Of a DNA stretch of 64,000 nt, positions 1 through 64,000 are shown piece by piece (the first letter of the stretch is position 1; the number at the start of each line of letters is the position of its first letter). The translations under genes were made by a program, and so were the position numbers. Source of the stretch: Papaver somniferum (lineage: Eukaryota; Streptophyta; Magnoliopsida; Ranunculales; Papaveraceae); contig NC_039359.1 in assembly GCF_003573695.1 (NCBI RefSeq), positions 117,931,849 to 117,995,848 on the forward strand. Direction: 5' to 3'. The notes beneath the pieces are model-generated. The model searched no databases. It was not told the DNA's origin and saw only the letters and a list, made by a program, of their open reading frames with translations.

Positions 1-606
1 TCAATGCCTTGTAGAATTGGTTGTTGATCATGGTATTTTGCACTGAATATACTTCCGCAGATAGAGTTAGGTTGTTCATGTAGATTCCAGATTCTTTTCA
101 TGAGGAGTGCTTTATTATGATCCTTGCTCTTCCTTATTCCTAATTCTCCTCCTGATAATGGTTTTGTTACTTTATCCCGTCATATAGGGTATAATTTTTT
201 GGTTGTTGAGTCGTGTCCCCAGAAAAAATCTCTGGTGATACGATCTATTTGTTTGTGAATATTGGTAGGTAGGTTTTGTGTTTGCATGATGTGGTTTGAG
301 GTTGGAATTAGGGAGGTTTTTATTAGAGTGAGTCTTCCAACTGGAGTTAGGCATTTTGTCATCCATCCTTTAGCTTTTCAAGCTAATCTTTGTAGGAGGG
401 GGGAAAAGGTTTGAATGGATGTTCTTCCATGTTTGAACTGGACTCCTAGATAGATTGGTGGTTTTGGTGTAGCCGACATATTGGAAAATTGTTGGAGATC
501 ATTTATCTTGGTTGGGTCTAGGTTTGGGTGATGAATGATTACTGATTTGGTAGTATTGATTATCATCCCAGGAGAAGTGCTATAGGAGTGGAGTAGGGTT
601 TTTTTG
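1..606 (-). mobile_element. LINE (non-LTR retrotransposon) reverse transcriptase fragment
   Basis: Read on the minus strand, this stretch encodes the part of a plant LINE reverse transcriptase downstream of the catalytic core. Visible landmarks are IYLGVQF in the 378-566 reading frame, then GRLTLIKTSLIPTSNHIMQ and QIDRITRDFFWGHDSTTKKL at about 180-350, which match the conserved thumb/connection of plant L1-type elements. An in-frame stop and frame changes show it is dead. The catalytic FADD box is absent, so the copy is truncated at its 5' side near 600; its 3' side continues left of the window. The family assignment is firm, the exact right boundary is approximate. Confidence 0.85.
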
Positions 607-2012
607 GTAGTATTAGTTTATCTATAACAATGACTAATATCAACCCTTTACAAATGCATTGCAATAGAGAGAAGACTTTATAAAATTTTGGTTATGATAC
701 GAATCGGCAAGAGCAAGAATATCAACGGCTCGATTAGTTTATCTGTAGCAGTGACTAACCTCAACCTTTACAAAATAATACAAATGAAGAATAAACTTTC
801 CTTCAAATCCGGATGATATTCCAGGGGTTTAGGATCCAACTTCTTCAGTGTCCCAAATTAAATATGGATGGCCTCTAAATTTTAAGCTCCATAACAAGCT
901 TCAAATCTAACTACACCCTGCAATTCGTGAGTAGCGACAGAAATGGTTTGAAATTGTAGAAATTAGGTCAAGTTCTATGAAAAGAATTATTACCAAAGAT
1001 AAGTTCAAAATTTCAAGAATAAAAAAACTAAACATTTTAACCAAGGAATTAGCTAAGATTTAACAACTCGCAAGCGTGTAGAAAGTTTGCCTTAAAATCC
1101 AAAGAAGAAGAACCAATGAGCCAAAAGATAGTAGAGTTTTGTACTAGCTCATTAAGCTTTTAGGTTCATAACCAATAAGAGTCGTCAAGTCCATGAACCA
1201 AATAAAGAAAAAAAAACTTTGCCTTTGTAGGTTCACAAACCTAGATGCTAAAAGGCTACATGATAACATTATTATCGTTAGGTTCGGGAAATCACCACTT
1301 TAGGTTCACGAACTCAAATATTCAAAAGTCTCAGGAGCACAAAACTTTGTTAGGTTCGCAAACTTAAATGCTCTCAAGTCTCAGGAGAATTTTCTTTACT
1401 AGCTTCACGAAATCACTTATATAGGTTCGCGAACTTAACTGACATTCAAGCTTAGGAGAAGTTTTTCTTCTATAGGTTCGCGGACTCAAAAGACAGATAA
1501 GAGAATTTCTCTAGAGTAGGTTCGCGAATTCACCATATTAGGTTCGCAAACTCAAAGACTTTATTTGCCTTATATTTGAGTTCTACAAGCTTATTGATTC
1601 ATAACTTAGTTCATAGTTTGCGAAGTCAAGTGATTGAAAATCATTAGTCGTAAATTACCGAACAAAACCTTAGAAACTCAAGAATGAATTTCTAAGCCTA
1701 TAAATTTTCATTAACACTTGTGTTTTTTTTCTCAAGCTTAGTTTCAAGTTATAGACAAGCAAGTGCTTGGAAGTCGTTATATCACTAAATTTACCAAGAA
1801 GATGATATGTGATATGGTCTTCTTCGAATTATGATCATCTACTAAATTCTTTGACTTTTGCTACGATTGATGGATGAGTAGATATGTACAAACGAGTTCA
1901 AAAAAGAAAGACTAATCTTTGTTATTACCTCGATGAAGCTTATTCAAATTTGATATTTTCATGTGATCTTCAATTCTTCATTCGTGTTTCACACACATCT
2001 GTTTAACTTCCT
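607..2012. repeat. LTR-like fragment with reiterated TTCGCGAA motifs
   Basis: No coding potential is visible. Between about 1,170 and 1,560 a short palindromic motif of the type AGGTTCGCGAACT recurs at least seven times with drift, separated by spacers such as CAAGTCTCAGGAGAA. A second reiteration, AGTTTATCTATAACAATGAC, is seen near 624 and again near 736. The arrangement, a block of one reiterated palindrome inside otherwise unique-looking AT-rich DNA, is the same as in the LTRs that follow, so I read this as a decayed LTR, probably in reverse orientation. No terminal TG/CA pair or target duplication was found. Confidence 0.4.
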
Positions 2013-4289
2013 TGTTAGAGCATTGCTCGGTTAAACCCACAAGCGTTGATATGTCAAGTTTGGTTGCAAAATATAGTTCCAAAAATCGAAGCTGCTTGAT
2101 TTAATCACTAGAGTCAATTTTGTTAGGTTAGGTCAGGAACATTGAAAATGTCGAGACTTGTTCTTGTTACTCGTTAAGAACCTGAAGACATATCGGCGTC
2201 AAATAACACATCATCCGTCAGTTCAAGATTAGTAACAACAAACTTGACTTGTTACAGTTATATCTTTGTTATTTCAAGTCAGAATTTATTAAAAACATAA
2301 CATACGAAGTAAGGTTTTTTTAATCGACTACAGTATTGATGAGTTGGTCATTACTATGACCAAAGTATCAAGGAATGATATACTACTTGTTTTATACAAC
2401 TTGAGTATATGGAGTTACGAAGTATAGTTTATCTATGGAGTTCGTGAATTGACATTACACTAGTTGGTAACTTGTTGTTATTAAATGTATTGAACTTTCA
2501 GATGAATTCAAACCTTGTAATTATGTCTGAAAGTAATTTCGTAAACATAGTTTAAGGAAGGGGACTTACGACACTTTTTTGTGTGGTTAAAAGTGGATTG
2601 AGGACCGATCTCAGGACAAATCTTAGTTTTAGGACCGATCACTAGTAGTAAGGACCGATCCCAGGACGAACCCCAAGTCACGACCGATCCTAATAGAGTT
2701 CAGTCTAGTTTTTATATTTATGATATGTTTTTTATCTTCAGTTTTCTGCAAACATCGAGATGTATTATAAGTGTTGGCATGGTGATTTGAACATGTTCTA
2801 AACTTAATGCTTTAGTATTTTCCTTTGGTACTCAATGCAAGATCCATAAACCTAAATTTCAATATCTTTTAGATATTCGAAAATATATGATTACCATTTC
2901 GCATAGGTTTGCATATTTCTAGTTACTATATTAGTAAAGTATATGAAAGTATGCTAGCTAATATTAGTTGTCAACTAAGAGTGAGTTCGGTTTATGAGTT
3001 AATTTACAGTTGGTGTTTGTTAATTTCGGAAATAATGTACTTTGAAAACTCATCCCTTGACATACTTCTTAACCGTTTGTGTGGGAAGACAACTCGTTGA
3101 TATAGGAGAGTAATCTAATTAGGTGAAATCTCTTGTGTTGCCTTCATTTAAAGTCTTATTTAGATCAAGAAGCTTTTAGTAGTACCGTTGGTGGGAACTA
3201 TATTGTATTATTTTAATTTCCAATTATGGATTTGGTTAACTAACGATATAGTTATCCTCGAACTTTTAAACTTGTTTATTTTATGGTCCTTATCTTCTGA
3301 TATAAGGACACTCAAGTTTGTTTGAGGATTGACTATTACAGAACTAGTGATTCAAGATCTATATACAAAAATATTGATCACTCATTGTTAACAAACTGCG
3401 TTCTGTGTGTGATTGATCATTATGAGAAATCAAGTTTTCCATGCAGCAGTTACTTTGAAGATTGAAGATTTTTCTTTTTGGTATTCTGATCTTTGTGATT
3501 CTTCTTGCACAAGTGATTCTTTGGGATCCAAACAAGTAGCTTATTTAGATAAACTTAAGACTTGTTTCAAGGATTGAACAAACTTTTAGTTGTTTGTCAT
3601 TGTAGAGTTGCTTGGATAGAACTTGTTCACTGAGATAAATTATTTCGTTAATGTTTGTCCTTTTTTGATTTTTGACCAAAGGAGTTTATATTGATCAAAT
3701 GGAAGATCATTTGTACTAAACTTTATCTCTAATCATTGTCGGGTTTGGGAGATTAATATGTGAAATGGTTACCAAAAAGATTTAGTCCTTTGCTATTTCA
3801 GGTTACGATCCAAATGAGTTGAGAGTGGAAGTCTCCACAACAAGTGAAGCGACTTAAGATAATGGGTTTTGTCTTGGTGCGAAGATACTGAGGGGACTGG
3901 GTGACTAGGATTATTTTACTTGGTATCAACTAGACAAATTTTTGGTTGTCAATTTGTTTACCGGCTTAATTCTAAGCGTATTCAAAACTGGACAAGGACC
4001 CGAGTTTTTCTGTCCAGCAGTTTTATTCGTTAACAAAATCTTGTATATATGTGTGATTACTTTTATTTCTAGAATATATTTGTTATTATAATTAAGTAAT
4101 CATACTCGTATATTAACCAAACTTGGTACAATCCCAGTTGGTTCAATCTTGAACTTATATTATATACCAAGTTACACCTTATTGAAATAACCTTTTGGAA
4201 GTTATTGTTTCTGTAAGATTTATATAAGGTGTGTTTGTAATAGGTTGATACAAAAATATTGCGGTGTACTTGTGACCCTCGTCATTTCA
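2013..4289 (+). repeat. 5' LTR of a Copia-type retrotransposon
   Basis: The segment starts TGTTAGAGCATTGCTCGG and ends CGTCATTTCA, immediately followed by a tRNA-Met primer-binding site, so it is a 2,277-bp 5' LTR. The start is shared with the solo LTRs at 4,435 and 41,744, so it belongs to a related subfamily. Between about 2,598 and 2,697 it carries at least four copies of an AGGACCGATC motif. The matching 3' LTR is not in the window before the element decays. Confidence 0.8.
2598..2697. repeat. Reiterated AGGACCGATC motif array in the LTR
   Basis: Four near-identical 10-bp motifs with 20-30 bp spacers lie in the upstream half of the LTR, where U3 promoter or enhancer elements would be expected. 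Related LTRs in this window hold a different motif at the equivalent place. Confidence 0.7.
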
Positions 4290-4291
4290 AT

Positions 4292-4303
4292 TGGTATCAG
4301 AGC
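4292..4303 (+). other. Primer-binding site, tRNA-Met type
   Basis: TGGTATCAGAGC is the standard plant Copia primer-binding site, complementary to the 3' end of initiator tRNA-Met. It begins three bases after the LTR end, as expected, and fixes both the LTR border and the plus orientation of the element. Confidence 0.92.
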
Positions 4304-4434
4304 AGGAAAATACGATAAGATATAATAATATGTGTTTGGTACTATCCAACCTATCCACATAATGAATTCGGTTTCATACGACTCAAGTTCAGTTAACGTA
4401 CTGTTAAGATTTGATGGTACCAACTATATGTCGT

Positions 4435-6958
4435 TGTTAGAGCACTACTCGGTCGAACTCGCAAGCGTTGCTATCTCAAGCTTGTTTGTCAAGTTTAGTT
4501 GTCAAAACTATAAGTCTGAATTTCTAGTCTACTTATATCTATGTCTCGAATTAGGATAAAATGTGTAGTTGAGCTTTAGACTTCACGGCGTTCATCGATT
4601 GAAGACAAAGAACTACTAAGGGAGCTTGTGGAACTTCATTAAAAAAAGGTATGTGGAGACTTGAACTCATCTATCACTCAGAAGTCTATTTGTATTATAT
4701 CTCCTATTGAGACAAAAGTTGTGTACCTATATAGACTTTACTTTATACACATTTGATATTTCGAGCTGAGTTTAACTCGCGTACATATTTCTCGAAATAT
4801 GTGTTGGTAAGCTTTCGCTTTAACCAAGTTCATCTTTTATTCTTGACGAAAGTCAAAAGATGATCATATGAAACTCACCTAGTAACATCTTACATGAGTT
4901 GTATGAGACAGTTATTTGATGTAGACTCAGAATGTTTCGTATTGATCTATTGATCACTTGAAAATTGCTTTGAAGTTAATAGTTTGTGTGAGACAGCTAT
5001 TCCGGCCTTCTAAGAATGTTTTAGTGATTAAAATGGAGTTTAGAACGATTAACCATTGATTGGATATAGTATGCATACTTGTATGCTAACTGTTGCAAGT
5101 TATTCCAAGTCCGGGAACCATGGTATGCATACCCGTATGCGTACTGGTTTAACAGTTGAAGTCCGAGAACTTATTATGCATACCCGTATGCGTACTGGCT
5201 TAACAGTTCAAGTTCGAGAATTTAGTATGCGTACCCGTTTGCATACTAATTCAACTGAGCTCGGTCGTGAACGACAGTATGCGTACCCATTTGCATACTG
5301 GCGGACACACCAAGTTCGGAACTCTAGGTATGCGTACCTGTTCGCATACTTGAGTGAGTTAAGTTCTAAAATCGGTTTATTCGTGAATAAATACATTTAT
5401 ATAATAAAGAATGCAATATTTGCAAACCGTGGCTATAATGTTCATGAATTGATTCGAGTGAATCAAAATCGATTTTGCTTCAATTGTGTCTTGTATACTT
5501 CTATGAGAATATAAAAAATTGAACAACTCTATAACTAGTTTCATTTGAGTCATTTGAACTAGTTGTGATTAAGATGAACAAGGTTGATATGAAAGTGTTC
5601 ATATGGCTAACTTCTATTAACTATTTTTGAGCCAACTAAGTGTACACGTTTAGGTACGGTTACCCATATCTAAATGTAGGTAAATTTCATTTGTGTGTAA
5701 CAAGCTAAGTTCGATCTTACGGTTGAAAGATATTAGATTTAATCTAATTAGGTTTTCATCTAACGGTGAATATTGAATGCTTTGTTACCAAGGTAACATT
5801 GATTGCAAACCCTGATTTGAAGACTATATAAGGGAGAACTTTAGTAACTGAGAAACCTAATCCCCACACCTCCCGTGTGATACTAGTTGCGACTAGAGTC
5901 GATTCTCCTTTAACCTAGGTTTTTCTAAAACCATTATAGGTTAACGACTTAAATACTTCATTGGGATTCTGAAGCCAAACCCAACTATTTTCTCTGTAGT
6001 TGCGTGTTCTGATCTTACTTTGTTCTATCGTATCGAGTACTATCTTCTCTAAGATTTGCTCGAGATTCAATCTCTGATAGGTAAGATAAAAACTAGTCAC
6101 AAACATCTTTGTTTGTGATTCCACAATATCTTGTTCCGCTTCCATACGGTTAAGATCATTGTGAGGTGATTGATATTACTAGGTTGTTCTTCAGGAATAT
6201 AAGTCTGGTGTATTAATTGGTTCTTGTTCACCTTGATTTATCAAAAGATGGAAAAAAAACTCGTAGATATTTCTGTGGGAGACATATTTATCTAGTCAAT
6301 AGACTTTTCTGTGTAAGACAGATTTGTTTATCAAGTCTTCGACTTTGGATCGCATCAACTCTTAGTTGTGGGTGAGATCAGCTAAGGGAATCAAGTGCGC
6401 AGAGTCCTGCTGGGATTCAGAGACATAACGAACGCGATTGTACCTTAATCAGTGTGAGATTGGTTAGGGCTCAACTACATTCCAGTTCGAAGTTAACTTG
6501 TAGTAGGCTAGAGTCTGTAGCGGCTTAATACAGTGTGGTGTTCAAATCTGGACTAGGTCATGGGGTTTTTATGCATTTACGGTTTCCTCGTTAACAAAAT
6601 TTTTGGTGTCTGTGTTATTTCTTTTCCGCATTATATTTTCTATATAATTGAAATATCACAGGTTGTGTGTAGTTCAATCAATTAGGTTGTCCAACCTTTG
6701 GTTGTTGACATAAATTGATTGACACTTGAACATTGGTCTTTGGTACCGTTTAAGTTGTTTCTCATATTAATCAGGCTTGCGGATTTCTATCTGTTTGATT
6801 TGTTGATTTCATTGAGAAACAAAGATATAACTCTTGGATGTATTTTCCTTGATTGAGTCTGACTGTCTAGTTGATTCTCTTGGAAATATATTGGAGTCAG
6901 TCCATACAGCTTGCCGAAACGAAATAATGGGTGTGGTTGTTAGACCCCCGCTTTTTCA
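4435..6958 (+). mobile_element. Solo LTR (TGTTAGAGCA family) inside Copia gag
   Basis: The LTR starts TGTTAGAGCACTACTCGG and ends CCCCGCTTTTTCA (2,524 bp). Flanks are GTCGT (4,430-4,434) and TTCGT (6,959-6,963), a 5-bp target duplication with one change, and the gag frame reads straight through once it is removed. No internal region remains, so it is a solo LTR from recombination between two LTRs. A TATA-like box (CTATATAAGGG) lies near 5,823. A second copy of the same LTR is at 41,744-44,200. Confidence 0.85.
5065..5360. repeat. Tandem array of about 52-bp units with GTATGCATAC/GCGTAC core
   Basis: Six imperfect units spaced about 50-55 bp apart start near 5,069, 5,123, 5,175, 5,226, 5,278 and 5,329. 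Each has two palindrome-like cores (TATGCATACCCGTATGCGTAC type) and a spacer resembling CAAGTCCGAGAAC. The array sits upstream of the LTR's TATA-like box, so a regulatory role is plausible. The other LTR copy keeps an equivalent array at about 42,380-42,640. Confidence 0.85.
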
Positions 6959-7359
6959 TTCGTGGAAGTCTGCAATGAGATATTTTCTTCAATCTTGTGA
7001 CTTTAATACTTAGGTATTAGTTGTGAACAGATATCTACGACCAAAAGTGGAAATTCGAAAACTGAGTTTAAGATCTTAAAATCATACAGTGGAGGGGAAA
7101 TGAATCTGGCCAACCAAGATTCAGATGGTTTGAATGCCATAATACATACAATAAGCTTTCATGATAAGTAACTAGTCGATTTCGATTCTAATTTGGATTA
7201 TTGAACTTAGGTAAGGATTCCTCTGCTTATTCGCTTTCTAGAAAAGAAAACTAAGTGAATTTTGATTTTAGTTTTTTCTTATTTAAATAGGTACAATTAT
7301 ATTTTTACAATTAGTCTAATCTTTAGTTTTGTATAATTAGTTTAATCCTTGTCTAATAC

Positions 7360-8075
7360 AATTGAATCATGGAGGCTTCCAGAGTTTGCAGTATTCAGTG
7401 AATGCTGCATTCATAACACCTCTTTATGTCGATTATATAAATGCAACATGTATGCCTGGATGGTATTGCGGATAAGAATTAACTGCTGCAAACGATCTCC
7501 AAAAATTTTCCACTTCCCAAGTTTATTACTCCCTCCGTCCTAGTTTACTTGCTTAAATTAGGCATTTTTTTGTCCTAATTTAGTTGCTAAGTTTCATATT
7601 TTTCCCTATTTTAGCCTAATTTACCCCTATGTTGGAATCAGGTAATTCTATTTCCCATGCACATCTTAAATACTCATCTCTCTACTAGACCAAAAAACTA
7701 GATGCATCTTAAATACTAGTGTAGGGGTAATTTTGGAAAAAAATCTCCTCTCTCTACTTTCCTTAATCTGTGTGCAAAAACCATTTTAACCAAGTAAAGT
7801 AGGACGGAGGGAGTATATTCTTTGAGCAAACCCAAGGAGTATGAGCTACATCGTAGGGTATGGCAAGAAGTACCCGCAGCAGGTTCACCACAAAGGTGCG
7901 ATAATATCTTATGATGGTCATAAATACTCTTGCAATAGAGGATGAAAGTGGAGAGACAACCAGAACTCTAACCTGAATATTATTACGGGAGCGATGGTTG
8001 GTGGTCCTGACAGGTTAGATGGGTTTCAAGATTCACGGGCTAATTACAACTACACTAAACCAAGGTGTTCCCTAT
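7360..8075 (+). pseudogene. GH9 endoglucanase (cellulase) fragment, broken by a MITE
   Basis: Before the MITE, conceptual translation gives a stretch ending QKFSTSQVYY, and after it SYIVGYGKKYPQQVHHKGA, then a YSCNRG segment, then [19 protein letters not shown] and NYNYTKP. These are the conserved C-terminal blocks of plant glycoside hydrolase family 9 endo-1,4-beta-glucanases, including the QVHH histidines and the GAMVGGPD block that ends in a conserved Asp. GH9 enzymes cut beta-1,4-glucans in cell-wall remodelling. Stops occur both upstream (after MPGWYCG) and after CNRG, and only about 150 residues of a roughly 480-620-residue enzyme are present. It is a relic, not a working gene. Confidence 0.8.
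7529..7813. mobile_element. Stowaway-type MITE (Tc1/mariner)
   Basis: The element is 285 bp, starts CTCCCTCCGTCCTAGTTTAC and ends GGACGGAGGGAG. The termini are inverted repeats of about 30 bp with few mismatches, and it is flanked on both sides by TA, the Tc1/mariner target duplication. It sits inside the GH9 reading frame between the SQVYY and SKPK codons. It has no coding capacity and would have depended on a mariner transposase elsewhere. Confidence 0.93.
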
Positions 8076-8079
8076 TTTT

Positions 8080-10660
8080 CTTTACCATGTTACCCATTTT
8101 CTTTATTTCTTCTGAGTGGAAGAAAAATAATTTACTTGTAAGAACTGTTATTTTCTAGACATAAACTAATGAAAAATATAGATCTGGATGTTTTTATGTA
8201 ATTAAGTATTAGTCAATTATACAAAAATAATACTCTTAGGGAAACTCGTAGAGGATCGGTCCTTACATAGAGGGTTTGGCTGGAAAAACCTCATAGTATC
8301 ACTGAAAGTCAGTTATCATTGGAAAATGTTACCAATTTAAGTTAATGATAATACAATAATAATTAGTCTTTTGCATAATTTTTTATTTTATTTATTTATG
8401 TTAATTTTTAATTGAAAGAACTTGATAAGCGTGATAATACAAATTATCATTCTTAATAATCAAACTTTAGATAATCTTTTTTTCTTTGTCTGTTTTATGT
8501 GTATGCTGGTATGCGCAGTAGATTGACCATGTTTCATTCATTTTTAGTTGCCTCCGAATTTCAAACATACCATACTCCTCAAGTATGATAATCAAAAAAA
8601 GGTAATTACATTTGATCTTGCATGTGGAGCCAAAATATCTTCATTTACAAAAATGCGGCAACACACTTTTTTCACCAAAACCACAAGGAAAATACTCTCG
8701 ACAACGAAGAACTAGGTGAATTATTAATATATGGTTATTATCCAAAACGGATGCTGACATGTGTCATCTTTAATAATTGTTTCAACAGATTATGTTTCCA
8801 AAAAAATTAAAGATCAAATATAATCAATGGATGCACAAGCTCAGAGAGATTTGAGGTTAATTTATAGTGAAAAATTGAACGACTAACATGAAAAGTATTA
8901 CTTCTAATATTTATATTTTTTTATGTTTTTGGTAATATTACTAGTATTGCTCTTAGGTTTTTCGTGTTACTAACAATAAGCATCTTGTATGGGTAACATA
9001 AGAAACATCTTACGCAATACAAGTCTCATACAATTTCATGTATCATATATGTGATTCATGTGCTACTTTTTATATTTAATTATGAAAGTAAATATGATTC
9101 ATGTGATACTTTTTGCATTTCAAAATGTTAAACACTAGATCTTGTAATTGTGTTTGAATAATGCAGTGTTTTTCTAGATTTTTTTTGATATTGAGTTTCT
9201 GATTTAGAATCACGGTTTATTAGTTTGTATTATTATAAATATGTTGGAAGTTCTTATTAGAAGTTCCAATGAATCTACCCATTTTACTACTTCTACTGCT
9301 TCGGAACCTAATATGATATGAAAAACTATTAAAAATTAAAGATAAAGATAAAAACACAAACCAATAGGTTCCATCTCATTCGACAATTAGTTTAATGTCA
9401 TAAGTCAGACATGACACTCAATCACATTACTCCTCTTAAGGGATAAAGTTATGAAACCTAAGCACTTCCATATTCACATGAACGATGTTTTCACAGTATG
9501 GTTTCAATCTATGGTCGTTGACCTTAGAAATTGTCCCATCCCAGATACTAGTGAATCTTGTGATAGGCATGTCAACGAACGAACAATCTAGGTGCTCAAA
9601 CTTAAATGGCACTCACACCAGTTCTCACCGTTGAGATTTTTGATGTGATGGGAATTGACTTTATATGATGATTTGTTAATTTGTATGGAATTTTTTGTAC
9701 ACTTTTTATCGTGGATTAAACGCTATTTGGTGTGTCTCCATGTCGGTTGTTTATGGAAAAGTTTGTCATTTACCTGTTGAACTTGAGTATAAGGCTTCGC
9801 GACGATAAAGATGTGCAACACAGAGTATGATGAAGCATGAAAACATAAGAAGCTACAAAATAATGAGCCAGAGGAGATATGTGTAATAATGCTTACGATA
9901 GTTCCCGCATATATAAGGAGAAAACTAAACTTTTCCATGACAATATGATTTCTCAAAAAAATAAAAACTTACGAAACAAAAAATTCTTATATTTCATTCT
10001 TTGTTCCACTATTCCACCATTAAAAAATTACTTTTCATAAGACCAAGCAGTTTTATGTTTTTTTATTTTTATTTTTTTTCTTCGTTTTTTCCACTACTAA
10101 TGTTTTTTTGCTCTTGGCTATATTAATCACACGGTGTATTATGTGACACAAATGAATGAGAACAACTATTGTACAATGACATTTTGGTTGGTGCTTGCTT
10201 AATTTAGCCTTTTCCTAATTGGGATAAACAGTTGGAGTGTAGCTGCTAAACCATTGTTCCACATGATAGCAGTTTTTGACTTTGAAAATGATCTTTATCA
10301 CAGATTTCAAGAACTCCAAATGTAATCTTATCTAGTTGTACTCTTGTAACAACCGTATAATATTCCTTTGGGAATTGAGCCCAAACCCAACTCGTATGGC
10401 TAGTATTATGTAGTGTACGCATTCTGTCGAATGCTTATAACCGTGGAGAATGCCCAAATTAGGCCATCCCTTAGTAGCATTATTGTGCATGAATATCATA
10501 TGCTATGGAGAAGTCTAGAAATTCTGAGCATGTCTTGCACGTGTCTAGATAAGAGCAGCTAAGGATATCTTTCATATATCAACTCCGACTCATGTTTTTC
10601 TTTTTCTTCTGTGCTCCACCATATCCTTGTTCCCTTTTATTTTTCTTCTACCTCCATTTT
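8080..10660. other. No recognisable gene
   Basis: AT-rich DNA with only short chance reading frames on both strands. I saw no protein motif, no terminal repeats, and no tRNA or rRNA signature. Confidence 0.6.
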
Positions 10661-10669
10661 CCACTCAAA

Positions 10670-10764
10670 ATGAATCTTAAGAAAAGGAAACATTTGTGGC
10701 TATTAAATCCGAAGTCGAGCTCAACCCATTTTTCCGTAAACGGCTGCATTTCTCTTGCAGAAAG
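10670..10764 (+). CDS. Possible short first exon, weak
   Basis: An ATG opens a 31-codon frame rich in Lys and Ser (MNLKKRKHLWLLNPKSSSTH and on), ending at a plausible splice donor (AAAG then GTAGGG). A pyrimidine-rich leader precedes it. No downstream exon could be joined, so this may be coincidence or the remains of a gene start. Function unknown. Confidence 0.15.
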
Positions 10765-10769
10765 GTAGG

Positions 10770-12345
10770 GGTGTTTTCTTTTCTTTTGAACTATGGTTTT
10801 GAATTGTGCTAATAAATCTTTTTATTGATTCTATAATGAAATTTTTGATTGATAATCTGTGATTCTTAGTGGAATTTTAACCAGTAGGGGTTTTCTCTCC
10901 CAAATTTTCATTTGATGTCTACTTTGATTTAAGGTTTTGTTCATGCACAACACCAATTTCATTTTGCTTTTGTTTCAGATTAAGACTCTGATTATTTCAA
11001 ATGATTTTCTTAACCTTGAGTTGATAGATTTTGTTCATAAACTCTCTTTAAAATTTTCCTTTCGGTTGACGATTTTATACGAGATTCAATTTTGTTTGAA
11101 ATTATACAGCTTTGGTGTTTAACTCTTGATCACTGAATTATGCATGGGTTTAAATGGTAGGAATGATATTTTTTTTAAAGGATTGAACCATTTGCAGCGA
11201 TGGTTGTCACATTTCCCCATTTCAAGATTAGATTTTATATGGTGTTCCTGAACTTTCCCATGACTTGTTTGCGAAAATGATTCATTGAACCCTCATTTTT
11301 GAATTTCCAGTATTAACTAAAGAATGAAAGATTGGCATTGTTTCATAGATTTTCTTATGTTACTTTTTCCACTGAGATTTCAAGTAAAATGTACATGAAC
11401 TTGTTTTTCTTGTTTAGACTATGGGGTTTATTCATTGTAAAGCCGTTTGATTTTATTTTTAAAATCCCTGTTGATCAGCAAGCCACTTAACATTATGCTG
11501 CCATTCATGTAATATTTGCTCTAAGCTTTCATAATTGTCTTAATCAAGCACCGGCTTTGCCAATAGTTTATTGGTACATTTGGTAAGGCTTAGTGAAATG
11601 ATTTGTGAAAACAGCCAAGTGGATGTCTTACGTTTTGTCCTTATGAATTGTTAATTTGCTGTGGTAATTTTGTAGATGTTTCCTTCTTATGACAAAGTAC
11701 CATAGGAAACCGGTAGACTCTACTTTAGGACTGTCAGGCCCACTGGGGAACCCCACCACCTCGGTGGCTACCCGGAAGAACGTTCTGAAAACGGTGGCTG
11801 GTAACCAGAACTACCTTGTAAATAGTAGAGTAACATTTTTAAATTTACAACTCTTTATTCGGTTATGAATTTTTATTGTGCAAAGCTTTACATTTTCGTA
11901 TATTATTTCAGCTGCTGCTCTTGTCTAGTCAAATATATTTCCCGTAGGCATTACGTTTTTGTCGTTACGACTCCTACTGAGCATTCGCTCACCCCTTTGT
12001 TTTGTTTTCTCCCCACAGAGTACGAAAGGAACCTAGAGTAGTAAGCTAGATCGAGATTATAGCAAGCTTTTGAAGCTTGAAGTGTTAGTATTTTCTTCTT
12101 CTATGATGTGTATAGCACGAGGATAATCTGGGGTACTTTATTTTCGACTTTCAATCTATGTTTCATAGTATTTGCCGTGTACTAAATGCATTTTAAGTAA
12201 ATGGTGTACTTGTTCACTGTGTATACATTATGCTTATCTCAATTTTTAAAAGACATGTACTGAACTTTAACAGCTATGTATACCCGTTTTCTTTAGTTTC
12301 TTTGTGAAATTCCTATTGACGTTTTTGCAAGCGGATGTTTAATTA
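10770..12345. other. No supported gene; one GC-rich block
   Basis: Mostly AT-rich. Around 11,725-11,815 the sequence turns GC-rich (CCCACTGGGGAACCCCACCA, then CCTCGGTGGC) with small inverted repeats. A later stretch at about 11,970-12,015 (ACTGAGCATTCGCTCACCCC) resembles motifs I associate with LTRs of Ty3 chromoviruses. Neither gives clear termini, so I call no element. Confidence 0.4.
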
Positions 12346-12893
12346 TGTTGGAATATTTTCAACACCGCTTACCAAAGGGGGGTCCTGGGGGGCAACGCCC
12401 CCGGAAGAATTTTTTGAACTGACGGTTTTATTTGGCCGATAAAAGCCTGTTCGAAAATTTCGAATCCAAAAGACACCATTGATGTCTGTTGATGAAGGAA
12501 CCCGACGTTTCGTGAATAGAAACCTGTTGGCGAATAAAAACCTATTCCCAACAGGTGCAAAACCCTTTATAAATAGCTTCTCCCAGTTTCGTTTAAACAT
12601 ATAAGAAAAAACAATCTGTTTTCTCTGTTTCAAAAAGCATCATCAGAAATCAGAAATCTCTTTGTGTGTTCTTGATTGAATCAAGGGGTACAAACCTTGA
12701 ATTCAGTTTTCGTTGCAGGGCTTTCATTGTATCCTGAAGGCAATATTTCGCATACCTGTTGTAATCGCCAATTGTTATTGGGAGGGTAGAAATATTTGTC
12801 TAAAAGAAATTTATACAAGCCTTGAAAGTTTTGGAGTGCAACACTTTCTTCTCTGATTCATTCATCCTTTGTGAAACCCAATTTTTTCCAACA
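12346..12893 (+). mobile_element. Solo LTR with perfect AATTA target duplication
   Basis: The 548-bp segment begins TGTTGGAATATTTTC and ends ATTTTTTCCAACA, with TGTTGGAA/TTCCAACA inverted ends, and is flanked by AATTA on both sides (12,341-12,345 and 12,894-12,898). It contains the GC-rich stem GGTCCTGGGGGGCAACGCCC typical of many plant Copia LTRs and a TATA-like box (CTTTATAAATAG) near 12,563. Reading frames crossing it on the minus strand are not coding. Confidence 0.88.
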
Positions 12894-12898
12894 AATTA

Positions 12899-13905
12899 TT
12901 GTTCTAAATTATACTTTTATTTTCTAACAAAAGCATTGTCCCTCCTATATATATTGAAAGACATTTTTGATTTTTCACATTGTCAATGCATCGTTTTATT
13001 TTCTTGAAATAATAGGAAAATGGGTATTGTCCCTTTTTATTTTAATTGGCAAGCGTGTTTCTCCATCTCTATCGCTAGCCTTGAAAAAAATTCTATAATT
13101 CTATTGTTAGATATCTGAATTTGGATATATATATATATATTATTTTAGTTTTAATTTTCAAGTGGAAGACGGGGAAATTGGCCTTGCTAATGGGTTGAAA
13201 TCAACTTGTTGGAAGGTAAACTCCCTTGTCTGTTACAACTCTCATAAACAACTGTACATTGAAATCAGTTTTACATAATCAACAATTCCAAATTTCAAGT
13301 CTTTCAAAGTATCACTTTTACTGAAGTGACTTTTCTCATACCTATTTTTCTAAAAAGGTCTCTCAAAATCTCGAAAAACAACAAAGTTTGAAATCTAAAT
13401 CTAGCAACATGGTTGTTTCTGTTATTCATAAGAATTCTCGATCCAATAACACATAGTTTTAGAGAGTCCAATAACACAGAGTTTTAGAGAGTTGAATACA
13501 CTTAAAAGAAAAATCTTTATCTATTAACAAGGTAGCGTAAGAGACCCTCTTTGATCTCTATTGATTACCAATAGATTTGGAAACTTTCTAGAAGTCATTC
13601 AAATTCTCATTTGATTACCCCTGTTAATTTATTTCCTGAAAAGCTAAGGTCCCAATGGATTAGACAATATGTGTCCACTAATATTTTTCCTCGTGGTGCA
13701 GTTGGGATCTAAGATATCAAGGTTTATAAAGGGATAACTGGAACTGAAAAGCCTATACAAACAATTCTCTGTTTACTTTATTTTTTTGAAAATGTCATTT
13801 CAGAGAATATTCTTATCCTTTTTTAGTTGGCAGCATAATTATACTTTCAGAGATTTCAAGAATAGAGTTGTTTGATTTCCATGGATAAGCATTGATCGAT
13901 ATGAC
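12899..13905. other. No recognisable gene
   Basis: AT-rich with a short (AT)n microsatellite at about 13,126-13,140. No coding or structural RNA signal seen. The direct repeat that flanks the large transposon begins at 13,906. Confidence 0.6.
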
Positions 13906-13949
13906 TAATTTCTTCCTGTCAAAAAAGAAAAACAAAAAAATGACTAATT
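13906..13949 (+). repeat. 44-bp direct repeat, left copy
   Basis: TAATTTCTTCCTGTCAAAAA and the following A-rich bases to TGACTAATT match 34,792-34,835 at 42 of 44 positions in the same orientation. The pair brackets the 20.8-kb composite element. It is far longer than the 9-bp duplication usual for Mutator-like elements, so it may be a pre-existing tandem repeat at the target or an unusual duplication. Confidence 0.75.
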
Positions 13950-14619
13950 AATTGGGGTATACCTAATGAGACAAAATCTGGGTCATTTTGAAGTAAAATA
14001 GGACACCTCTTAACCATGTATTTTCTAAATGACTAATATACCCTTGTTTAATTAGAAGGCGCGATTGGGGGATACTTAAACTAATTGGGGGATAGAGGAA
14101 AATGACAAAATCTGGATTTAATATCAATCACGGTCACCCCTTATCTAAATATTTTAAATAATTCCTAATCTATCCCTCACTAATCAGGTTTAGTGTTTAA
14201 TTATAATTAGGAAAAATCTTAAGTATTTGTTAAATGATTAGTGTGTATTATTATTTGTATTTGGGTGAGTGAGTTGAAAGTAGAAGGAGGGAAAAAATAT
14301 TTGAGAGGGAACTTTTTTTGGTGAAAATGGAGGATGATTGTGAAGAGAGAATTGCTGCTGCTGAATCTTTAGCTCAACTACAACAAGGAGCATATCTTCA
14401 ATTTTCTACTAATGACAACAACTCACAATTGCAAGTTTTTGTGGAACCAACACCCTTGGATCATGATTTTTATGAGAATGAAGTGTTTCGTGAAGAACCA
14501 ACCCAAGAGATTAAACTAGTTCAACATACAAGCACTCCAAATACTCAGGTAAAAGTGCCAATGTGTTGAAAATTTGTTTTTTTTTTTCTTTGAATCCACC
14601 ATTGTTGCAGCTGAAATAG

Positions 14620-15100
14620 CTCGGTTCCGGCATGAACGTGGTATGAATACAATCGACAGCAACATTCCCGGCATTGTATTCATATTACGTCCATGTCGGT
14701 CAACAATATCCCCCATTTTGAAATGTAAGCCGACATTGTATTCAACCGAAAAAACCATGCTGGTACAAAAGTTACTTTTTACCTACCACGGAATATTCTA
14801 CGGAATATGCTACCGGCATGGTTCAATTCTAAGGTTACCATGCCGGTAACGCTTGAAAAACATACAGGAAGCAGTATCTTCCAAAGCTAAATATCGGCGT
14901 GGTTGATTAATTATCGGTCATGCCGGCACTTTGTACCGGTGTAAACGTAGGTAACGAGCATGTCGGCACCTAGGTTTCCGACGTTGATTTCAAATAAATT
15001 TTTTTATATCGGAAACATTTCAAATTTGGTCTTCAGTTTCGGTTATGTTCAACCATGCCGGAACCCTGGTCGAGCATGCCGGAACTTTGGTCCCGCACAG
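14620..15100. repeat. Motif cluster 1 (CCGGCAT type) in transposase intron 1
   Basis: About ten copies of the core CCGGCATG / CATGCCGG, several as the near-palindrome ATGCCGGCA, spaced 20-60 bp, for example near 14,627, 14,668, 14,810, 14,839, 14,919 and 15,054. Both orientations occur. The neighbouring exons have no such density. Confidence 0.85.
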
Positions 15101-16151
15101 TATTTTAATTTTTTTTTGAACTAATTTATTTTCTTTTCATTCGATCCTTAGGTTGTGACATATATTGATCCAATAAATGCAAGACCACTTGGTCAGGATA
15201 CGTCGAAATACTATAAAATGCCTACGGTATGTTACCAAAGAATACTTTTCACCCAGTATCTTGAACTTTACTAATGGATTGCTTGTAATGAACCTTATAA
15301 TCCCTCATTGTTGTCCTTATGTAGGGAATAAAATATAAAGAGGAAGCAATTGCTTGGGCTAAAGAGACGACTCTTAAGAACATATATGTGTTGGTAAGGA
15401 ATACCCAAGGTTCAAAGATCTGTTTTGAGATGGCTTGCGAGAGAAGTGGGGAATACAAGGAGAAGAATAACCACAAGAGAAATGGTTATGCATATCCAAA
15501 AAAGACTAACAGGGTATACAAGACTCGCACGAGAAAGGATAATTGCCCCTTTAAGCTTGTATTCCATTTAAGAGACAAGGACAATGAATGGGATTATACG
15601 GTGTGGTTCGACCGTCATAACCACCCGGATCCGAAAGATTTTGTTGGTCACTTCCTAGTTGCGAAACTAAAACCTCATGAAATGGAGGATTTAAAGAGAT
15701 TGACCAAAGCATGTATCAAACCGAGACAAATTCTAAGAGGCTTCAAGGAAAAGGATCGGGCGAACATGTCTTCTTTAAGTACAAATTATAACACACAAAC
15801 AAGTATTAGAAGGGTGGAATGGGAAGGGAGGAGCGTTATGCAAGAATTTGAGAAGATTGTTTGGGATCACAATTACACGCGTATCATTAAAAGAGGGACG
15901 AACAAGAAGCCCCTTCAAATATTCATTTCGCATCCTTTGCTTGCAAAATTGGATCGTACATGTTTTGGTGTTCTTATGATGGATTGTACCTACAAGACAA
16001 ACAAATACAATATGCCGTTGTTCAACATCGTGGGGAAAACATCGGACAAGGTATCATTCACATTGGCTTGGTGTTTAATGGAAAACGAGAGGAATTACAA
16101 TTGCAATTGGGCATTACGACAATTGAAATTACTCTTTCCGGGAAAATCATC

Positions 16152-17698
16152 TGATAGACGCATTTATGTGTCTATTTTGATCTTTTTTATGTATTTTATT
16201 AGTACCCATTTGTTCTCATTATGGTGTTTTTATGTGTGTTTAGGTGTTTTTGGAAAAATAAAGTTTTGTGGAGAAATTGGCTAAAAGTGCGGCATTCGGA
16301 GCTCCGTTGATAGCGTACCGGAAGTACCCCGGAGGTGTACCGGAAGTACCCTGGAAATGTCCCGGAGGAACCCCGAAAAAAATGCGGAAAATATCCCGGA
16401 AGAATTGCTAAGGGCACCCCATGGTTATTTACACCCCAAAATGATGTTTACACCCAAATTGTTAAGGGGACACCACTGTTTGCTAAGGGGGAAACCATCT
16501 TCACGATTTAAATTTTGGTTTTGGCGGGAATAATGGTGACAGATTTTAGGGTTGCATTTGAAGGCGATTCAAGGAGATTCAATCACTGGATTTTATTTTG
16601 ATTGACATGTTTGGGCTAAACAGGGATTGTATGGTTAATGGATACGATCCAGTTGGGCTAGAATATCGTATCTTGGCTAAACAGAGGCAGAGCGTGATAT
16701 CAGGGATATCATGGCTGTGGCTGTTGATACGCGTGAATATGGAAGATATACGCTCCTAGGATTCGAACATATCAAGTTAGGAAAGAATATGGAGTAAACC
16801 AGACGCATGCAGAATATTTCCAAATATTTTCCCGTGACTTTTAGGAAAGAAAACAATATTTTTCTTCTCGTGATATCAGCGCCGTGAAGAGAAGATTTTA
16901 TGAAGTTATGATGAAGATATCGATGTTGTTGGGTATATAAAGGCCTCTAGGGTCATCAGAAGTGGGTGTCGAGAGTTGGGAGGAGAGAAGGAACGCTGCA
17001 GAATCGAGAACCATGATTTCTCTCTGCTGCTGCTGCCATTGATGAAGATGAAGAACACGAAGAACGGACCCGCAGCAGCAGTCGTTTACCAACAGTGAAA
17101 GAGACTCAAGGCGTGAGTCGTAGGTGTGGGTCTTAGAGATTCAGTAACAATAGCACCTCTTCTGTGTCGTTTATTTTGGACGCCTTCTGTTGGTCGCAGA
17201 ATCCTGTTTAATACTATTTAATTATCTTTCTCTTCATTGTAAAACACTTTTGAGCATCAATGAAATTCTTAGAGAGCATTTTTACTATGATGAGTTAAAC
17301 CCCAACACTGGGGCGACGGAGGAGGCCGAGCTTCATACATGGGTAATTTTATTAATTCTTTTTAAGACTTTTGCATTAAAAATTAATTGAAATATGATTT
17401 GATTAAATTGGGTGTTATTTGATTAGATGGGTCATGCTTAGCTTAGGTGATTTGATGTTCCATGCTTAACATTTACAACCAATGTTTTGAGAATCGACTT
17501 TGGCAAAATAAGAGTCCATATATCTTTTGAGCGATTATTGTTGAGAATAAATCATTAAGCCTTATGTTATGAAGATTGGCCGAATCATTAGTCCCAGTAC
17601 CTCTCTACCAATTTGTCACTATTTTTGTATATTTTTAATTTTTAATTTTTTTACAAGTCCGAGCAACGAACTTTACTACCACTTTCAAAACTATAACA
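16152..17698 (+). mobile_element. Solo LTR inserted in the transposase DDE core
   Basis: It starts TGATAGACGCATTTATGTG and ends ACTATAACA (1,547 bp), flanked by perfect TCATC duplications (16,147-16,151 and 17,699-17,703). Removing it brings the GKSS codons up to VIITDQDN, which is the conserved MULE order. A TATA-like GTATATAAAGG lies near 16,932. It has no internal domain and kills the transposase. Orientation is taken from the TATA-like box and is less sure. Confidence 0.88.
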
Positions 17699-18914
17699 TC
17701 ATCTTCCGAGGGTGATCATAACCGATCAAGATAACACATTAATGAATGCAATATCCGACGTCTACCCAGATGCACAAAATTTCCTATGTACATATCATAT
17801 ACGTCAAAATGTCGTAAAAGCTTGTCGCGTCTTGTTTGAACCCACTAAGGCGGATATTAAGAAGAGAATGATTGTTCAACTAGAGGAAGACGTTCGCAAG
17901 AACAAACTATCACCTTAAGAAGAAGAAGATGAAAGAGGCAAGATCAAAGAGCGAGTGGACAAAGAACATGAGGAAAATCATAAAAAGTGGTTGGAATTTC
18001 AAATAGATTGGGAGAAAGTTTATTGGTCTCTTACCGAGGATACGTACGAAAAGAATTTGGACAAGTTTATTTCCAATTGGAACGAAGTTTATCCTACTGA
18101 CGTCTCGTATTGTAGGAATCAACGGTTGGATAAGTTCAAGGAAAAATTTGTGCGTGCATGGATAAACTGGTATAAACACTACGGGAATGAATCAACTAGT
18201 ATAACAGAGTCCTCTCCTGGGATATTTAAAGATCTCATTGATTCTAGCCAAGTAGACGTGGTTACGGTCACCGAGGCAATGGAGCAATACTTTAAGAGTG
18301 ATATCGATAGGATCAAGAAGGATTTTGAGAAAAGCTCAATGGAAAGATGACTTCATATCTTCAATATGGTAAGTTGATCCGAGTAATAGAATTCAACGTC
18401 TCTCATTGGGCAATAAAAACATATAATGAGACAAATGCAAAAGGAGATAAACTACGACAAACCGGGTGATGTGTGTATTTGTCCCGACATGTCTTCATTG
18501 GGGCTTCCTTGTCGTCATATGTTTGTGAATTATAAAGAAGTGATACCTATTGAGGTTATTGATCTGTTTTGGAAGCAACCATCTTTCACCCCTCCCCCTA
18601 CGGAAGCTCCCGGACAATCACCATGGGATACGACCGAAGCAAGGGAATTCTTCGAAGCTTACTCATGTGGAAACTCGTCTAACCAGCAAGTCTTGTTGAG
18701 CCAACTAAGGCTAATTACTCGCCCATGGATAGCACAAAGTGAAGAGCCAACAAAGGGAGATCCTCCCGGTAGACCGCAAACCAAAACGGCAGGGAGAAAA
18801 CAAAGGAAAAAATTAAAAGAAATGAGTCAACGTGAATGTGAATTCGAGACAAGTAAGAAACGGAACCCCAACCGCTTGTGAGGTTTCAGAAGCAAGGTTC
18901 ACGGAAGCGCCGGT

Positions 18915-19430
18915 TCCATAAAAAAAGGGTAGGCCAAGGAAGGAACCGTTATCAAGTCAACAACAAACGGCGGATTCCGTATCCACACCAAAAGCCGATG
19001 GATCATAGGTTCCAAAGAAAAGGGGTAGGCCGAAGAAGGTACCCACATCGATTGAACAAGAACAACAAACCGAGGAAGCGGATGCCATACCTAGAGTTGA
19101 TATAGCGGAGGTTACAAAGAAAAAGGGTAGGCCGAGGAAGGTATCCACATCAAGTGACAAAGAACAACAAGGTGAGCATTCCGAAGGCACACCCATTGTT
19201 GATGAGGCGGCGGTGCCAAACAAAAAGGGAAGGTCGAATAAAGAACCTACATCAAGTCAAGTACATCAAGGTGAAAATTCCGAAGCCACACCAAAGATAA
19301 GTGATAGTAAAGGTAAGCGACCCATATCTAGTTAATAACAACACGATGGTGACAACTCCGTAGGCACGACCAAAGTTGATGTAGTTTCGGTTCCAAAGCG
19401 AAGGGGTAGGCCAAGGAAGTATCCACTCTT
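18915..19430 (+). repeat. AT-hook-encoding repeats in the transposase C-terminal region
   Basis: Five copies of a unit coding KKRGRPRK-like AT-hooks are at about 18,925, 19,015, 19,118, 19,217 and 19,396, spaced roughly 90-100 bp for the first four, with Ser/Thr/Gln-rich linkers. AT-hooks bind the minor groove of AT-rich DNA. The fourth unit (KKGRSNK) has lost its core, and stops and shifts interrupt the array (for example two stops near 19,334). Confidence 0.8.
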
Positions 19431-19507
19431 ATCACATATTGAAGATATTGGAAGTGTAGAGATTGCAGAGGATGGATTGGATATAATTAAGCTAAAAAAA
19501 AGGTAAT

Positions 19508-20234
19508 ATGAAGATGTTTAAGGATCCCAAAACAGGTAAAACTTATAGACATTACCATACCAAAATAGAGTCTTATGTAGAGCAACTTCCTGAGGTTGTT
19601 CGCGAGTATACTATATATACGGATGATGTCGATGGAGATGGAAATTGTGGCTATCATTCCGTGACTGAACAATTAGGAATATTTGAGACGGTGGTTAGTA
19701 AAGGGATGACACCATGCCGATATGCGAGAAAGAGGATGACCGAACAACTTATAACTTATGAAAAAGAAGAGATTTTATGAGCAATTGCTTGGTGATGAAG
19801 AAGGGTTTGATAGTCTGTATGCTCGAATCTTAGGACCCGAGAACGAGATGAAGTTCCTTCCTACTCAATATTGGATGGGAATGGCGGTTTTCGTGCATCT
19901 AGTGGCGGATACATTTAATTGTGTTGTTCATTATTTTACCCCCACCGTCCAAGCAACATATACACCAAAGTGGCAAAAGTGCGAAGGATCCCTTAAGTAG
20001 AGAATAGTTGTTTTGGCGTTCGTGAACGTGAATCATTTCATTATTTTGAAACTCAAAGAAAACTGTACATTGCCACCGGTTTTCCCGTTGACTAAAAACA
20101 AGGATATAGCTCCCAATCACTCGGAGGAATGGATGAAATTGTATGAGGAGAAACACCAACTTTGGGATGCGTTGTCTCTATCAATTACCCAAGAGAAGAT
20201 ACAAGTTCCTATGTGTGGAAGCGATAATGAGTAA
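19508..20234 (+). pseudogene. OTU-like cysteine protease domain, frameshifted
   Basis: VDGDGNCGYHSVTEQLG carries the OTU catalytic Cys box (D-G-N-C), and NVNHFIILKL about 120 residues later is the expected histidine region. Between them lie FLPTQYWMGMAVFVHLVADT and FNCVVHYF, which fit OTU helices and strands. A shift near 19,770 and a stop at 19,998 break the frame into three. OTU enzymes remove ubiquitin; OTU domains are found at the end of some plant MULE-encoded proteins. It follows the AT-hook array, so it was most likely the C-terminus of the transposase rather than a separate gene. Confidence 0.75.
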
Positions 20235-20994
20235 TTTGGGTATACGTGGTTCACTAATACGCAACATTTTGTTTTTTTGGAAGTGTGAATTGTAAACATT
20301 AAATCATATTTTGATGACAATGCCGGCATGATTATGTTTCAATACTACAACGTCGTAAGCCGGTGCCGGCGTACAACTAAACTTTTGAAACACTTCCGGA
20401 ATTTCAGAAAAATATCCAGAGAAATTAGTAAATGTGTTGGCATTGAAATTAAATTACAAAATGTGTCGGTACTCCGATAAAAATATTTTGCGTTCGGAAA
20501 ATGCAAACTACCGGCATGGTATCAAAAACAATTCCAATGTCGAAATTCTGTAATTTCGTGATTTTGAAAATTCAGAGTGCCGGCATTGTTTGTACCATTT
20601 TCGACCATGCCGGTACTGTCAGAAAAACTCTGAATTGTGCTCTTGAAAATTCAGAGTGCCTGCATTCCCAATATATCCGGCAAAGAGGTAATTTGACACT
20701 GGTTTATCAACTAAATAAATCAAATAACAACACTAGATTGTTTAAAAAAACCATCTTTAAAGTTAAGATGTTCCAAACCGAAAACAAATCAAACATAAAC
20801 CAAAATAAGAAAATAGTTTAGCAAACACACACAAACAAACACATATTCCACATTTTTCAAGACACACAAACAAACATAAAGCAACACTAGATTGTTCAAG
20901 ACTTAACTAATACCATAGAAGAAACATTAACAAACATCTTCGATCACTCGGTCCTTGGATTATTGTGTACCCTCTTCCTCCTTTCGCCTCACAA
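20235..20994. repeat. Motif cluster 2 and AT-rich spacer
   Basis: This spacer between the OTU region and the convergent PMD gene holds about eight CCGGCAT-type motifs between 20,318 and 20,680 (for example TGCCGGCATGATT near 20,320 and GACCATGCCGGTACTG near 20,603). The rest is A-rich with a CAAACACACA-like stretch and no coding signal. Confidence 0.75.
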
Positions 20995-23900
20995 TTATTT
21001 TGCCTCTGGATCTTCAATGTTGTCTATCTTTTTCTCGACCGTATGTATTTCTTTCGGGGTCAGCACATCTCCTTTCTTGTTCTTGCACTTCAAAAACTTT
21101 CCCAATTTGCGTAGCCGCTGACGTTGTTGTCATATTTTTCAACATGTACTTAGTATGTACAATTATACAAGTTCATAGATGTAGATTAAAATAATAGGAA
21201 GTTAACAAGAAGTACGTTCCAACAACATAAGGGTCTTTTGAAGTGCTGGAACAGTTAATTCATCCGGAGTTGTGGAGGGAGGTTCTGGTTGCGGAGGGAC
21301 TTCGACGGTAGCCGACGTACAACATAAGGATGCGAGTACTTCACATGACTTCTGAGGAAGTCTGATTCGGACTCATAACCGTTTTCCGCCAATTCCCAAT
21401 CAACCATATCCAACACAAATCCTTATTATTCTCTTTCAATCCAATGTACAGTAAGGGGATTTGGGTGGGAAACTACCAGAGTATGCTTTTCATTTGCTTG
21501 GCATTGAGGAAACTCATGAGAGAATTTCCAATAAGATGTATCCGTAAGACTTTTCTGCTTGTACCCAAGTTGACGCATTACGCGACAAGAGTTATGCATG
21601 ACAAATCCTTTCGGATGAAATAACGGTCCGTTGTAAAATGAAACATTGTCACGCCTTGCAAAGTGAATCCCTCTGGCATCCCTATATAGGTCAAACACAA
21701 CATCTTGGGCAACGAAAAAGTCCAAAGCTACTCTCACGGCGAATAAACGTTTCTTGTTATTGGGCTTCAAAGCATTGTTGAAAAAGTATTTCTGAGCTAG
21801 AGGCTGATGGGGTTGATAATCATGCGTTAACTTCAACCTTTTGTGCCTCGTGAACAATGTTGGGAAGTGTTCATAAGCCCACACCTATGCCAATGAAATA
21901 TTGTTCCAATGAAATGTATAAGAAAACAAATAATTGGAAACTAACAAAATTAATGACAATGATCACAAAATAACTAGTTCACTATACCTGAATTACAGTG
22001 AAATTCCCAATAAATTGACAGGCGTTCGCCTTAGAAGCTCTACGCATCTCTCCCAAAAAATGTGCCAAGAAATTAGTGCCCCATGAATACTCATTAACCT
22101 TATCCAAGGGATCCAAGTATTGTATGCTGTTCATATGCACCCTGTTACCACCAGCGTCAGGGAATATTATGGTGCCCAAGGTGAACAACAGATAAGCAAC
22201 TGCAGTTTGCTGAATTTGTTCCGGATTCAATTCCTTGTCCTTCGTATTCCCAAACAATTGTATGAGATTTACGAATTTGATAGTCTTTGTCCAGGTACGC
22301 TCTGTCCTGCACATATTTTCCATAGTCGTTTCCTGGTCCCACCCAAACAACTTTTGAGTCAGCTCATAGATCTTGGATCATTCTAGGTCCTTATAGTTAT
22401 CTCCTTCCTTAACGGCTTTCCCAAGAACCTCTAGACCTAGTATTCTTTCGAAATATTCAGGGATAATGGTCATCTCGCCAAAAGGAAAATGCATGGTATT
22501 AGTTTCACCAAAAAACCTCTCCAAGAAGCAATTCGTCGTAATGGTATCAACGGCCACATAATTTTCTACCGCTGGATACAACCCAGATGCTATGACTAAT
22601 GCTTGAACATCAACACACTCCCACTCCAAAGGCCATATATCCATCGATTGATGGCGTCCAACACGGAAGGCTTTCTCGTGGTTCTATAAAAACACACCAA
22701 ACTAACTTAAATACAACTGATCATATATAAATAATATAATAAAAAGATGCAAACGCCTTACATAAGTTTGATAGATCCAACGAGCCCAAGAGTTCTTGTA
22801 GTTAAATAAGAGTTGCGGCTCCAACGGCTCACCCCACTGTTTGCCGTCATTGCGGTATGGAATCATGTCATATCTTTTGGGAAGGTGGGATTGGGGTCCC
22901 TTTTCCTTTTTCTCACTGGATTCAACTGCAGCTTGTCCTAAGCCTTGTGAGGATGAGCCACCTGCTCGGGATGGTTCAGAAGGCACAAAATTTTCCCACT
23001 CTTCATCATCATTGCTGCTTGTGTCCCCCGTTCGATCCCGAATGATGATCTTAGCACGTTCCGGATCAGATCGACTACGTCGAGGCCGAGAAGACGTACG
23101 TTTACGTTCTTCAACAACTTTTCCCTTTCCTTTCTTGGTTTGTACTGGTCTAGACCTACGTCCAAATATGTCAACTGAGTTATATACAGAAATCCGACAT
23201 GGATGGTAAACATAAAATCTGTCCCAGTAGAAGTGTCGGCATAGTAAGCAACTGAATAACAAAGCCGGTAATATGGGAAATTTGCACAGAAATTTAACAA
23301 AAGAATAAAATCAAAACCGGCATGGATAGTAAACAAAACGACACTGCCGGCATCTGTGCCGGCGTAGATATTTACAGATTAACTATGCCGGTAATTTGGG
23401 AAATTTGTACAGTTTAACAAAAGAATGAAATCAAAATCGGCATGGATGGTAAACAAAACGACACTGCCGGCATCCGTGCTGGCGTATCTATCGATTTACA
23501 GATAAACCATGCCGGTAATGTGCGAAATTTGTACAGAGATTTAACAAAAGAAGGAAATAAAAAACGGCATGGAATATACAAAACCACACTGCCGGTATCT
23601 GTGCCGGCGTATCTATTTACAGATAAACCATGCCGGTAATATGGGAAATTTGTACAAAGATTATACGTCTTTATTAAATGTACAAAGACATATAATCCGG
23701 CCATGTTCAGGCATTGTATGCAATTTTATTTCTATGCCGGTATTTCCATGCAATAAAAGGGGGATACAAGACATATAATTTGACATGGTTTTCAAATTGA
23801 GTTCTACGGCGAAACAAACTTGTAACTGAATTTCAATTAACTATATTGCAATTTGAATTTTTTCTTTTAGTGTAGTAGAAATACTAAACAAGCAAGTTTA

Positions 23901-24126
23901 AATTTGTGTTTTCTAGTATGGGATAAACCCTAAAAATGCTTCAATTCAACATAGACATCACTTACCGCATCATATTTGCTATTTCCTCATCATCATCTTG
24001 TTCAAGAGTTGCTTGATTTATCATTACTTCGTGCACTTGTAGCGCTTTTGATTTCGATTTACCACCATCATCAACAGACTCTTCAGGATTAGGTTTAGGT
24101 TTTTCAGGAGGTTTGCGACGACCCAT
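20995..24126 (-). pseudogene. Plant mobile domain (PMD) gene, copy 1
   Basis: Exons on the minus strand: first at about 24,126-23,965 (MGRRKPPEKPKPNPEE, basic and acidic), then about 23,160-22,764 (Lys/Arg/Ser-rich, ending WARWIYQTY), 22,682-21,989 and 21,887 down to about 21,230, and a last exon ending at 20,995. The third carries the PMD signature: MDIWPLEWECVDVQAL, FPFGEMTIIPEYFERILGL, TAVAYLLFTLGTIIFPD and LDKVNEYSWGTNFLAHFLGE. PMD proteins such as Arabidopsis MAIN and MAIL1 act in nuclear gene and transposon silencing; PMD genes are also carried by transposons. A TGA at 22,378-22,380 replaces an expected Trp codon, and a stop after the HWIERE codons at 21,426 truncates the tail. The first intron is full of motif repeats. 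Confidence 0.78.
23190..23740. repeat. Motif cluster 3: four tandem units of about 120 bp in PMD1 intron 1
   Basis: Units begin near 23,190, 23,314, 23,433 and 23,561. Each contains a CGGCATGGA start, an ACTGCCGGCATCTGTGCCGG core and an ATGCCGGTAATNTGGGAAAT end. This is the densest motif array in the window and the only one organised as a clear tandem repeat. Confidence 0.88.
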
Positions 24127-24329
24127 TCTTCTTAGATGAAACAAAATAAGAGAGTTTAGTGGTTTTGGAAATTCCTTTGGAAGAGCCGAGAAGTAAAAAC
24201 AAAGAGAGATGGAAAGATGAAATACTTTCCTTTCTATAACCGTCGCTTAAATAGAATTAAGGAGTTTGTAATCGACACATAAATGGAATTAAGGAGTTTG
24301 TAACCGCCACATAACTTAAAGAGGTTGTA

Positions 24330-24600
24330 ACCGTCGGAATTCCGACATGGAAAGATGGTACAATTCAATACCGACATTCTGACACTAAGTTTAAATTGAG
24401 ACCAGGATACCGGCAATGTATGTTGATCACACTTCAACGTCGGCAACCTTGTCGGTATTGTCTTTGGTTATTATTTAATGCCGGCATTCTGACGATCAAT
24501 TTAAATTGAGTCCAGGATAGTGCATCGTATGATGATCACAATTCAATTCCGGCATTTGTACCGGTATAGTCTTTGGTTATTTTGCGATGCCGGCTTACGC
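24330..24600. repeat. Motif cluster 4 upstream of PMD copy 1
   Basis: At least six motifs (TACCGGCAATG, AACGTCGGCAACC, TGCCGGCATTCTG, TTCCGGCATTTGTACCGG, GATGCCGGCTTAC) lie in the spacer between the start of PMD copy 1 and the 3' end of the coiled-coil gene, that is in the likely promoter. A small tandem repeat of GGAATTAAGGAGTTTGTAA is at about 24,252-24,302. Confidence 0.8.
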
Positions 24601-24752
24601 ACCACAAAAAGAAGTATCCACCAAAGGTTTAAGCAAGGAAACTGACCCAAACTGGCCTTCATATTAATCTTACGGAAATAAACTTAAAAACATTAACCAC
24701 ATAAACAACGTTCCACATAAAATGAAAGATCTTAAGCTAATTGTAACTAACA

Positions 24753-25452
24753 TCATTTATTGGAATGAGATTCAATAAACAAAGCATCTTCGAAATGCCT
24801 AAAAGGCTCTTTTCTCCACTTGGTATATGCGTCCTGAGCTTGATACATATTTCCTCTATATCTTGCGAGAAACTCGTTGTATTTGCGACATAATTTTATG
24901 AGCGCAATTGTTCGATTCGATACAAACTCATCCCCGTAATCCATTTTGTGTTTCTTGCACTTACCGTCCACAAACTTCAGCATATAAGGACCATCCGTAA
25001 CAAGACCCCAAAAAAGGTTTAAAGGGCGGTGATCTTCCGGGAGATCCGATACCATGTAGAAATTTTTAATCCATTCGGTTTCTTCCTCAATATCCGCTTT
25101 TATCTTCGCTTGTTTTACACGTTCGTATATCTCTTTAGTTTCTTTGAGATATTTTGCTTCTACTGCTGCCTCTTTTTCTTCTTCTCTTTTCCTTTTAAGT
25201 ATCTCTTCTTCCATTGTGGCAATTGACTTGGTGGTTTCTTCCTTCCTTCTAAGTTTTTCTTGTATAATGGTAATTGAGTTGGTGGTGGATGATAATTACT
25301 ATCAGAGTGGATAGTTTGTTCTTCTTAAGTTTTTCTTTTTCCATGGCAATGATGAAATCGGTAGTTGGTGATGGATTTGCCATTAGAGATATGTGTTGGA
25401 GCTTACTTTTTTTTTTTGAGGTATCAAGTGCAATGGGTGTATCCATTCCTTT
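24753..25452 (-). CDS. Lys/Glu-rich coiled-coil protein of unknown function
   Basis: The main frame (25,214-24,753) begins MEEEILKRKREEEKEAAVEA and continues charged and helical for about 50 residues, then changes to a more mixed region (DLPEDHRPLNLFWGLV, YMLKFVDGKCKKHKMDYG) ending at a stop. Upstream, another frame from an ATG at 25,452 (MDTPIALDTSKKKSKLQH) appears to be the true N-terminus, with a frameshift near 25,300; a related stretch (TNSITIIQEKLRRKEETTKS) leads directly into MEEEIL. So the full gene would give about 230 residues and is probably damaged by one shift. I recognise no family. Coiled coils usually mediate protein-protein contact. Motif clusters lie on both sides. Confidence 0.5.
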
Positions 25453-25489
25453 AAATAGATGAGGACACAACGGTTTTTTTCCACTTTAT

Positions 25490-25770
25490 CATTCCGGCAT
25501 TGTCAGTAACCTAAAATACGCGCCGGCAGTTCCCTTTACTGGTTTACGGTTTAAAAAAATAGTCGTTGGGCATTGAACTATGGTTAAACATAATGCCGAC
25601 AACAACTGCCGGCATGGAGTCGTGTATAAAATCAATGCCGGAATAAGGTTTATTGTACACAGAAACCATAACATTTTGACACTCCATCCCGGCATAGAGT
25701 TATATATAAGATCTACGCCGGCATGGTAACGACATTGAATTATGTTAACATAGTATGTCGGAACTATAAT
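25490..25770. repeat. Motif cluster 5
   Basis: Motifs such as CATTCCGGCATTGTCAG, GCGCCGGCAGTTCC, ACTGCCGGCATGGAG, AATGCCGGAATAAGG, ATCCCGGCATAGAG and ACGCCGGCATGGTAA recur every 30-50 bp between the coiled-coil gene promoter and the 3' end of Myb-like copy 1. Confidence 0.85.
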
Positions 25771-25789
25771 TTATTTCAAATGTAATCCT

Positions 25790-25890
25790 TGTCGCAGGAA
25801 GCACGGATGCACTTAGTACGTGCATCAAGCCTTTGAACCACTTGATGACCCAAGTGGACGAGTTATAGTCTCGTGAGGGTTTACATAGAG
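25790..25890 (-). ncRNA. Conserved three-hairpin segment, copy B (3' UTR of Myb-like copy 1)
   Basis: In plus coordinates three perfect stems follow one another: GATGCAC 25,806-25,812 with GTGCATC 25,820-25,826, CCACTTG 25,838-25,844 with CAAGTGG 25,851-25,857, and ACGAG 25,858-25,862 with CTCGT 25,870-25,874. The same layout is at 29,711 and 59,462. It lies 70-170 bp beyond the stop codon of the gene transcribed from the minus strand, so it should be part of the transcript. Confidence 0.55.
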
Positions 25891-25961
25891 ATATAACCAC
25901 AAAACCTTACCAAAAACTACCCTAACGACCTAACCATAAAACACTAAACTTATCAATCTTC

Positions 25962-26449
25962 TTACGAAGAATCCGTCTCCGATTCACCCAGTTGGTGGTA
26001 CTCTGTGACTTTGGTTACCATGTGGTTCACGTTTTCATCAAACATGAATGCTTCCCCCTTTTCCTGTAAGAAACGCGCTTTCACGGCTTCATGCTGACAA
26101 AACAACACACAAACTTAGTTTGTTACATAAAAATTGAAAAGAGTGGACTGTGTCGAATTAAAATTAAAAAGATACTTACGAGTTGTTGAGGGGACATTCT
26201 ATTGTTGGTAGCGTGCGCGATGCGGTGTTTGATTTTTAAAAACTCAACCACCACATCTAGGATGTTGTCGTGTCGTTGCTCGATTTGTTGAGAAGTTCTT
26301 CCTTTCGGGTTCCCATAATCCTGAGTAAATTTGTTAAAATTCTTCAACCACATGGAATCCCCATAACTGTTATCTATAGTTGAAGGATGAGTTTCGGCGT
26401 ACCATGCTTGGGTGATTGTTAAATCTTCCTAGGAGTCAAACGATGCCAT
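25962..26449 (-). pseudogene. Myb/trihelix-like gene, copy 1 (stop codon in exon 1)
   Basis: Two exons, 26,449-26,180 and 26,093-25,962, join with GT/AG borders. The product matches copy 2 (29,850-30,369): DLTITQAWYAET, NFNKFTQDYGNPKGRTSQQI and HDNILDVV, then after splicing HEAVKARFLQEKGEAFMFDE and an acidic end. This is the helix pattern of the Myb/trihelix-like DNA-binding proteins related to PIF/Harbinger ORF1 and plant NAM-associated proteins. Codon 7 is TAG where copy 2 has an Asn codon, so this copy starts only if a downstream Met is used. Clusters 5 and 6 flank it. Confidence 0.7.
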
Positions 26450-26599
26450 TTGTTGTATGTGGGAGTAGGTTCTATACTAATCTATTTATAGATGTCTCTT
26501 AGGGTTTAGGGTTTTATAAGAGTCTCAAGAACACACGAGTTTTGGTTCAAGTATGAGCTCTCTTTAAATAGAGAACAACCTCAACGGCTAGTTCTTTTT

Positions 26600-26825
26600 G
26601 AAATTAGAGGATCCCGACATTGTAGTTAGTATGGAACCGAATGCCGGTACCAAGTTACGGTGTTGACTACTATTCAATATTCATGTCGGTACTTGATCTT
26701 TTTTTACAAAGATTCGGCATAATCTGCAGTAAATGCCGGCATAGTATCAACACCAACATACAACGTCGATGTCCGCTACCGGCATTGCGTATATTTATGC
26801 GACCATGCCGGCATCTCGGAAATTC
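26600..26825. repeat. Motif cluster 6 between divergent genes
   Basis: Motifs (ATCCCGACATTG, ATGCCGGTACCAAG, ATGTCGGTACTTG, AATGCCGGCATAGTATC, CTACCGGCATTGC, CATGCCGGCATCTCGG) fill the spacer between the minus-strand Myb-like gene and the plus-strand GRF gene, so they could act on both promoters. Confidence 0.85.
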
Positions 26826-27006
26826 AACAAAAAAAAACGACTAGTTTTTTGAAAAATAAGACCGTTGGAGCTTCATTCTATATAATACCCCCCCATTCCT
26901 TTGGAAAAATTTACAGAAAGCACCCACCAAATAACAAAAATCCTTCTCTCAAGAAAGCAAGCCTCAAAAAATAGATCAAGCAACCACGGTTCTAGTTTCA
27001 CAAGTG

Positions 27007-27537
27007 ATGGGAGATTCATCAACAAGCTCTATTTGCAAACCACAATCAAGCTCTACCTGCAAAGTAAGGAGATTCAACATTACTAACAATATATAGAAAG
27101 TTAAAATCTTCTCTACTAGGACGTATCACTAATATAATCTTATCTTACAGACTCATCATTGCAGCTGTCAAATTTGCAAGTCACCTTCTCATCTAGCCAC
27201 GGATTGTCCTTTTATTAATTCGAAGTGTAGAAACTGTGATGGGACACGCCGGTTTTGGATTGCAAAAAATGATGATGCTAAAAATGGAAGAATGTTTCTA
27301 AGGTGTTTGAATCACCCAAAGTGCGATGAGTTTCAATGGTTTGACAAAGCTGTTGCAATAGCAGAATCAAGAGAAAACCACAAGGGCCAATGCAAGCCTA
27401 TTGATGGGTGTGATGGGTGTTATATGAAGGGAAAAGAATATGTTGAAAGAGAAGATGAACCAATGAGGATAGTCCTTGACACCGAACTCCCAGACGATGT
27501 CTTCGAAGATATTCACGAAAGGCTCAAAGGAACGTAA
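27007..27537 (+). CDS. Small CCHC zinc-knuckle plus GRF zinc-finger protein, intact
   Basis: Exons 27,007-27,063 and 27,151-27,537 join at a clean donor (AAAGTAAGG) and acceptor (CTTACAG) in phase 0, giving 147 residues with no break. Residues about 23-36 are a zinc knuckle (CQICKSPSHLATDC, C-x2-C-x4-H-x4-C). It runs into a GRF-type finger: CRNCDGTRRFWI, then GRMFLRCLNHPKCDEFQWFD with the terminal aromatic-Trp pair. A C-rich loop (CDGCYMKG) and acidic tail follow. GRF fingers bind single-stranded nucleic acid in repair proteins (for example topoisomerase 3-alpha, APE2), and short plant GRF proteins are common near transposons. It is the only gene of the composite element on the plus strand besides the transposase, and one of two still open. 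Start chosen as the first ATG giving a phase-compatible exon. Confidence 0.78.
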
Positions 27538-28138
27538 TTGTTGAAAAGGGATGGAAATAGATTATGAGATCATTTTGAACCAAAATTACTCCATTCCATG
27601 TTTTTTAGTATGTTTTAATTTAAAGTTTCAAATACAATGTAATATATTATCTATGAAAGAAATAAAAAGAGCATTCGTAATAGATCTATAATCAATCCCG
27701 GCATTGTAGTTATAAATTCTGAAGGGTTTACAGAGTGCCGACATGGATAGATATCTTAATTACCATGCTGATTTTCTGCAAAACTATCCAAGTTTAAAAA
27801 AATCAGAATTCCGACATGGATTCCTATAAATATTTCTATGCCGACACAGTTCAAAACCTATACAGGAACTTGGACCCTTTCATCCCCACTTTCCGACATG
27901 GTTTTATAGAAACATTTCAATGCCAGCATGGAATTTTAATAACGTATCTACGTCGGAAATATCTTCAACATAAACCAAACAACTGAATTGTGCTTAAATG
28001 TTCTTAATCCAGGTATCATAACCAAAAGTAAACCAAACCGCTAAAGAGTTCCTCATGAGGTACAAACAATAACAAGTTCGAAATTGTTCAAAACGTAACA
28101 ACCACCATCCAAATAAAGAAACACAACTAGAGAGTTCA
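27538..28138. repeat. Motif cluster 7 and spacer
   Basis: Between the 3' ends of the GRF gene and PMD copy 2, motifs AATCCCGGCATTGTAG, GTGCCGACATGG, ATTCCGACATGG, TATGCCGACACAG, TTTCCGACATGG and AATGCCAGCATGG occur at 27,698-27,960. They are more drifted than in clusters 3-6. The rest is AT-rich with no coding signal. Confidence 0.75.
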
Positions 28139-29083
28139 TCACTTGTTCTTTTTCTTCTTGGCGAGCACCTTCCTCGTTTCCCCGAACAAAGATTTTGCAC
28201 TTGGGTCTTCAATTTTATCAAGTTTTTCCTCGACTTTCTTCATTTCTTCAAGGGATATCACCTCTCCTTTCTCGTACTTGTCACCAAACATCTTCTTCAA
28301 CTTGCCAAGCCGACGTCGCTAGTTTTATACATCCAACACATAATTAGTATATATATGCTAATATAAGATTATGTGTACATTAATTGACTAATCAATTAAC
28401 AATACTTACTAGAAATCCAACGGTCTTCTGAAGTTCAGCCATCGTAGGTGGTGCCTTTGTAGGAGTTGGAGCGGGAAGGTTTTTCTGGGGTGGAACTTCG
28501 ACGTCGTCCGGGCGCACAACAAAAGGATGTGACATTTCCAGGTAATAAAACATGTAGTCGGGGTGGGCTTCATCACCGTTTTATGCAAGCTCCCAGTTAC
28601 TAATATCTACCAAACGACGTGGTTCCCTGTCCCTCCAATGTGTTGGTTCTGGAATTAGATCATACTCTACCCTAAACTTCAGCTTAGTTGAAAAGCTCAG
28701 AGGACGGTCAATTGCATACCTTTCAAAAGAGGATGTCTCGGGATAAGGTAATTGCTTATATCCAAGTTCCCGCATGACACGTCGGGGATCAGCCATAACG
28801 TATCCCTTTGGGTGGAACAACGGTCCATTGTAAAATGCAACGTTATTATACCTCAAAATTTGGTGGTTCTCTCTAGCCTCCTTGTAAGGGTCAAACACAA
28901 CCTCTTTGGTAGTCATCGCGTCCAGAGACAATCTCTTATTTGTCAATCGACGATTATTATCGGGCTTCGGAATATTGTTGAACTCGTATCTCTTAACTCT
29001 ATGCTCCTCGGGTTCGGAAAGGTTTTTGACTTCAAGAAGGGGTATTTTGTGAACAATGTTGGGAAGTGTTCATAAGCCCTCAC
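28139..29083 (-). pseudogene. PMD gene, copy 2, C-terminal part only
   Basis: Exon 29,083 to about 28,410 follows an acceptor (GGTATAG) and reads VRAYEHFPTLFTKY, then VVFDPYKEARENHQILRYNN, VAFYNGPLFHPKGYVM and HWRDREPRRLVDISNWELA. The equivalents in copy 1 are VWAYEHFPTLFTRH and VSFYNGPLFHPKGFVM. A stop at 28,580-28,582 interrupts the tail, and there is a small shift near 28,990. The last exon (about 28,320-28,139) encodes a basic/acidic coil, LGKLKKMFGDKYEKGEVIS, ending KKKKNK, parallel to the last exon of copy 1. The exon with the PMD signature helices is missing upstream of 29,085, so this copy is truncated by deletion. Confidence 0.75.
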
Positions 29084-29364
29084 CTATACCAATGTGGAAT
29101 GATACATATAAGAAGCAATAAATTTTATTTCTAAGTTCATAATAAGGGTACATGTGAACAATATGAATTTAAGTTATGAAATTTTGTTTTTGATTGAACT
29201 TATGTGGGAAGATTTTTGATGAAAAAAATTTGTTTAAAGAATATTTTTTGCAACGGAAATGAAAGCACGCTACCCAAATACTTCTAAAAAGGGGATTGCA
29301 AAGCTCTTGTAAGAAATCATACTTAAAATTAAAGAAGAAATCGACACTTTCAGTTCTGAAAGTA

Positions 29365-29625
29365 TGAAAAGTCGGCAGGGTCGACTAATGAACACCATGC
29401 CGACTAAGGTTGGCCGGCATGCTTGTCTCTAAAAAACAATGTCGATTGTATTATATTTGAGACACAGGAGATTGTGTTAAAGCCTCACTAGTCGGCATCT
29501 TATTGATTTATTACCTTACCGGTTATCCCAAAGTCGGAATCTAATTAATTTCTCACCTTGTCGGCCAAGGTATAGTTGGTAAGGTAATAATGTTACTACC
29601 TTGCTGACATTTGGCTATACACAAA
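29365..29625. repeat. Motif cluster 8: transition to GTCGGCAGGGTCG type
   Basis: The first motif here (AGTCGGCAGGGTCGAC at about 29,372) is the second dialect, yet a CCGGCATG copy (near 29,414) is still present. Others are TCGGCATCTTATT, CTTACCGGTTATCC, CTTGTCGGCCAAGG and CTTGCTGACATTTGG. No coding signal is seen between 29,085 and 29,710. Confidence 0.75.
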
Positions 29626-29710
29626 AGAAAATAGATTCTTGAAAGCTGTAATTTACTTTATTCATGCAATTTTTGCTACTACATTGATTGAAACATAAAA
29701 TCCAACTCTT

Positions 29711-29810
29711 TGTCGTAGGAATAACGAATGCACTTAGCACGTGCATCAAGCCTTTGAACCCGTAGGCAACCCTAGTGGACGAGTTATAGTCTCGTGAGTG
29801 TTTACATAGA
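29711..29810 (-). ncRNA. Conserved three-hairpin segment, copy C (3' UTR of Myb-like copy 2)
   Basis: Hairpin 1 (ATGCAC 29,728-29,733 with GTGCAT 29,741-29,746) and hairpin 3 (ACGAG/CTCGT around 29,779-29,795) are kept. Hairpin 2 is weakened to an outer CC/GG and inner TAGG/CCTA pairing. It lies about 40-140 bp beyond the stop codon of the intact Myb-like gene. Confidence 0.55.
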
Positions 29811-29849
29811 AATCTACCCACAAAACCTATATAAAAACTTTTAAAACCG

Positions 29850-30369
29850 TCAATCTTCGTCGGAGGAATCCGATTCCGATTCACCCACCATCATCTCCGG
29901 GGCATACTCCGGAATCTTGGATACCATGAAGTGATAGCTTGCATCAAATTCGAATGCTTCCCCCTTTTCCTCCAAGTAATGCGCTTTAGCGACTTCATGC
30001 TACAAAACAAAACACAAACTTACTTTGTTAGTGGTTTTTATTAGGAAGATCAAACAACATGGATTACGTAAAATAAACCACAAAAATACTTACAAATTGT
30101 TCAATGGACAAGTTAAAGTGGATAGCGTTCAAAATCTGATGTTGGATAGCTAAATAAGCAAGTATCACATTTTCGATGACTATGTGCCTATCATGGATTT
30201 GTTGAACACTTCTTCCATTCGGATTCCCAAATTCTTGACTATATTTGTTATATACTTTTGCCCAAAAGGTTTCGGCATCTACCCTTATGGAGGACTGATT
30301 TCTAACTCGAGTTTCGGCGTACCATGCTTTGGTGATGGATAGATCTTCATTTGAATCAATTGATGCCAT
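29850..30369 (-). CDS. Myb/trihelix-like DNA-binding protein, copy 2, intact
   Basis: Exons 30,369-30,094 and 29,999-29,850 (donor TTTGTAAGT, acceptor TTGTAG) join in phase 0 for 141 residues without a break. The N-terminal half has the helix pattern of Myb/trihelix-like proteins related to PIF/Harbinger ORF1: DLSITKAWYAET, TFWAKVYNKYSQEFGNPNGR, VQQIHDRHIVIENVI. The second exon encodes HEVAKAHYLEEKGEAFEFDA and an acidic tail GESESDSSDED. Such proteins bind DNA and can bring transposases to element ends. Here the linked transposase is a MULE, which is an unusual partner; a captured host gene is the alternative. Cluster 9 lies upstream, the hairpin segment downstream. ATG chosen as first in frame and matching copy 1. 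Confidence 0.75.
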
Positions 30370-30554
30370 TGTTGTATGTAGAGGTATTGAGAGATTTAGA
30401 GAGATTAGATTATGATATGAGCTTTGGAGAGTATATGCAAATAGGTGTGTGTTGTTTTGTAGAGAGAACTAGTGTATTTATAGGATGGTTCCCAAATTTG
30501 GATGTTAGGGTAGTCAATCAATGCAGTTGTACTTGCAAAAATTTGAATTTTGAA

Positions 30555-30995
30555 CTCGCCGGTAAGGTTACTGTTTCCACAGTATGCCGACTAACATACC
30601 GTCGGCAGGGTCGTAATTTTCTTACCCTGCAGACTATAACAATTTTCATACACAGGAAATGTCATAATCTGCTGCATATGGTCTGCAAGGTATTTGTTTA
30701 TTACAATACCGACTGTTATACCGTCGGTAGGGTCGTAATTTTTTCACCTTGCCGATTTTATGATTTTTGTAACACAGGAGAAGGTCATTTTCTGTTGCAT
30801 ATAGTCGGCAGGGTCGATAATTCATTTGATTGCCGACTGTTATACCGTCGACAAGGTATTAATTTTTTTACCTTGCCGACCCTGGTAACTACACCATTTC
30901 TGTTGTCAGGGCCGGCAGTCTTTCAGTTCACAACCTTTCCCCTGGTTTAGTCGGCACTGTAACTTAACAAAACATTCACTCAAGACCCTGTCGGC
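30555..30995. repeat. Motif cluster 9 (GTCGGCAGGGTCG type) upstream of Myb-like copy 2
   Basis: Examples are CCGTCGGCAGGGTCGTAATT (30,599), CCGTCGGTAGGGTCGTAATT (30,729), AGTCGGCAGGGTCG (30,802), CCTTGCCGACCCTGG (30,874) and GGCCGGCAGTC (30,909). ACCTTGCCGAC is the same motif inverted. The 30,996-31,150 remainder is AT-rich with nothing recognised. Confidence 0.85.
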
Positions 30996-31162
30996 TGAAT
31001 TATTGAAACTTAACATAACTAAACAAACCATTCATTCAACAACTAGAAATCCAACATTTGTCCAAAATAAGAAAACATATGTCCCATAATCCTTAAAAAA
31101 ACATTTGTCCAACCATTAACCAACATTTGTCTACCACATAAAGAAATAAACTAGAAATGCAT

Positions 31163-34100
31163 TCATTCACGACCACAACCACTACCACGACCCCGTTTAT
31201 CATTTTCACGACCACCACCACTACCACTACCACAACCACCACCACCACGGGTACGAGGCCTATTTTTTCAGTATTCCTCTTGGCTTGTGCTTCCCTCTTT
31301 AGTTCAGCATTAGCTTGCTGGAACATTTCAGTGGAATCTTCATTGTCAACATTGCTAGCATAGTCAATGTGCTTAGTTTTCTCTTCAATCGACAAAGGCT
31401 CTCCTCTTTCTCTCGCGCAACACATCATCTTCACAAGGGTCTTCAAATGCTCCTTCTATTTTCAATTACACAAAAAATAATTAATGGAATGATTCGATAA
31501 TGTAATCATAAAACAATAAGAGCAAGTCTAAAATACTTACAAAGTTCTTAAGACTTGTTGTTGGGTCTTTCGGTGGCATCTTCCTCTTACGAGCCGGTTA
31601 TTCAACATTATCTTCCCTACCCACAATAGGACGAGAAAAATCCAAGTACCACGACATGTAATCTTCATGATCTTCATAACCCTCGGTCACCTCGTCCAAA
31701 AGACTCGTATCGATTTTACGGTCACTTTTATCGTCCCAATGAGAAATCACTGGTGGTGGAGCGTAACGGACGTCAATACTTTTTTGGGACGTGCTGCACT
31801 CCTCCCTTACCACTTTAAAGAACGGATCATCACCGAGATGAGGTACTTCTTGGATGTAACCCACTTGTCGCAAAACCCGTTGTGGATCGTACATTGAAAA
31901 TCCTTAGGGGTAAAACAAGGGACTGTAGTATAATGCAACATCATCTCTCATTTTGATTATACCTTCATTTCCATTATCTCGATAAGGATCAAATATTACC
32001 CCATCCTCAGTCATTTTGTCCAAGGCGACTCGCATGTAGATAAGCTGTTGTGGCGTATCCTTATCCTGAGCACCAGTAAAACTGTATCGTTGTCCTCTTG
32101 GCTTGTGACTCGCAAGCTTAGTGTTCACTTTGATGTGGGGGTTGTCTTTCACCAAAGAAGGGAAGTGCTCATACACCCAAACCTATGCATACACAAAGTT
32201 TAATAAGAATCTTATCTTATAAGCATTTTGCAAATATAAATGATTTAGACAATTGGATTACCTGGAAGAGACATAGATTTCCGTTAACTTGTTTAGTCAG
32301 TGCCGTTGAACCCTTTGTCAACTCTGCATTCAAGAAGGCAACCACCACAATACCCCAAGAATACATATGCATCTCATGAAAGGGATGCAATAGTTGAAGA
32401 TACGTAGCGTCGACCAAGCTTCAGAACTGTCGGGGAAGATACAGTTTCCCAAGATGTATAGCAAATAAGCTGACGCAGTAGCATTGATTTGCACCGTGGA
32501 CACACTTCCTTCGTCATCAAAGATTTTCTGGGTCCCAGAGTATGTGTCCCGCAACATCTTCAGATTTAACTTCCTTCTTATATAACCATCCTTCTTCACA
32601 ATCAAAGACTTGGACTGCTTCTCATCCAAATCGAACAAGATCTTGGTCAATTTGAAAAAAAAATCCCAAGAAATGCCTTCTTCGTAGCCATCACTGATTG
32701 CTTTTCCCTCAACCTCGAGGCCTAGAATTTGATGAGCATCATCGGGAATTACCGCCATCTCACCGAATGGGAATAACATTGTATCAGTCTCTCCGTAGAA
32801 CCTCTCACATAATGCAGATACGGTAACTTTGTCATACTCAACAATCGAACTCTCCACCGTAGGCCACAACCCGGAGTTCTTGACAATCGATTGCACCTCA
32901 GCACATTCTTTGTCAAGTGGCCATAACGTCATCATAGTGCTTGAAGCTTGGTGCCTCAAAAGACGGATGACACGCTTGTGATCCTAAGTACCAAAAACAC
33001 AAAATTAAAACAAATACAAACACTTGAAGCAAATTTAAGATAGATAAATAGATAGATACACTTATATAAAAACAAAGTTTTATTGAGATTACTTACGATC
33101 GCACCATGGATTTCACGTGCCCATGAGTCTTTGTATCCAAAAAGAACATGTCCACCAACTTCTGGGGTCCCTAGTGGAGGCTGACCTGGTTTCAGTGTGA
33201 TCTTCAAGTGAGGGGGAAGCATGTGGGAATCAGTTGGTTTAGTGATAACCCTCTTCGGTCTTCCGATTGCGTATGCAGTTGCAGTTCCAGTTGCAACTTG
33301 AGTTTGTTGATCATTACCAGTTTTTCTCCACCTTCTTCTTCTTCTTGCTCTTCAACAATTTCACGTTGTCCATCATTATCTTTATCACCATCACCATTAC
33401 CTCCTCCAACAGGTGGTATGTCTTGATCATCATCATCATGCTCGTCAGCTCCTCCAGCAGACGGAGTACTTTCAACACCAGCTGATTCATCTGAATCACT
33501 GGGTTCCGTTGAGCGGAGTTCTTTCAACACCATCATGATCATTACCTCTTCTACCAGATGGAATTGATTGGTCTTCATCTGGAGTTTCATATGAATCACT
33601 GGGTTTCGTTGGTGGTTGAGAATCATTCCGTTCACGGATCTTGAGCGTTCCCCGCTGAATGTCGCTCGATGTGTTGCAGTCAAGAGTTTGTCACTAACAC
33701 GAGGAGGTCTTGAAGGAGGAGTAACATTTTTATTCTTTCCCTTTTGCAACCTAAACAAGAACAAATTAAAAAAAAAAAATCAATAGTCGGCAGGGTCGAC
33801 AAGTATAAACTACGCCGGCTAAACAATAGTCGGCAGGGTCGATAACTGTAATCTATGTCGGCTAAACAATAGTCGGTAGGGTCTTATTCAACTAACCTGC
33901 CGGATTATAACAACTCTGAACACAGTAGATATAAGGATTTTCCAAATAATTAGTTGGCAGGGTCTATAACCCATACAATGTCGGCGAAATTGCAGCTGGC
34001 AGGGTGGTATTCAAATACCATGCCGACCTTTATGACTTTAGGCATCATGAGACACCAAAATTTTTCAAAACACACCGCCGGTAGGGTAAAAATTTAAAAC

Positions 34101-34531
34101 CCAGCGACTGTAAGAAACATATATCGCCGACAAGGTATTAAGGTTGAATACCTTGCCGACCCTGTAAAAAGCAATTACAGATATTAACAGCCGGCATGAT
34201 ATTCAACCTAAGAGCTTGTCGACTAACCCTACATATGAAAAGTCGTCAGGGTCGACAATCAGAGACCCTGCCGGCTAAATAACTGCAGATTCACAAATTT
34301 GATTTTTCTGACCTAATTTGACATGCAAACATAAAATTGAAGTACTAGAGTGAGTTTAAGTAAGCCCTTACTTTCTCAATCGCGCCATTTCTTCGGGTTC
34401 AGTGGCGTTGATCTCTTCTTCTTCGACAGTTTTTTTACTCAGTTTGTGTTGAATAAATTTGCAATTCCAGGGTTGTATCGATTAGGTTTTCTATTTGTTT
34501 GTTTCATACGACTAGCCCTCGGCGGTTCCAT
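31163..34531 (-). pseudogene. PMD gene, copy 3, with RGG-like glycine tail
   Basis: First exon 34,531-34,372 (MEPPRASRMKQTNRKPNRYN, one indel), second about 33,757-33,096 (acidic, many Asp/Glu; ends WAREIHGAI, internal shift near 33,220), third about 32,984-32,262 (MMTLWPLDKECAEVQSIV, FPFGEMAVIPDDAHQILGLE, SAYLLYILGNCIFPD, then a shift near 32,412 into the HMYSWGIVVVAFLNAELTKG frame), fourth 32,183 to about 31,541 (VWVYEHFPSLVKDN, LYYSPLFYP, then a stop at 31,904 where copies 1 and 2 have Lys). The last exon ends in a Gly/Arg/Ser run (RTRGGGGCGSGSGGGRE) out of frame by one base. RGG tails bind RNA in other proteins. Intron 1 holds motif cluster 10. Confidence 0.78.
33780..34285. repeat. Motif cluster 10 (GTCGGCAGGGTCG type) in PMD3 intron 1
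   Basis: About fifteen motifs, for example AGTCGGCAGGGTCGACAAG (33,786), AGTCGGCAGGGTCGATAAC (33,828), AGTCGGTAGGGTC (33,870), CCTTGCCGACCCTG (34,153) and GACCCTGCCGGC (34,261). The position in intron 1 matches clusters 1 and 3. Confidence 0.87.
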
Positions 34532-34791
34532 GTTCGAAGATTAATCGACGATTTTTCAATCGGTTTTTGATGAAGGAGACCAGTTTCAGCCGGTATGGTG
34601 GAGGAGAAGAAGAGGAGAGAAGATGAAATGAAAATAAAATGAAAGGAATTAAGTTTAGTTTTAATTTTAATTTTAATGCATAAGAGAATTTTTGTAACTT
34701 TGCTCATTTTAACATCCCCTAGCCCTTCAAATGAGTCCCTTTAAAATTAGGTGTACACCAATTAATCTGGGTATACCCCAATCTCGCCAGG

Positions 34792-34835
34792 TAATTTCTT
34801 CGTGTCAAAAAAGAAAAAGAAAAAAATGACTAATT
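34792..34835 (+). repeat. 44-bp direct repeat, right copy
   Basis: Matches 13,906-13,949 with two differences (C to G at two places). It begins nine bases after the right inverted terminus (the intervening bases are CTCGCCAGG). Confidence 0.75.
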
Positions 34836-35266
34836 TCAGCAAAAAAAATTGTGTTATGAATAATTACACAACAACTCAAATAAAGACTATTTTTTAGAGT
34901 AGAGTACATTTGCTATTATAGATATGATAACTAGTGAAACAAAAGGATAAAAGATATACTGTGTCATCTGACAGACTTCTCAAAATAGTTCCAACCTTTA
35001 ACCATATAATGCACGCCATGGTTCTTGGGATTCCTTTGTTTTCTCCGCAGGGCTCCAGTTCACTTGGTCTTTTGAGAAGTACAAACATGTTTTGCTTGCT
35101 AAGTGCTCTCCCATCTCATATAATACCTAATGAAAACAATGTGATGAGCAAAAGGTGTGAAAGGCTGAAAGCGCATAGGTTTAAACCAAAAAAATATGTA
35201 GATAAAGTTCCAAAACAAAACATATGACTATATGATTGCTTCCTAGATTTACTTGATCATCATCCA

Positions 35267-36897
35267 TCAATTCTTACTGCTTCCAGACTGTTTAAAAGAA
35301 AAATCATAGGAATCACAGGATAACATTTTCTGCAAACTAATGTCAAAGAAGTACCTCAAGATCTTCAGGAATAGGTTTCTTGATCCGATGTCCACTTCCT
35401 AGTCCAATGAGAAGAACAGCCGGCAGCTTCAATACACGGACTGAATGAAGCAAGCATGCTAGAGGTTCATAATCAATCTGCAATGAAGAAGGGGGGTTCT
35501 CTACTCCAGCAAGCATGGCCTGAATGAAGTCTGTTACTGGGCCTATTTGGGTACAGTAAAGGGTCACCTTTTTGCTAATAAATGTTGAATTTGTGACTTC
35601 AGAAGAAAGCTTTGCTGTTGGTACAAAGAATGGAAGTATGATTGTGGGGTAAGATGATGAATCTTCCCCTCTGATTAATGCTAAAATTTCACTAATGACA
35701 CAAGCAATAACTGGTGTCTTATAGTTTTGTAGAAGTAGGACGGACACCTGGAAGAAAAAAAAAACCAATAGCTTAAATAAAATACAAGTTTCAGCACAGT
35801 GAAGAAATAATCTGAGCAGACCTTATAAGAAACTAACTGGGACAGGGTAAAGGATGCTTGGTGTAGTATCGAGCTACACCAAAGGCATGTAGCATGGGGG
35901 TGTAATACACTCTGGAAGTGTGCCTCATTGTTGTAGTTTAGCCATTACACAGTGACTATCTCATGTACATCTATATGCTGCAAGACACATGGAACTATAC
36001 AAACCAAATGGAATACAAGTGTGTTTCTTGGTTGAATGCAGTTCTACCGGTTCTGTCTCTACCAAAGTCAAGATCGGGATGAGTGGTTTTCGCCTCTTTC
36101 TTGTACTAGGAACTGATGGTTTGAGTTTTCTCGTGGCAAGGTCATTTTGATTATCTGGAATAGGCACCTATAACATAAGCCAGTTCCTCTTACTGCGTAC
36201 CCATAATCTAAACCAGAGATCTGATAATTAGTTATGGACTGACAATGTCTTCAGGCATTTGGTTCTCTTAATACACAAAACTAAATAATTTTTTTTTCAT
36301 ATTTCATCTGATTTTGTAATATCGCCAAGTTTTACTACATAATTATCTATGGTACACACATTTGGTTCCTCTTGATGCTCAGAATTGACAACCATTTAAC
36401 TGATCAAATAAAAACATAGATTTCTAGTTTTCGCATAAACCCTAATAAAATTGATAAAGAAAAAAAACACAAAGTTATGTAAGTTGGTAATGAAACGCAA
36501 AAAAAAGAATCTACTGTAAACTGATAGCATTATTATTGATTTTATATAGTTTTCTAAAACATAACATTACCTGATAGGATCCTTGATTATCAATGAAATG
36601 GGAGAGATCAACAGAAGCCTTGCAATCTCTAATTCCATACTTCTCTAACGATATCTCCAAAGAAGTTTCTCTATAAAGAAAATTAAATATATGGGTAATT
36701 AAATTGAAGATGCGAGTGCTATTAGGGTTTCACATAAGAATGATTTGTAATGGAAATAAAGTTGAATATGAAAGAGAGAGAGCTTACTTCTTCTCAAGTG
36801 GAAAATTAGGGTTAGGTTGAAGAGCTTCAAACATTGCAGGGCCAAAACCTTTGTCATCCCTAAAGAGGACGATTACCTTTGGAGCTACTTTCATCAT
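35267..36897 (-). CDS. Spliced plant gene of unrecognised function, apparently intact
   Basis: Four exons on the minus strand fit canonical splice sites and phases: 36,897-36,788, 36,670-36,571, 35,747-35,355 and a very short last exon 35,287-35,267 (the last one is the least sure). They encode about 207 residues starting MMKVAPKVIVLFRDDKGFGP, through ISLEKYGIRDCKASVDLSHF, SVLLLQNYKTPVIACVISEI and VLKLPAVLLIGLGSGHRIKK. The protein alternates short hydrophobic strands and polar segments, with no signal peptide or membrane helix. The reading frame stays open upstream to an ATG at 37,230, and that extension (MVTLRRSLALVDKW, Ser/Arg-rich) could be an organelle-targeting peptide. I do not recognise the family. 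No frame break was seen, and codon and intron structure look like a host gene rather than a transposon. Confidence 0.6.
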
Positions 36898-37384
36898 CCC
36901 GAATCTTTCTTTCTCAGGGGAAGACGAGTTTGATGTTAGAACTGGCACACTGTTAACGGCACAAGTGAGACACGAAACGTCCCAATCAAATTTGTGAGTC
37001 CGGTTTCTATGCCTATGGCAACTATAGAAAGTTTTGATTTGGCATGGGAGGTGGTCTGGCAAACTAATCACCGCACTATGGGAAAACCATTTATCGACAA
37101 GTGCTAACGAGCGACGTAGAGTTACCATAGCCAGCGACAGAGTGTTGATCGATGGCGTTAGAATTTCTATTGCTCGGTTGAGAGATTCTGTTGTTAACGC
37201 CCCTATTTTCGTCGTGCATATACACCTCACTAATTTTCATTTATTCACACCTATTTTTACATAAAATTTACATTATTTACATATTTTTTGTTTTTATTTT
37301 CAGCTTACTTACTTTTAATTTCATAACCAGTGGATTATTTTAATTGCATATGGTATGATTTAAATCACAACAAAAAAAGCATGT
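36898..37384. other. Upstream region of the unrecognised gene
   Basis: The minus-strand frame of the gene stays open to 37,230, so part of this may be coding (see that entry). Beyond it, up to the Harbinger relic, the sequence is AT-rich with nothing recognisable. Confidence 0.4.
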
Positions 37385-38420
37385 TTGATATTGCAACAAC
37401 TTAATAATGAGGCAAATATAGATAGAGAAATAACCAACACTGTGAAACTGGTATATTCGGGCCACATACCCAGAGTTCCAGAGCCAAAAAATATTCACAA
37501 GAAGATACACTATCGAATGAGGGAGTGGTTCCATCAGAAGCTGATGTATGATTATTTTCTTCACGATTATGCGTTATCTAATCAAGATTTCGACCATCGG
37601 TTCAACATGCAGCTACACTTGGTGATATAGACTATTAATGAGCTTTGTGAGGTGGAACCTCAATTTAATTATCGATTCGATGCATTGAATATTAGAGGTC
37701 ATATTCTTGAACAAAAGGTTATTTCGTTCCTAAGGATTCTAGGTTATGAAAGACGTGCGGATTCGAACGATGAATACCTTTCATATGGACAAAACAACTA
37801 TACACAGGTATATTTCATTGTTTTGCGAAGCAACGATTAGTCATTTTGGTCCAACATAGGAAGATGTTAGAGAAATATTAAGGAAAAATCAAGCTAGGGG
37901 ATTTCCAGGAATGTCAGGTAGTCTTGGTTGTATGCATTGGGTATGGACGGGATGCCCTACCTATTGGGTTAGTCATATAAGAGCCATTAGCCAAAACCAA
38001 TTGTTATCCTTGAAGTTGTTGTTTCTTATGATCGTTGAGTATGGCACGCTTTTTTGGGTCTTTTGGGTTCATAAAATGAAATAAATATTTTTCATAAATC
38101 TCTTAGTATGGAATTTGTCCCCAAGTACTCTTCACAATCAACAGCTAATCAATGCATTCACGGGTATTATCTTACAGATGGAGCCCATCCAAAATAACCT
38201 TGTTCAAGCGTACTGGCACATCGCATGGTGATTTGGGTCGTTCATATAGGTATTTTAACAACATACAAATGTATTTGAGGAAGAATATGGAATGAGCTCT
38301 TGGAGCTTTGAAACTGACGTTCGTTGTCATTTGTGGGCCATATCGCGGTTTAAATCGTCCTGAACTGTATACGACTATGCTCACCTGTGGTAATTCAGGA
38401 AAATCGATGTAATAAGGGTT
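37385..38420 (+). pseudogene. PIF/Harbinger transposase (ALP1-like) relic
   Basis: The first part (37,385-37,840, one stop at 37,628) includes WFHQKLMYDYFLHDYALSNQ and FDALNIRGHILEQKVISFLR, typical of the helical N-terminus. Then, in another frame, EDVREILRKNQARGFPGMSG and SLGCMHWVWTGCPTYW. Near 38,160 GYYLTDGAHPK and near 38,280 RKNMERALGALKLTFVV are the later conserved blocks. In intact enzymes the GSIDCMHW block carries the first catalytic Asp; here it reads GSLGCMHW, so that Asp is lost. Many stops and shifts make it a clear relic. Confidence 0.8.
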
Positions 38421-38844
38421 AAACTAACCATGATGATCAATATTTAAGGCATGAGATTTAACCACAAATATCATGAATACCTTCAAGGAACTATACACAA
38501 ATGACTAGCGATATTCAAAACTAAAATCTTCATGACGGGTTAAAAGAAGATATGAAAGTAAATCTTTGAGTCGAGTATAGAAGATCAATCGGGCGTGATT
38601 TTTAAGTTTTATTATATTATTAGTTTAAATATTTAATTGCTAAGTTTATTAGTTTATTCAATATTAATTTTTGCAAAAATATTCACTTGTCACTTAGCGG
38701 TTTGCGGTTGACCGGGCGACAAACATACTATCGCTGACGATTTGTTTATCCCAATTGCTTCCAACGAATCCCCATTTCAAAATCACAGCTTCTACACCAG
38801 CCTTCTACAAAAAAAATATTTAACCTCACTCTAATCTCCTTAAT

Positions 38845-39195
38845 ATGGATAATCCTAACTTTACTCTACCGATGACTTATCTCTTTGCAAAAAATATGTC
38901 GTATACTATTCGAAGAAGGGTGAAGAACGACGCCAAAATGGTCTGGTCAGTCAGAGTTATTAAGCTAAAGTTCATGAAACCTTTTGCAATGAAACATGTG
39001 ACATTCACATCCAGGATCGTGCAACATTTCTCTGTTGATTTTTTTGTAATAAGAAAACAAGTTGAAGAAATTATACCTTTAGTTTGGATTATAAATCAAT
39101 ATAGACTTAGGGTGAAACCTATTATGAAATTATTGTGCGATCTCGGAAAAAATCGCGAAGATGGAATCCTCAAGGAGTTTCTCCTTACCCACTGA
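38845..39195 (+). CDS. Unrecognised open frame downstream of the Harbinger relic
   Basis: A 116-codon frame begins MDNPNFTLPMTYLFAKNMSY. An alternative frame reads DLSLCKKYVVYYS early on, loosely like the start of the Myb-like ORF1 of PIF/Harbinger elements, which would suit its place after the transposase relic. The evidence is weak; it may be a decayed ORF1 or chance. Confidence 0.2.
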   Translation: MDNPNFTLPMTYLFAKNMSYTIRRRVKNDAKMVWSVRVIKLKFMKPFAMKHVTFTSRIVQHFSVDFFVIRKQVEEIIPLVWIINQYRLRVKPIMKLLCDLGKNREDGILKEFLLTH

Positions 39196-39771
39196 AATTT
39201 TAATACGATGTGATAATGTTATGTGGTTTTTTTATTAAGTAAAACTCATTAAATAGAATTAGGTAAATTTAAGAAAAAAATATTATTTCAAATTCAAATT
39301 AAATATAATTAAGTAAACATTTTAAAATTCACCTTGATGCATCAATTATCATTAATTAAGAGGTTATATTTCATCATTTCTATCGTCATCATCATCATCA
39401 CGAATTGGGTTGTTACGTGTTGGTTGTTGTTCCATCACCCCTTATCAAAATCCATTCGTCATACATATTTTTATTGGTTGTTAATTGTTGTAGTGTCCGC
39501 GTTAAGAATCTTATGCTTGTCATAGTCGTAGAGAAATTTGTCTTGAGAAAGTTACATTTTTTTCAACTCCTTATTTGAAATTTTCGGTCAACCATTTTTT
39601 CCCTCCACGTTCTTCTGATGTTCCACAAACTCCACCCATGTAAAAACCTTCAGAGTATGCTCCTTCTTGAGCTAATTTTCTCGCCATTCTTGCATTGTTT
39701 CAGCCTAATCATTTTTTCTTATTAACAACATTAAAGTTTAAGTTGGCATTTTTGTTTGTTGTGTATCTGGT
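39196..39771. other. Unannotated host DNA interrupted at 39,771
   Basis: AT-rich with a CATCATCATCATCA run near 39,385. On the minus strand, codons here and at 48,795-48,920, on the far side of the retroelement, read as a Pro/Ser-rich then charged stretch, suggesting a decayed coding region split by the insertion. No family recognised. Confidence 0.3.
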
Positions 39772-41743
39772 TGTTTGTACCAAAATTATTTTTAGGTACA
39801 AAACACGATTGATTTGATGATAATGATGATGTGAGATTAGGGTTAGAAAAACGAATTCATAGATAAATAGAGGAGACACGGATTTAACATGGTTCGAAAA
39901 GTTGTGCTTACATCCACGAATGAATCTCATAGGGAGAGATATTGTATCGATATGAGGATTACTATAATTCTTGTATGGTTAGCCAACCTAAAAATCCATC
40001 TCTATTTAGGGTTTAGACCCATGTATTTATATAGTCTATGTAAACCCTAATTCTGATATAAACTTCATATGCAAGCAACTTGGGCAACACGACATGTGGA
40101 AACTTCTGGAATCTTCTTTCACGGGATGGGCGGGCTTGATTAGCGGGATTTCCGTCTATTTTATAGACAGTACAAACATCTCCCCTTCAGTTCGTTTTTC
40201 TTATGCCTCGACCGTTGATGGCGTAACTCGCCCCCAAACGTGAGTTGTCATTATTGTGGTAGAAAGTAGCTTTCCCCATTGTTTTGTAGAGATTTACAAA
40301 GACGTCCCAAACTGTGATAAACATCGGGCGTCGGGCTCGTGGTTGAGACTAGACTTTTTGCTTGCATAGATGCAAGTCTTTTATACTCGCGTGCAATGCG
40401 AGATTTTATGATTGTTATAAAAGAAAGAATTAAGTGATCACATGCAAGGTGAGGCTTTAGGTGCTTGCGATATGATGCAAGGATAAATATTGAAGGGTCT
40501 AAGAAATCCGTATCTGCAATATCTTTAACGGACCATGTTACTGACGAACCTCAAGCAACAACTCCAACGAACTTTGAACTCGATCATGTTACTATCCACG
40601 AACCTCGAACTCGATCATGTTGCTACTTCAAGTACATATGAAACTTTCTAGAACATAGAATTTTCGTCTCCATCTCGTAGAACTTTGAAAGGATATTTCA
40701 ACGAGCCAAAAAATGGATCAAATCGGACAAGAAACTGAAGTTATCGACAAAACAAGGTCTTCACGAACCACGCGTGTTGACGCTGATGTGACCCGATGAC
40801 ACTGAAAAGTATGCTGATGCTGATGACTAGATTAACATGTTGACATGGCGGACACTGACTTGACCGCTGATGCTGACGTAGCAGTTGTCTCGCTAGCATG
40901 GCAATCACCGACTAGAGTGAACTTCTGATGTGGTAACTGGTTGGACCCGAATGGTCTGAATCGAGTTGGACCGAAATTATACCAGATTGACTGAACAGGT
41001 TTGGACCAGCTAATAAACCGACTGTATGGATTTGGCTTGGCTCGGCTTGGCTCAGCTGGAAAGTTGGATGGATGAACATGAACCTCTTGAAATATTTCTG
41101 CAACGCTCATATTTGTTATTGTTTCTCGGAATTTCTTAATGCCTTCTGCTTTGTTTTCGCAACACTTTCTTCATCTGTTTGCAATGCTTTCATATGAACC
41201 CTAATTTTTATTTTTATTTGTTTTGCTGATTTTTTCTAGGAATCAGTGCATATTTTCTTCCACACTTTTCTCAATGGAAAAACACGATTGTTTTACACGA
41301 ATCCCCTTAGTCGACGCCAATGTTTGTAACAAAAATTACTTAAGGCACAAAACGTGATTGATTTGATGATGATGCGACATTAGGGATAGAAAAACGAATT
41401 CAATGATAAATAGTAGAGACGGATTTAACGTGGTTGGGCAAGTTATGCCTACATCCACTGATGAATCCCATAAGGAGAGATATTGTATTGATATGAGGAT
41501 TGATATAATTCTTATATGGTTAGCTAACCTAGAAAGTCATCTCTATTTAGGGTTTAGACCCATGTATTTATATAGTCCATGTAGACACTAATTATGATAT
41601 AAACTTCATATGAAAGCAACATGGTCAACACGACATGTGGAAACCTCTGGAATATTCTTGCACGGGCTAAGCAGGATTGACTAGCGCGCTTTTCGTCTAA
41701 GCAACCTGTGGTCTTTGAAAACTATAAATAGTGATGTTATTTT

Positions 41744-44200
41744 TGTTAGAGCACTGCTGGGTCGAACTCGCAAGCGTTGCTATCTCAAGCTTGTTTGTCA
41801 AGTTTAGTTGCCAAAACTATAAGTCTTGATTTATAGTCTACTTATAGCCAAGTCTCGGATTAGGATAAAAAATATAGTTGAGCATTAGACTTCACGGCGT
41901 TCATCGATTGAAGACGAAGAACTACTAAGAGGAGTTTCTGGAACTTCATCAACAAAAGGTATGTGGAGACTTGAACTCATCTATCACTCAAAAGTCTATC
42001 TACTCTATCTCATATTTGAGACAAAATTCGTATAGCTATATAGACTTCGATTATACATATTTGATATTTCGAGTTGAGTTTAACTCGCTTACATAATACT
42101 CGAAATATGTGTTGGTAATCTTTCGCTTTAACCAAGTTCATCTTATATTCTTGAAGAAAGTCAAAAGATGACTATGTGAAAATCGTCTGGTAACATCTTA
42201 CATGATTTGCGTGAGACAGTCATTTGATGTAGACTCAGAATATTTCGTATTGATCATTTGATCACTTGAAAATTGCTTTGAAGCTAATAGTTTGTGTGAT
42301 ACAGCTATTGTCGTCTTCCAAGAATGTTTCAATGATTGAAATGGGAGTTTATAACAAATAACCATGATTGGATGTAACACAGTATGCATACTTGTATGCT
42401 AACTGTTGCAAATTATTCCAAGTCCGGGAACCATAGTATGCATACCTGTATGCATACTGGTTGGTTAATGAAAGTTCGAGAACTTAGTATGCATACAGGT
42501 ATACATACTTGCGTGAGTTTCAAGTTCCGGAAATTCAACTGAGTTTGGAAGGTATGCGTACCAGTTCGCATATTGGCGAACCCAAACTTAGTCCGATCAC
42601 TTAGGTATGCATACCCATTTGCATACTTGAGTAGTTTATGTTCTAAAATCGATTTGTTCATGAACTAACACACTTATATAATAAGGAATGCAATCTTTTG
42701 CAAACCGTGGCTATAATGTTCATGACTTGATTCTAGTGAATCAAAATCGATTTTGCTTCAATTGTGTCTCGTATACTTCTATGAGAATATAAACAATTGA
42801 ACAATTATATATCTAGAACTAGTTTCATTTGAGACATTTGAACTAGTTATGGTTAAAATGAATAAGGTTGATATGAAAGTGCTCATATGGCTAACTTCGG
42901 TTAACTATTGTTGAGCCAACAAGGTGCACATGTTTAGGTACGGTTACTCATATCTAAATGAAGTTACTTTTCATTAGTGTGTAACAAGCTAAGTTCGATC
43001 TAACGGTTGAAAGATATTAGCTTGAGTCTAATCAGGTTTTCATCTAACGATGAATATTGAATACTTTGTTACCAAGGTAACATTGATTGCCAACCCTGAT
43101 TTGAAGACTATGTAAGGGAGAACTCTATCAAATGGGAAACCTAATCCGCACACCTCCTGTGTGATACTATTTGCGACTAGAGTCGATTCTCCTTTAATCT
43201 TAGGTTTTTCCAAACCCTAGTAGGTTAACGACTTGAAGACTTCATTGGGATTGTGAAGCCAGACCCAACTATTTTCTCTGTAGTTATGTGTTCTGATCTT
43301 GTTGTTTTCTATCGTGTTGAGTACTATCTTCTCTAAGATTTGCTCGAGATTTAATATCCGATAGGCAAGATAAAAAGTAGTCACAAACATCTTCGTCTCA
43401 TCGTTTGTGATTCCACAATATCTTGTTTCGCTATCATACGATTTGGATTATTGTGAGGTGATTGACATTTCTAGGCTGTTCTTCGAGAATATAAGTCCGG
43501 TATATCAATTTGTTCCTGTTCACCTTGATTTATCTATTCAATAGACTTTTCTGTGTGAGAAAGATTGGTTTATCAAGTCTTCGACTTTGGGTCGTAGCAA
43601 CTCTTAGTTGCGGGTGAGATCATCTAAGGGAATCAAGTGCGTAGAATCCGGCATGGTTCTAGAGGCGTAAGGAACGCGACGGTACATTGATCAGTGTGAT
43701 ATTGGTTAGGACTCAACTACATTCATGTCCGAAGTTAACTTGGAGTATCTAGTGTCTGTAGCGGCTTAATACAGTGTGGTGTTCAAATCTGGACTAGGAC
43801 CCGGGGTTTTTCTGCATTTGCGGTTTCCTCGTTAACAAAATTTCTGGTGTCTGTGTTATTTCTTTTCCGCATTATATTTTTTATATAATTGAAATATCAC
43901 AGGTTGTGCGTAAGTTCAATCAATTGAATCCAACCTTTGGTTGTTGATTAAATTTATTGACACTTGGATATTGGTTTTTGATACCGTCCAAGTTATTTCT
44001 TATATTGAATTGAGCTCGCAAATTCCTATTTGTTTGATTGTAGATTGAATTGAGAAATAAAGATATAACTCTTGGATGTACTTTTTCTAAGATTGAGCCT
44101 GACTGTCTTGTTGATTCTCTTGAAAGTATATTGGAGTTTGTCCATACAGATTGCCAAGCGAAATATTGGGTGTGGTTGTTACACCCCCAACGCTTTTTCA
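41744..44200 (+). mobile_element. Solo LTR, second copy of the TGTTAGAGCA family
   Basis: Starts TGTTAGAGCACTGCTGGG and ends CAACGCTTTTTCA (2,457 bp). Flanks ATTTT and ATTTC agree at four of five positions. It matches 4,435-6,958 throughout, including the GTATGCATAC array at about 42,380-42,640. The two copies differ by many substitutions and small indels, so neither is recent. Confidence 0.85.
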
Positions 44201-44631
44201 ATTTCAATTGAGAAAATCATTCCCCGACATTTTGTTTCCTAGTTGAATCTATAGTCGTCCTCTATAGACCTAGGTTTCCTCTGGGAAACATAATTAGGTT
44301 TACGACTAAAAAAGACTTCGCTTTGGGGTATTTGTGAAGCCAGGTCCGACTATCTTTACCCAGATAGTTCGTGTATCTTGATCTTTCTTTTCTGTTATTG
44401 AGGTTTTTGTAGTCTCTTTCAGGTAAGATAGATAGTAATCGCAAAGTTCTCTTCGTCCCATATTTTGTGATTCCTCAAGACAAAAATCTGAAAATTGATT
44501 TGAAGTAATTTTTTGAAGATTTTTTTTGGAAGGTGGTTAAGAATCTAGGAAGCTCTTCGGGAGTCGTAGGTTCCGGATTTATGAGGTTTGCTAGCTTTGT
44601 CTATTGCAAACATATTTCCGCACCTTGATAT

Positions 44632-46414
44632 TGATAGCTAAGGAATTAAACCTAAAACTATGGTTATATTTACACCTGCAAGTGCACAGGATCTAAAGTA
44701 GAAAGTGAATAAGCAGGGGTTTGTCCACAGGGACTTGGAGGGAGCTATTGTTGTTTTCCTAGAGATTTTTGTGTTGTGTTAAAACACAACTGAGCTGTTT
44801 TGGTGTAACTGAATTAGTGACAGAAAGTAAAGTAAATGTGACAGTGAAGTAGAATAAAAACAATGAAGCAAAGGCAACAGTGGCAGTTAACAAGAAACAA
44901 AACCAAATAAACCAAGGCTGTTAGCCAAGGGCAGGGAGGAGTTTTCAGCTGTGGCTAAGCTAAGGCTTAGAATCCACCTTGTGTCCTATCTAAACAATGC
45001 AATTCTAGGTTTAAAAACTTAAGCATCCAACTAGAATGGGAAGAAAATCAGCTTGCTCACTGATTTGCCCCCACAGGCATATCAGAGCACCAACTACTTC
45101 CCATTACTCAAGAAAAACAGGCCTTCCTAGCAATTCATCATTCATTAGTGCACTAAGGTTTCATCTGAGCCTCAGCAGTGAACTCAGAACATAATTAACA
45201 CTACAATGGAACTAAACATGATCATTTAAGCTACTAAACAGTGAATGAAAATTGCAAAAGAAGAACCCTAAAAATTAACAGTGGAATTAAATTAACATTG
45301 AGAATTAAATTAACCCAATTAGGGGGTTTCTCGGCTAACCAAGAACAACCTTTTACATTCCCTGCAACTTGCCTTTTATAGCTTTTCAAAAAGCCCTAAT
45401 TTTGTGAAACCCTAAAATTCGAAAACCTAAATTTTTAAAAAAAATTCCTTACTGTTCTCGCGATTTTGATGTCGACCCATGCTTTATCTTCTCTTCCTCC
45501 TGCTCCTGCTACGTTTCTAGCTTCATAGCCATCAACCTAGTTCGTCACTTTCACACGCCAACAGTGAGAAGAGGGGCGTGAAATCGACGAACTCGATTGA
45601 TAGCTAGTAGGGGAGGTCAGTGGTGATGATGGGTTTTAGTTGTTAGGGTTGTAGGGTGGCTGTGGTGGCTGGTAGGGGCGGATAAGGTGGTGGCAGGGAG
45701 TAGGTGGTGAAGGTGAGGTTGTTGCAGACGGAGGTGAGGGAAGATGGAGTCGATGGAGAAGAGATTAGGTGTTGTTTGGTTTAGGGTATAGGGTTCGGTC
45801 GCTATGGTGTGTAGCGGGATCATCGAGTTCGATGTTTGGCGAATCTCGACCGTGGGATATGGAGATGAAAGATCAATCTGACGGTGAGATAAAGTGGATC
45901 CTGCAGCGACCGTTGGATTATACAATACAACAAAATTAACGACACCAGATAGAGTTAGGTGTTGTAGTGTTAAGCGGAAGTATCGAGGTTTGATGCGCAG
46001 GCAAAGAAGCAACCGTAGGATGCAGATGCGATCCAATCTGACGGTCGGGAATGGAGGCGGGTATGGATATAGAAAATGGGTTTGGGTAAGGGTTTTGTGC
46101 CTTGGGTATGCCAAGCCCATATCTTCTTCAAGAACAATTCTTCCTTCTTGAGCCCATTCCTAGCTTTTTGGACGTGCGCTCCATTCTTTGCGGCTTCCTT
46201 GCGTAATTCCTCCCGGCTTTTCACTACTTTTCTGCTCCGCAAATCATCCAGACTTTATTTGGTACCTAAAAATGCAAAATTAATTAAGAAAAATATTTAT
46301 TCTTGAAAACAAGGAAAATACAGAATATGGGATAAAATGTAGAAATAATGCACAAAAGATGAGTTAAAATGCCAACAAAAAGGGATAAATATATACAATA
46401 TTTGGCACTCATCA
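44632..46414 (-). mobile_element. Solo LTR with perfect GATAT target duplication
   Basis: It runs from TGATAGCTAAGG to GGCACTCATCA (1,783 bp), flanked by GATAT at 44,627-44,631 and 46,415-46,419. Blocks such as CCCAATTAGGGGGTTTCTCG and GGGTATGCCAAGCCCATATC are shared with the LTR at 56,819-59,392, so it is a related subfamily in the same minus orientation. Minus-strand frames inside it (45,617-46,242) are not coding. Confidence 0.88.
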
Positions 46415-48799
46415 GATATTTGATCTAAAGGAAATCAAATAGGCTTATCTACTAGAGGCATATTGGGATCAAAATTCTTCGCTTAGGCTGAAGAAACTCT
46501 TAGGTTGTAAAGGATGTCAGCTAAAGGAATCAATTTCGTAGAGCCTTGCAAGGTTTTAGAGACTTAAGGAGCGCGGCTGTAACTGAATTGCTTGGAGGGT
46601 GAATTCGGTCTCAACTACATTCCAGTTTGAAGTATGATAGTAGGCTAGTGTTTGTGGTGTTAATACAATTTGGTGTTCAAATCTGGACGTGGTCCGATGT
46701 TTTTCTGCATTTGCAGTTTCCTAGTTAACAAAACTTCTGGTGTCTTGTATTTTTTCTTTTCCATATTATATTGTTTATCTTTATTGTTGGATTTATGTAA
46801 GTTGTACATATTCAATCTTAATAGATACGTCCATCTAATTATGATCGATTGCAGGAGTCTTTTCTTGTAGAATTCGTATCTTCAAAGATAGACAACAAGT
46901 TTAATTACTTGGAAAAATTCTGATTGGATTATTTAGTTGTGACTATATTAATCTTAAATATTGACTTTTGGATCGTCCAAGTACTCTTCTTATCAATCAG
47001 GTTCATGGACTGTATCTATATACAAATTGATTGAGAATAGGTAGAGATATAAACTCTATATACATATTGTTAAGGATCATTCAGTTGATCTACTTGCAGT
47101 TGTATTAGGTTTTGTCCATACAGGTTTCCGAACGAAAAAGTTGGTGGTGTACTTAGTACCCCTGCGTTTTCAACCTGCAATAAAATTTTCTCACGTGCTA
47201 GGAGAGACTTTTTGCCACGTAGTGGACTTATGATCCTCGAGAGATAAGAGAGACTTGAGTAGAATTTAGTGTGCTTGTAGATATGGTACAAGGATTTTTG
47301 CTTGCAATGTAACAAGGATGTAGCGCTCGCTGCTAGGGAAGGCTAGCATGTTGCTTGTATTGAGTACGAGTATTTGGACCAACATTGGGTGTCGGGCTCG
47401 TGGTTGAGACGAGACTTTCTGCTTGCATATATGCAAGTCTTTTATACTCGTGTGCAAAGCGATATTTTATGCTTGCAATAAAAGAAAGAATTAAGTGCTA
47501 ACATGCAAGGTCAGGCTTTCATTAGGTGATTTCGATGTGATGCAAGGCTAAACATTGAAGGGTATAAGAATTACTCATCTGCAATACCTTCAATAGATCA
47601 TGTTGTTGACGAACCTCAAGCAACAACTCCAACGAACTTTGAACTTGATCATGTTGTTATCCATGAACCTCGAACTCGATCATGTTGTTGCTCCAAGTAC
47701 GCATTAAACTTTTTGGAACATAGAATTTTACGTCCCCATCTCGTAGACCTTCGAAAGATTATTCCAACGAGCCAAAATGGCTCAAATCAAACAAGAAAAG
47801 TTATTCGTGAAACAAGATTTTCATGAACTCCACGTGTTTAGGCTAATGTGAACCGATGAAAGTGAAAAGTATACTGATATGGCCTAGACCGATGACATGA
47901 CAGCGCTGACTGGATCAACATGCTGATATGGCGGCCTCTAAGTGGATCGATAATGCAATTGTCTTCTTGGCGTGGCAGTCACTGATTGGAGTGAAGGTGC
48001 TGATGTGGCAACTGGTTGAAGCTGAACGGTCTGAACCGAGTTGGACCAGAACTAAACCAAATTGACTGAACTGGTTTGGACCAGCTAATGAACCAGATGC
48101 ATGGCTCGGCTTGGATCTGGCTTTGCTCAGCTGGAAAGTTGGCTGGATGAACATGAACCTTTGGCAACGGTTTCTGCAACACTCATATCTGTTACTGTTT
48201 CTCGGAATTTTGTAACCTCTTTTGTTTTATTTTCGCAACACTTTCTTCATCCGTCTGCAACGCTTTCGTATGAACCCTAATTTTTGTTTTTATTTGTTTT
48301 TTGCAAGGAATCAATGCATGATTTCTTCAACACTTTTCTCAATAGAAAAACACGATTGTTTTACAACGAATCTCCTTAGTCGGCGCCAATGTTTGTACCA
48401 AAAATTACTTTTAGGCATAAAGCATGATTGATTTGGTGATGATAATGCGAGATTAGGGTTAGAAAAACGAATCCAAAGATAAATGGTGGAGACACGGATT
48501 AGACGTGGTTCAGAAAGTTGTGCCTGCATCCACGGATGATTCCCATAGGGATAAATATTGTATTGTTATGAGGATTACTATAATTCTTGTATGGTTAGCT
48601 AACCTAGAAATTCATCTGTATGTAGGGTTTAGACCCATATATTTATGTAGTCTACGTAGACCCTAATTCTGATATAAATTTCATATGCAAGCAACTTGGG
48701 AAACACGACATGTGGAAACTTCTGGAATCTTCTTTCACGGGCTAGGCGGGCTTGATTAACGGGTTTTCCGTCTATTTTATGGAAGGTACAAACACTGGT

Positions 48800-51700
48800 G
48801 AAGAAAATGGGTTTGGTGGACTTGGAGAAAATTGATTTGCGTTTGTTGGTTTTGAATCTAATGTTGGAGGAGAAGAATTGTATGGTTGTTGATGGTGGAT
48901 TTTCAACAAAGGCTAAAATCGTAAAATCATGATCTTGCATATTATGACATGGCTTCAGACACGTATGTGAAACTCATATTTTAGGATTCGTGAAAGCTCT
49001 TTTCATAATCTCTGATCAAACGTACACCCTCTCAGAGCATGCATGAATATGTGATTCGTAAAGTCTCTCAACTGAGCTTACGACACTTCGCATATTTCAT
49101 TAATACTTTTGTATAGGAATCGATGATGATTGGACGACGCCTAGATATTGCATGCTAGTATAGAGCGTTAACGTCTTAAGGATGTCTTAGTGTTCCCTGA
49201 CTATGCAGAATTAATATTCAAAACAAGTATTATGTCTCTACCATCTCATACCTCCATTCTCGAATAACCGCTCCTAGACATATTGCATGCTAGTATAGAG
49301 CAATTCATAGATTAATTTTAGCGCTCATCAATTGAATTCCTAGAAAATAATTTATTTTATATCATTACTCTGATTCATGGATTATTCTCAGTTGAATTCC
49401 ATGGATTAGTAATAGATATTCAATCTATCTCATTACTCCGTTCCATGGCTTATTCTCAGCTGAATTCCATGGATTAGTAATAGATATTCAATGTATGTCA
49501 TTACTCCGTTTCGTGGCTTATTCTCAGCTGAATTCCATGGATTGGTAATATATATTCCTTTTCGGGCATTTAGGACACCACCGAGTAAGCGCCGAGGAAA
49601 TGGTGCGAGTGTACTTAACAATAATGCACGAACGGGCACCCAAATTTGCATAAGTGAGCACCCAAATGCATACACGAGCATTCAAAAATATGGACGAACG
49701 AGGAAACCTATGCAAAATAGGGAAAGAAAATAATATAAAGTAAAATTAAAAAGAGTTGCACGGGACCGGGCCCATCAGCCAGCCGGTCATGCCGCTGTGG
49801 CCGGTCCCGCCTCTCCCTTTATTTTATTTTAATATGTTTTATTTTTTTCTTATCTCGTGAAAACTCCTTTGTTTGAGCAAACTTCCTCGTTTGAGCAAAA
49901 CTCCTAGTTTCTCCATATTTCCTCACACAAAGATGAAAAATAATATAAAATACGAAAGAGCGCCACGGGATCGGGCCCACTAGCCGGGCGGTCATGCCTT
50001 GGCCGTGGCCGGTCCCACGGCTCTCCAATCCCTTATTTTATTATGATCACTTCTCTCATCTCATTAAACTCCCTCGTTTGACCAAAAACCTGATTTTTTT
50101 CCATATTTTCTAATATTGTTCAAGCTACCAAAAGCCAAAAGTCAAATGGTCACACGACCATCCAGGATTCCCACGGAAAATATTAAAATATATTATTCTA
50201 ATAATCTCAAAATATTGGCCGCACGAGCATAGTTCTACTTGCTCATTCAAGCAAAATCGAGAGTTTCAGTCAAGATCAAACTCTTCTGAAAATCCAAAAA
50301 ATTGCTCGGATGCATACCAGAAAAGATCAAAATTATCAGAATAGAGTCACGGAAAACATGGTGACACTGGCATGCTACCTTGACTGACCAAGGTCGGCCC
50401 TTTGGCTTGCAAAAGCCGGTCCCACACCCTTTTATGATTTTGACTTAATTAATCTTCTGTAATTCATATTGGGTTCAAACTCTTTCCAAACAACTTGGAA
50501 TTTGATCAATCGACCATCAGTTGGTCCCATGAATACCAAGGGCCGGTTTCATACCCCTTGGTCGGTCCTCTCTTCATAATTAGGTTTTACCACCTAATGC
50601 TCAGACGAGCACTATTTTAATAATGATTAAACGAGCATTTAATCATCCTTTCACCCACTAGTCTACAAAGGACTTTGGTGCATGCTCATTCGAGTACCTG
50701 GGCGCTACATGGTCAGCCTATCATCCCATGTAGCCGGTCCCTCTCTCACACATTGGTTGATTTTCAGTAAATCATCAATTGATCAACAATCGATCAAAAT
50801 TAGGGCTTCAAACCAAATGCTCTTCAAATCATAATTCTGAGCAAGTTCAAACACTAATAATTTTATATTGATGCATCAATCAACATCCTGATTAATTATA
50901 CAATATTCGGTCCAGCTATCAATATTTTTAATTAATATTTTATTTGGTCCCGCTACCAATAATTCATGAATCGAACAATATTGCTCAAACGAACAATATT
51001 TGCTCAAACTATCAATATTTACTTTGCTCATCTATCAAACTAAAGTGTTTAAGTTAGAAAAATATACGATCAACTGGGTTCAGAACTCATTTATTTAATT
51101 ATTAATTGCTCGACCGAGCAGTATTCCTCATGTTGATTCAACTATCAGCATTCGAGAATTCTATTGATCCAACAATCAATATTCTAGTTTATATTTAATG
51201 TTTGGTCCTGCTACCAATATTTTTGCTCGACTGAGCAACATGGTTCGAATGGACGACCATCCAATATTTCTAATTCCATTTTGTCATTCGATAATTCATG
51301 ATATACTAGATCAGAAATGAGCATTCTGCATAATTCAACAATATCTTTGATTTCATGTCGAATACTCGACATATCAAAATAAATCCTTGATCGAGCAATC
51401 TCATCGGATGCTTGATCCAATTTATCAAAATATCATTAGTACTTCGACTGGTAAAATGAAATATTAGAATTCATCAAGACTCAACGTCTTTCCATTATTT
51501 TGTCTCAACAGACACCTCTTATGCTCAATCCATGAGTCTCAGAGCATACCACATTCGTTAACTATGCTCGACTCATCAAGTCTAAGACTCATAACAACTG
51601 ACTAATTAGATACACGTCTGTCTTGCAGTCTCTACATTCATGAGACATCAATCACATCCCATGGGGGGATATTCACATGGCGGCCTATGGCGTATGTACA

Positions 51701-52545
51701 CCCACGATGAGAAATTTGAATAAGTCGTGCAAGTAGTTGGGGAAGTTAGAAAAGTAGTAGATGGATAATAAACCAAGTCTCCGCACGACGTGGAACTGGT
51801 TTAATAACGATTTCCCACTTTACCACTCTTTCACTCCAGCAACCGTCACACTTACTGGGATCAATGTGTCTACTATTCTTGTAATATAAATAAGTTTCTG
51901 GATCCACGAATGAGACACAGAAAATTTTTGATCCACAAGAAATTATCACTCAATCGATCAAAATTCATCTCATCCGAACTCAACAGTTCACAAAAATTGC
52001 AGAAACCTTCAATGCATTCACAATCCTAGATCATCATTGATCTCACACACACTTCTCACCTTCCCTCCTACAGATCGACCCTCATCCCTCTTTGTGACCG
52101 AATTGACTCTGGAACAGTCATTTTCTTGGTTTAGGCCGGAGTTCTACAGATTGATCTCTCAAACTCAACGTACTCCCGTGCAATGCATTTGTTTGGTTTA
52201 GGCAATTTGCTCGGTCGAGGAGTCTCTGCCCGCATGCTCGAGTCTCCGTTTTTCTAAGAAAACTAGCAAATCGTTTTCACCCATCAACAATAGTAATTCT
52301 TTCGGGAATGATTATTTGCTAACAACTCTGGATTATATTTGAGCAACACTTTTAAAATATGGTAACAACTTTCAAATGAATTTTTTTTCCAGTTTTTTGT
52401 GTTGCAAATCCATATGACACTTGATTTCTTCATCAATATGAACATTACCACTATCTCTGCTTTGAGCAGCTTGCATAATTACAGTTTTGAGCATGAAAAG
52501 GGAAAAATTCATTTTAGTGGGCCCAATTTGTATTGTTTTGATCTT
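48800..52545. repeat. Untyped repetitive DNA with GCCGGTCCC and TGCTCG..CGAGCA motifs
   Basis: No coding signal. GCCGGTCCC recurs with drift near 49,798, 50,018, 50,414, 50,533 and 50,742, often near a GGTC half. Palindromes of the type GCTCGACCGAGC recur near 50,608, 50,993, 51,108 and 51,228 beside AATATT. Near 52,120-52,200 the text (CAGTCATTTTCTTGGTTTAG) resembles the downstream part of some Ty3 LTRs. No terminal pair with target duplication was found, so it is left as an untyped LTR-like region. Confidence 0.5.
49372..49556 (+). repeat. Three tandem units of about 62 bp
   Basis: Each unit runs GATTATTCTCAGTTGAATTC, then CATGGATTAGTAATAGATAT and an ATTACTC end. Units start near 49,378, 49,446 and 49,515, with increasing drift in the third. 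Confidence 0.85.
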
Positions 52546-54770
52546 TTTTTTTTGTTAAGAAAAACCTTAGATTAAGTTAAAATTCAAAACAAACATGGAG
52601 TTGATAGTTTTGAGCATAGTTACAAGCTGCCTGGTAGTAAATATGAAAAATACAAGTTGAAGGGTAACCCACATAGTTACAAGTAGTTGTTGCATATGCG
52701 AAAACATCTGTTATTGCAATTGCTTCCTGGTTTGCAGATTTACTAACTGAAAAGTAAATAATTTTTTTTGAAGAAATGGAAACATTTAGAGGATTTGGAA
52801 TTCTATGTTCCCACATAGCTTTAGCTTGCCAATCCATACTACTTGGAAGGCCTGAGATGAGTCTGATTAGGCTGGTGTTGTTGGCTTCAATGTTGATGGT
52901 GAGAGCTTGAAGTTGTCATCCCCAACGCCACACCTCGATAGCCACTAACACCTCTCCAACATCCTTATTCAGCATCGTGAAACCCATGATCTTCACTTCC
53001 CTGCAAAAACTCAACGTGTTTCTTAGCATCATTATAGTTTTCATAAGTTTGTTTGACTGGTCCCATTTGGTAGCTATGTTGATTTTGGTTGTTCCTAAGT
53101 CTGGGCATTTCCAATGTTTCGTTTGGGTTGGTGCTATCAACTGCAGTTTGTTCCCAGTTCTTTGGTTGTCCTGCCAGTTCTCCTTCCAAAATAATTCAGC
53201 TCTTGTATAATTGTGTTGGGGTTTTGGGTTGATTCCTTTGAACACCTTACAAAATCTCGCTAGCCAAATGTGCCAAATAACGCTGCACAGAAAGTATTCC
53301 AAGGGCCCAATGTGATGTCCCAACCAACTGGATTGGTGCTTCAACTAAAAATCCATTGCTGCAAAGACACGTTAGGGTGACCAAACACAAAAGGGTTTGC
53401 AAGAGAGGCAAACCAAACACTCCTAGCAAAAGGACATTCCATAAATATATGCTTCAAAGTTTCATTTGGTTGAGAGCTAACGGGGCATGTATTTGGCATG
53501 TCAGCATACTTAGAAAGTTTCTCGGCTATAGGGACCATATTATGCATGCATTTAAAGATGAATAAAGAAACTTTTGGGACGGTACTCCAAATTTTATCCC
53601 AAGGTGAGTTGGTAACAATCTCAATTTTTTTGATGTTGTGATAGAGAGAGGTTGTAGTGAATTTGTCATTCGGTTTTAGTTTCTACTTGATTGTATCATT
53701 TCTATTAGGACGAACGGGGATTTGACAGATAGAAAGGACAATACTTTGTTCAAAGATAGAGTGAAGGACGTTAATATTCCAAGACTGGTTTGCTACATCA
53801 ATAAGGTGGCTAATCAAGAAAATGTTATCAGACATCTGGATATTCCTAAATTCTAGCGTGCCAGGAAACCAATGGTCCTCTGTTATATGAATCGATTGTC
53901 CATTGCCTATTTACCATATGCAGTGGGGTTTAATTATCTCAAGCCCCTGTTAAATATAATACCAAATCCACAGTCATGTGGTGCTGATTTTTGGATCAAG
54001 AGGATGTCTACATTTACTATAATGACTGGATTTCAGAGTTTGAGCCGAGATCGAGTCCGAGTTGTCTAGGAGATTCCAAGCAAGCCTTCCTAGTTGCGCT
54101 AAATTATTAGCTTCTAAGTCCCTAAATCCTAGCCCTAGGGATGTCAGAATGTTGAGATTCATCCAGGATGTTAAAAAGCAGCCCCTTTTACCATCCTTCT
54201 TTCTCCACCAGAAGTTTCTTTGTAGGGAAACAAGTTGGTTGGTAATGTTTTTTGGAATCTTATAACAACCCATTTGATATATGGGTAAAGATTCGATAAT
54301 TTACTTAACTGTCACTGTTCTAGCAGCTTGGCTAAGGTATCTCCCTCACCAATTCTGCAATCTACTTCTAAATCTAGCTATCGTTGAATCAAAAGTCTTT
54401 ATTTTCGAGGCTCATATGAATAAAGGTGTACCTAGGTAACTATCAATAATATTGATTTTCCGCACCTTCAGAATTTTTATTATTATTTTCCAAATTTGTT
54501 AGGAAACTTATTACCAAAGAAAATTCCTGACTTCTGAAAATTTATCAGTTGACCCGTCGCTAGGCTAAAAGTATTGATGATATCTAGAACATTATTATCA
54601 TCAGCAAGAAATGCTTTCGAAAAAATGATGCAGTCGTCGGCAAAAAGTAAATGGGTGATAGGAATGCTATTTTGAGCTACTTTGATTCCTTGGATTTTCC
54701 CCTCAACCTCTCGATGCCTTAAGAACCTAGTTAATCCTTCTATACATAGGAAAAAAAGATAAGGAGATAA
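52546..54770 (-). mobile_element. LINE with RT core, zinc-knuckle-like and RNase H regions, 5' part displaced
   Basis: From right to left on the minus strand: LSPYLFFLCIEGLTRFL and THLLFADDCIIFSKAF (RT motif with the catalytic FADD) at 54,770-54,490, then LVSLQRNFWWRKKDGKRGCF (54,230), the zf-RVT-like region with HIFMECPFARSVW (53,440), and RNase H pieces (WKCPDLGTTKINIAT near 53,100; SKSANQEAIAITDVFAYATT near 52,710). An A-rich tail on the minus strand is at about 52,546. Shifts separate the pieces, so it is dead. The reading frame is cut exactly at 54,770, where the next element's LTR begins, and the 5' part of the RT must lie beyond the window. Confidence 0.85.
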
Positions 54771-56231
54771 TGATAAGTGCATAATTCATATGATTTGTGT
54801 CCATTCCATACTTGTTTTAGCTATTATTCTTGCATATTTTCGTATTACTACTCCTTTTTGCTCTTATTTGCCTCCAAAAAAAAGATCTAGGAAGATAAGT
54901 ATTCCAAGTATCCAAGTGCTCAATTCCAAGAGAAGTTGAAGAAGTGCGACGAAAAGGAGCAAAACGCTCAAAATCAAGAGAAGAGACAAAGACCAATCTT
55001 AACTCAATCAAATTAAGGATTTCTCATCACCATCTTGAAGACAATTGAAAGATAAAAAGAATGCAAAAAGAATGAGGTCATTCCGAGTTTGGATGAAGAA
55101 GTTGTGTCCAAAACAAGTTTTATTGAATACCGAAGACAGTAAAGTTCGCGGACGGGTTTCATACTTTAATTCTGAAAAATTCTGTTGGAATTTGAAGTTT
55201 GCGGACTGGTTTCGCAAACTTAGGTAGTAGGAAACGTGTATTAATACCTTGGAAGGCCTAAGGTCACGTTGGGATTCGTTATTTCGTTATTCCGGGTCAG
55301 GTTCTTGAACCGAATTAAATACTTGGAGACCAAGCAATGTAAACCTATAAAAAGGTATTAGGTTATGTAAAACGAATAGAATCTCATATCACAAGTTCTA
55401 CATCAAAACCTAGGGTTTACCCCTTTAGGGGGAAACCACCATTTTTCATCTTCTTTGTAATATGAGTAGCTAAATTCTATGTTGATTAAGGATGAATTCA
55501 ATGTTCCAAGCGTGAAGCTTTATTAATAATACAAATCTATTGAGAGTTTTTATCATCATCGTTTGTCTTTACCATATCTAGGGTTTATGAATGATTCTTA
55601 GATTGATTTGGGATGCATACTAGATTAGTCTATTGATTGTTCTATCGCTAGTAGAAGTTATGAGATAAGTAATCGTCGATTAACTCTCTACACAAGTAGA
55701 AATCGCGAGACCTTACAAAGGGATTCTGTGGAGCAATCGTGTGTGAAGACAACACCAACAAGTAAACCTTGACCTAAGATTTTAACTACTGGGATCAACC
55801 TAAATTCACAAAGCTTAAGGCGTTCGATTGGATTACACCTTGAGTGATCTACTACTTGGTGGTTCTTTGGATAGAATCTGGTAGTCGAGAACTTTCATAT
55901 CCAGTGATTGAAGGAGTTTTGGGGATAACACTGATCTAGATGTTATTCTACGGTTGGTGATGAATGGTTCTTACGAACAATAGATAAGTATAATAATCCA
56001 TCTATCGCTTGGTAACGGGGAATGATTCCTTGATCATCTCTTTTCTTTATTATTGGCTTTATATTCATCTCACAACCAAATCCCCCTTTGTTATTTACTT
56101 TATTTTGCTAATACAAATAACCTATCAATCACACAACTCTCTGTGGAACGATCTCTTACTACCTCTATATTACCAGTTAATTAGTGGGAAATATATTTAT
56201 TAATTTGTTGAGCCTACGACAGCCCCATACA
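54771..56231 (+). repeat. 5' LTR of a Ty3-like element inserted in the LINE
   Basis: Starts TGATAAGTGCATAATTC and ends CCCCATACA (1,461 bp), followed by a primer site. Palindrome-like GTTCGCGGAC (55,145) and GTTTGCGGACTGGTTTCGCA (55,197) lie in its upstream third. A TATA-like ATGTAAACCTATAAAAAGG is near 55,340. Confidence 0.82.
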
Positions 56232-56236
56232 AATTT

Positions 56237-56254
56237 TGGCGTCGCTGTCGGGGA
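56237..56254 (+). other. Primer-binding site, tRNA-Asp type
   Basis: TGGCGTCGCTGTCGGGGA differs at three positions from the complement of the plant tRNA-Asp 3' end. It lies six bases beyond the LTR. Confidence 0.75.
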
Positions 56255-56346
56255 GTAGTCGCTAATTGATTTATTATTTGTTTAGCTTGTTTGTTTTTTT
56301 TTAGGTTTTTTTTAGGTTTTTTTCTCTTTTGTTCTTGTGAGTCGTC

Positions 56347-56818
56347 ATGTTTCCTTACATAAATAACATGTACGGAGCACAAGATTACACATACAACAGT
56401 GGTAATAAATATGGTTTTCAATCTCATTCATATGACAACTACCAACCATCCTATGGGTATAATCAAAACCAATCTTTTGGGTATGATCAATATCCCAAGG
56501 AACCTTATGGATATTCACATACATGTCAACAACCTTATGACGGGCATGTAGGTGAACAATCACGTGGATGGAAGGATAGTTATACTTCTAATCAATTGTT
56601 CTCTAGTAATTTGCAGATGGCAGAGAGTTTGAAATTAAAAAGTTATGATACTGAATTAAAACCCATTCCTCTTCATCGTCTTTTCCCCCCACTCTTTCCA
56701 AAAAAGGAGATTGTGCATAACGGTGGAAAGCGTGTTAATGTCATAAAACTTTTTAAGCAACACGAGCAGCTAGAAAAAGCTGGTGCATCACAAGAGACTC
56801 TTGATGAAATTAACAAGG
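56347..56818 (+). pseudogene. N-terminal gag-like frame, cut by the next element
   Basis: The frame begins MFPYINNMYGAQDYTYNSGN and is rich in Tyr, Gln, Gly and Asn for 75 residues, then carries a more ordinary region (LHRLFPPLFPKKEIVHNGGK, HEQLEKAGASQETLDEINK). Such Tyr/Gln/Gly-rich starts are usual in Gag-related frames of plant Ty3 elements. The last host codon is at 56,818; the remaining residues up to the stop at 56,845 come from the inserted LTR and are spurious. The rest of this element lies beyond the insertion, outside the window. Confidence 0.65.
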
Positions 56819-59392
56819 TGGTGGGCCCGGAAATGTGTGAAAATTAAGCGAAATGAAAACGCGGGCCTACAGTAATACCGCAAGTGCACGGTCGTCAGTT
56901 GTAGCTCGTGCAAGTACGGGTCGATCCACAGAGATTGGGTGTGTTTGGAGTTTCTAGCTATTTGGGCTCTAAATTTCTATTGGGCTTCTAATTGTGCTTT
57001 GGGCTTAGTGGGTTTGTTTGTAATGGTGAAGTGCTTTAGGCCTTGGGCCTTTGAATGATGTTGGAATGAACTGTGAACTTGGCTTTGGATTCAGTCAAGG
57101 ATCTGGGCCTTTGGAAATGTAATGAATTTGGGTTCAAGTGAACTGAACTGAGCCTTGAACTCAGTTGTCTTGTAAACCAAACAGTGGCTGGATTTGGACT
57201 TTTGGGCTTTGTTCCTGGGCTTAGCTTTTGACCTGAGAGTAACTAGGCCTTTGGAGTTAACTGTGGACTGAACTGGGCTTGTGCTGTGAGCCAAGCTCAG
57301 TTGCAGCAGCAGCAGTGGAAACCAGGTTGCAGAAGCAGTGGTGGCTGGCACAGCAGGAGCAGGTGCACAGCAAGGGAAAGGAAAGAAAGCAGCAATGGTG
57401 ACAGTGCAAGCCAAGTAATAACAAAACAGAGATAGTTGCAAACCAAGGCTACAAGCCAAGGGCAGGAGTGTGGATATAAGCTGACAATGAAGTAAAAAAA
57501 AGGAAAAAAAGCAAAGCCAAGGCAATGGCTTTAGGCATTCATCTAGAGTGGGAAGAGAACCAGCTTGCTCACAGTCACTAGTGAGCACTAGTTTCTCCCC
57601 ACTGCTCAATCAACTCAATGCTCTAAGGCTCTAACCTAGCATTGACACACAACAGTAAACTAATCCTAACATTTGAGAAGCTAACAGTTGACAAAACAAG
57701 AGATTCAAAACAGTGACAAAACAGGAAACAAAACCAAAGAAACCAAGGCTGTGAGCCAAGGGCAGGGAGGAAAAGAAGTAACAAAACAGTTAAGTTGCAA
57801 GTGACTGTGAAAACAAAATGTGGGTTAAGCTAAGGCTTTGAATCCACCCTTGTGTCCTAGCCAAACAATGTGATCCTAGGTTGATTTGAAAATCCTATGC
57901 ATACATCTAGAATGGGAGGAAAACTAATTTGCTCACTAGTTTGCCCCTAGCATTGACTGTCTTTTGACAGAACAATCAATCACAGGCACTATGAGCATCA
58001 ATCTCTTCCCATTGCTCAATCAACACACTGCACTAAGGCTCCTAACCTAACATTCCACTACCTAACAGTCCACTAAAGCTTCATCTGAGCCTCAGCTAGT
58101 GAACTCAGAACATGAGAAAACAGATAGAACAACACATGATTAACAGGAACAACACAAAAACTGGAGATACTGGCTAATCCAGTTCTCCCAAAACATCACA
58201 TTAACAACAACATCAACAGGATATTAAAACAGGGAAATCAAATTAAACACATGAACATCAACAGGATATTAAAACAGGGAAATCAATTTAACCCAATTAG
58301 GGGGTTTCTCGGCTAACCAAGAACAACCTTTAACATCCTACATCACTTCCTATTTATAGTTTACAACCAAAATACAAAACCCTAATTCGAAACCCTAATT
58401 TTTTGGGGAAAATCAAATTCGACATACCCATGTGTAAATTGGCTTCGACCCATGCTTCTTGATGTTCTACTGCTCCTCCTCTAGCTCTTGTTGTGCTGTT
58501 GGCCTAGCCCTAGACTTATGTGAACCCTAGCTTCTCTCACTGTCGAGTTTGCAGCATCAGGACTCGATGCTACAGACGAGAAAGGGAGAGACAAGGGTGG
58601 TGATTGACTCCTGAGTTTGTCGGGGGAAGGTGGTAGTGATGGTGTTCGAGGTGGAGATGGAAGAGATGGTGGTGATGGATTTGTAGAGCTCTGCAAATTT
58701 TTGGGAAGAAGGGGAAGAACTCGATGGAAATGGGATTAGGGTCTGTTTGTTTGGGGTGTAGGTGTTCGGTTGCTAGGGTGTGAAACAGGTTCAGCGGATT
58801 TTGATGATCTGCGACAAGGAGCGATGGATGGGAAGATGGTAGGTGGATCCAACGGCGATACGGAGGTAAGCGTGGATCGACCGTCGGATGAAGGGATATA
58901 GCAAAACGGACGACCCAAGATGGAGATGGGCGTTGCGATGTAAAGCGGGGGCTTCGGAGTTTGATGTGCGATGATGGAGCGACCGTAGGATGCTGAAATG
59001 CTTCGATCTGACGGCTGAAATCCGAGACGGGCTTGGATAGTGGAAATGTGTTTGAGTAAGGGTTTTGGGCCTTGGGTATGCCAAGCCCATATCTTCTTTA
59101 AGGACAATTCTTCTTCTTCAAGCCCACTTCTAGCCTTTTGGTCTTGTGCACAACATTCTTCGCGGCTTCCTTGTGTAATTCCTCCCGGCTTTTCACTACT
59201 TTTCTGCTCTTTTCCGCTCTGCTATTCATCCAAACTTTATTTATTACCTAAAAATGCAAAATTAAGTAAGAAAAATATTTATTCTTGAAAACAATGAAAA
59301 TACAGAATATGGGATAAAATGTAGAATTAATGCACAAAAGAGTTAAATGCCAAGAAAAATATATAGAAATATGCACTTTTTAGCACTCATCA
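56819..59392 (-). repeat. 3' LTR of a gag-only LTR retrotransposon
   Basis: Plus-strand borders are TGGTGGGCCCGG and AGCACTCATCA (2,574 bp); on the minus strand it begins TGATGAGTGCTAAAAAG after a purine-rich tract (AGGTTTGGGGGTATT, 59,393-59,407). The first 660 bp match 63,334-64,000 with only a handful of differences, so the insertion is young. Inside is a duplicated stretch (about 57,430-57,620 and 57,720-58,050) and a 45-bp tandem pair near 58,205-58,295. Reading frames on its minus strand (57,091-57,609, 58,481-59,107) are not supported as genes. Confidence 0.9.
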
Positions 59393-59461
59393 AATACCCC
59401 CAAACCTGAATTTTACTTGTCCTCAAGTAAAACAAAACTAAGGAAATCCTACCTATACCAC

Positions 59462-59560
59462 TGTCGCTGGTCTCTCGAATGCATTTAGCGTATGCACTAA
59501 GCCTTTTAAACCACTAAGTGTCCCTAGTGGACGAGTTGAAGTCTCGTGAAGGTTTGCTTA
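59462..59560 (-). ncRNA. Conserved three-hairpin segment, copy A (in the gag-only element)
   Basis: Stems in plus coordinates: TGCAT 59,480-59,484 with ATGCA 59,492-59,496, CCACTA 59,511-59,516 with TAGTGG 59,525-59,530, and ACGAG/CTCGT around 59,531-59,547. Compared with copies B and C, hairpin 1 changes a C-G pair to T-A, and compared with B, hairpin 2 changes a T-A pair to A-T; both preserve pairing. It lies between gag and the polypurine tract. Confidence 0.55.
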
Positions 59561-60743
59561 GAACGTACCTACAAAGTTCTAGGTCAAAATATAAGCTCAG
59601 ATTCCATCAAATGTGACATGTGCAAGTCAGTTAAGCTCACAGCAAAATGGAGATGTCAATCTAGCTATCGAAGGCACAATCCTAGCACTAATAACAAATA
59701 AGGACATGTGATAAGAGTGTAAAGTGTATCTACACATGTGTAAAGAAAGATCGGATGTTATGACTACTAATCACCAAGAGATAGTTTCTCAGGCTAAGAA
59801 CCAAGGTCGAAATCTAGCTAGCAGTCCGGACTTTACGAGAATTGTGAATGAGTTGGAGGTATTTCACAATTACTCGCGTTGTACATCAATGGCATACACC
59901 CTCCTTGCTTATTACAATGAAACAACAAAATGACTATTTACATGACTCTTATTTACATTGACTACTCTCTTTTATTTTTGGAACAAGAGATGATGGAATT
60001 GATAAATACTTGATTGATTTTTTCATTTTTTTTTCATTTTTTTTCATTTTTTTTCATTTTTTTCATTTTTTTTTTTTTTTTTTTGAACAAGGAAACACTT
60101 TTGATACATATACAAAAGGAAACAAAAGAAATTACATGACACTTTGCAAGAGGTAGCCCTTTTTGATGCACCCAGTTAAATTCGATGGTTGTCTTTCTTA
60201 ATGTAACCTCCACCTTCTATCCCAACCAACCAAAGAACAAGCTAGTCAAGTTTCGTTCAGTATTCTAAAGTGATTGGCAATCGTGACTTCCTATCAAACA
60301 CCTTGAAGATCGAGGCTATACATGTATTGGTAGATCGTGCGCGTGCAAATTTCTTATCACTATGTGAATTGTGCTAGAATCAGGGTGCCTAAATATCTAG
60401 ACTAAGACTCCTAATAATTACATATTTGCACAAGAGTCAACATTTCAAGGTAAATGAGCTCCATTTTTTATGTTTTTTTAATTTTTTAATTTTTTATTTT
60501 GATTTTTCAATTTTTTTCAAAAAGATGGAGTTTTTGTTTTCAATTATGGCATATTATCAAAGTATCTACTTTTCACCCCCAAACCTAAACTAAACATTGT
60601 TCTCAATGTTTCAAAATATGAACAAAATTATAATACAACATATGAAGAGGATCATGTTGAGTAGAGAAAAAGGAAAGAGAATACCCGATTTCGGCGAAAG
60701 CAATATTAGAACTCCGTTATTCAAGGCAAGAATCCAACATATG
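59561..60743. other. Noncoding 3' internal region of the gag-only element
   Basis: No gene. It holds a T-rich tract with repeated CATTTTTTTT at 60,025-60,085 and a second T-rich run near 60,470-60,540. Autonomous Ty3 elements would have protease, RT, RNase H and integrase in this position; none of their motifs is visible. Confidence 0.75.
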
Positions 60744-62510
60744 TCAGCCGAGATCATATTGGATTAGCAAAATATATACAAAAGTAACAAAAGGATTTTT
60801 AAAATTTTTATCTACTGGATTATATACAAAAAATTCACCATACACTAACAATCTAAAGAGTTGAGGATCAACCCAAAAGACAAAGTGTAGAGGTTTCAAC
60901 AGCTCCACACAATAATAATATGATAGGCATGCAAGTGAATCTGTGAAAAAAAATGAGCTACCCCCAAACCTGGATTTTACAGAAGATATAATTTTGAAAA
61001 CAAGATCGCGCAGTTTCGGGGGTTCATCATGCACAAGGTCTAGCTCGAAATGAACTGTGCTAGGGACGGGAAAACATGCATATTCTAACTGTGGCTCCTC
61101 GAAAATATTGTATTTAGATGAAAAATAGTCCAAGAGGACTTGGGAAGCACACAGTTCCAAACCTAGATTAGGGACTCTCAGAAAAATTGGTTTGACAATA
61201 TGGGTACAAACCAAATCTAGGTTGGGTGGAAGGCCATCTGATTGTGACTTATGTAGGAAGATAGGCACATCATTATTAATCGCATCAACATCTCCTAAGT
61301 CTTCTACAAGTGTCTTAACATGCTCACAATCATTAAACAAATCGGCAAGATCACAATCAGAGTCATCAACATCATCAACAGATTCATTCTCATGCATCGG
61401 CAAATCAGGAGAAATATCACAATGTGACCTAGGTAGAGAATCAGACACAACAATTATATTTTCATGCATATTAGTGTCAACAGAAGATTCTATATTACCT
61501 AAGTCATCTTCATAGGACAGATGCACATGCTCAAAATCAGTATCAACATCACATGTATATGGAATACTAGAAGAAACATCATTCATGAAGGTCGAGGCAG
61601 AGAAGCCTAATTTATTTGAACCCAAAGGTTCCATAACATTTTCAGCATAGACATGTTCTTCTAACATAACATCATCATCATCATCATCATAGTAATATGC
61701 ATACTTGTCCCTATTAGCAGTTGTGGTGTCATTAGTCAACTCATGTTCCTCTAGATTAGGTTCATATTCAATATCATACACATGAGAAGGACTAGACATG
61801 CTATTTCCAAAGTTCAATTCATTACCACCAATATCATGTGACAGTGTCTCAGTTTCCCTAATGGACTCCCAGTGACGGGTTTTCTCTGCAATCTCAGCTA
61901 AAAATTTCCATGCATCATCCACAGTTTTATCAATAAATTCACCATTACACATACACTCAACCATGGCTCGAGATTTAAAGTCTAGTCCCTCATAGAGGAT
62001 AGCGACAAGTCTCCACTTCTTAAATCCATGGTGTGGACATTCGCTCAACAAACCATTAAAACGTTCAAAATAGTCAAAAACAGTTTCCTCATCCAACTGG
62101 ACAAAACAATTGATATTTTGACGAATAGCGATGGTCCTATGATGTGGAAAAAATCTTTGGAAAAATTGATTAGTGAGTTGTTCCCAAGTGGTGATTGATT
62201 GTGGTCTCAAACCGTAAAACCATGTTTTGGCCCTTTCCTTTAGAGAAAATGTAAACAAACGCAATTTCAGAGAGTCTTCGGACATATGATCAGGTTGCAT
62301 AGTCCGACAAATTTGTTCAAACTCTCTTACATGAGTATAGGGGTTCTCAGAATCGAACCCTCGAAATATAGGAAGTATTTGTATCATGCTTGCATTTATT
62401 TTAAAAGGGGTATTGGTTTGAGGTAATACAATACATGATAATGGAATTTTTATTGTGGGATACATGTATTCATGGAGAGCACTAGGTTGGCCCATATTGA
62501 AAAGACACAA
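60744..62510 (-). CDS. Gag polyprotein of a non-autonomous LTR retrotransposon
   Basis: One uninterrupted frame of 588 codons. Residues about 45-205 are a retrotransposon Gag domain: LPIFRGFDSENPYTHVREFE, LKLRLFTFSLKERAKTWFYG, FFQRFFPHHRTIAIRQNINC, DYFERFNGLLSECPHHGFKK and VDDAWKFLAEIAEKTRHWES, close to Athila/Tat-type Ty3 Gag. A low-complexity Asp run (YYYDDDDDDDV, coded by CATCAT repeats at about 61,671-61,690) and a long acidic linker follow, then a C-terminal hydrophobic part. There is no zinc knuckle, protease or RT. Gag forms the particle; replication would need enzymes from a related element. The intact frame and near-identical LTRs agree with recent activity. The first in-frame Met is at 62,510; a start at the later Met before the IQILPIF segment is possible. 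Confidence 0.88.
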   Translation of the reverse strand: MCLFNMGQPSALHEYMYPTIKIPLSCIVLPQTNTPFKINASMIQILPIFRGFDSENPYTHVREFEQICRTMQPDHMSEDSLKLRLFTFSLKERAKTWFYGLRPQSITTWEQLTNQFFQRFFPHHRTIAIRQNINCFVQLDEETVFDYFERFNGLLSECPHHGFKKWRLVAILYEGLDFKSRAMVECMCNGEFIDKTVDDAWKFLAEIAEKTRHWESIRETETLSHDIGGNELNFGNSMSSPSHVYDIEYEPNLEEHELTNDTTTANRDKYAYYYDDDDDDVMLEEHVYAENVMEPLGSNKLGFSASTFMNDVSSSIPYTCDVDTDFEHVHLSYEDDLGNIESSVDTNMHENIIVVSDSLPRSHCDISPDLPMHENESVDDVDDSDCDLADLFNDCEHVKTLVEDLGDVDAINNDVPIFLHKSQSDGLPPNLDLVCTHIVKPIFLRVPNLGLELCASQVLLDYFSSKYNIFEEPQLEYACFPVPSTVHFELDLVHDEPPKLRDLVFKIISSVKSRFGGSSFFFTDSLACLSYYYCVELLKPLHFVFWVDPQLFRLLVYGEFFVYNPVDKNFKNPFVTFVYILLIQYDLG

Positions 62511-63309
62511 AGCCCACTATTTGGTTTTAATGGGTTTGGATTTTTGGGAAAAATATTTGGTTTTAATGGGAGACATTTTTTTGGTTTTTTTAAAATTTGG
62601 GAGCAAGTTTGGTTTTAATGGGATAAAGAAGAAAAATTTGGTTGTTAAAATGGGAGCAAGTAAAATTTGGTTTTTGAATGGGAGAAAAGTAAAAATTTTG
62701 GTTTTTTTTTTTTTTTTTTTAAAAGAAAATAAAATTTGGTTTTTGAATGGGAGCAAGCCCACTGTTGGTTTTGTGTTTGCTTTGGCTCAGCTGGTTTGAA
62801 AACGTTTGGTGAAACTGAGTCCAAAATCTCGGCCTAGAATTTGGGTACTCGGCCCACTAACGAGTTAACCTAGCGTGATCGGTTACAAGCTCAGCTGGGT
62901 TTAAAAACCCAGAATACAAAATACCAGTCCAACTTAAACAAGCTCACAAAAATTAAATACAAGCCCACAAATTAAACAAACAAGCCCACAAAAATTAATT
63001 ACAAACCCAACAGAAAATAAAAAGCCCAAAAATTGGCTTTAATATTACAAGCCCACAATTAAAAATTGGAAGCCCACAATTCGGGTTCTCTTAGATGGGT
63101 TACCTTTTAAGCACATCCCAGCTGCTCTGATATTGTTGCAAAAACCCAGTTGGGCTTTGGTTCTTTTCCTTGGTGGCGTCCCAGCAGAGGAAAAACAGGT
63201 TCAGAACAGCAGGCCCAACAACAAATGAAGTGAAGCAGATGCAGATGCAAATGCTATGCAGTGAAATGCAAAAATAACTAATAAAACTACAAGAAAAACA
63301 CAACACCAA
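62511..63309. repeat. Leader of the gag-only element with ATTTGGTTTTTAATGGGA repeats
   Basis: About seven copies of a roughly 20-bp phrase of the type AATTTGGTTTTTGAATGGGA lie between 62,520 and 62,765, with a T-run at 62,702-62,720. The remainder is A- and C-rich with repeated AAGCCCACAA. It is the untranslated leader between primer site and gag on the minus strand. Confidence 0.75.
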
Positions 63310-63327
63310 TCCCCGGCAGCGGCGCCA
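63310..63327 (-). other. Primer-binding site, tRNA-Asp type
   Basis: On the minus strand TGGCGCCGCTGCCGGGGA matches the complement of the plant tRNA-Asp 3' end at all but one position. It lies six bases from the LTR border at 63,334 and fixes the minus orientation. Confidence 0.88.
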
Positions 63328-63333
63328 AAAACT

Positions 63334-64000
63334 TGGTGGGCCCGGGAAAGTGTATAAAATTAAGCGAAATGAAAACGCGGGCCTACAGTAATACCGCAAG
63401 TGCACGGTCGTCAGTTGTAGCTCGTGCAAGTACGGGTCGATCCACAGAGATTGGGTGTGTTTGGAGTTTCTAGCTATTTGGGCTCTAAATTTCTATTGGG
63501 CTTCTAATTGTGCTTTGGGCTTAGTGGGTTTGTTTGTAATGGTGAAGTGCTTTAGGCCTTGGGCCTTTGAATGATGTTGGAATGAACTGTGAACTTGGCT
63601 TTGGATTCAGTCAAGGATCTGGGCCTTTGGAAATGTAATGAATTTGGGTTCAAGTGAACTGAACTGAGCCTTGAACTCAGTTGGCTTGTAAACCAAACAG
63701 TGGCTGGATTTGGACTTTTGGGCTTTGTTCCTGGGCTTAGCTTTTGACCTGAGAGTAACTAGGCCTTTGGAGTTAACTGTGGACTGAACTGGGCTTGTGC
63801 TGTGAGCCAAGCTCAGTTGCAGCAGCAGCAGTGGAAACCAGGTTGCAGAAGCAGTGGTGGCTGGCACAGCAGGAGCAGGTGCACAGCAAGGGAAAGGAAA
63901 GAAAGCAGCAATGGTGACAGTGCAAGCCAAGTAATAACAAAACAGAGATAGTTGCAAACCAAGGCTACAAGCCAAGGGCAGGAGTGTGGAGATAAGCTGA
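63334..64000 (-). repeat. 5' LTR of the gag-only element, cut by the window edge
   Basis: Starts (plus strand) TGGTGGGCCCGGG and is collinear with 56,819 onward. Visible differences are one indel and a few substitutions in the first 35 bp, then single changes such as GTTGGCTTG for GTTGTCTTG and GGAGATAAG for GGATATAAG. About 1.9 kb of it should lie beyond the window. Confidence 0.9.

Follow-up and report, generated by a model that had tools for sequence, protein, structure and literature searches.

In Arabidopsis, the elements VANDAL21 and VANDAL6 form a system with the proteins VANC21 and VANC6, and VANC carries the domains DUF1985 and DUF287 (PMC5735166). Among the proteins of transposable elements (TEs), TnpA, MURA and VANC are named as connected with methylation loss (PMC10398659). 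In soybean, CACTA elements have subterminal repeats of stem-loop type and fall into two divergent subfamilies (PMC2613891). The PMD proteins MAIN, MAIL1 and PP7L, together with the DOWN motif, belong to a host complex involved in TE silencing (PMC7156037, PMC9899485), and an anti-silencing role of PMDs captured by MULEs is offered as a speculation (PMC5418596). Among the matches listed in one open-access literature collection, none is a poppy MULE paper (Papaver somniferum with Mutator-like or MULE), and none shows, in its title and the start of its abstract, a VANC-like system beyond Arabidopsis.

Two nested MULE-type elements and their genes

The window, a stretch of 64,000 nucleotides of Papaver somniferum analysed as a whole, contains two nested MULE-type elements, an A-type inside a B-type, and the original prediction of a single element covers both families. 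A single chimeric element with two specificities was also considered and rejected, the arrangement of A and B being a nest. The A-type is a 15-kb element (14056..29168, + strand), collinear with a relative named E (reverse complement of L029+L030), which carries transposase, OTU-like, PMD, Myb-like and other genes; its window copy keeps the left end and has lost ~2.5 kb of the right side. The B-type is a 5- to 6-kb element whose genes are Myb-like and PMD only. It is present as a left terminus (13947..14054, +), with 79-95% identity in seven of the 11 other Myb-like 2 loci, and as a body with the right end (29162..34791, +), where the right terminal repeat occupies 34,746-34,791. In the window copy the left end is damaged, and the left terminal repeat lacks its outermost ~25 bp. 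To the left of the composite, a 44-bp stretch (13906..13949, +) shows 95% identity to 34,792-34,835 and contains the expected target duplication, TAATTTCTTC. Terminal inverted repeats and a target duplication within the 8-11 bp of MULEs are found in the B copy L034+L044 (~52-bp terminal repeats, 89%, duplication TTATATAT) and in the A derivative L009 (duplication CTTTAGAAAG, read by eye). The element ends are CCTGGCGAGATTGGGG in B and ACGCGCGATTGGGGG in A, with target duplications of 8-10 bp.

Exon borders are approximate and were placed by eye. In the A-type, the transposase gene (14328..18880, +) shows the MULE domain PF10551 (E=1e-23) and is interrupted at ~16,150-17,694 by an insertion. 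It is followed by KKRGRPKK-type repeats and then an OTU-like protease (18881..20235, +; Pfam match under the cut-off), the PMD1 gene (20996..24126, -), broken by stop codons in the window copy, a gene encoding a charged protein (24756..25380, -; no Pfam family above the cut-off, 79% identity in E), Myb-like protein 1 (25950..26446, -), with a single stop near its start, a CCHC zinc protein, presumably GRF-like (27006..27537, +; no Pfam match above the cut-off), and the 3' half of PMD2 (28142..29168, -), where homology to E stops. The B-type shows an open reading frame encoding Myb-like protein 2 (29860..30369, -), for which 150 genome matches were scored, and the PMD3 gene (31165..34530, -), with a frameshift in the window copy. 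No match to the A transposase is present in the B copies L034+L044 and L043+L033.

PMD1 and PMD3 belong to the plant mobile domain family (PF10536, E=2e-34 and 1e-43, respectively), and the PMD2 fragment gives 0.0034, below the cut-off. Myb-like protein 1 is presumably Myb-like and has weak fold matches; none of the fold matches of the Myb-like proteins is significant. Myb-like protein 2 shows dN<dS in 55 of 55 pairs (L036, out of register, left out), and no homologue was found in the protein database. The solved-structure search gave a sole match, by chance (E=1.7), the NCBIfam search gave no match, and the PMD3 DNA showed none in a phage collection.

Ten clusters of paired, family-specific sites

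The core YCGRCA occurs 106 times in the 8,329 bp of element noncoding DNA (12.7 per kb), seven times in 10,976 bp of coding sequence (0.64), 28 times in 43,168 bp of flank (0.65) and once in the inserted 1.5 kb (0.65), which is an enrichment of ~20-fold over coding sequence and flank. The dense noncoding clusters of the original prediction are therefore real, and equal density in exons or flanks, named there as the finding that would overturn it, is not seen; its absence of motifs from exons holds as a background rate and not as zero. Two checks suggested with the prediction were run. Dinucleotide shuffles of the noncoding segments (300) give a mean of 7.0 cores and a maximum of 18, and in a k-mer count the top hexamer of noncoding element DNA is CCGGCA, with 52 observed and 1.26 expected, none in coding sequence and three in the flank; the hexamers ranked after it are largely its variants. 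Exact motif sites are ATGCCGGCAT (four), CCGGCATGG/CCATGCCGG (12, 11 of them in the element) and GTCGGCAGGGTCG (five).

When sites separated by no more than 250 bp are grouped, the element shows exactly ten clusters, as predicted, with 7-16 cores each and in both orientations, and the flank one 3-site group only, at 58,419. The motifs do not occupy all noncoding parts, as had been claimed: cores are present in 11 of the 24 noncoding segments, 10 of them with at least seven, and the 13 core-free segments are short inter-exon gaps and the outer 374 and 255 bp. Clusters 1 to 7, unstranded like the others, are of type A. Cluster 1 (14627..15082; 13 cores, four pairs) is located in transposase intron 1 and cluster 3 (23194..23740; 16 cores, six pairs, 120-bp tandem units) in PMD1 intron 1. 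Clusters 2 (20321..20682; 10 cores, four pairs) and 7 (27698..27898; seven cores, two pairs) lie between convergent 3' gene ends, and a promoter role is disfavoured because two of the ten do so. Cluster 4 (24272..24593) shows 10 cores, four pairs and a 109-bp tandem unit, cluster 5 (25494..25761) 10 cores and three pairs, and cluster 6 (26614..26813) nine cores and two pairs. Type B includes clusters 8 (29341..29564; seven cores, three pairs), 9 (30585..30994; 10 cores, four pairs, 122-bp tandem unit) and 10, in PMD3 intron 1 (33787..34274; 13 cores, eight pairs, 43-bp tandem unit). A coding-sequence core is counted within one of the ten clusters.

The motif comes in units of two inverted, converging sites whose cores lie a fixed distance apart, CCGRCAtGG...CCatGYCGG, with 42 units at 25-28 bp, against a mean of 14.9 convergent pairs and a maximum of 27 in 5,000 trials with randomised orientations. 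The palindromes described at first are present, but the full TGYCGRCA accounts for only 28 of the 106 cores, and the fixed architecture is the pair, which had been missed. Exact-core pairs at 25-28 bp number 17 in noncoding DNA and none in the flank (28 cores) or coding sequence (seven cores). The spellings, previously treated as one set, follow the two families: TnCCGRCAtGGT in A changes to AGTCGRCARGGT in B at the A/B junction, and core spacing is 26-28 bp in 26 A pairs and 25-27 bp in 16 B pairs (p=3.6e-7). Spacing is unchanged in 17 of the 23 alignable A pairs, compared with 45% of control positions.

The core CpG is kept in 49 of 58 cases, compared with 34 of 95 other noncoding CpGs, in one A relative, and in 128 of 150, compared with 153 of 247, in nine B copies found by protein; the alignments behind the B-copy counts, and those behind dN/dS, leave out L038 and L042, which have few cores. 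Inside tandem arrays, core and spacer divergence are not distinguished (p=0.13), in eight comparisons of which at least one aligned an overlapping stretch to itself.

In the genome, a pair pattern permitting 31 gap lengths finds 5,990 exact A pairs and 3,901 exact B pairs, against 87 and 189 for the reversed-pattern controls, and among the first 50 matches listed per type, 48 A pairs are spaced at 26-29 and 45 B pairs at 24-27. B arrays are present at nine of the 11 other Myb-like 2 loci, which were found by protein. The plain 9-mer CCGGCATGG (34,774 against 1,863 for its control) overstates the families: a convergent exact-core pair at 26-28 bp is present in seven of 20 fetched loci, and of the remainder at least L012, L013 and L027 lack such a pair and consist of GC-rich repeats carrying CATGCC-type tandem arrays. 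Three gene-less A derivatives of ~1.25 kb, chosen by motif, show 19-23 cores each (L015, partial and with 18 cores, left out). The array of one gene-less derivative is amplified in tandem.

Proposed function and alternative explanations

Judged from sequence, it is very probable that factors encoded by the elements, and specific to each family, recognise these sites. This agrees with the predicted role as sites for an element-encoded sequence-specific factor in so far as fixed paired geometry, two motif types, CpG retention and gene-less arrays are the behaviour of family-specific recognition; the nine predicted proteins (approximate gene models) show no Pfam match at E<=1 to DUF1985 of VANC, nor was DUF287 found in them. 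By analogy, the best guess is that the factor is anti-silencing, like VANC. Sequence-specific DNA-binding factors encoded by the MULE-type families would bind the cluster arrays, each convergent half-site pair, with its fixed spacing, would suit a dimer or bridged complex, and each family would have its own half-site spelling and spacing and its own factor as reader. The likeliest readers would be the Myb-like and/or PMD proteins, whose genes are all that is seen in the B-type. By occupying sites in introns and spacers, the factor would most likely protect the family's noncoding DNA from silencing marks, in the manner of VANC and VANDAL. To this reading as a whole, arrays bound by MULE-encoded factors that keep noncoding parts unsilenced, we give a probability of about 0.5.

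CACTA elements contain inverted, family-specific reiterated motifs and encode proteins that bind them. The poppy arrays might likewise be sequences that determine transposition in cis and to which an accessory DNA-binding protein attaches, in the style of TnpA and the CACTA subterminal repeats, and not anti-silencing targets. The arrays of gene-less derivatives fit this possible though rather unlikely explanation, but the arrays of the A element are spread through its whole 15 kb, in introns and between 3' ends, and do not adjoin the ends, where the outermost segments are core-free. It is improbable that host transcription factor sites are used by the elements as enhancers or promoters: the half-site TGYCGG presumably resembles auxin-response and DRE-like sites, but the arrays sit in introns and between 3' ends, and two spellings and spacings switch at the A/B junction. 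A neutral satellite spread by slippage, also foreseen as a finding that would overturn the prediction, is more improbable still. Tandem arrays (43, 109, 120 and 122 bp) are indeed present in four clusters and hold 35 of the 106 cores, and neighbouring pairs are separated by 42-43 bp in eight of 31 cases; however, density elsewhere is still 9.9 per kb, and a single satellite fits poorly because half-sites and spacing persist while the spacers are nearly information-free. The A and B clusters do not align, although the A and B genes do, and core CpGs are lost less often in the A relative and also in B copies chosen without regard to the motif; the result from the B copies counts as refuting this reading. 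There is very little probability that the arrays are host-recognised silencing signals turned against the elements, since selection on the element should remove them, and three gene-less derivatives chosen by motif contain dense arrays, one amplified in tandem. Least probable is a hairpin role in RNA (processing, siRNA) or a cruciform one in DNA: a stem of ~10 bp is possible within each pair, but arms of the same pair are no more alike than permuted arms of different pairs (summed identity 9.4 and 10.2 in A, 10.0 and 10.3 in B), therefore compensatory change leaves no sign, and the RNA-hairpin reading, lacking covariation, is disfavoured.

A bolder form of the anti-silencing reading, advanced tentatively, is that in these families sequence-specific TE anti-silencing arose a second time, independently, with PMD and Myb-like proteins in place of DUF1985. 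The spaced inverted pair would be the address and half-site spelling and spacing a private code per family, and the B-type would be a transposase-less parasite with little beyond a two-gene reader and its sites, present at a copy number of at least hundreds, perhaps thousands. Whether TE-encoded sequence-specific anti-silencing belongs to a few known elements or is a general strategy can be tested on A and B as a further case, which offers two diverged reader/site sets and 9,891 exact paired sites within a single genome, and the natural two-gene B-type element narrows the reader to the Myb-like or the PMD protein. The speculation on anti-silencing by MULE-captured PMD proteins, as worded in PMC5418596, becomes testable.

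Comparison with known systems

The parallel with VANC drawn at the outset is apt. As in VANDAL, the poppy elements are MULE-type, with short motifs concentrated and reiterated in noncoding regions and introns, partly in tandem, and related families show different motifs, as A and B do (PMC5735166). In contrast, a fixed inverted-pair spacing, present in A and B, is absent from the VANDAL description in the cited parts of PMC5735166, and the VANDAL reader is VANC with DUF1985 and DUF287, whereas the poppy candidates are PMD and Myb-like proteins. The VANC motifs YAGTATTAY, AGTTGTCC and AGTTGTAC are not enriched, with 0, 0 and 2 occurrences in element noncoding DNA and 1, 0 and 2 in the flank.

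En/Spm and other CACTA elements share with A and B reiterated motifs that are partly GC-rich and occur also as inverted copies, as well as family-specific divergence and an element-encoded DNA-binding protein, which is a candidate one here (PMC2613891); TnpA is tied to demethylation, as the proposed poppy factor would be (PMC10398659). However, CACTA repeats are subterminal with a 3-bp target duplication, whereas the poppy arrays are internal to MULE-type elements with 8-10-bp duplications (PMC2613891). A and B show neither CACTA ends, nor a 3-bp duplication, nor arrays confined to subterminal regions, and a 12-mer attributed to En/Spm is absent from the window.

MAIN, MAIL1 and PP7L also carry a PMD domain and are linked with TE silencing and with a DNA motif, but they form a host complex, for which the cited parts of the sources demonstrate no direct binding, and the PMDs here are element-encoded (PMC7156037, PMC9899485). 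The DOWN site printed for MORC1, CATGCAGTTT, is absent from the window. The MULE-captured PMD genes share with A and B the location of PMD genes within MULEs; those of grasses and Amborella are fused to the transposase, whereas in poppy they are separate genes and the B-type carries no transposase (PMC5418596).

Core motif in the window

The window (C2:117,931,849-117,995,848 of the 2.715-Gb assembly) contains exactly ten clusters of the YCGRCA core in its element DNA, as originally predicted, and outside the element one weak group, at 58,419-58,623, the sole flank group with three cores. In counts of every k-mer, CCGGCA and its variants come out top in noncoding element DNA: CCGGCA is found 52 times against 1.26 expected, with none in the CDS and three in the flank. 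YCGRCA shows 106 matches in 8,329 bp of noncoding element DNA, seven in 10,976 bp of element CDS (whose limits follow reading frames and splice signals as judged by eye, the gene models being approximate), 28 in 43,168 bp of flank and one in the inserted 1,527 bp. Shuffled noncoding DNA gives a mean of 7.0 cores and a maximum of 18 (300 shuffles); the predicted enrichment held. The prediction was too broad in placing the motif in all noncoding parts and in none of the exons and flanks: nearly every short intron and both outer element ends lack cores, and CDS and flank contain cores at a background rate, not zero. The flank also contains two identical tandem-repeat calls, TTTGGGCTTCTAAATTGTGC, at 56,961-57,006 and 63,477-63,522; lying 6.5 kb from each other, they may mark both ends of a further element.

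A-type and B-type elements

Sites left of 28.1 kb are of type A (TnCCGRCAtGGT) and those right of 29.1 kb of type B (AGTCGRCARGGT), and the type changes at the junction of the two elements described here. The first core base is T in 12 of 76 A sites versus 20 of 30 B sites (p=8e-7), and RGG directly follows the core in one of 76 versus 13 of 30 (p=9e-8); both p values overstate the significance, since tandem arrays contribute non-independent sites.

E, an A-pair-rich locus at C1:15,802,000-15,819,999 (reverse complement of L029+L030), is collinear with window 14,056-29,168, with identity mostly 74-84%. It contains genes encoding a transposase, an OTU-like protein, PMD1, a charged protein, a Myb-like protein, a GRF-like protein and a PMD2 longer than that of the window, and shows 87 type A cores, with T next after the core in 59 and RGG in one; 27 and 28 are its commonest convergent spacings. 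The best database matches of the window's PMD and transposase proteins belong to Papaver somniferum (66% and 36% identity, respectively), which makes opium poppy or a closely related species the presumable source. The A-type transposase gene has a ~1.5-kb insertion (16,150-17,694), not present in E, with ATCATCT on its flanks and a 22-bp tandem repeat, GTACCGGAAGTACCCCGGAAAT, inside. Between the transposase and OTU-like parts, a 102-bp coding tandem repeat of 3.9 copies (18,905-19,292) shows KKRGRPKK-type motifs, which we take to be AT-hook-like.

A genome search with Myb-like 2, from the B element, gave 4,752 loose first-pass candidates; 150 were scored, the majority without an internal stop. 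Leaving out the locus in the window itself, nine of 11 loci show B arrays (L038 and L042 have nearly none), eight have a PMD inside the fetched stretch, and seven contain a copy of window 13,947-14,054 near the B body match. In these seven, that copy stops 30-105 bp ahead of the match to the window from 29.12-29.34 kb; in L033, L036, L040 and L041 the body match begins at 29,162. A complete B copy (L034+L044) of about 5.0 kb ends in ~52-bp terminal repeats, has a target duplication of 8 bp and contains three B clusters, and seven protein queries matched only its Myb-like and PMD genes. Because of the collinearity with E, the split B match in the relatives and this complete copy, the single element originally predicted gives way to a nest: judged by sequence, the window contains an A element that lacks the right end, nested within a B element. 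A 44-bp direct repeat (95%) lies on both sides of the composite (13,906-13,949 and 34,792-34,835); the left copy occupies the place expected for the outer extremity of the left terminal repeat, as though repair of the left end had used the right flank as its template.

Paired sites and their conservation

With a probability of roughly 0.9, the sites would be recognised by a factor that the elements encode, each family having its own. A matrix derived from the same 106 sites, and so circular for density though not for spacing, gives 154 noncoding, eight CDS and 27 flank matches in the window. The noncoding matches give 42 convergent pairs spaced 25-28 bp, versus a mean of 14.9 and a maximum of 27 with random orientations (5,000 trials). 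Spacing is 26-28 in the 26 A pairs and 25-27 in the 16 B pairs (p=3.6e-7), and where the starts of adjacent pairs are less than 150 bp apart (31 gaps), the distance is 42-43 bp in eight. Recent satellite spread as the origin of the arrays and an RNA hairpin as the role of the pairs are both argued against by spacers with nearly no information content and by arms no more alike within a pair than between different pairs.

Genome-wide, the A pair CCGGCAT...ATGCCGG (gaps 2-32) occurs at 5,990 places versus 87 for the reversed pattern, and the B pair GTCGGCA...TGCCGAC at 3,901 versus 189; in the first 50 listings per type, which all come from the start of one contig, spacing is 26-29 in 48 A pairs and 24-27 in 45 B pairs. 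L012, L013 and L027 are GC-rich repeats with tandem arrays full of CATGCC words and no convergent motif pairs, and repeats like these make up part of the genome-wide CCGGCATGG count.

Between the window and E, CpG is retained in 49 of 58 cases in cores, a figure possibly raised because E was picked by its motifs, versus 34 of 95 in other noncoding DNA (p=2e-9) and 166 of 277 in CDS. Nine B copies, free of this bias because they were found by protein, retain 128 of 150 core versus 153 of 247 other CpGs (per-site p=0.002). A pair spacing is the same in E for 17 of 23 alignable pairs (three of 26 were not alignable and were left out) versus 45% of control positions. Other results count against constraint: the advantage over all core positions is small (81% vs 77% with E, p=0.08; 0.859 vs 0.845 among B copies), E matches exactly only 36 of the 72 A cores that can be aligned, and the E coding blocks contain nine cores in 6,695 bp, twice the window background rate.

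Derivatives, candidate readers and known systems

Three ~1.25-kb derivatives with A ends show a longest reading frame of at most 93 aa and 19-23 cores each, versus 4-7 in the surrounding ~8.6 kb; chosen by motif, they are no guide to array frequency among derivatives. One of these gene-less derivatives shows, at L009:4559-4789, a 21-bp unit, ATGAAGACCATGCCGGAAGTG, repeated 10.9 times, with the motif amplified in tandem.

Since the B element has its own motif and no other gene was seen there, Myb-like and/or PMD proteins are the candidate readers. Myb-like 2 is under purifying selection (dN/dS about 0.47; dN<dS in 55 of 55 pairs of the 11 best-scoring copies). The Myb-like structure model shows three helices (pLDDT 73.7), and in fold comparison its resemblance to Myb-type DNA-binding domains is below significance. 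Relatives of Myb-like 1 and Myb-like 2 are same-strand neighbours, ~1 kb from each other, at C2:145,505,135/145,506,174 and at C9:178,617,240/178,618,253, perhaps further families with two readers.

The anti-silencing purpose in the original prediction may apply to these sites; its main rival is a role as cis-determinants of transposition, as in CACTA elements. The anti-silencing reading draws on analogy with VANC (PMC5735166), to which TnpA and MURA add further cases (PMC10398659), and on PMC5418596, which puts forward such a role for captured PMDs as speculation.
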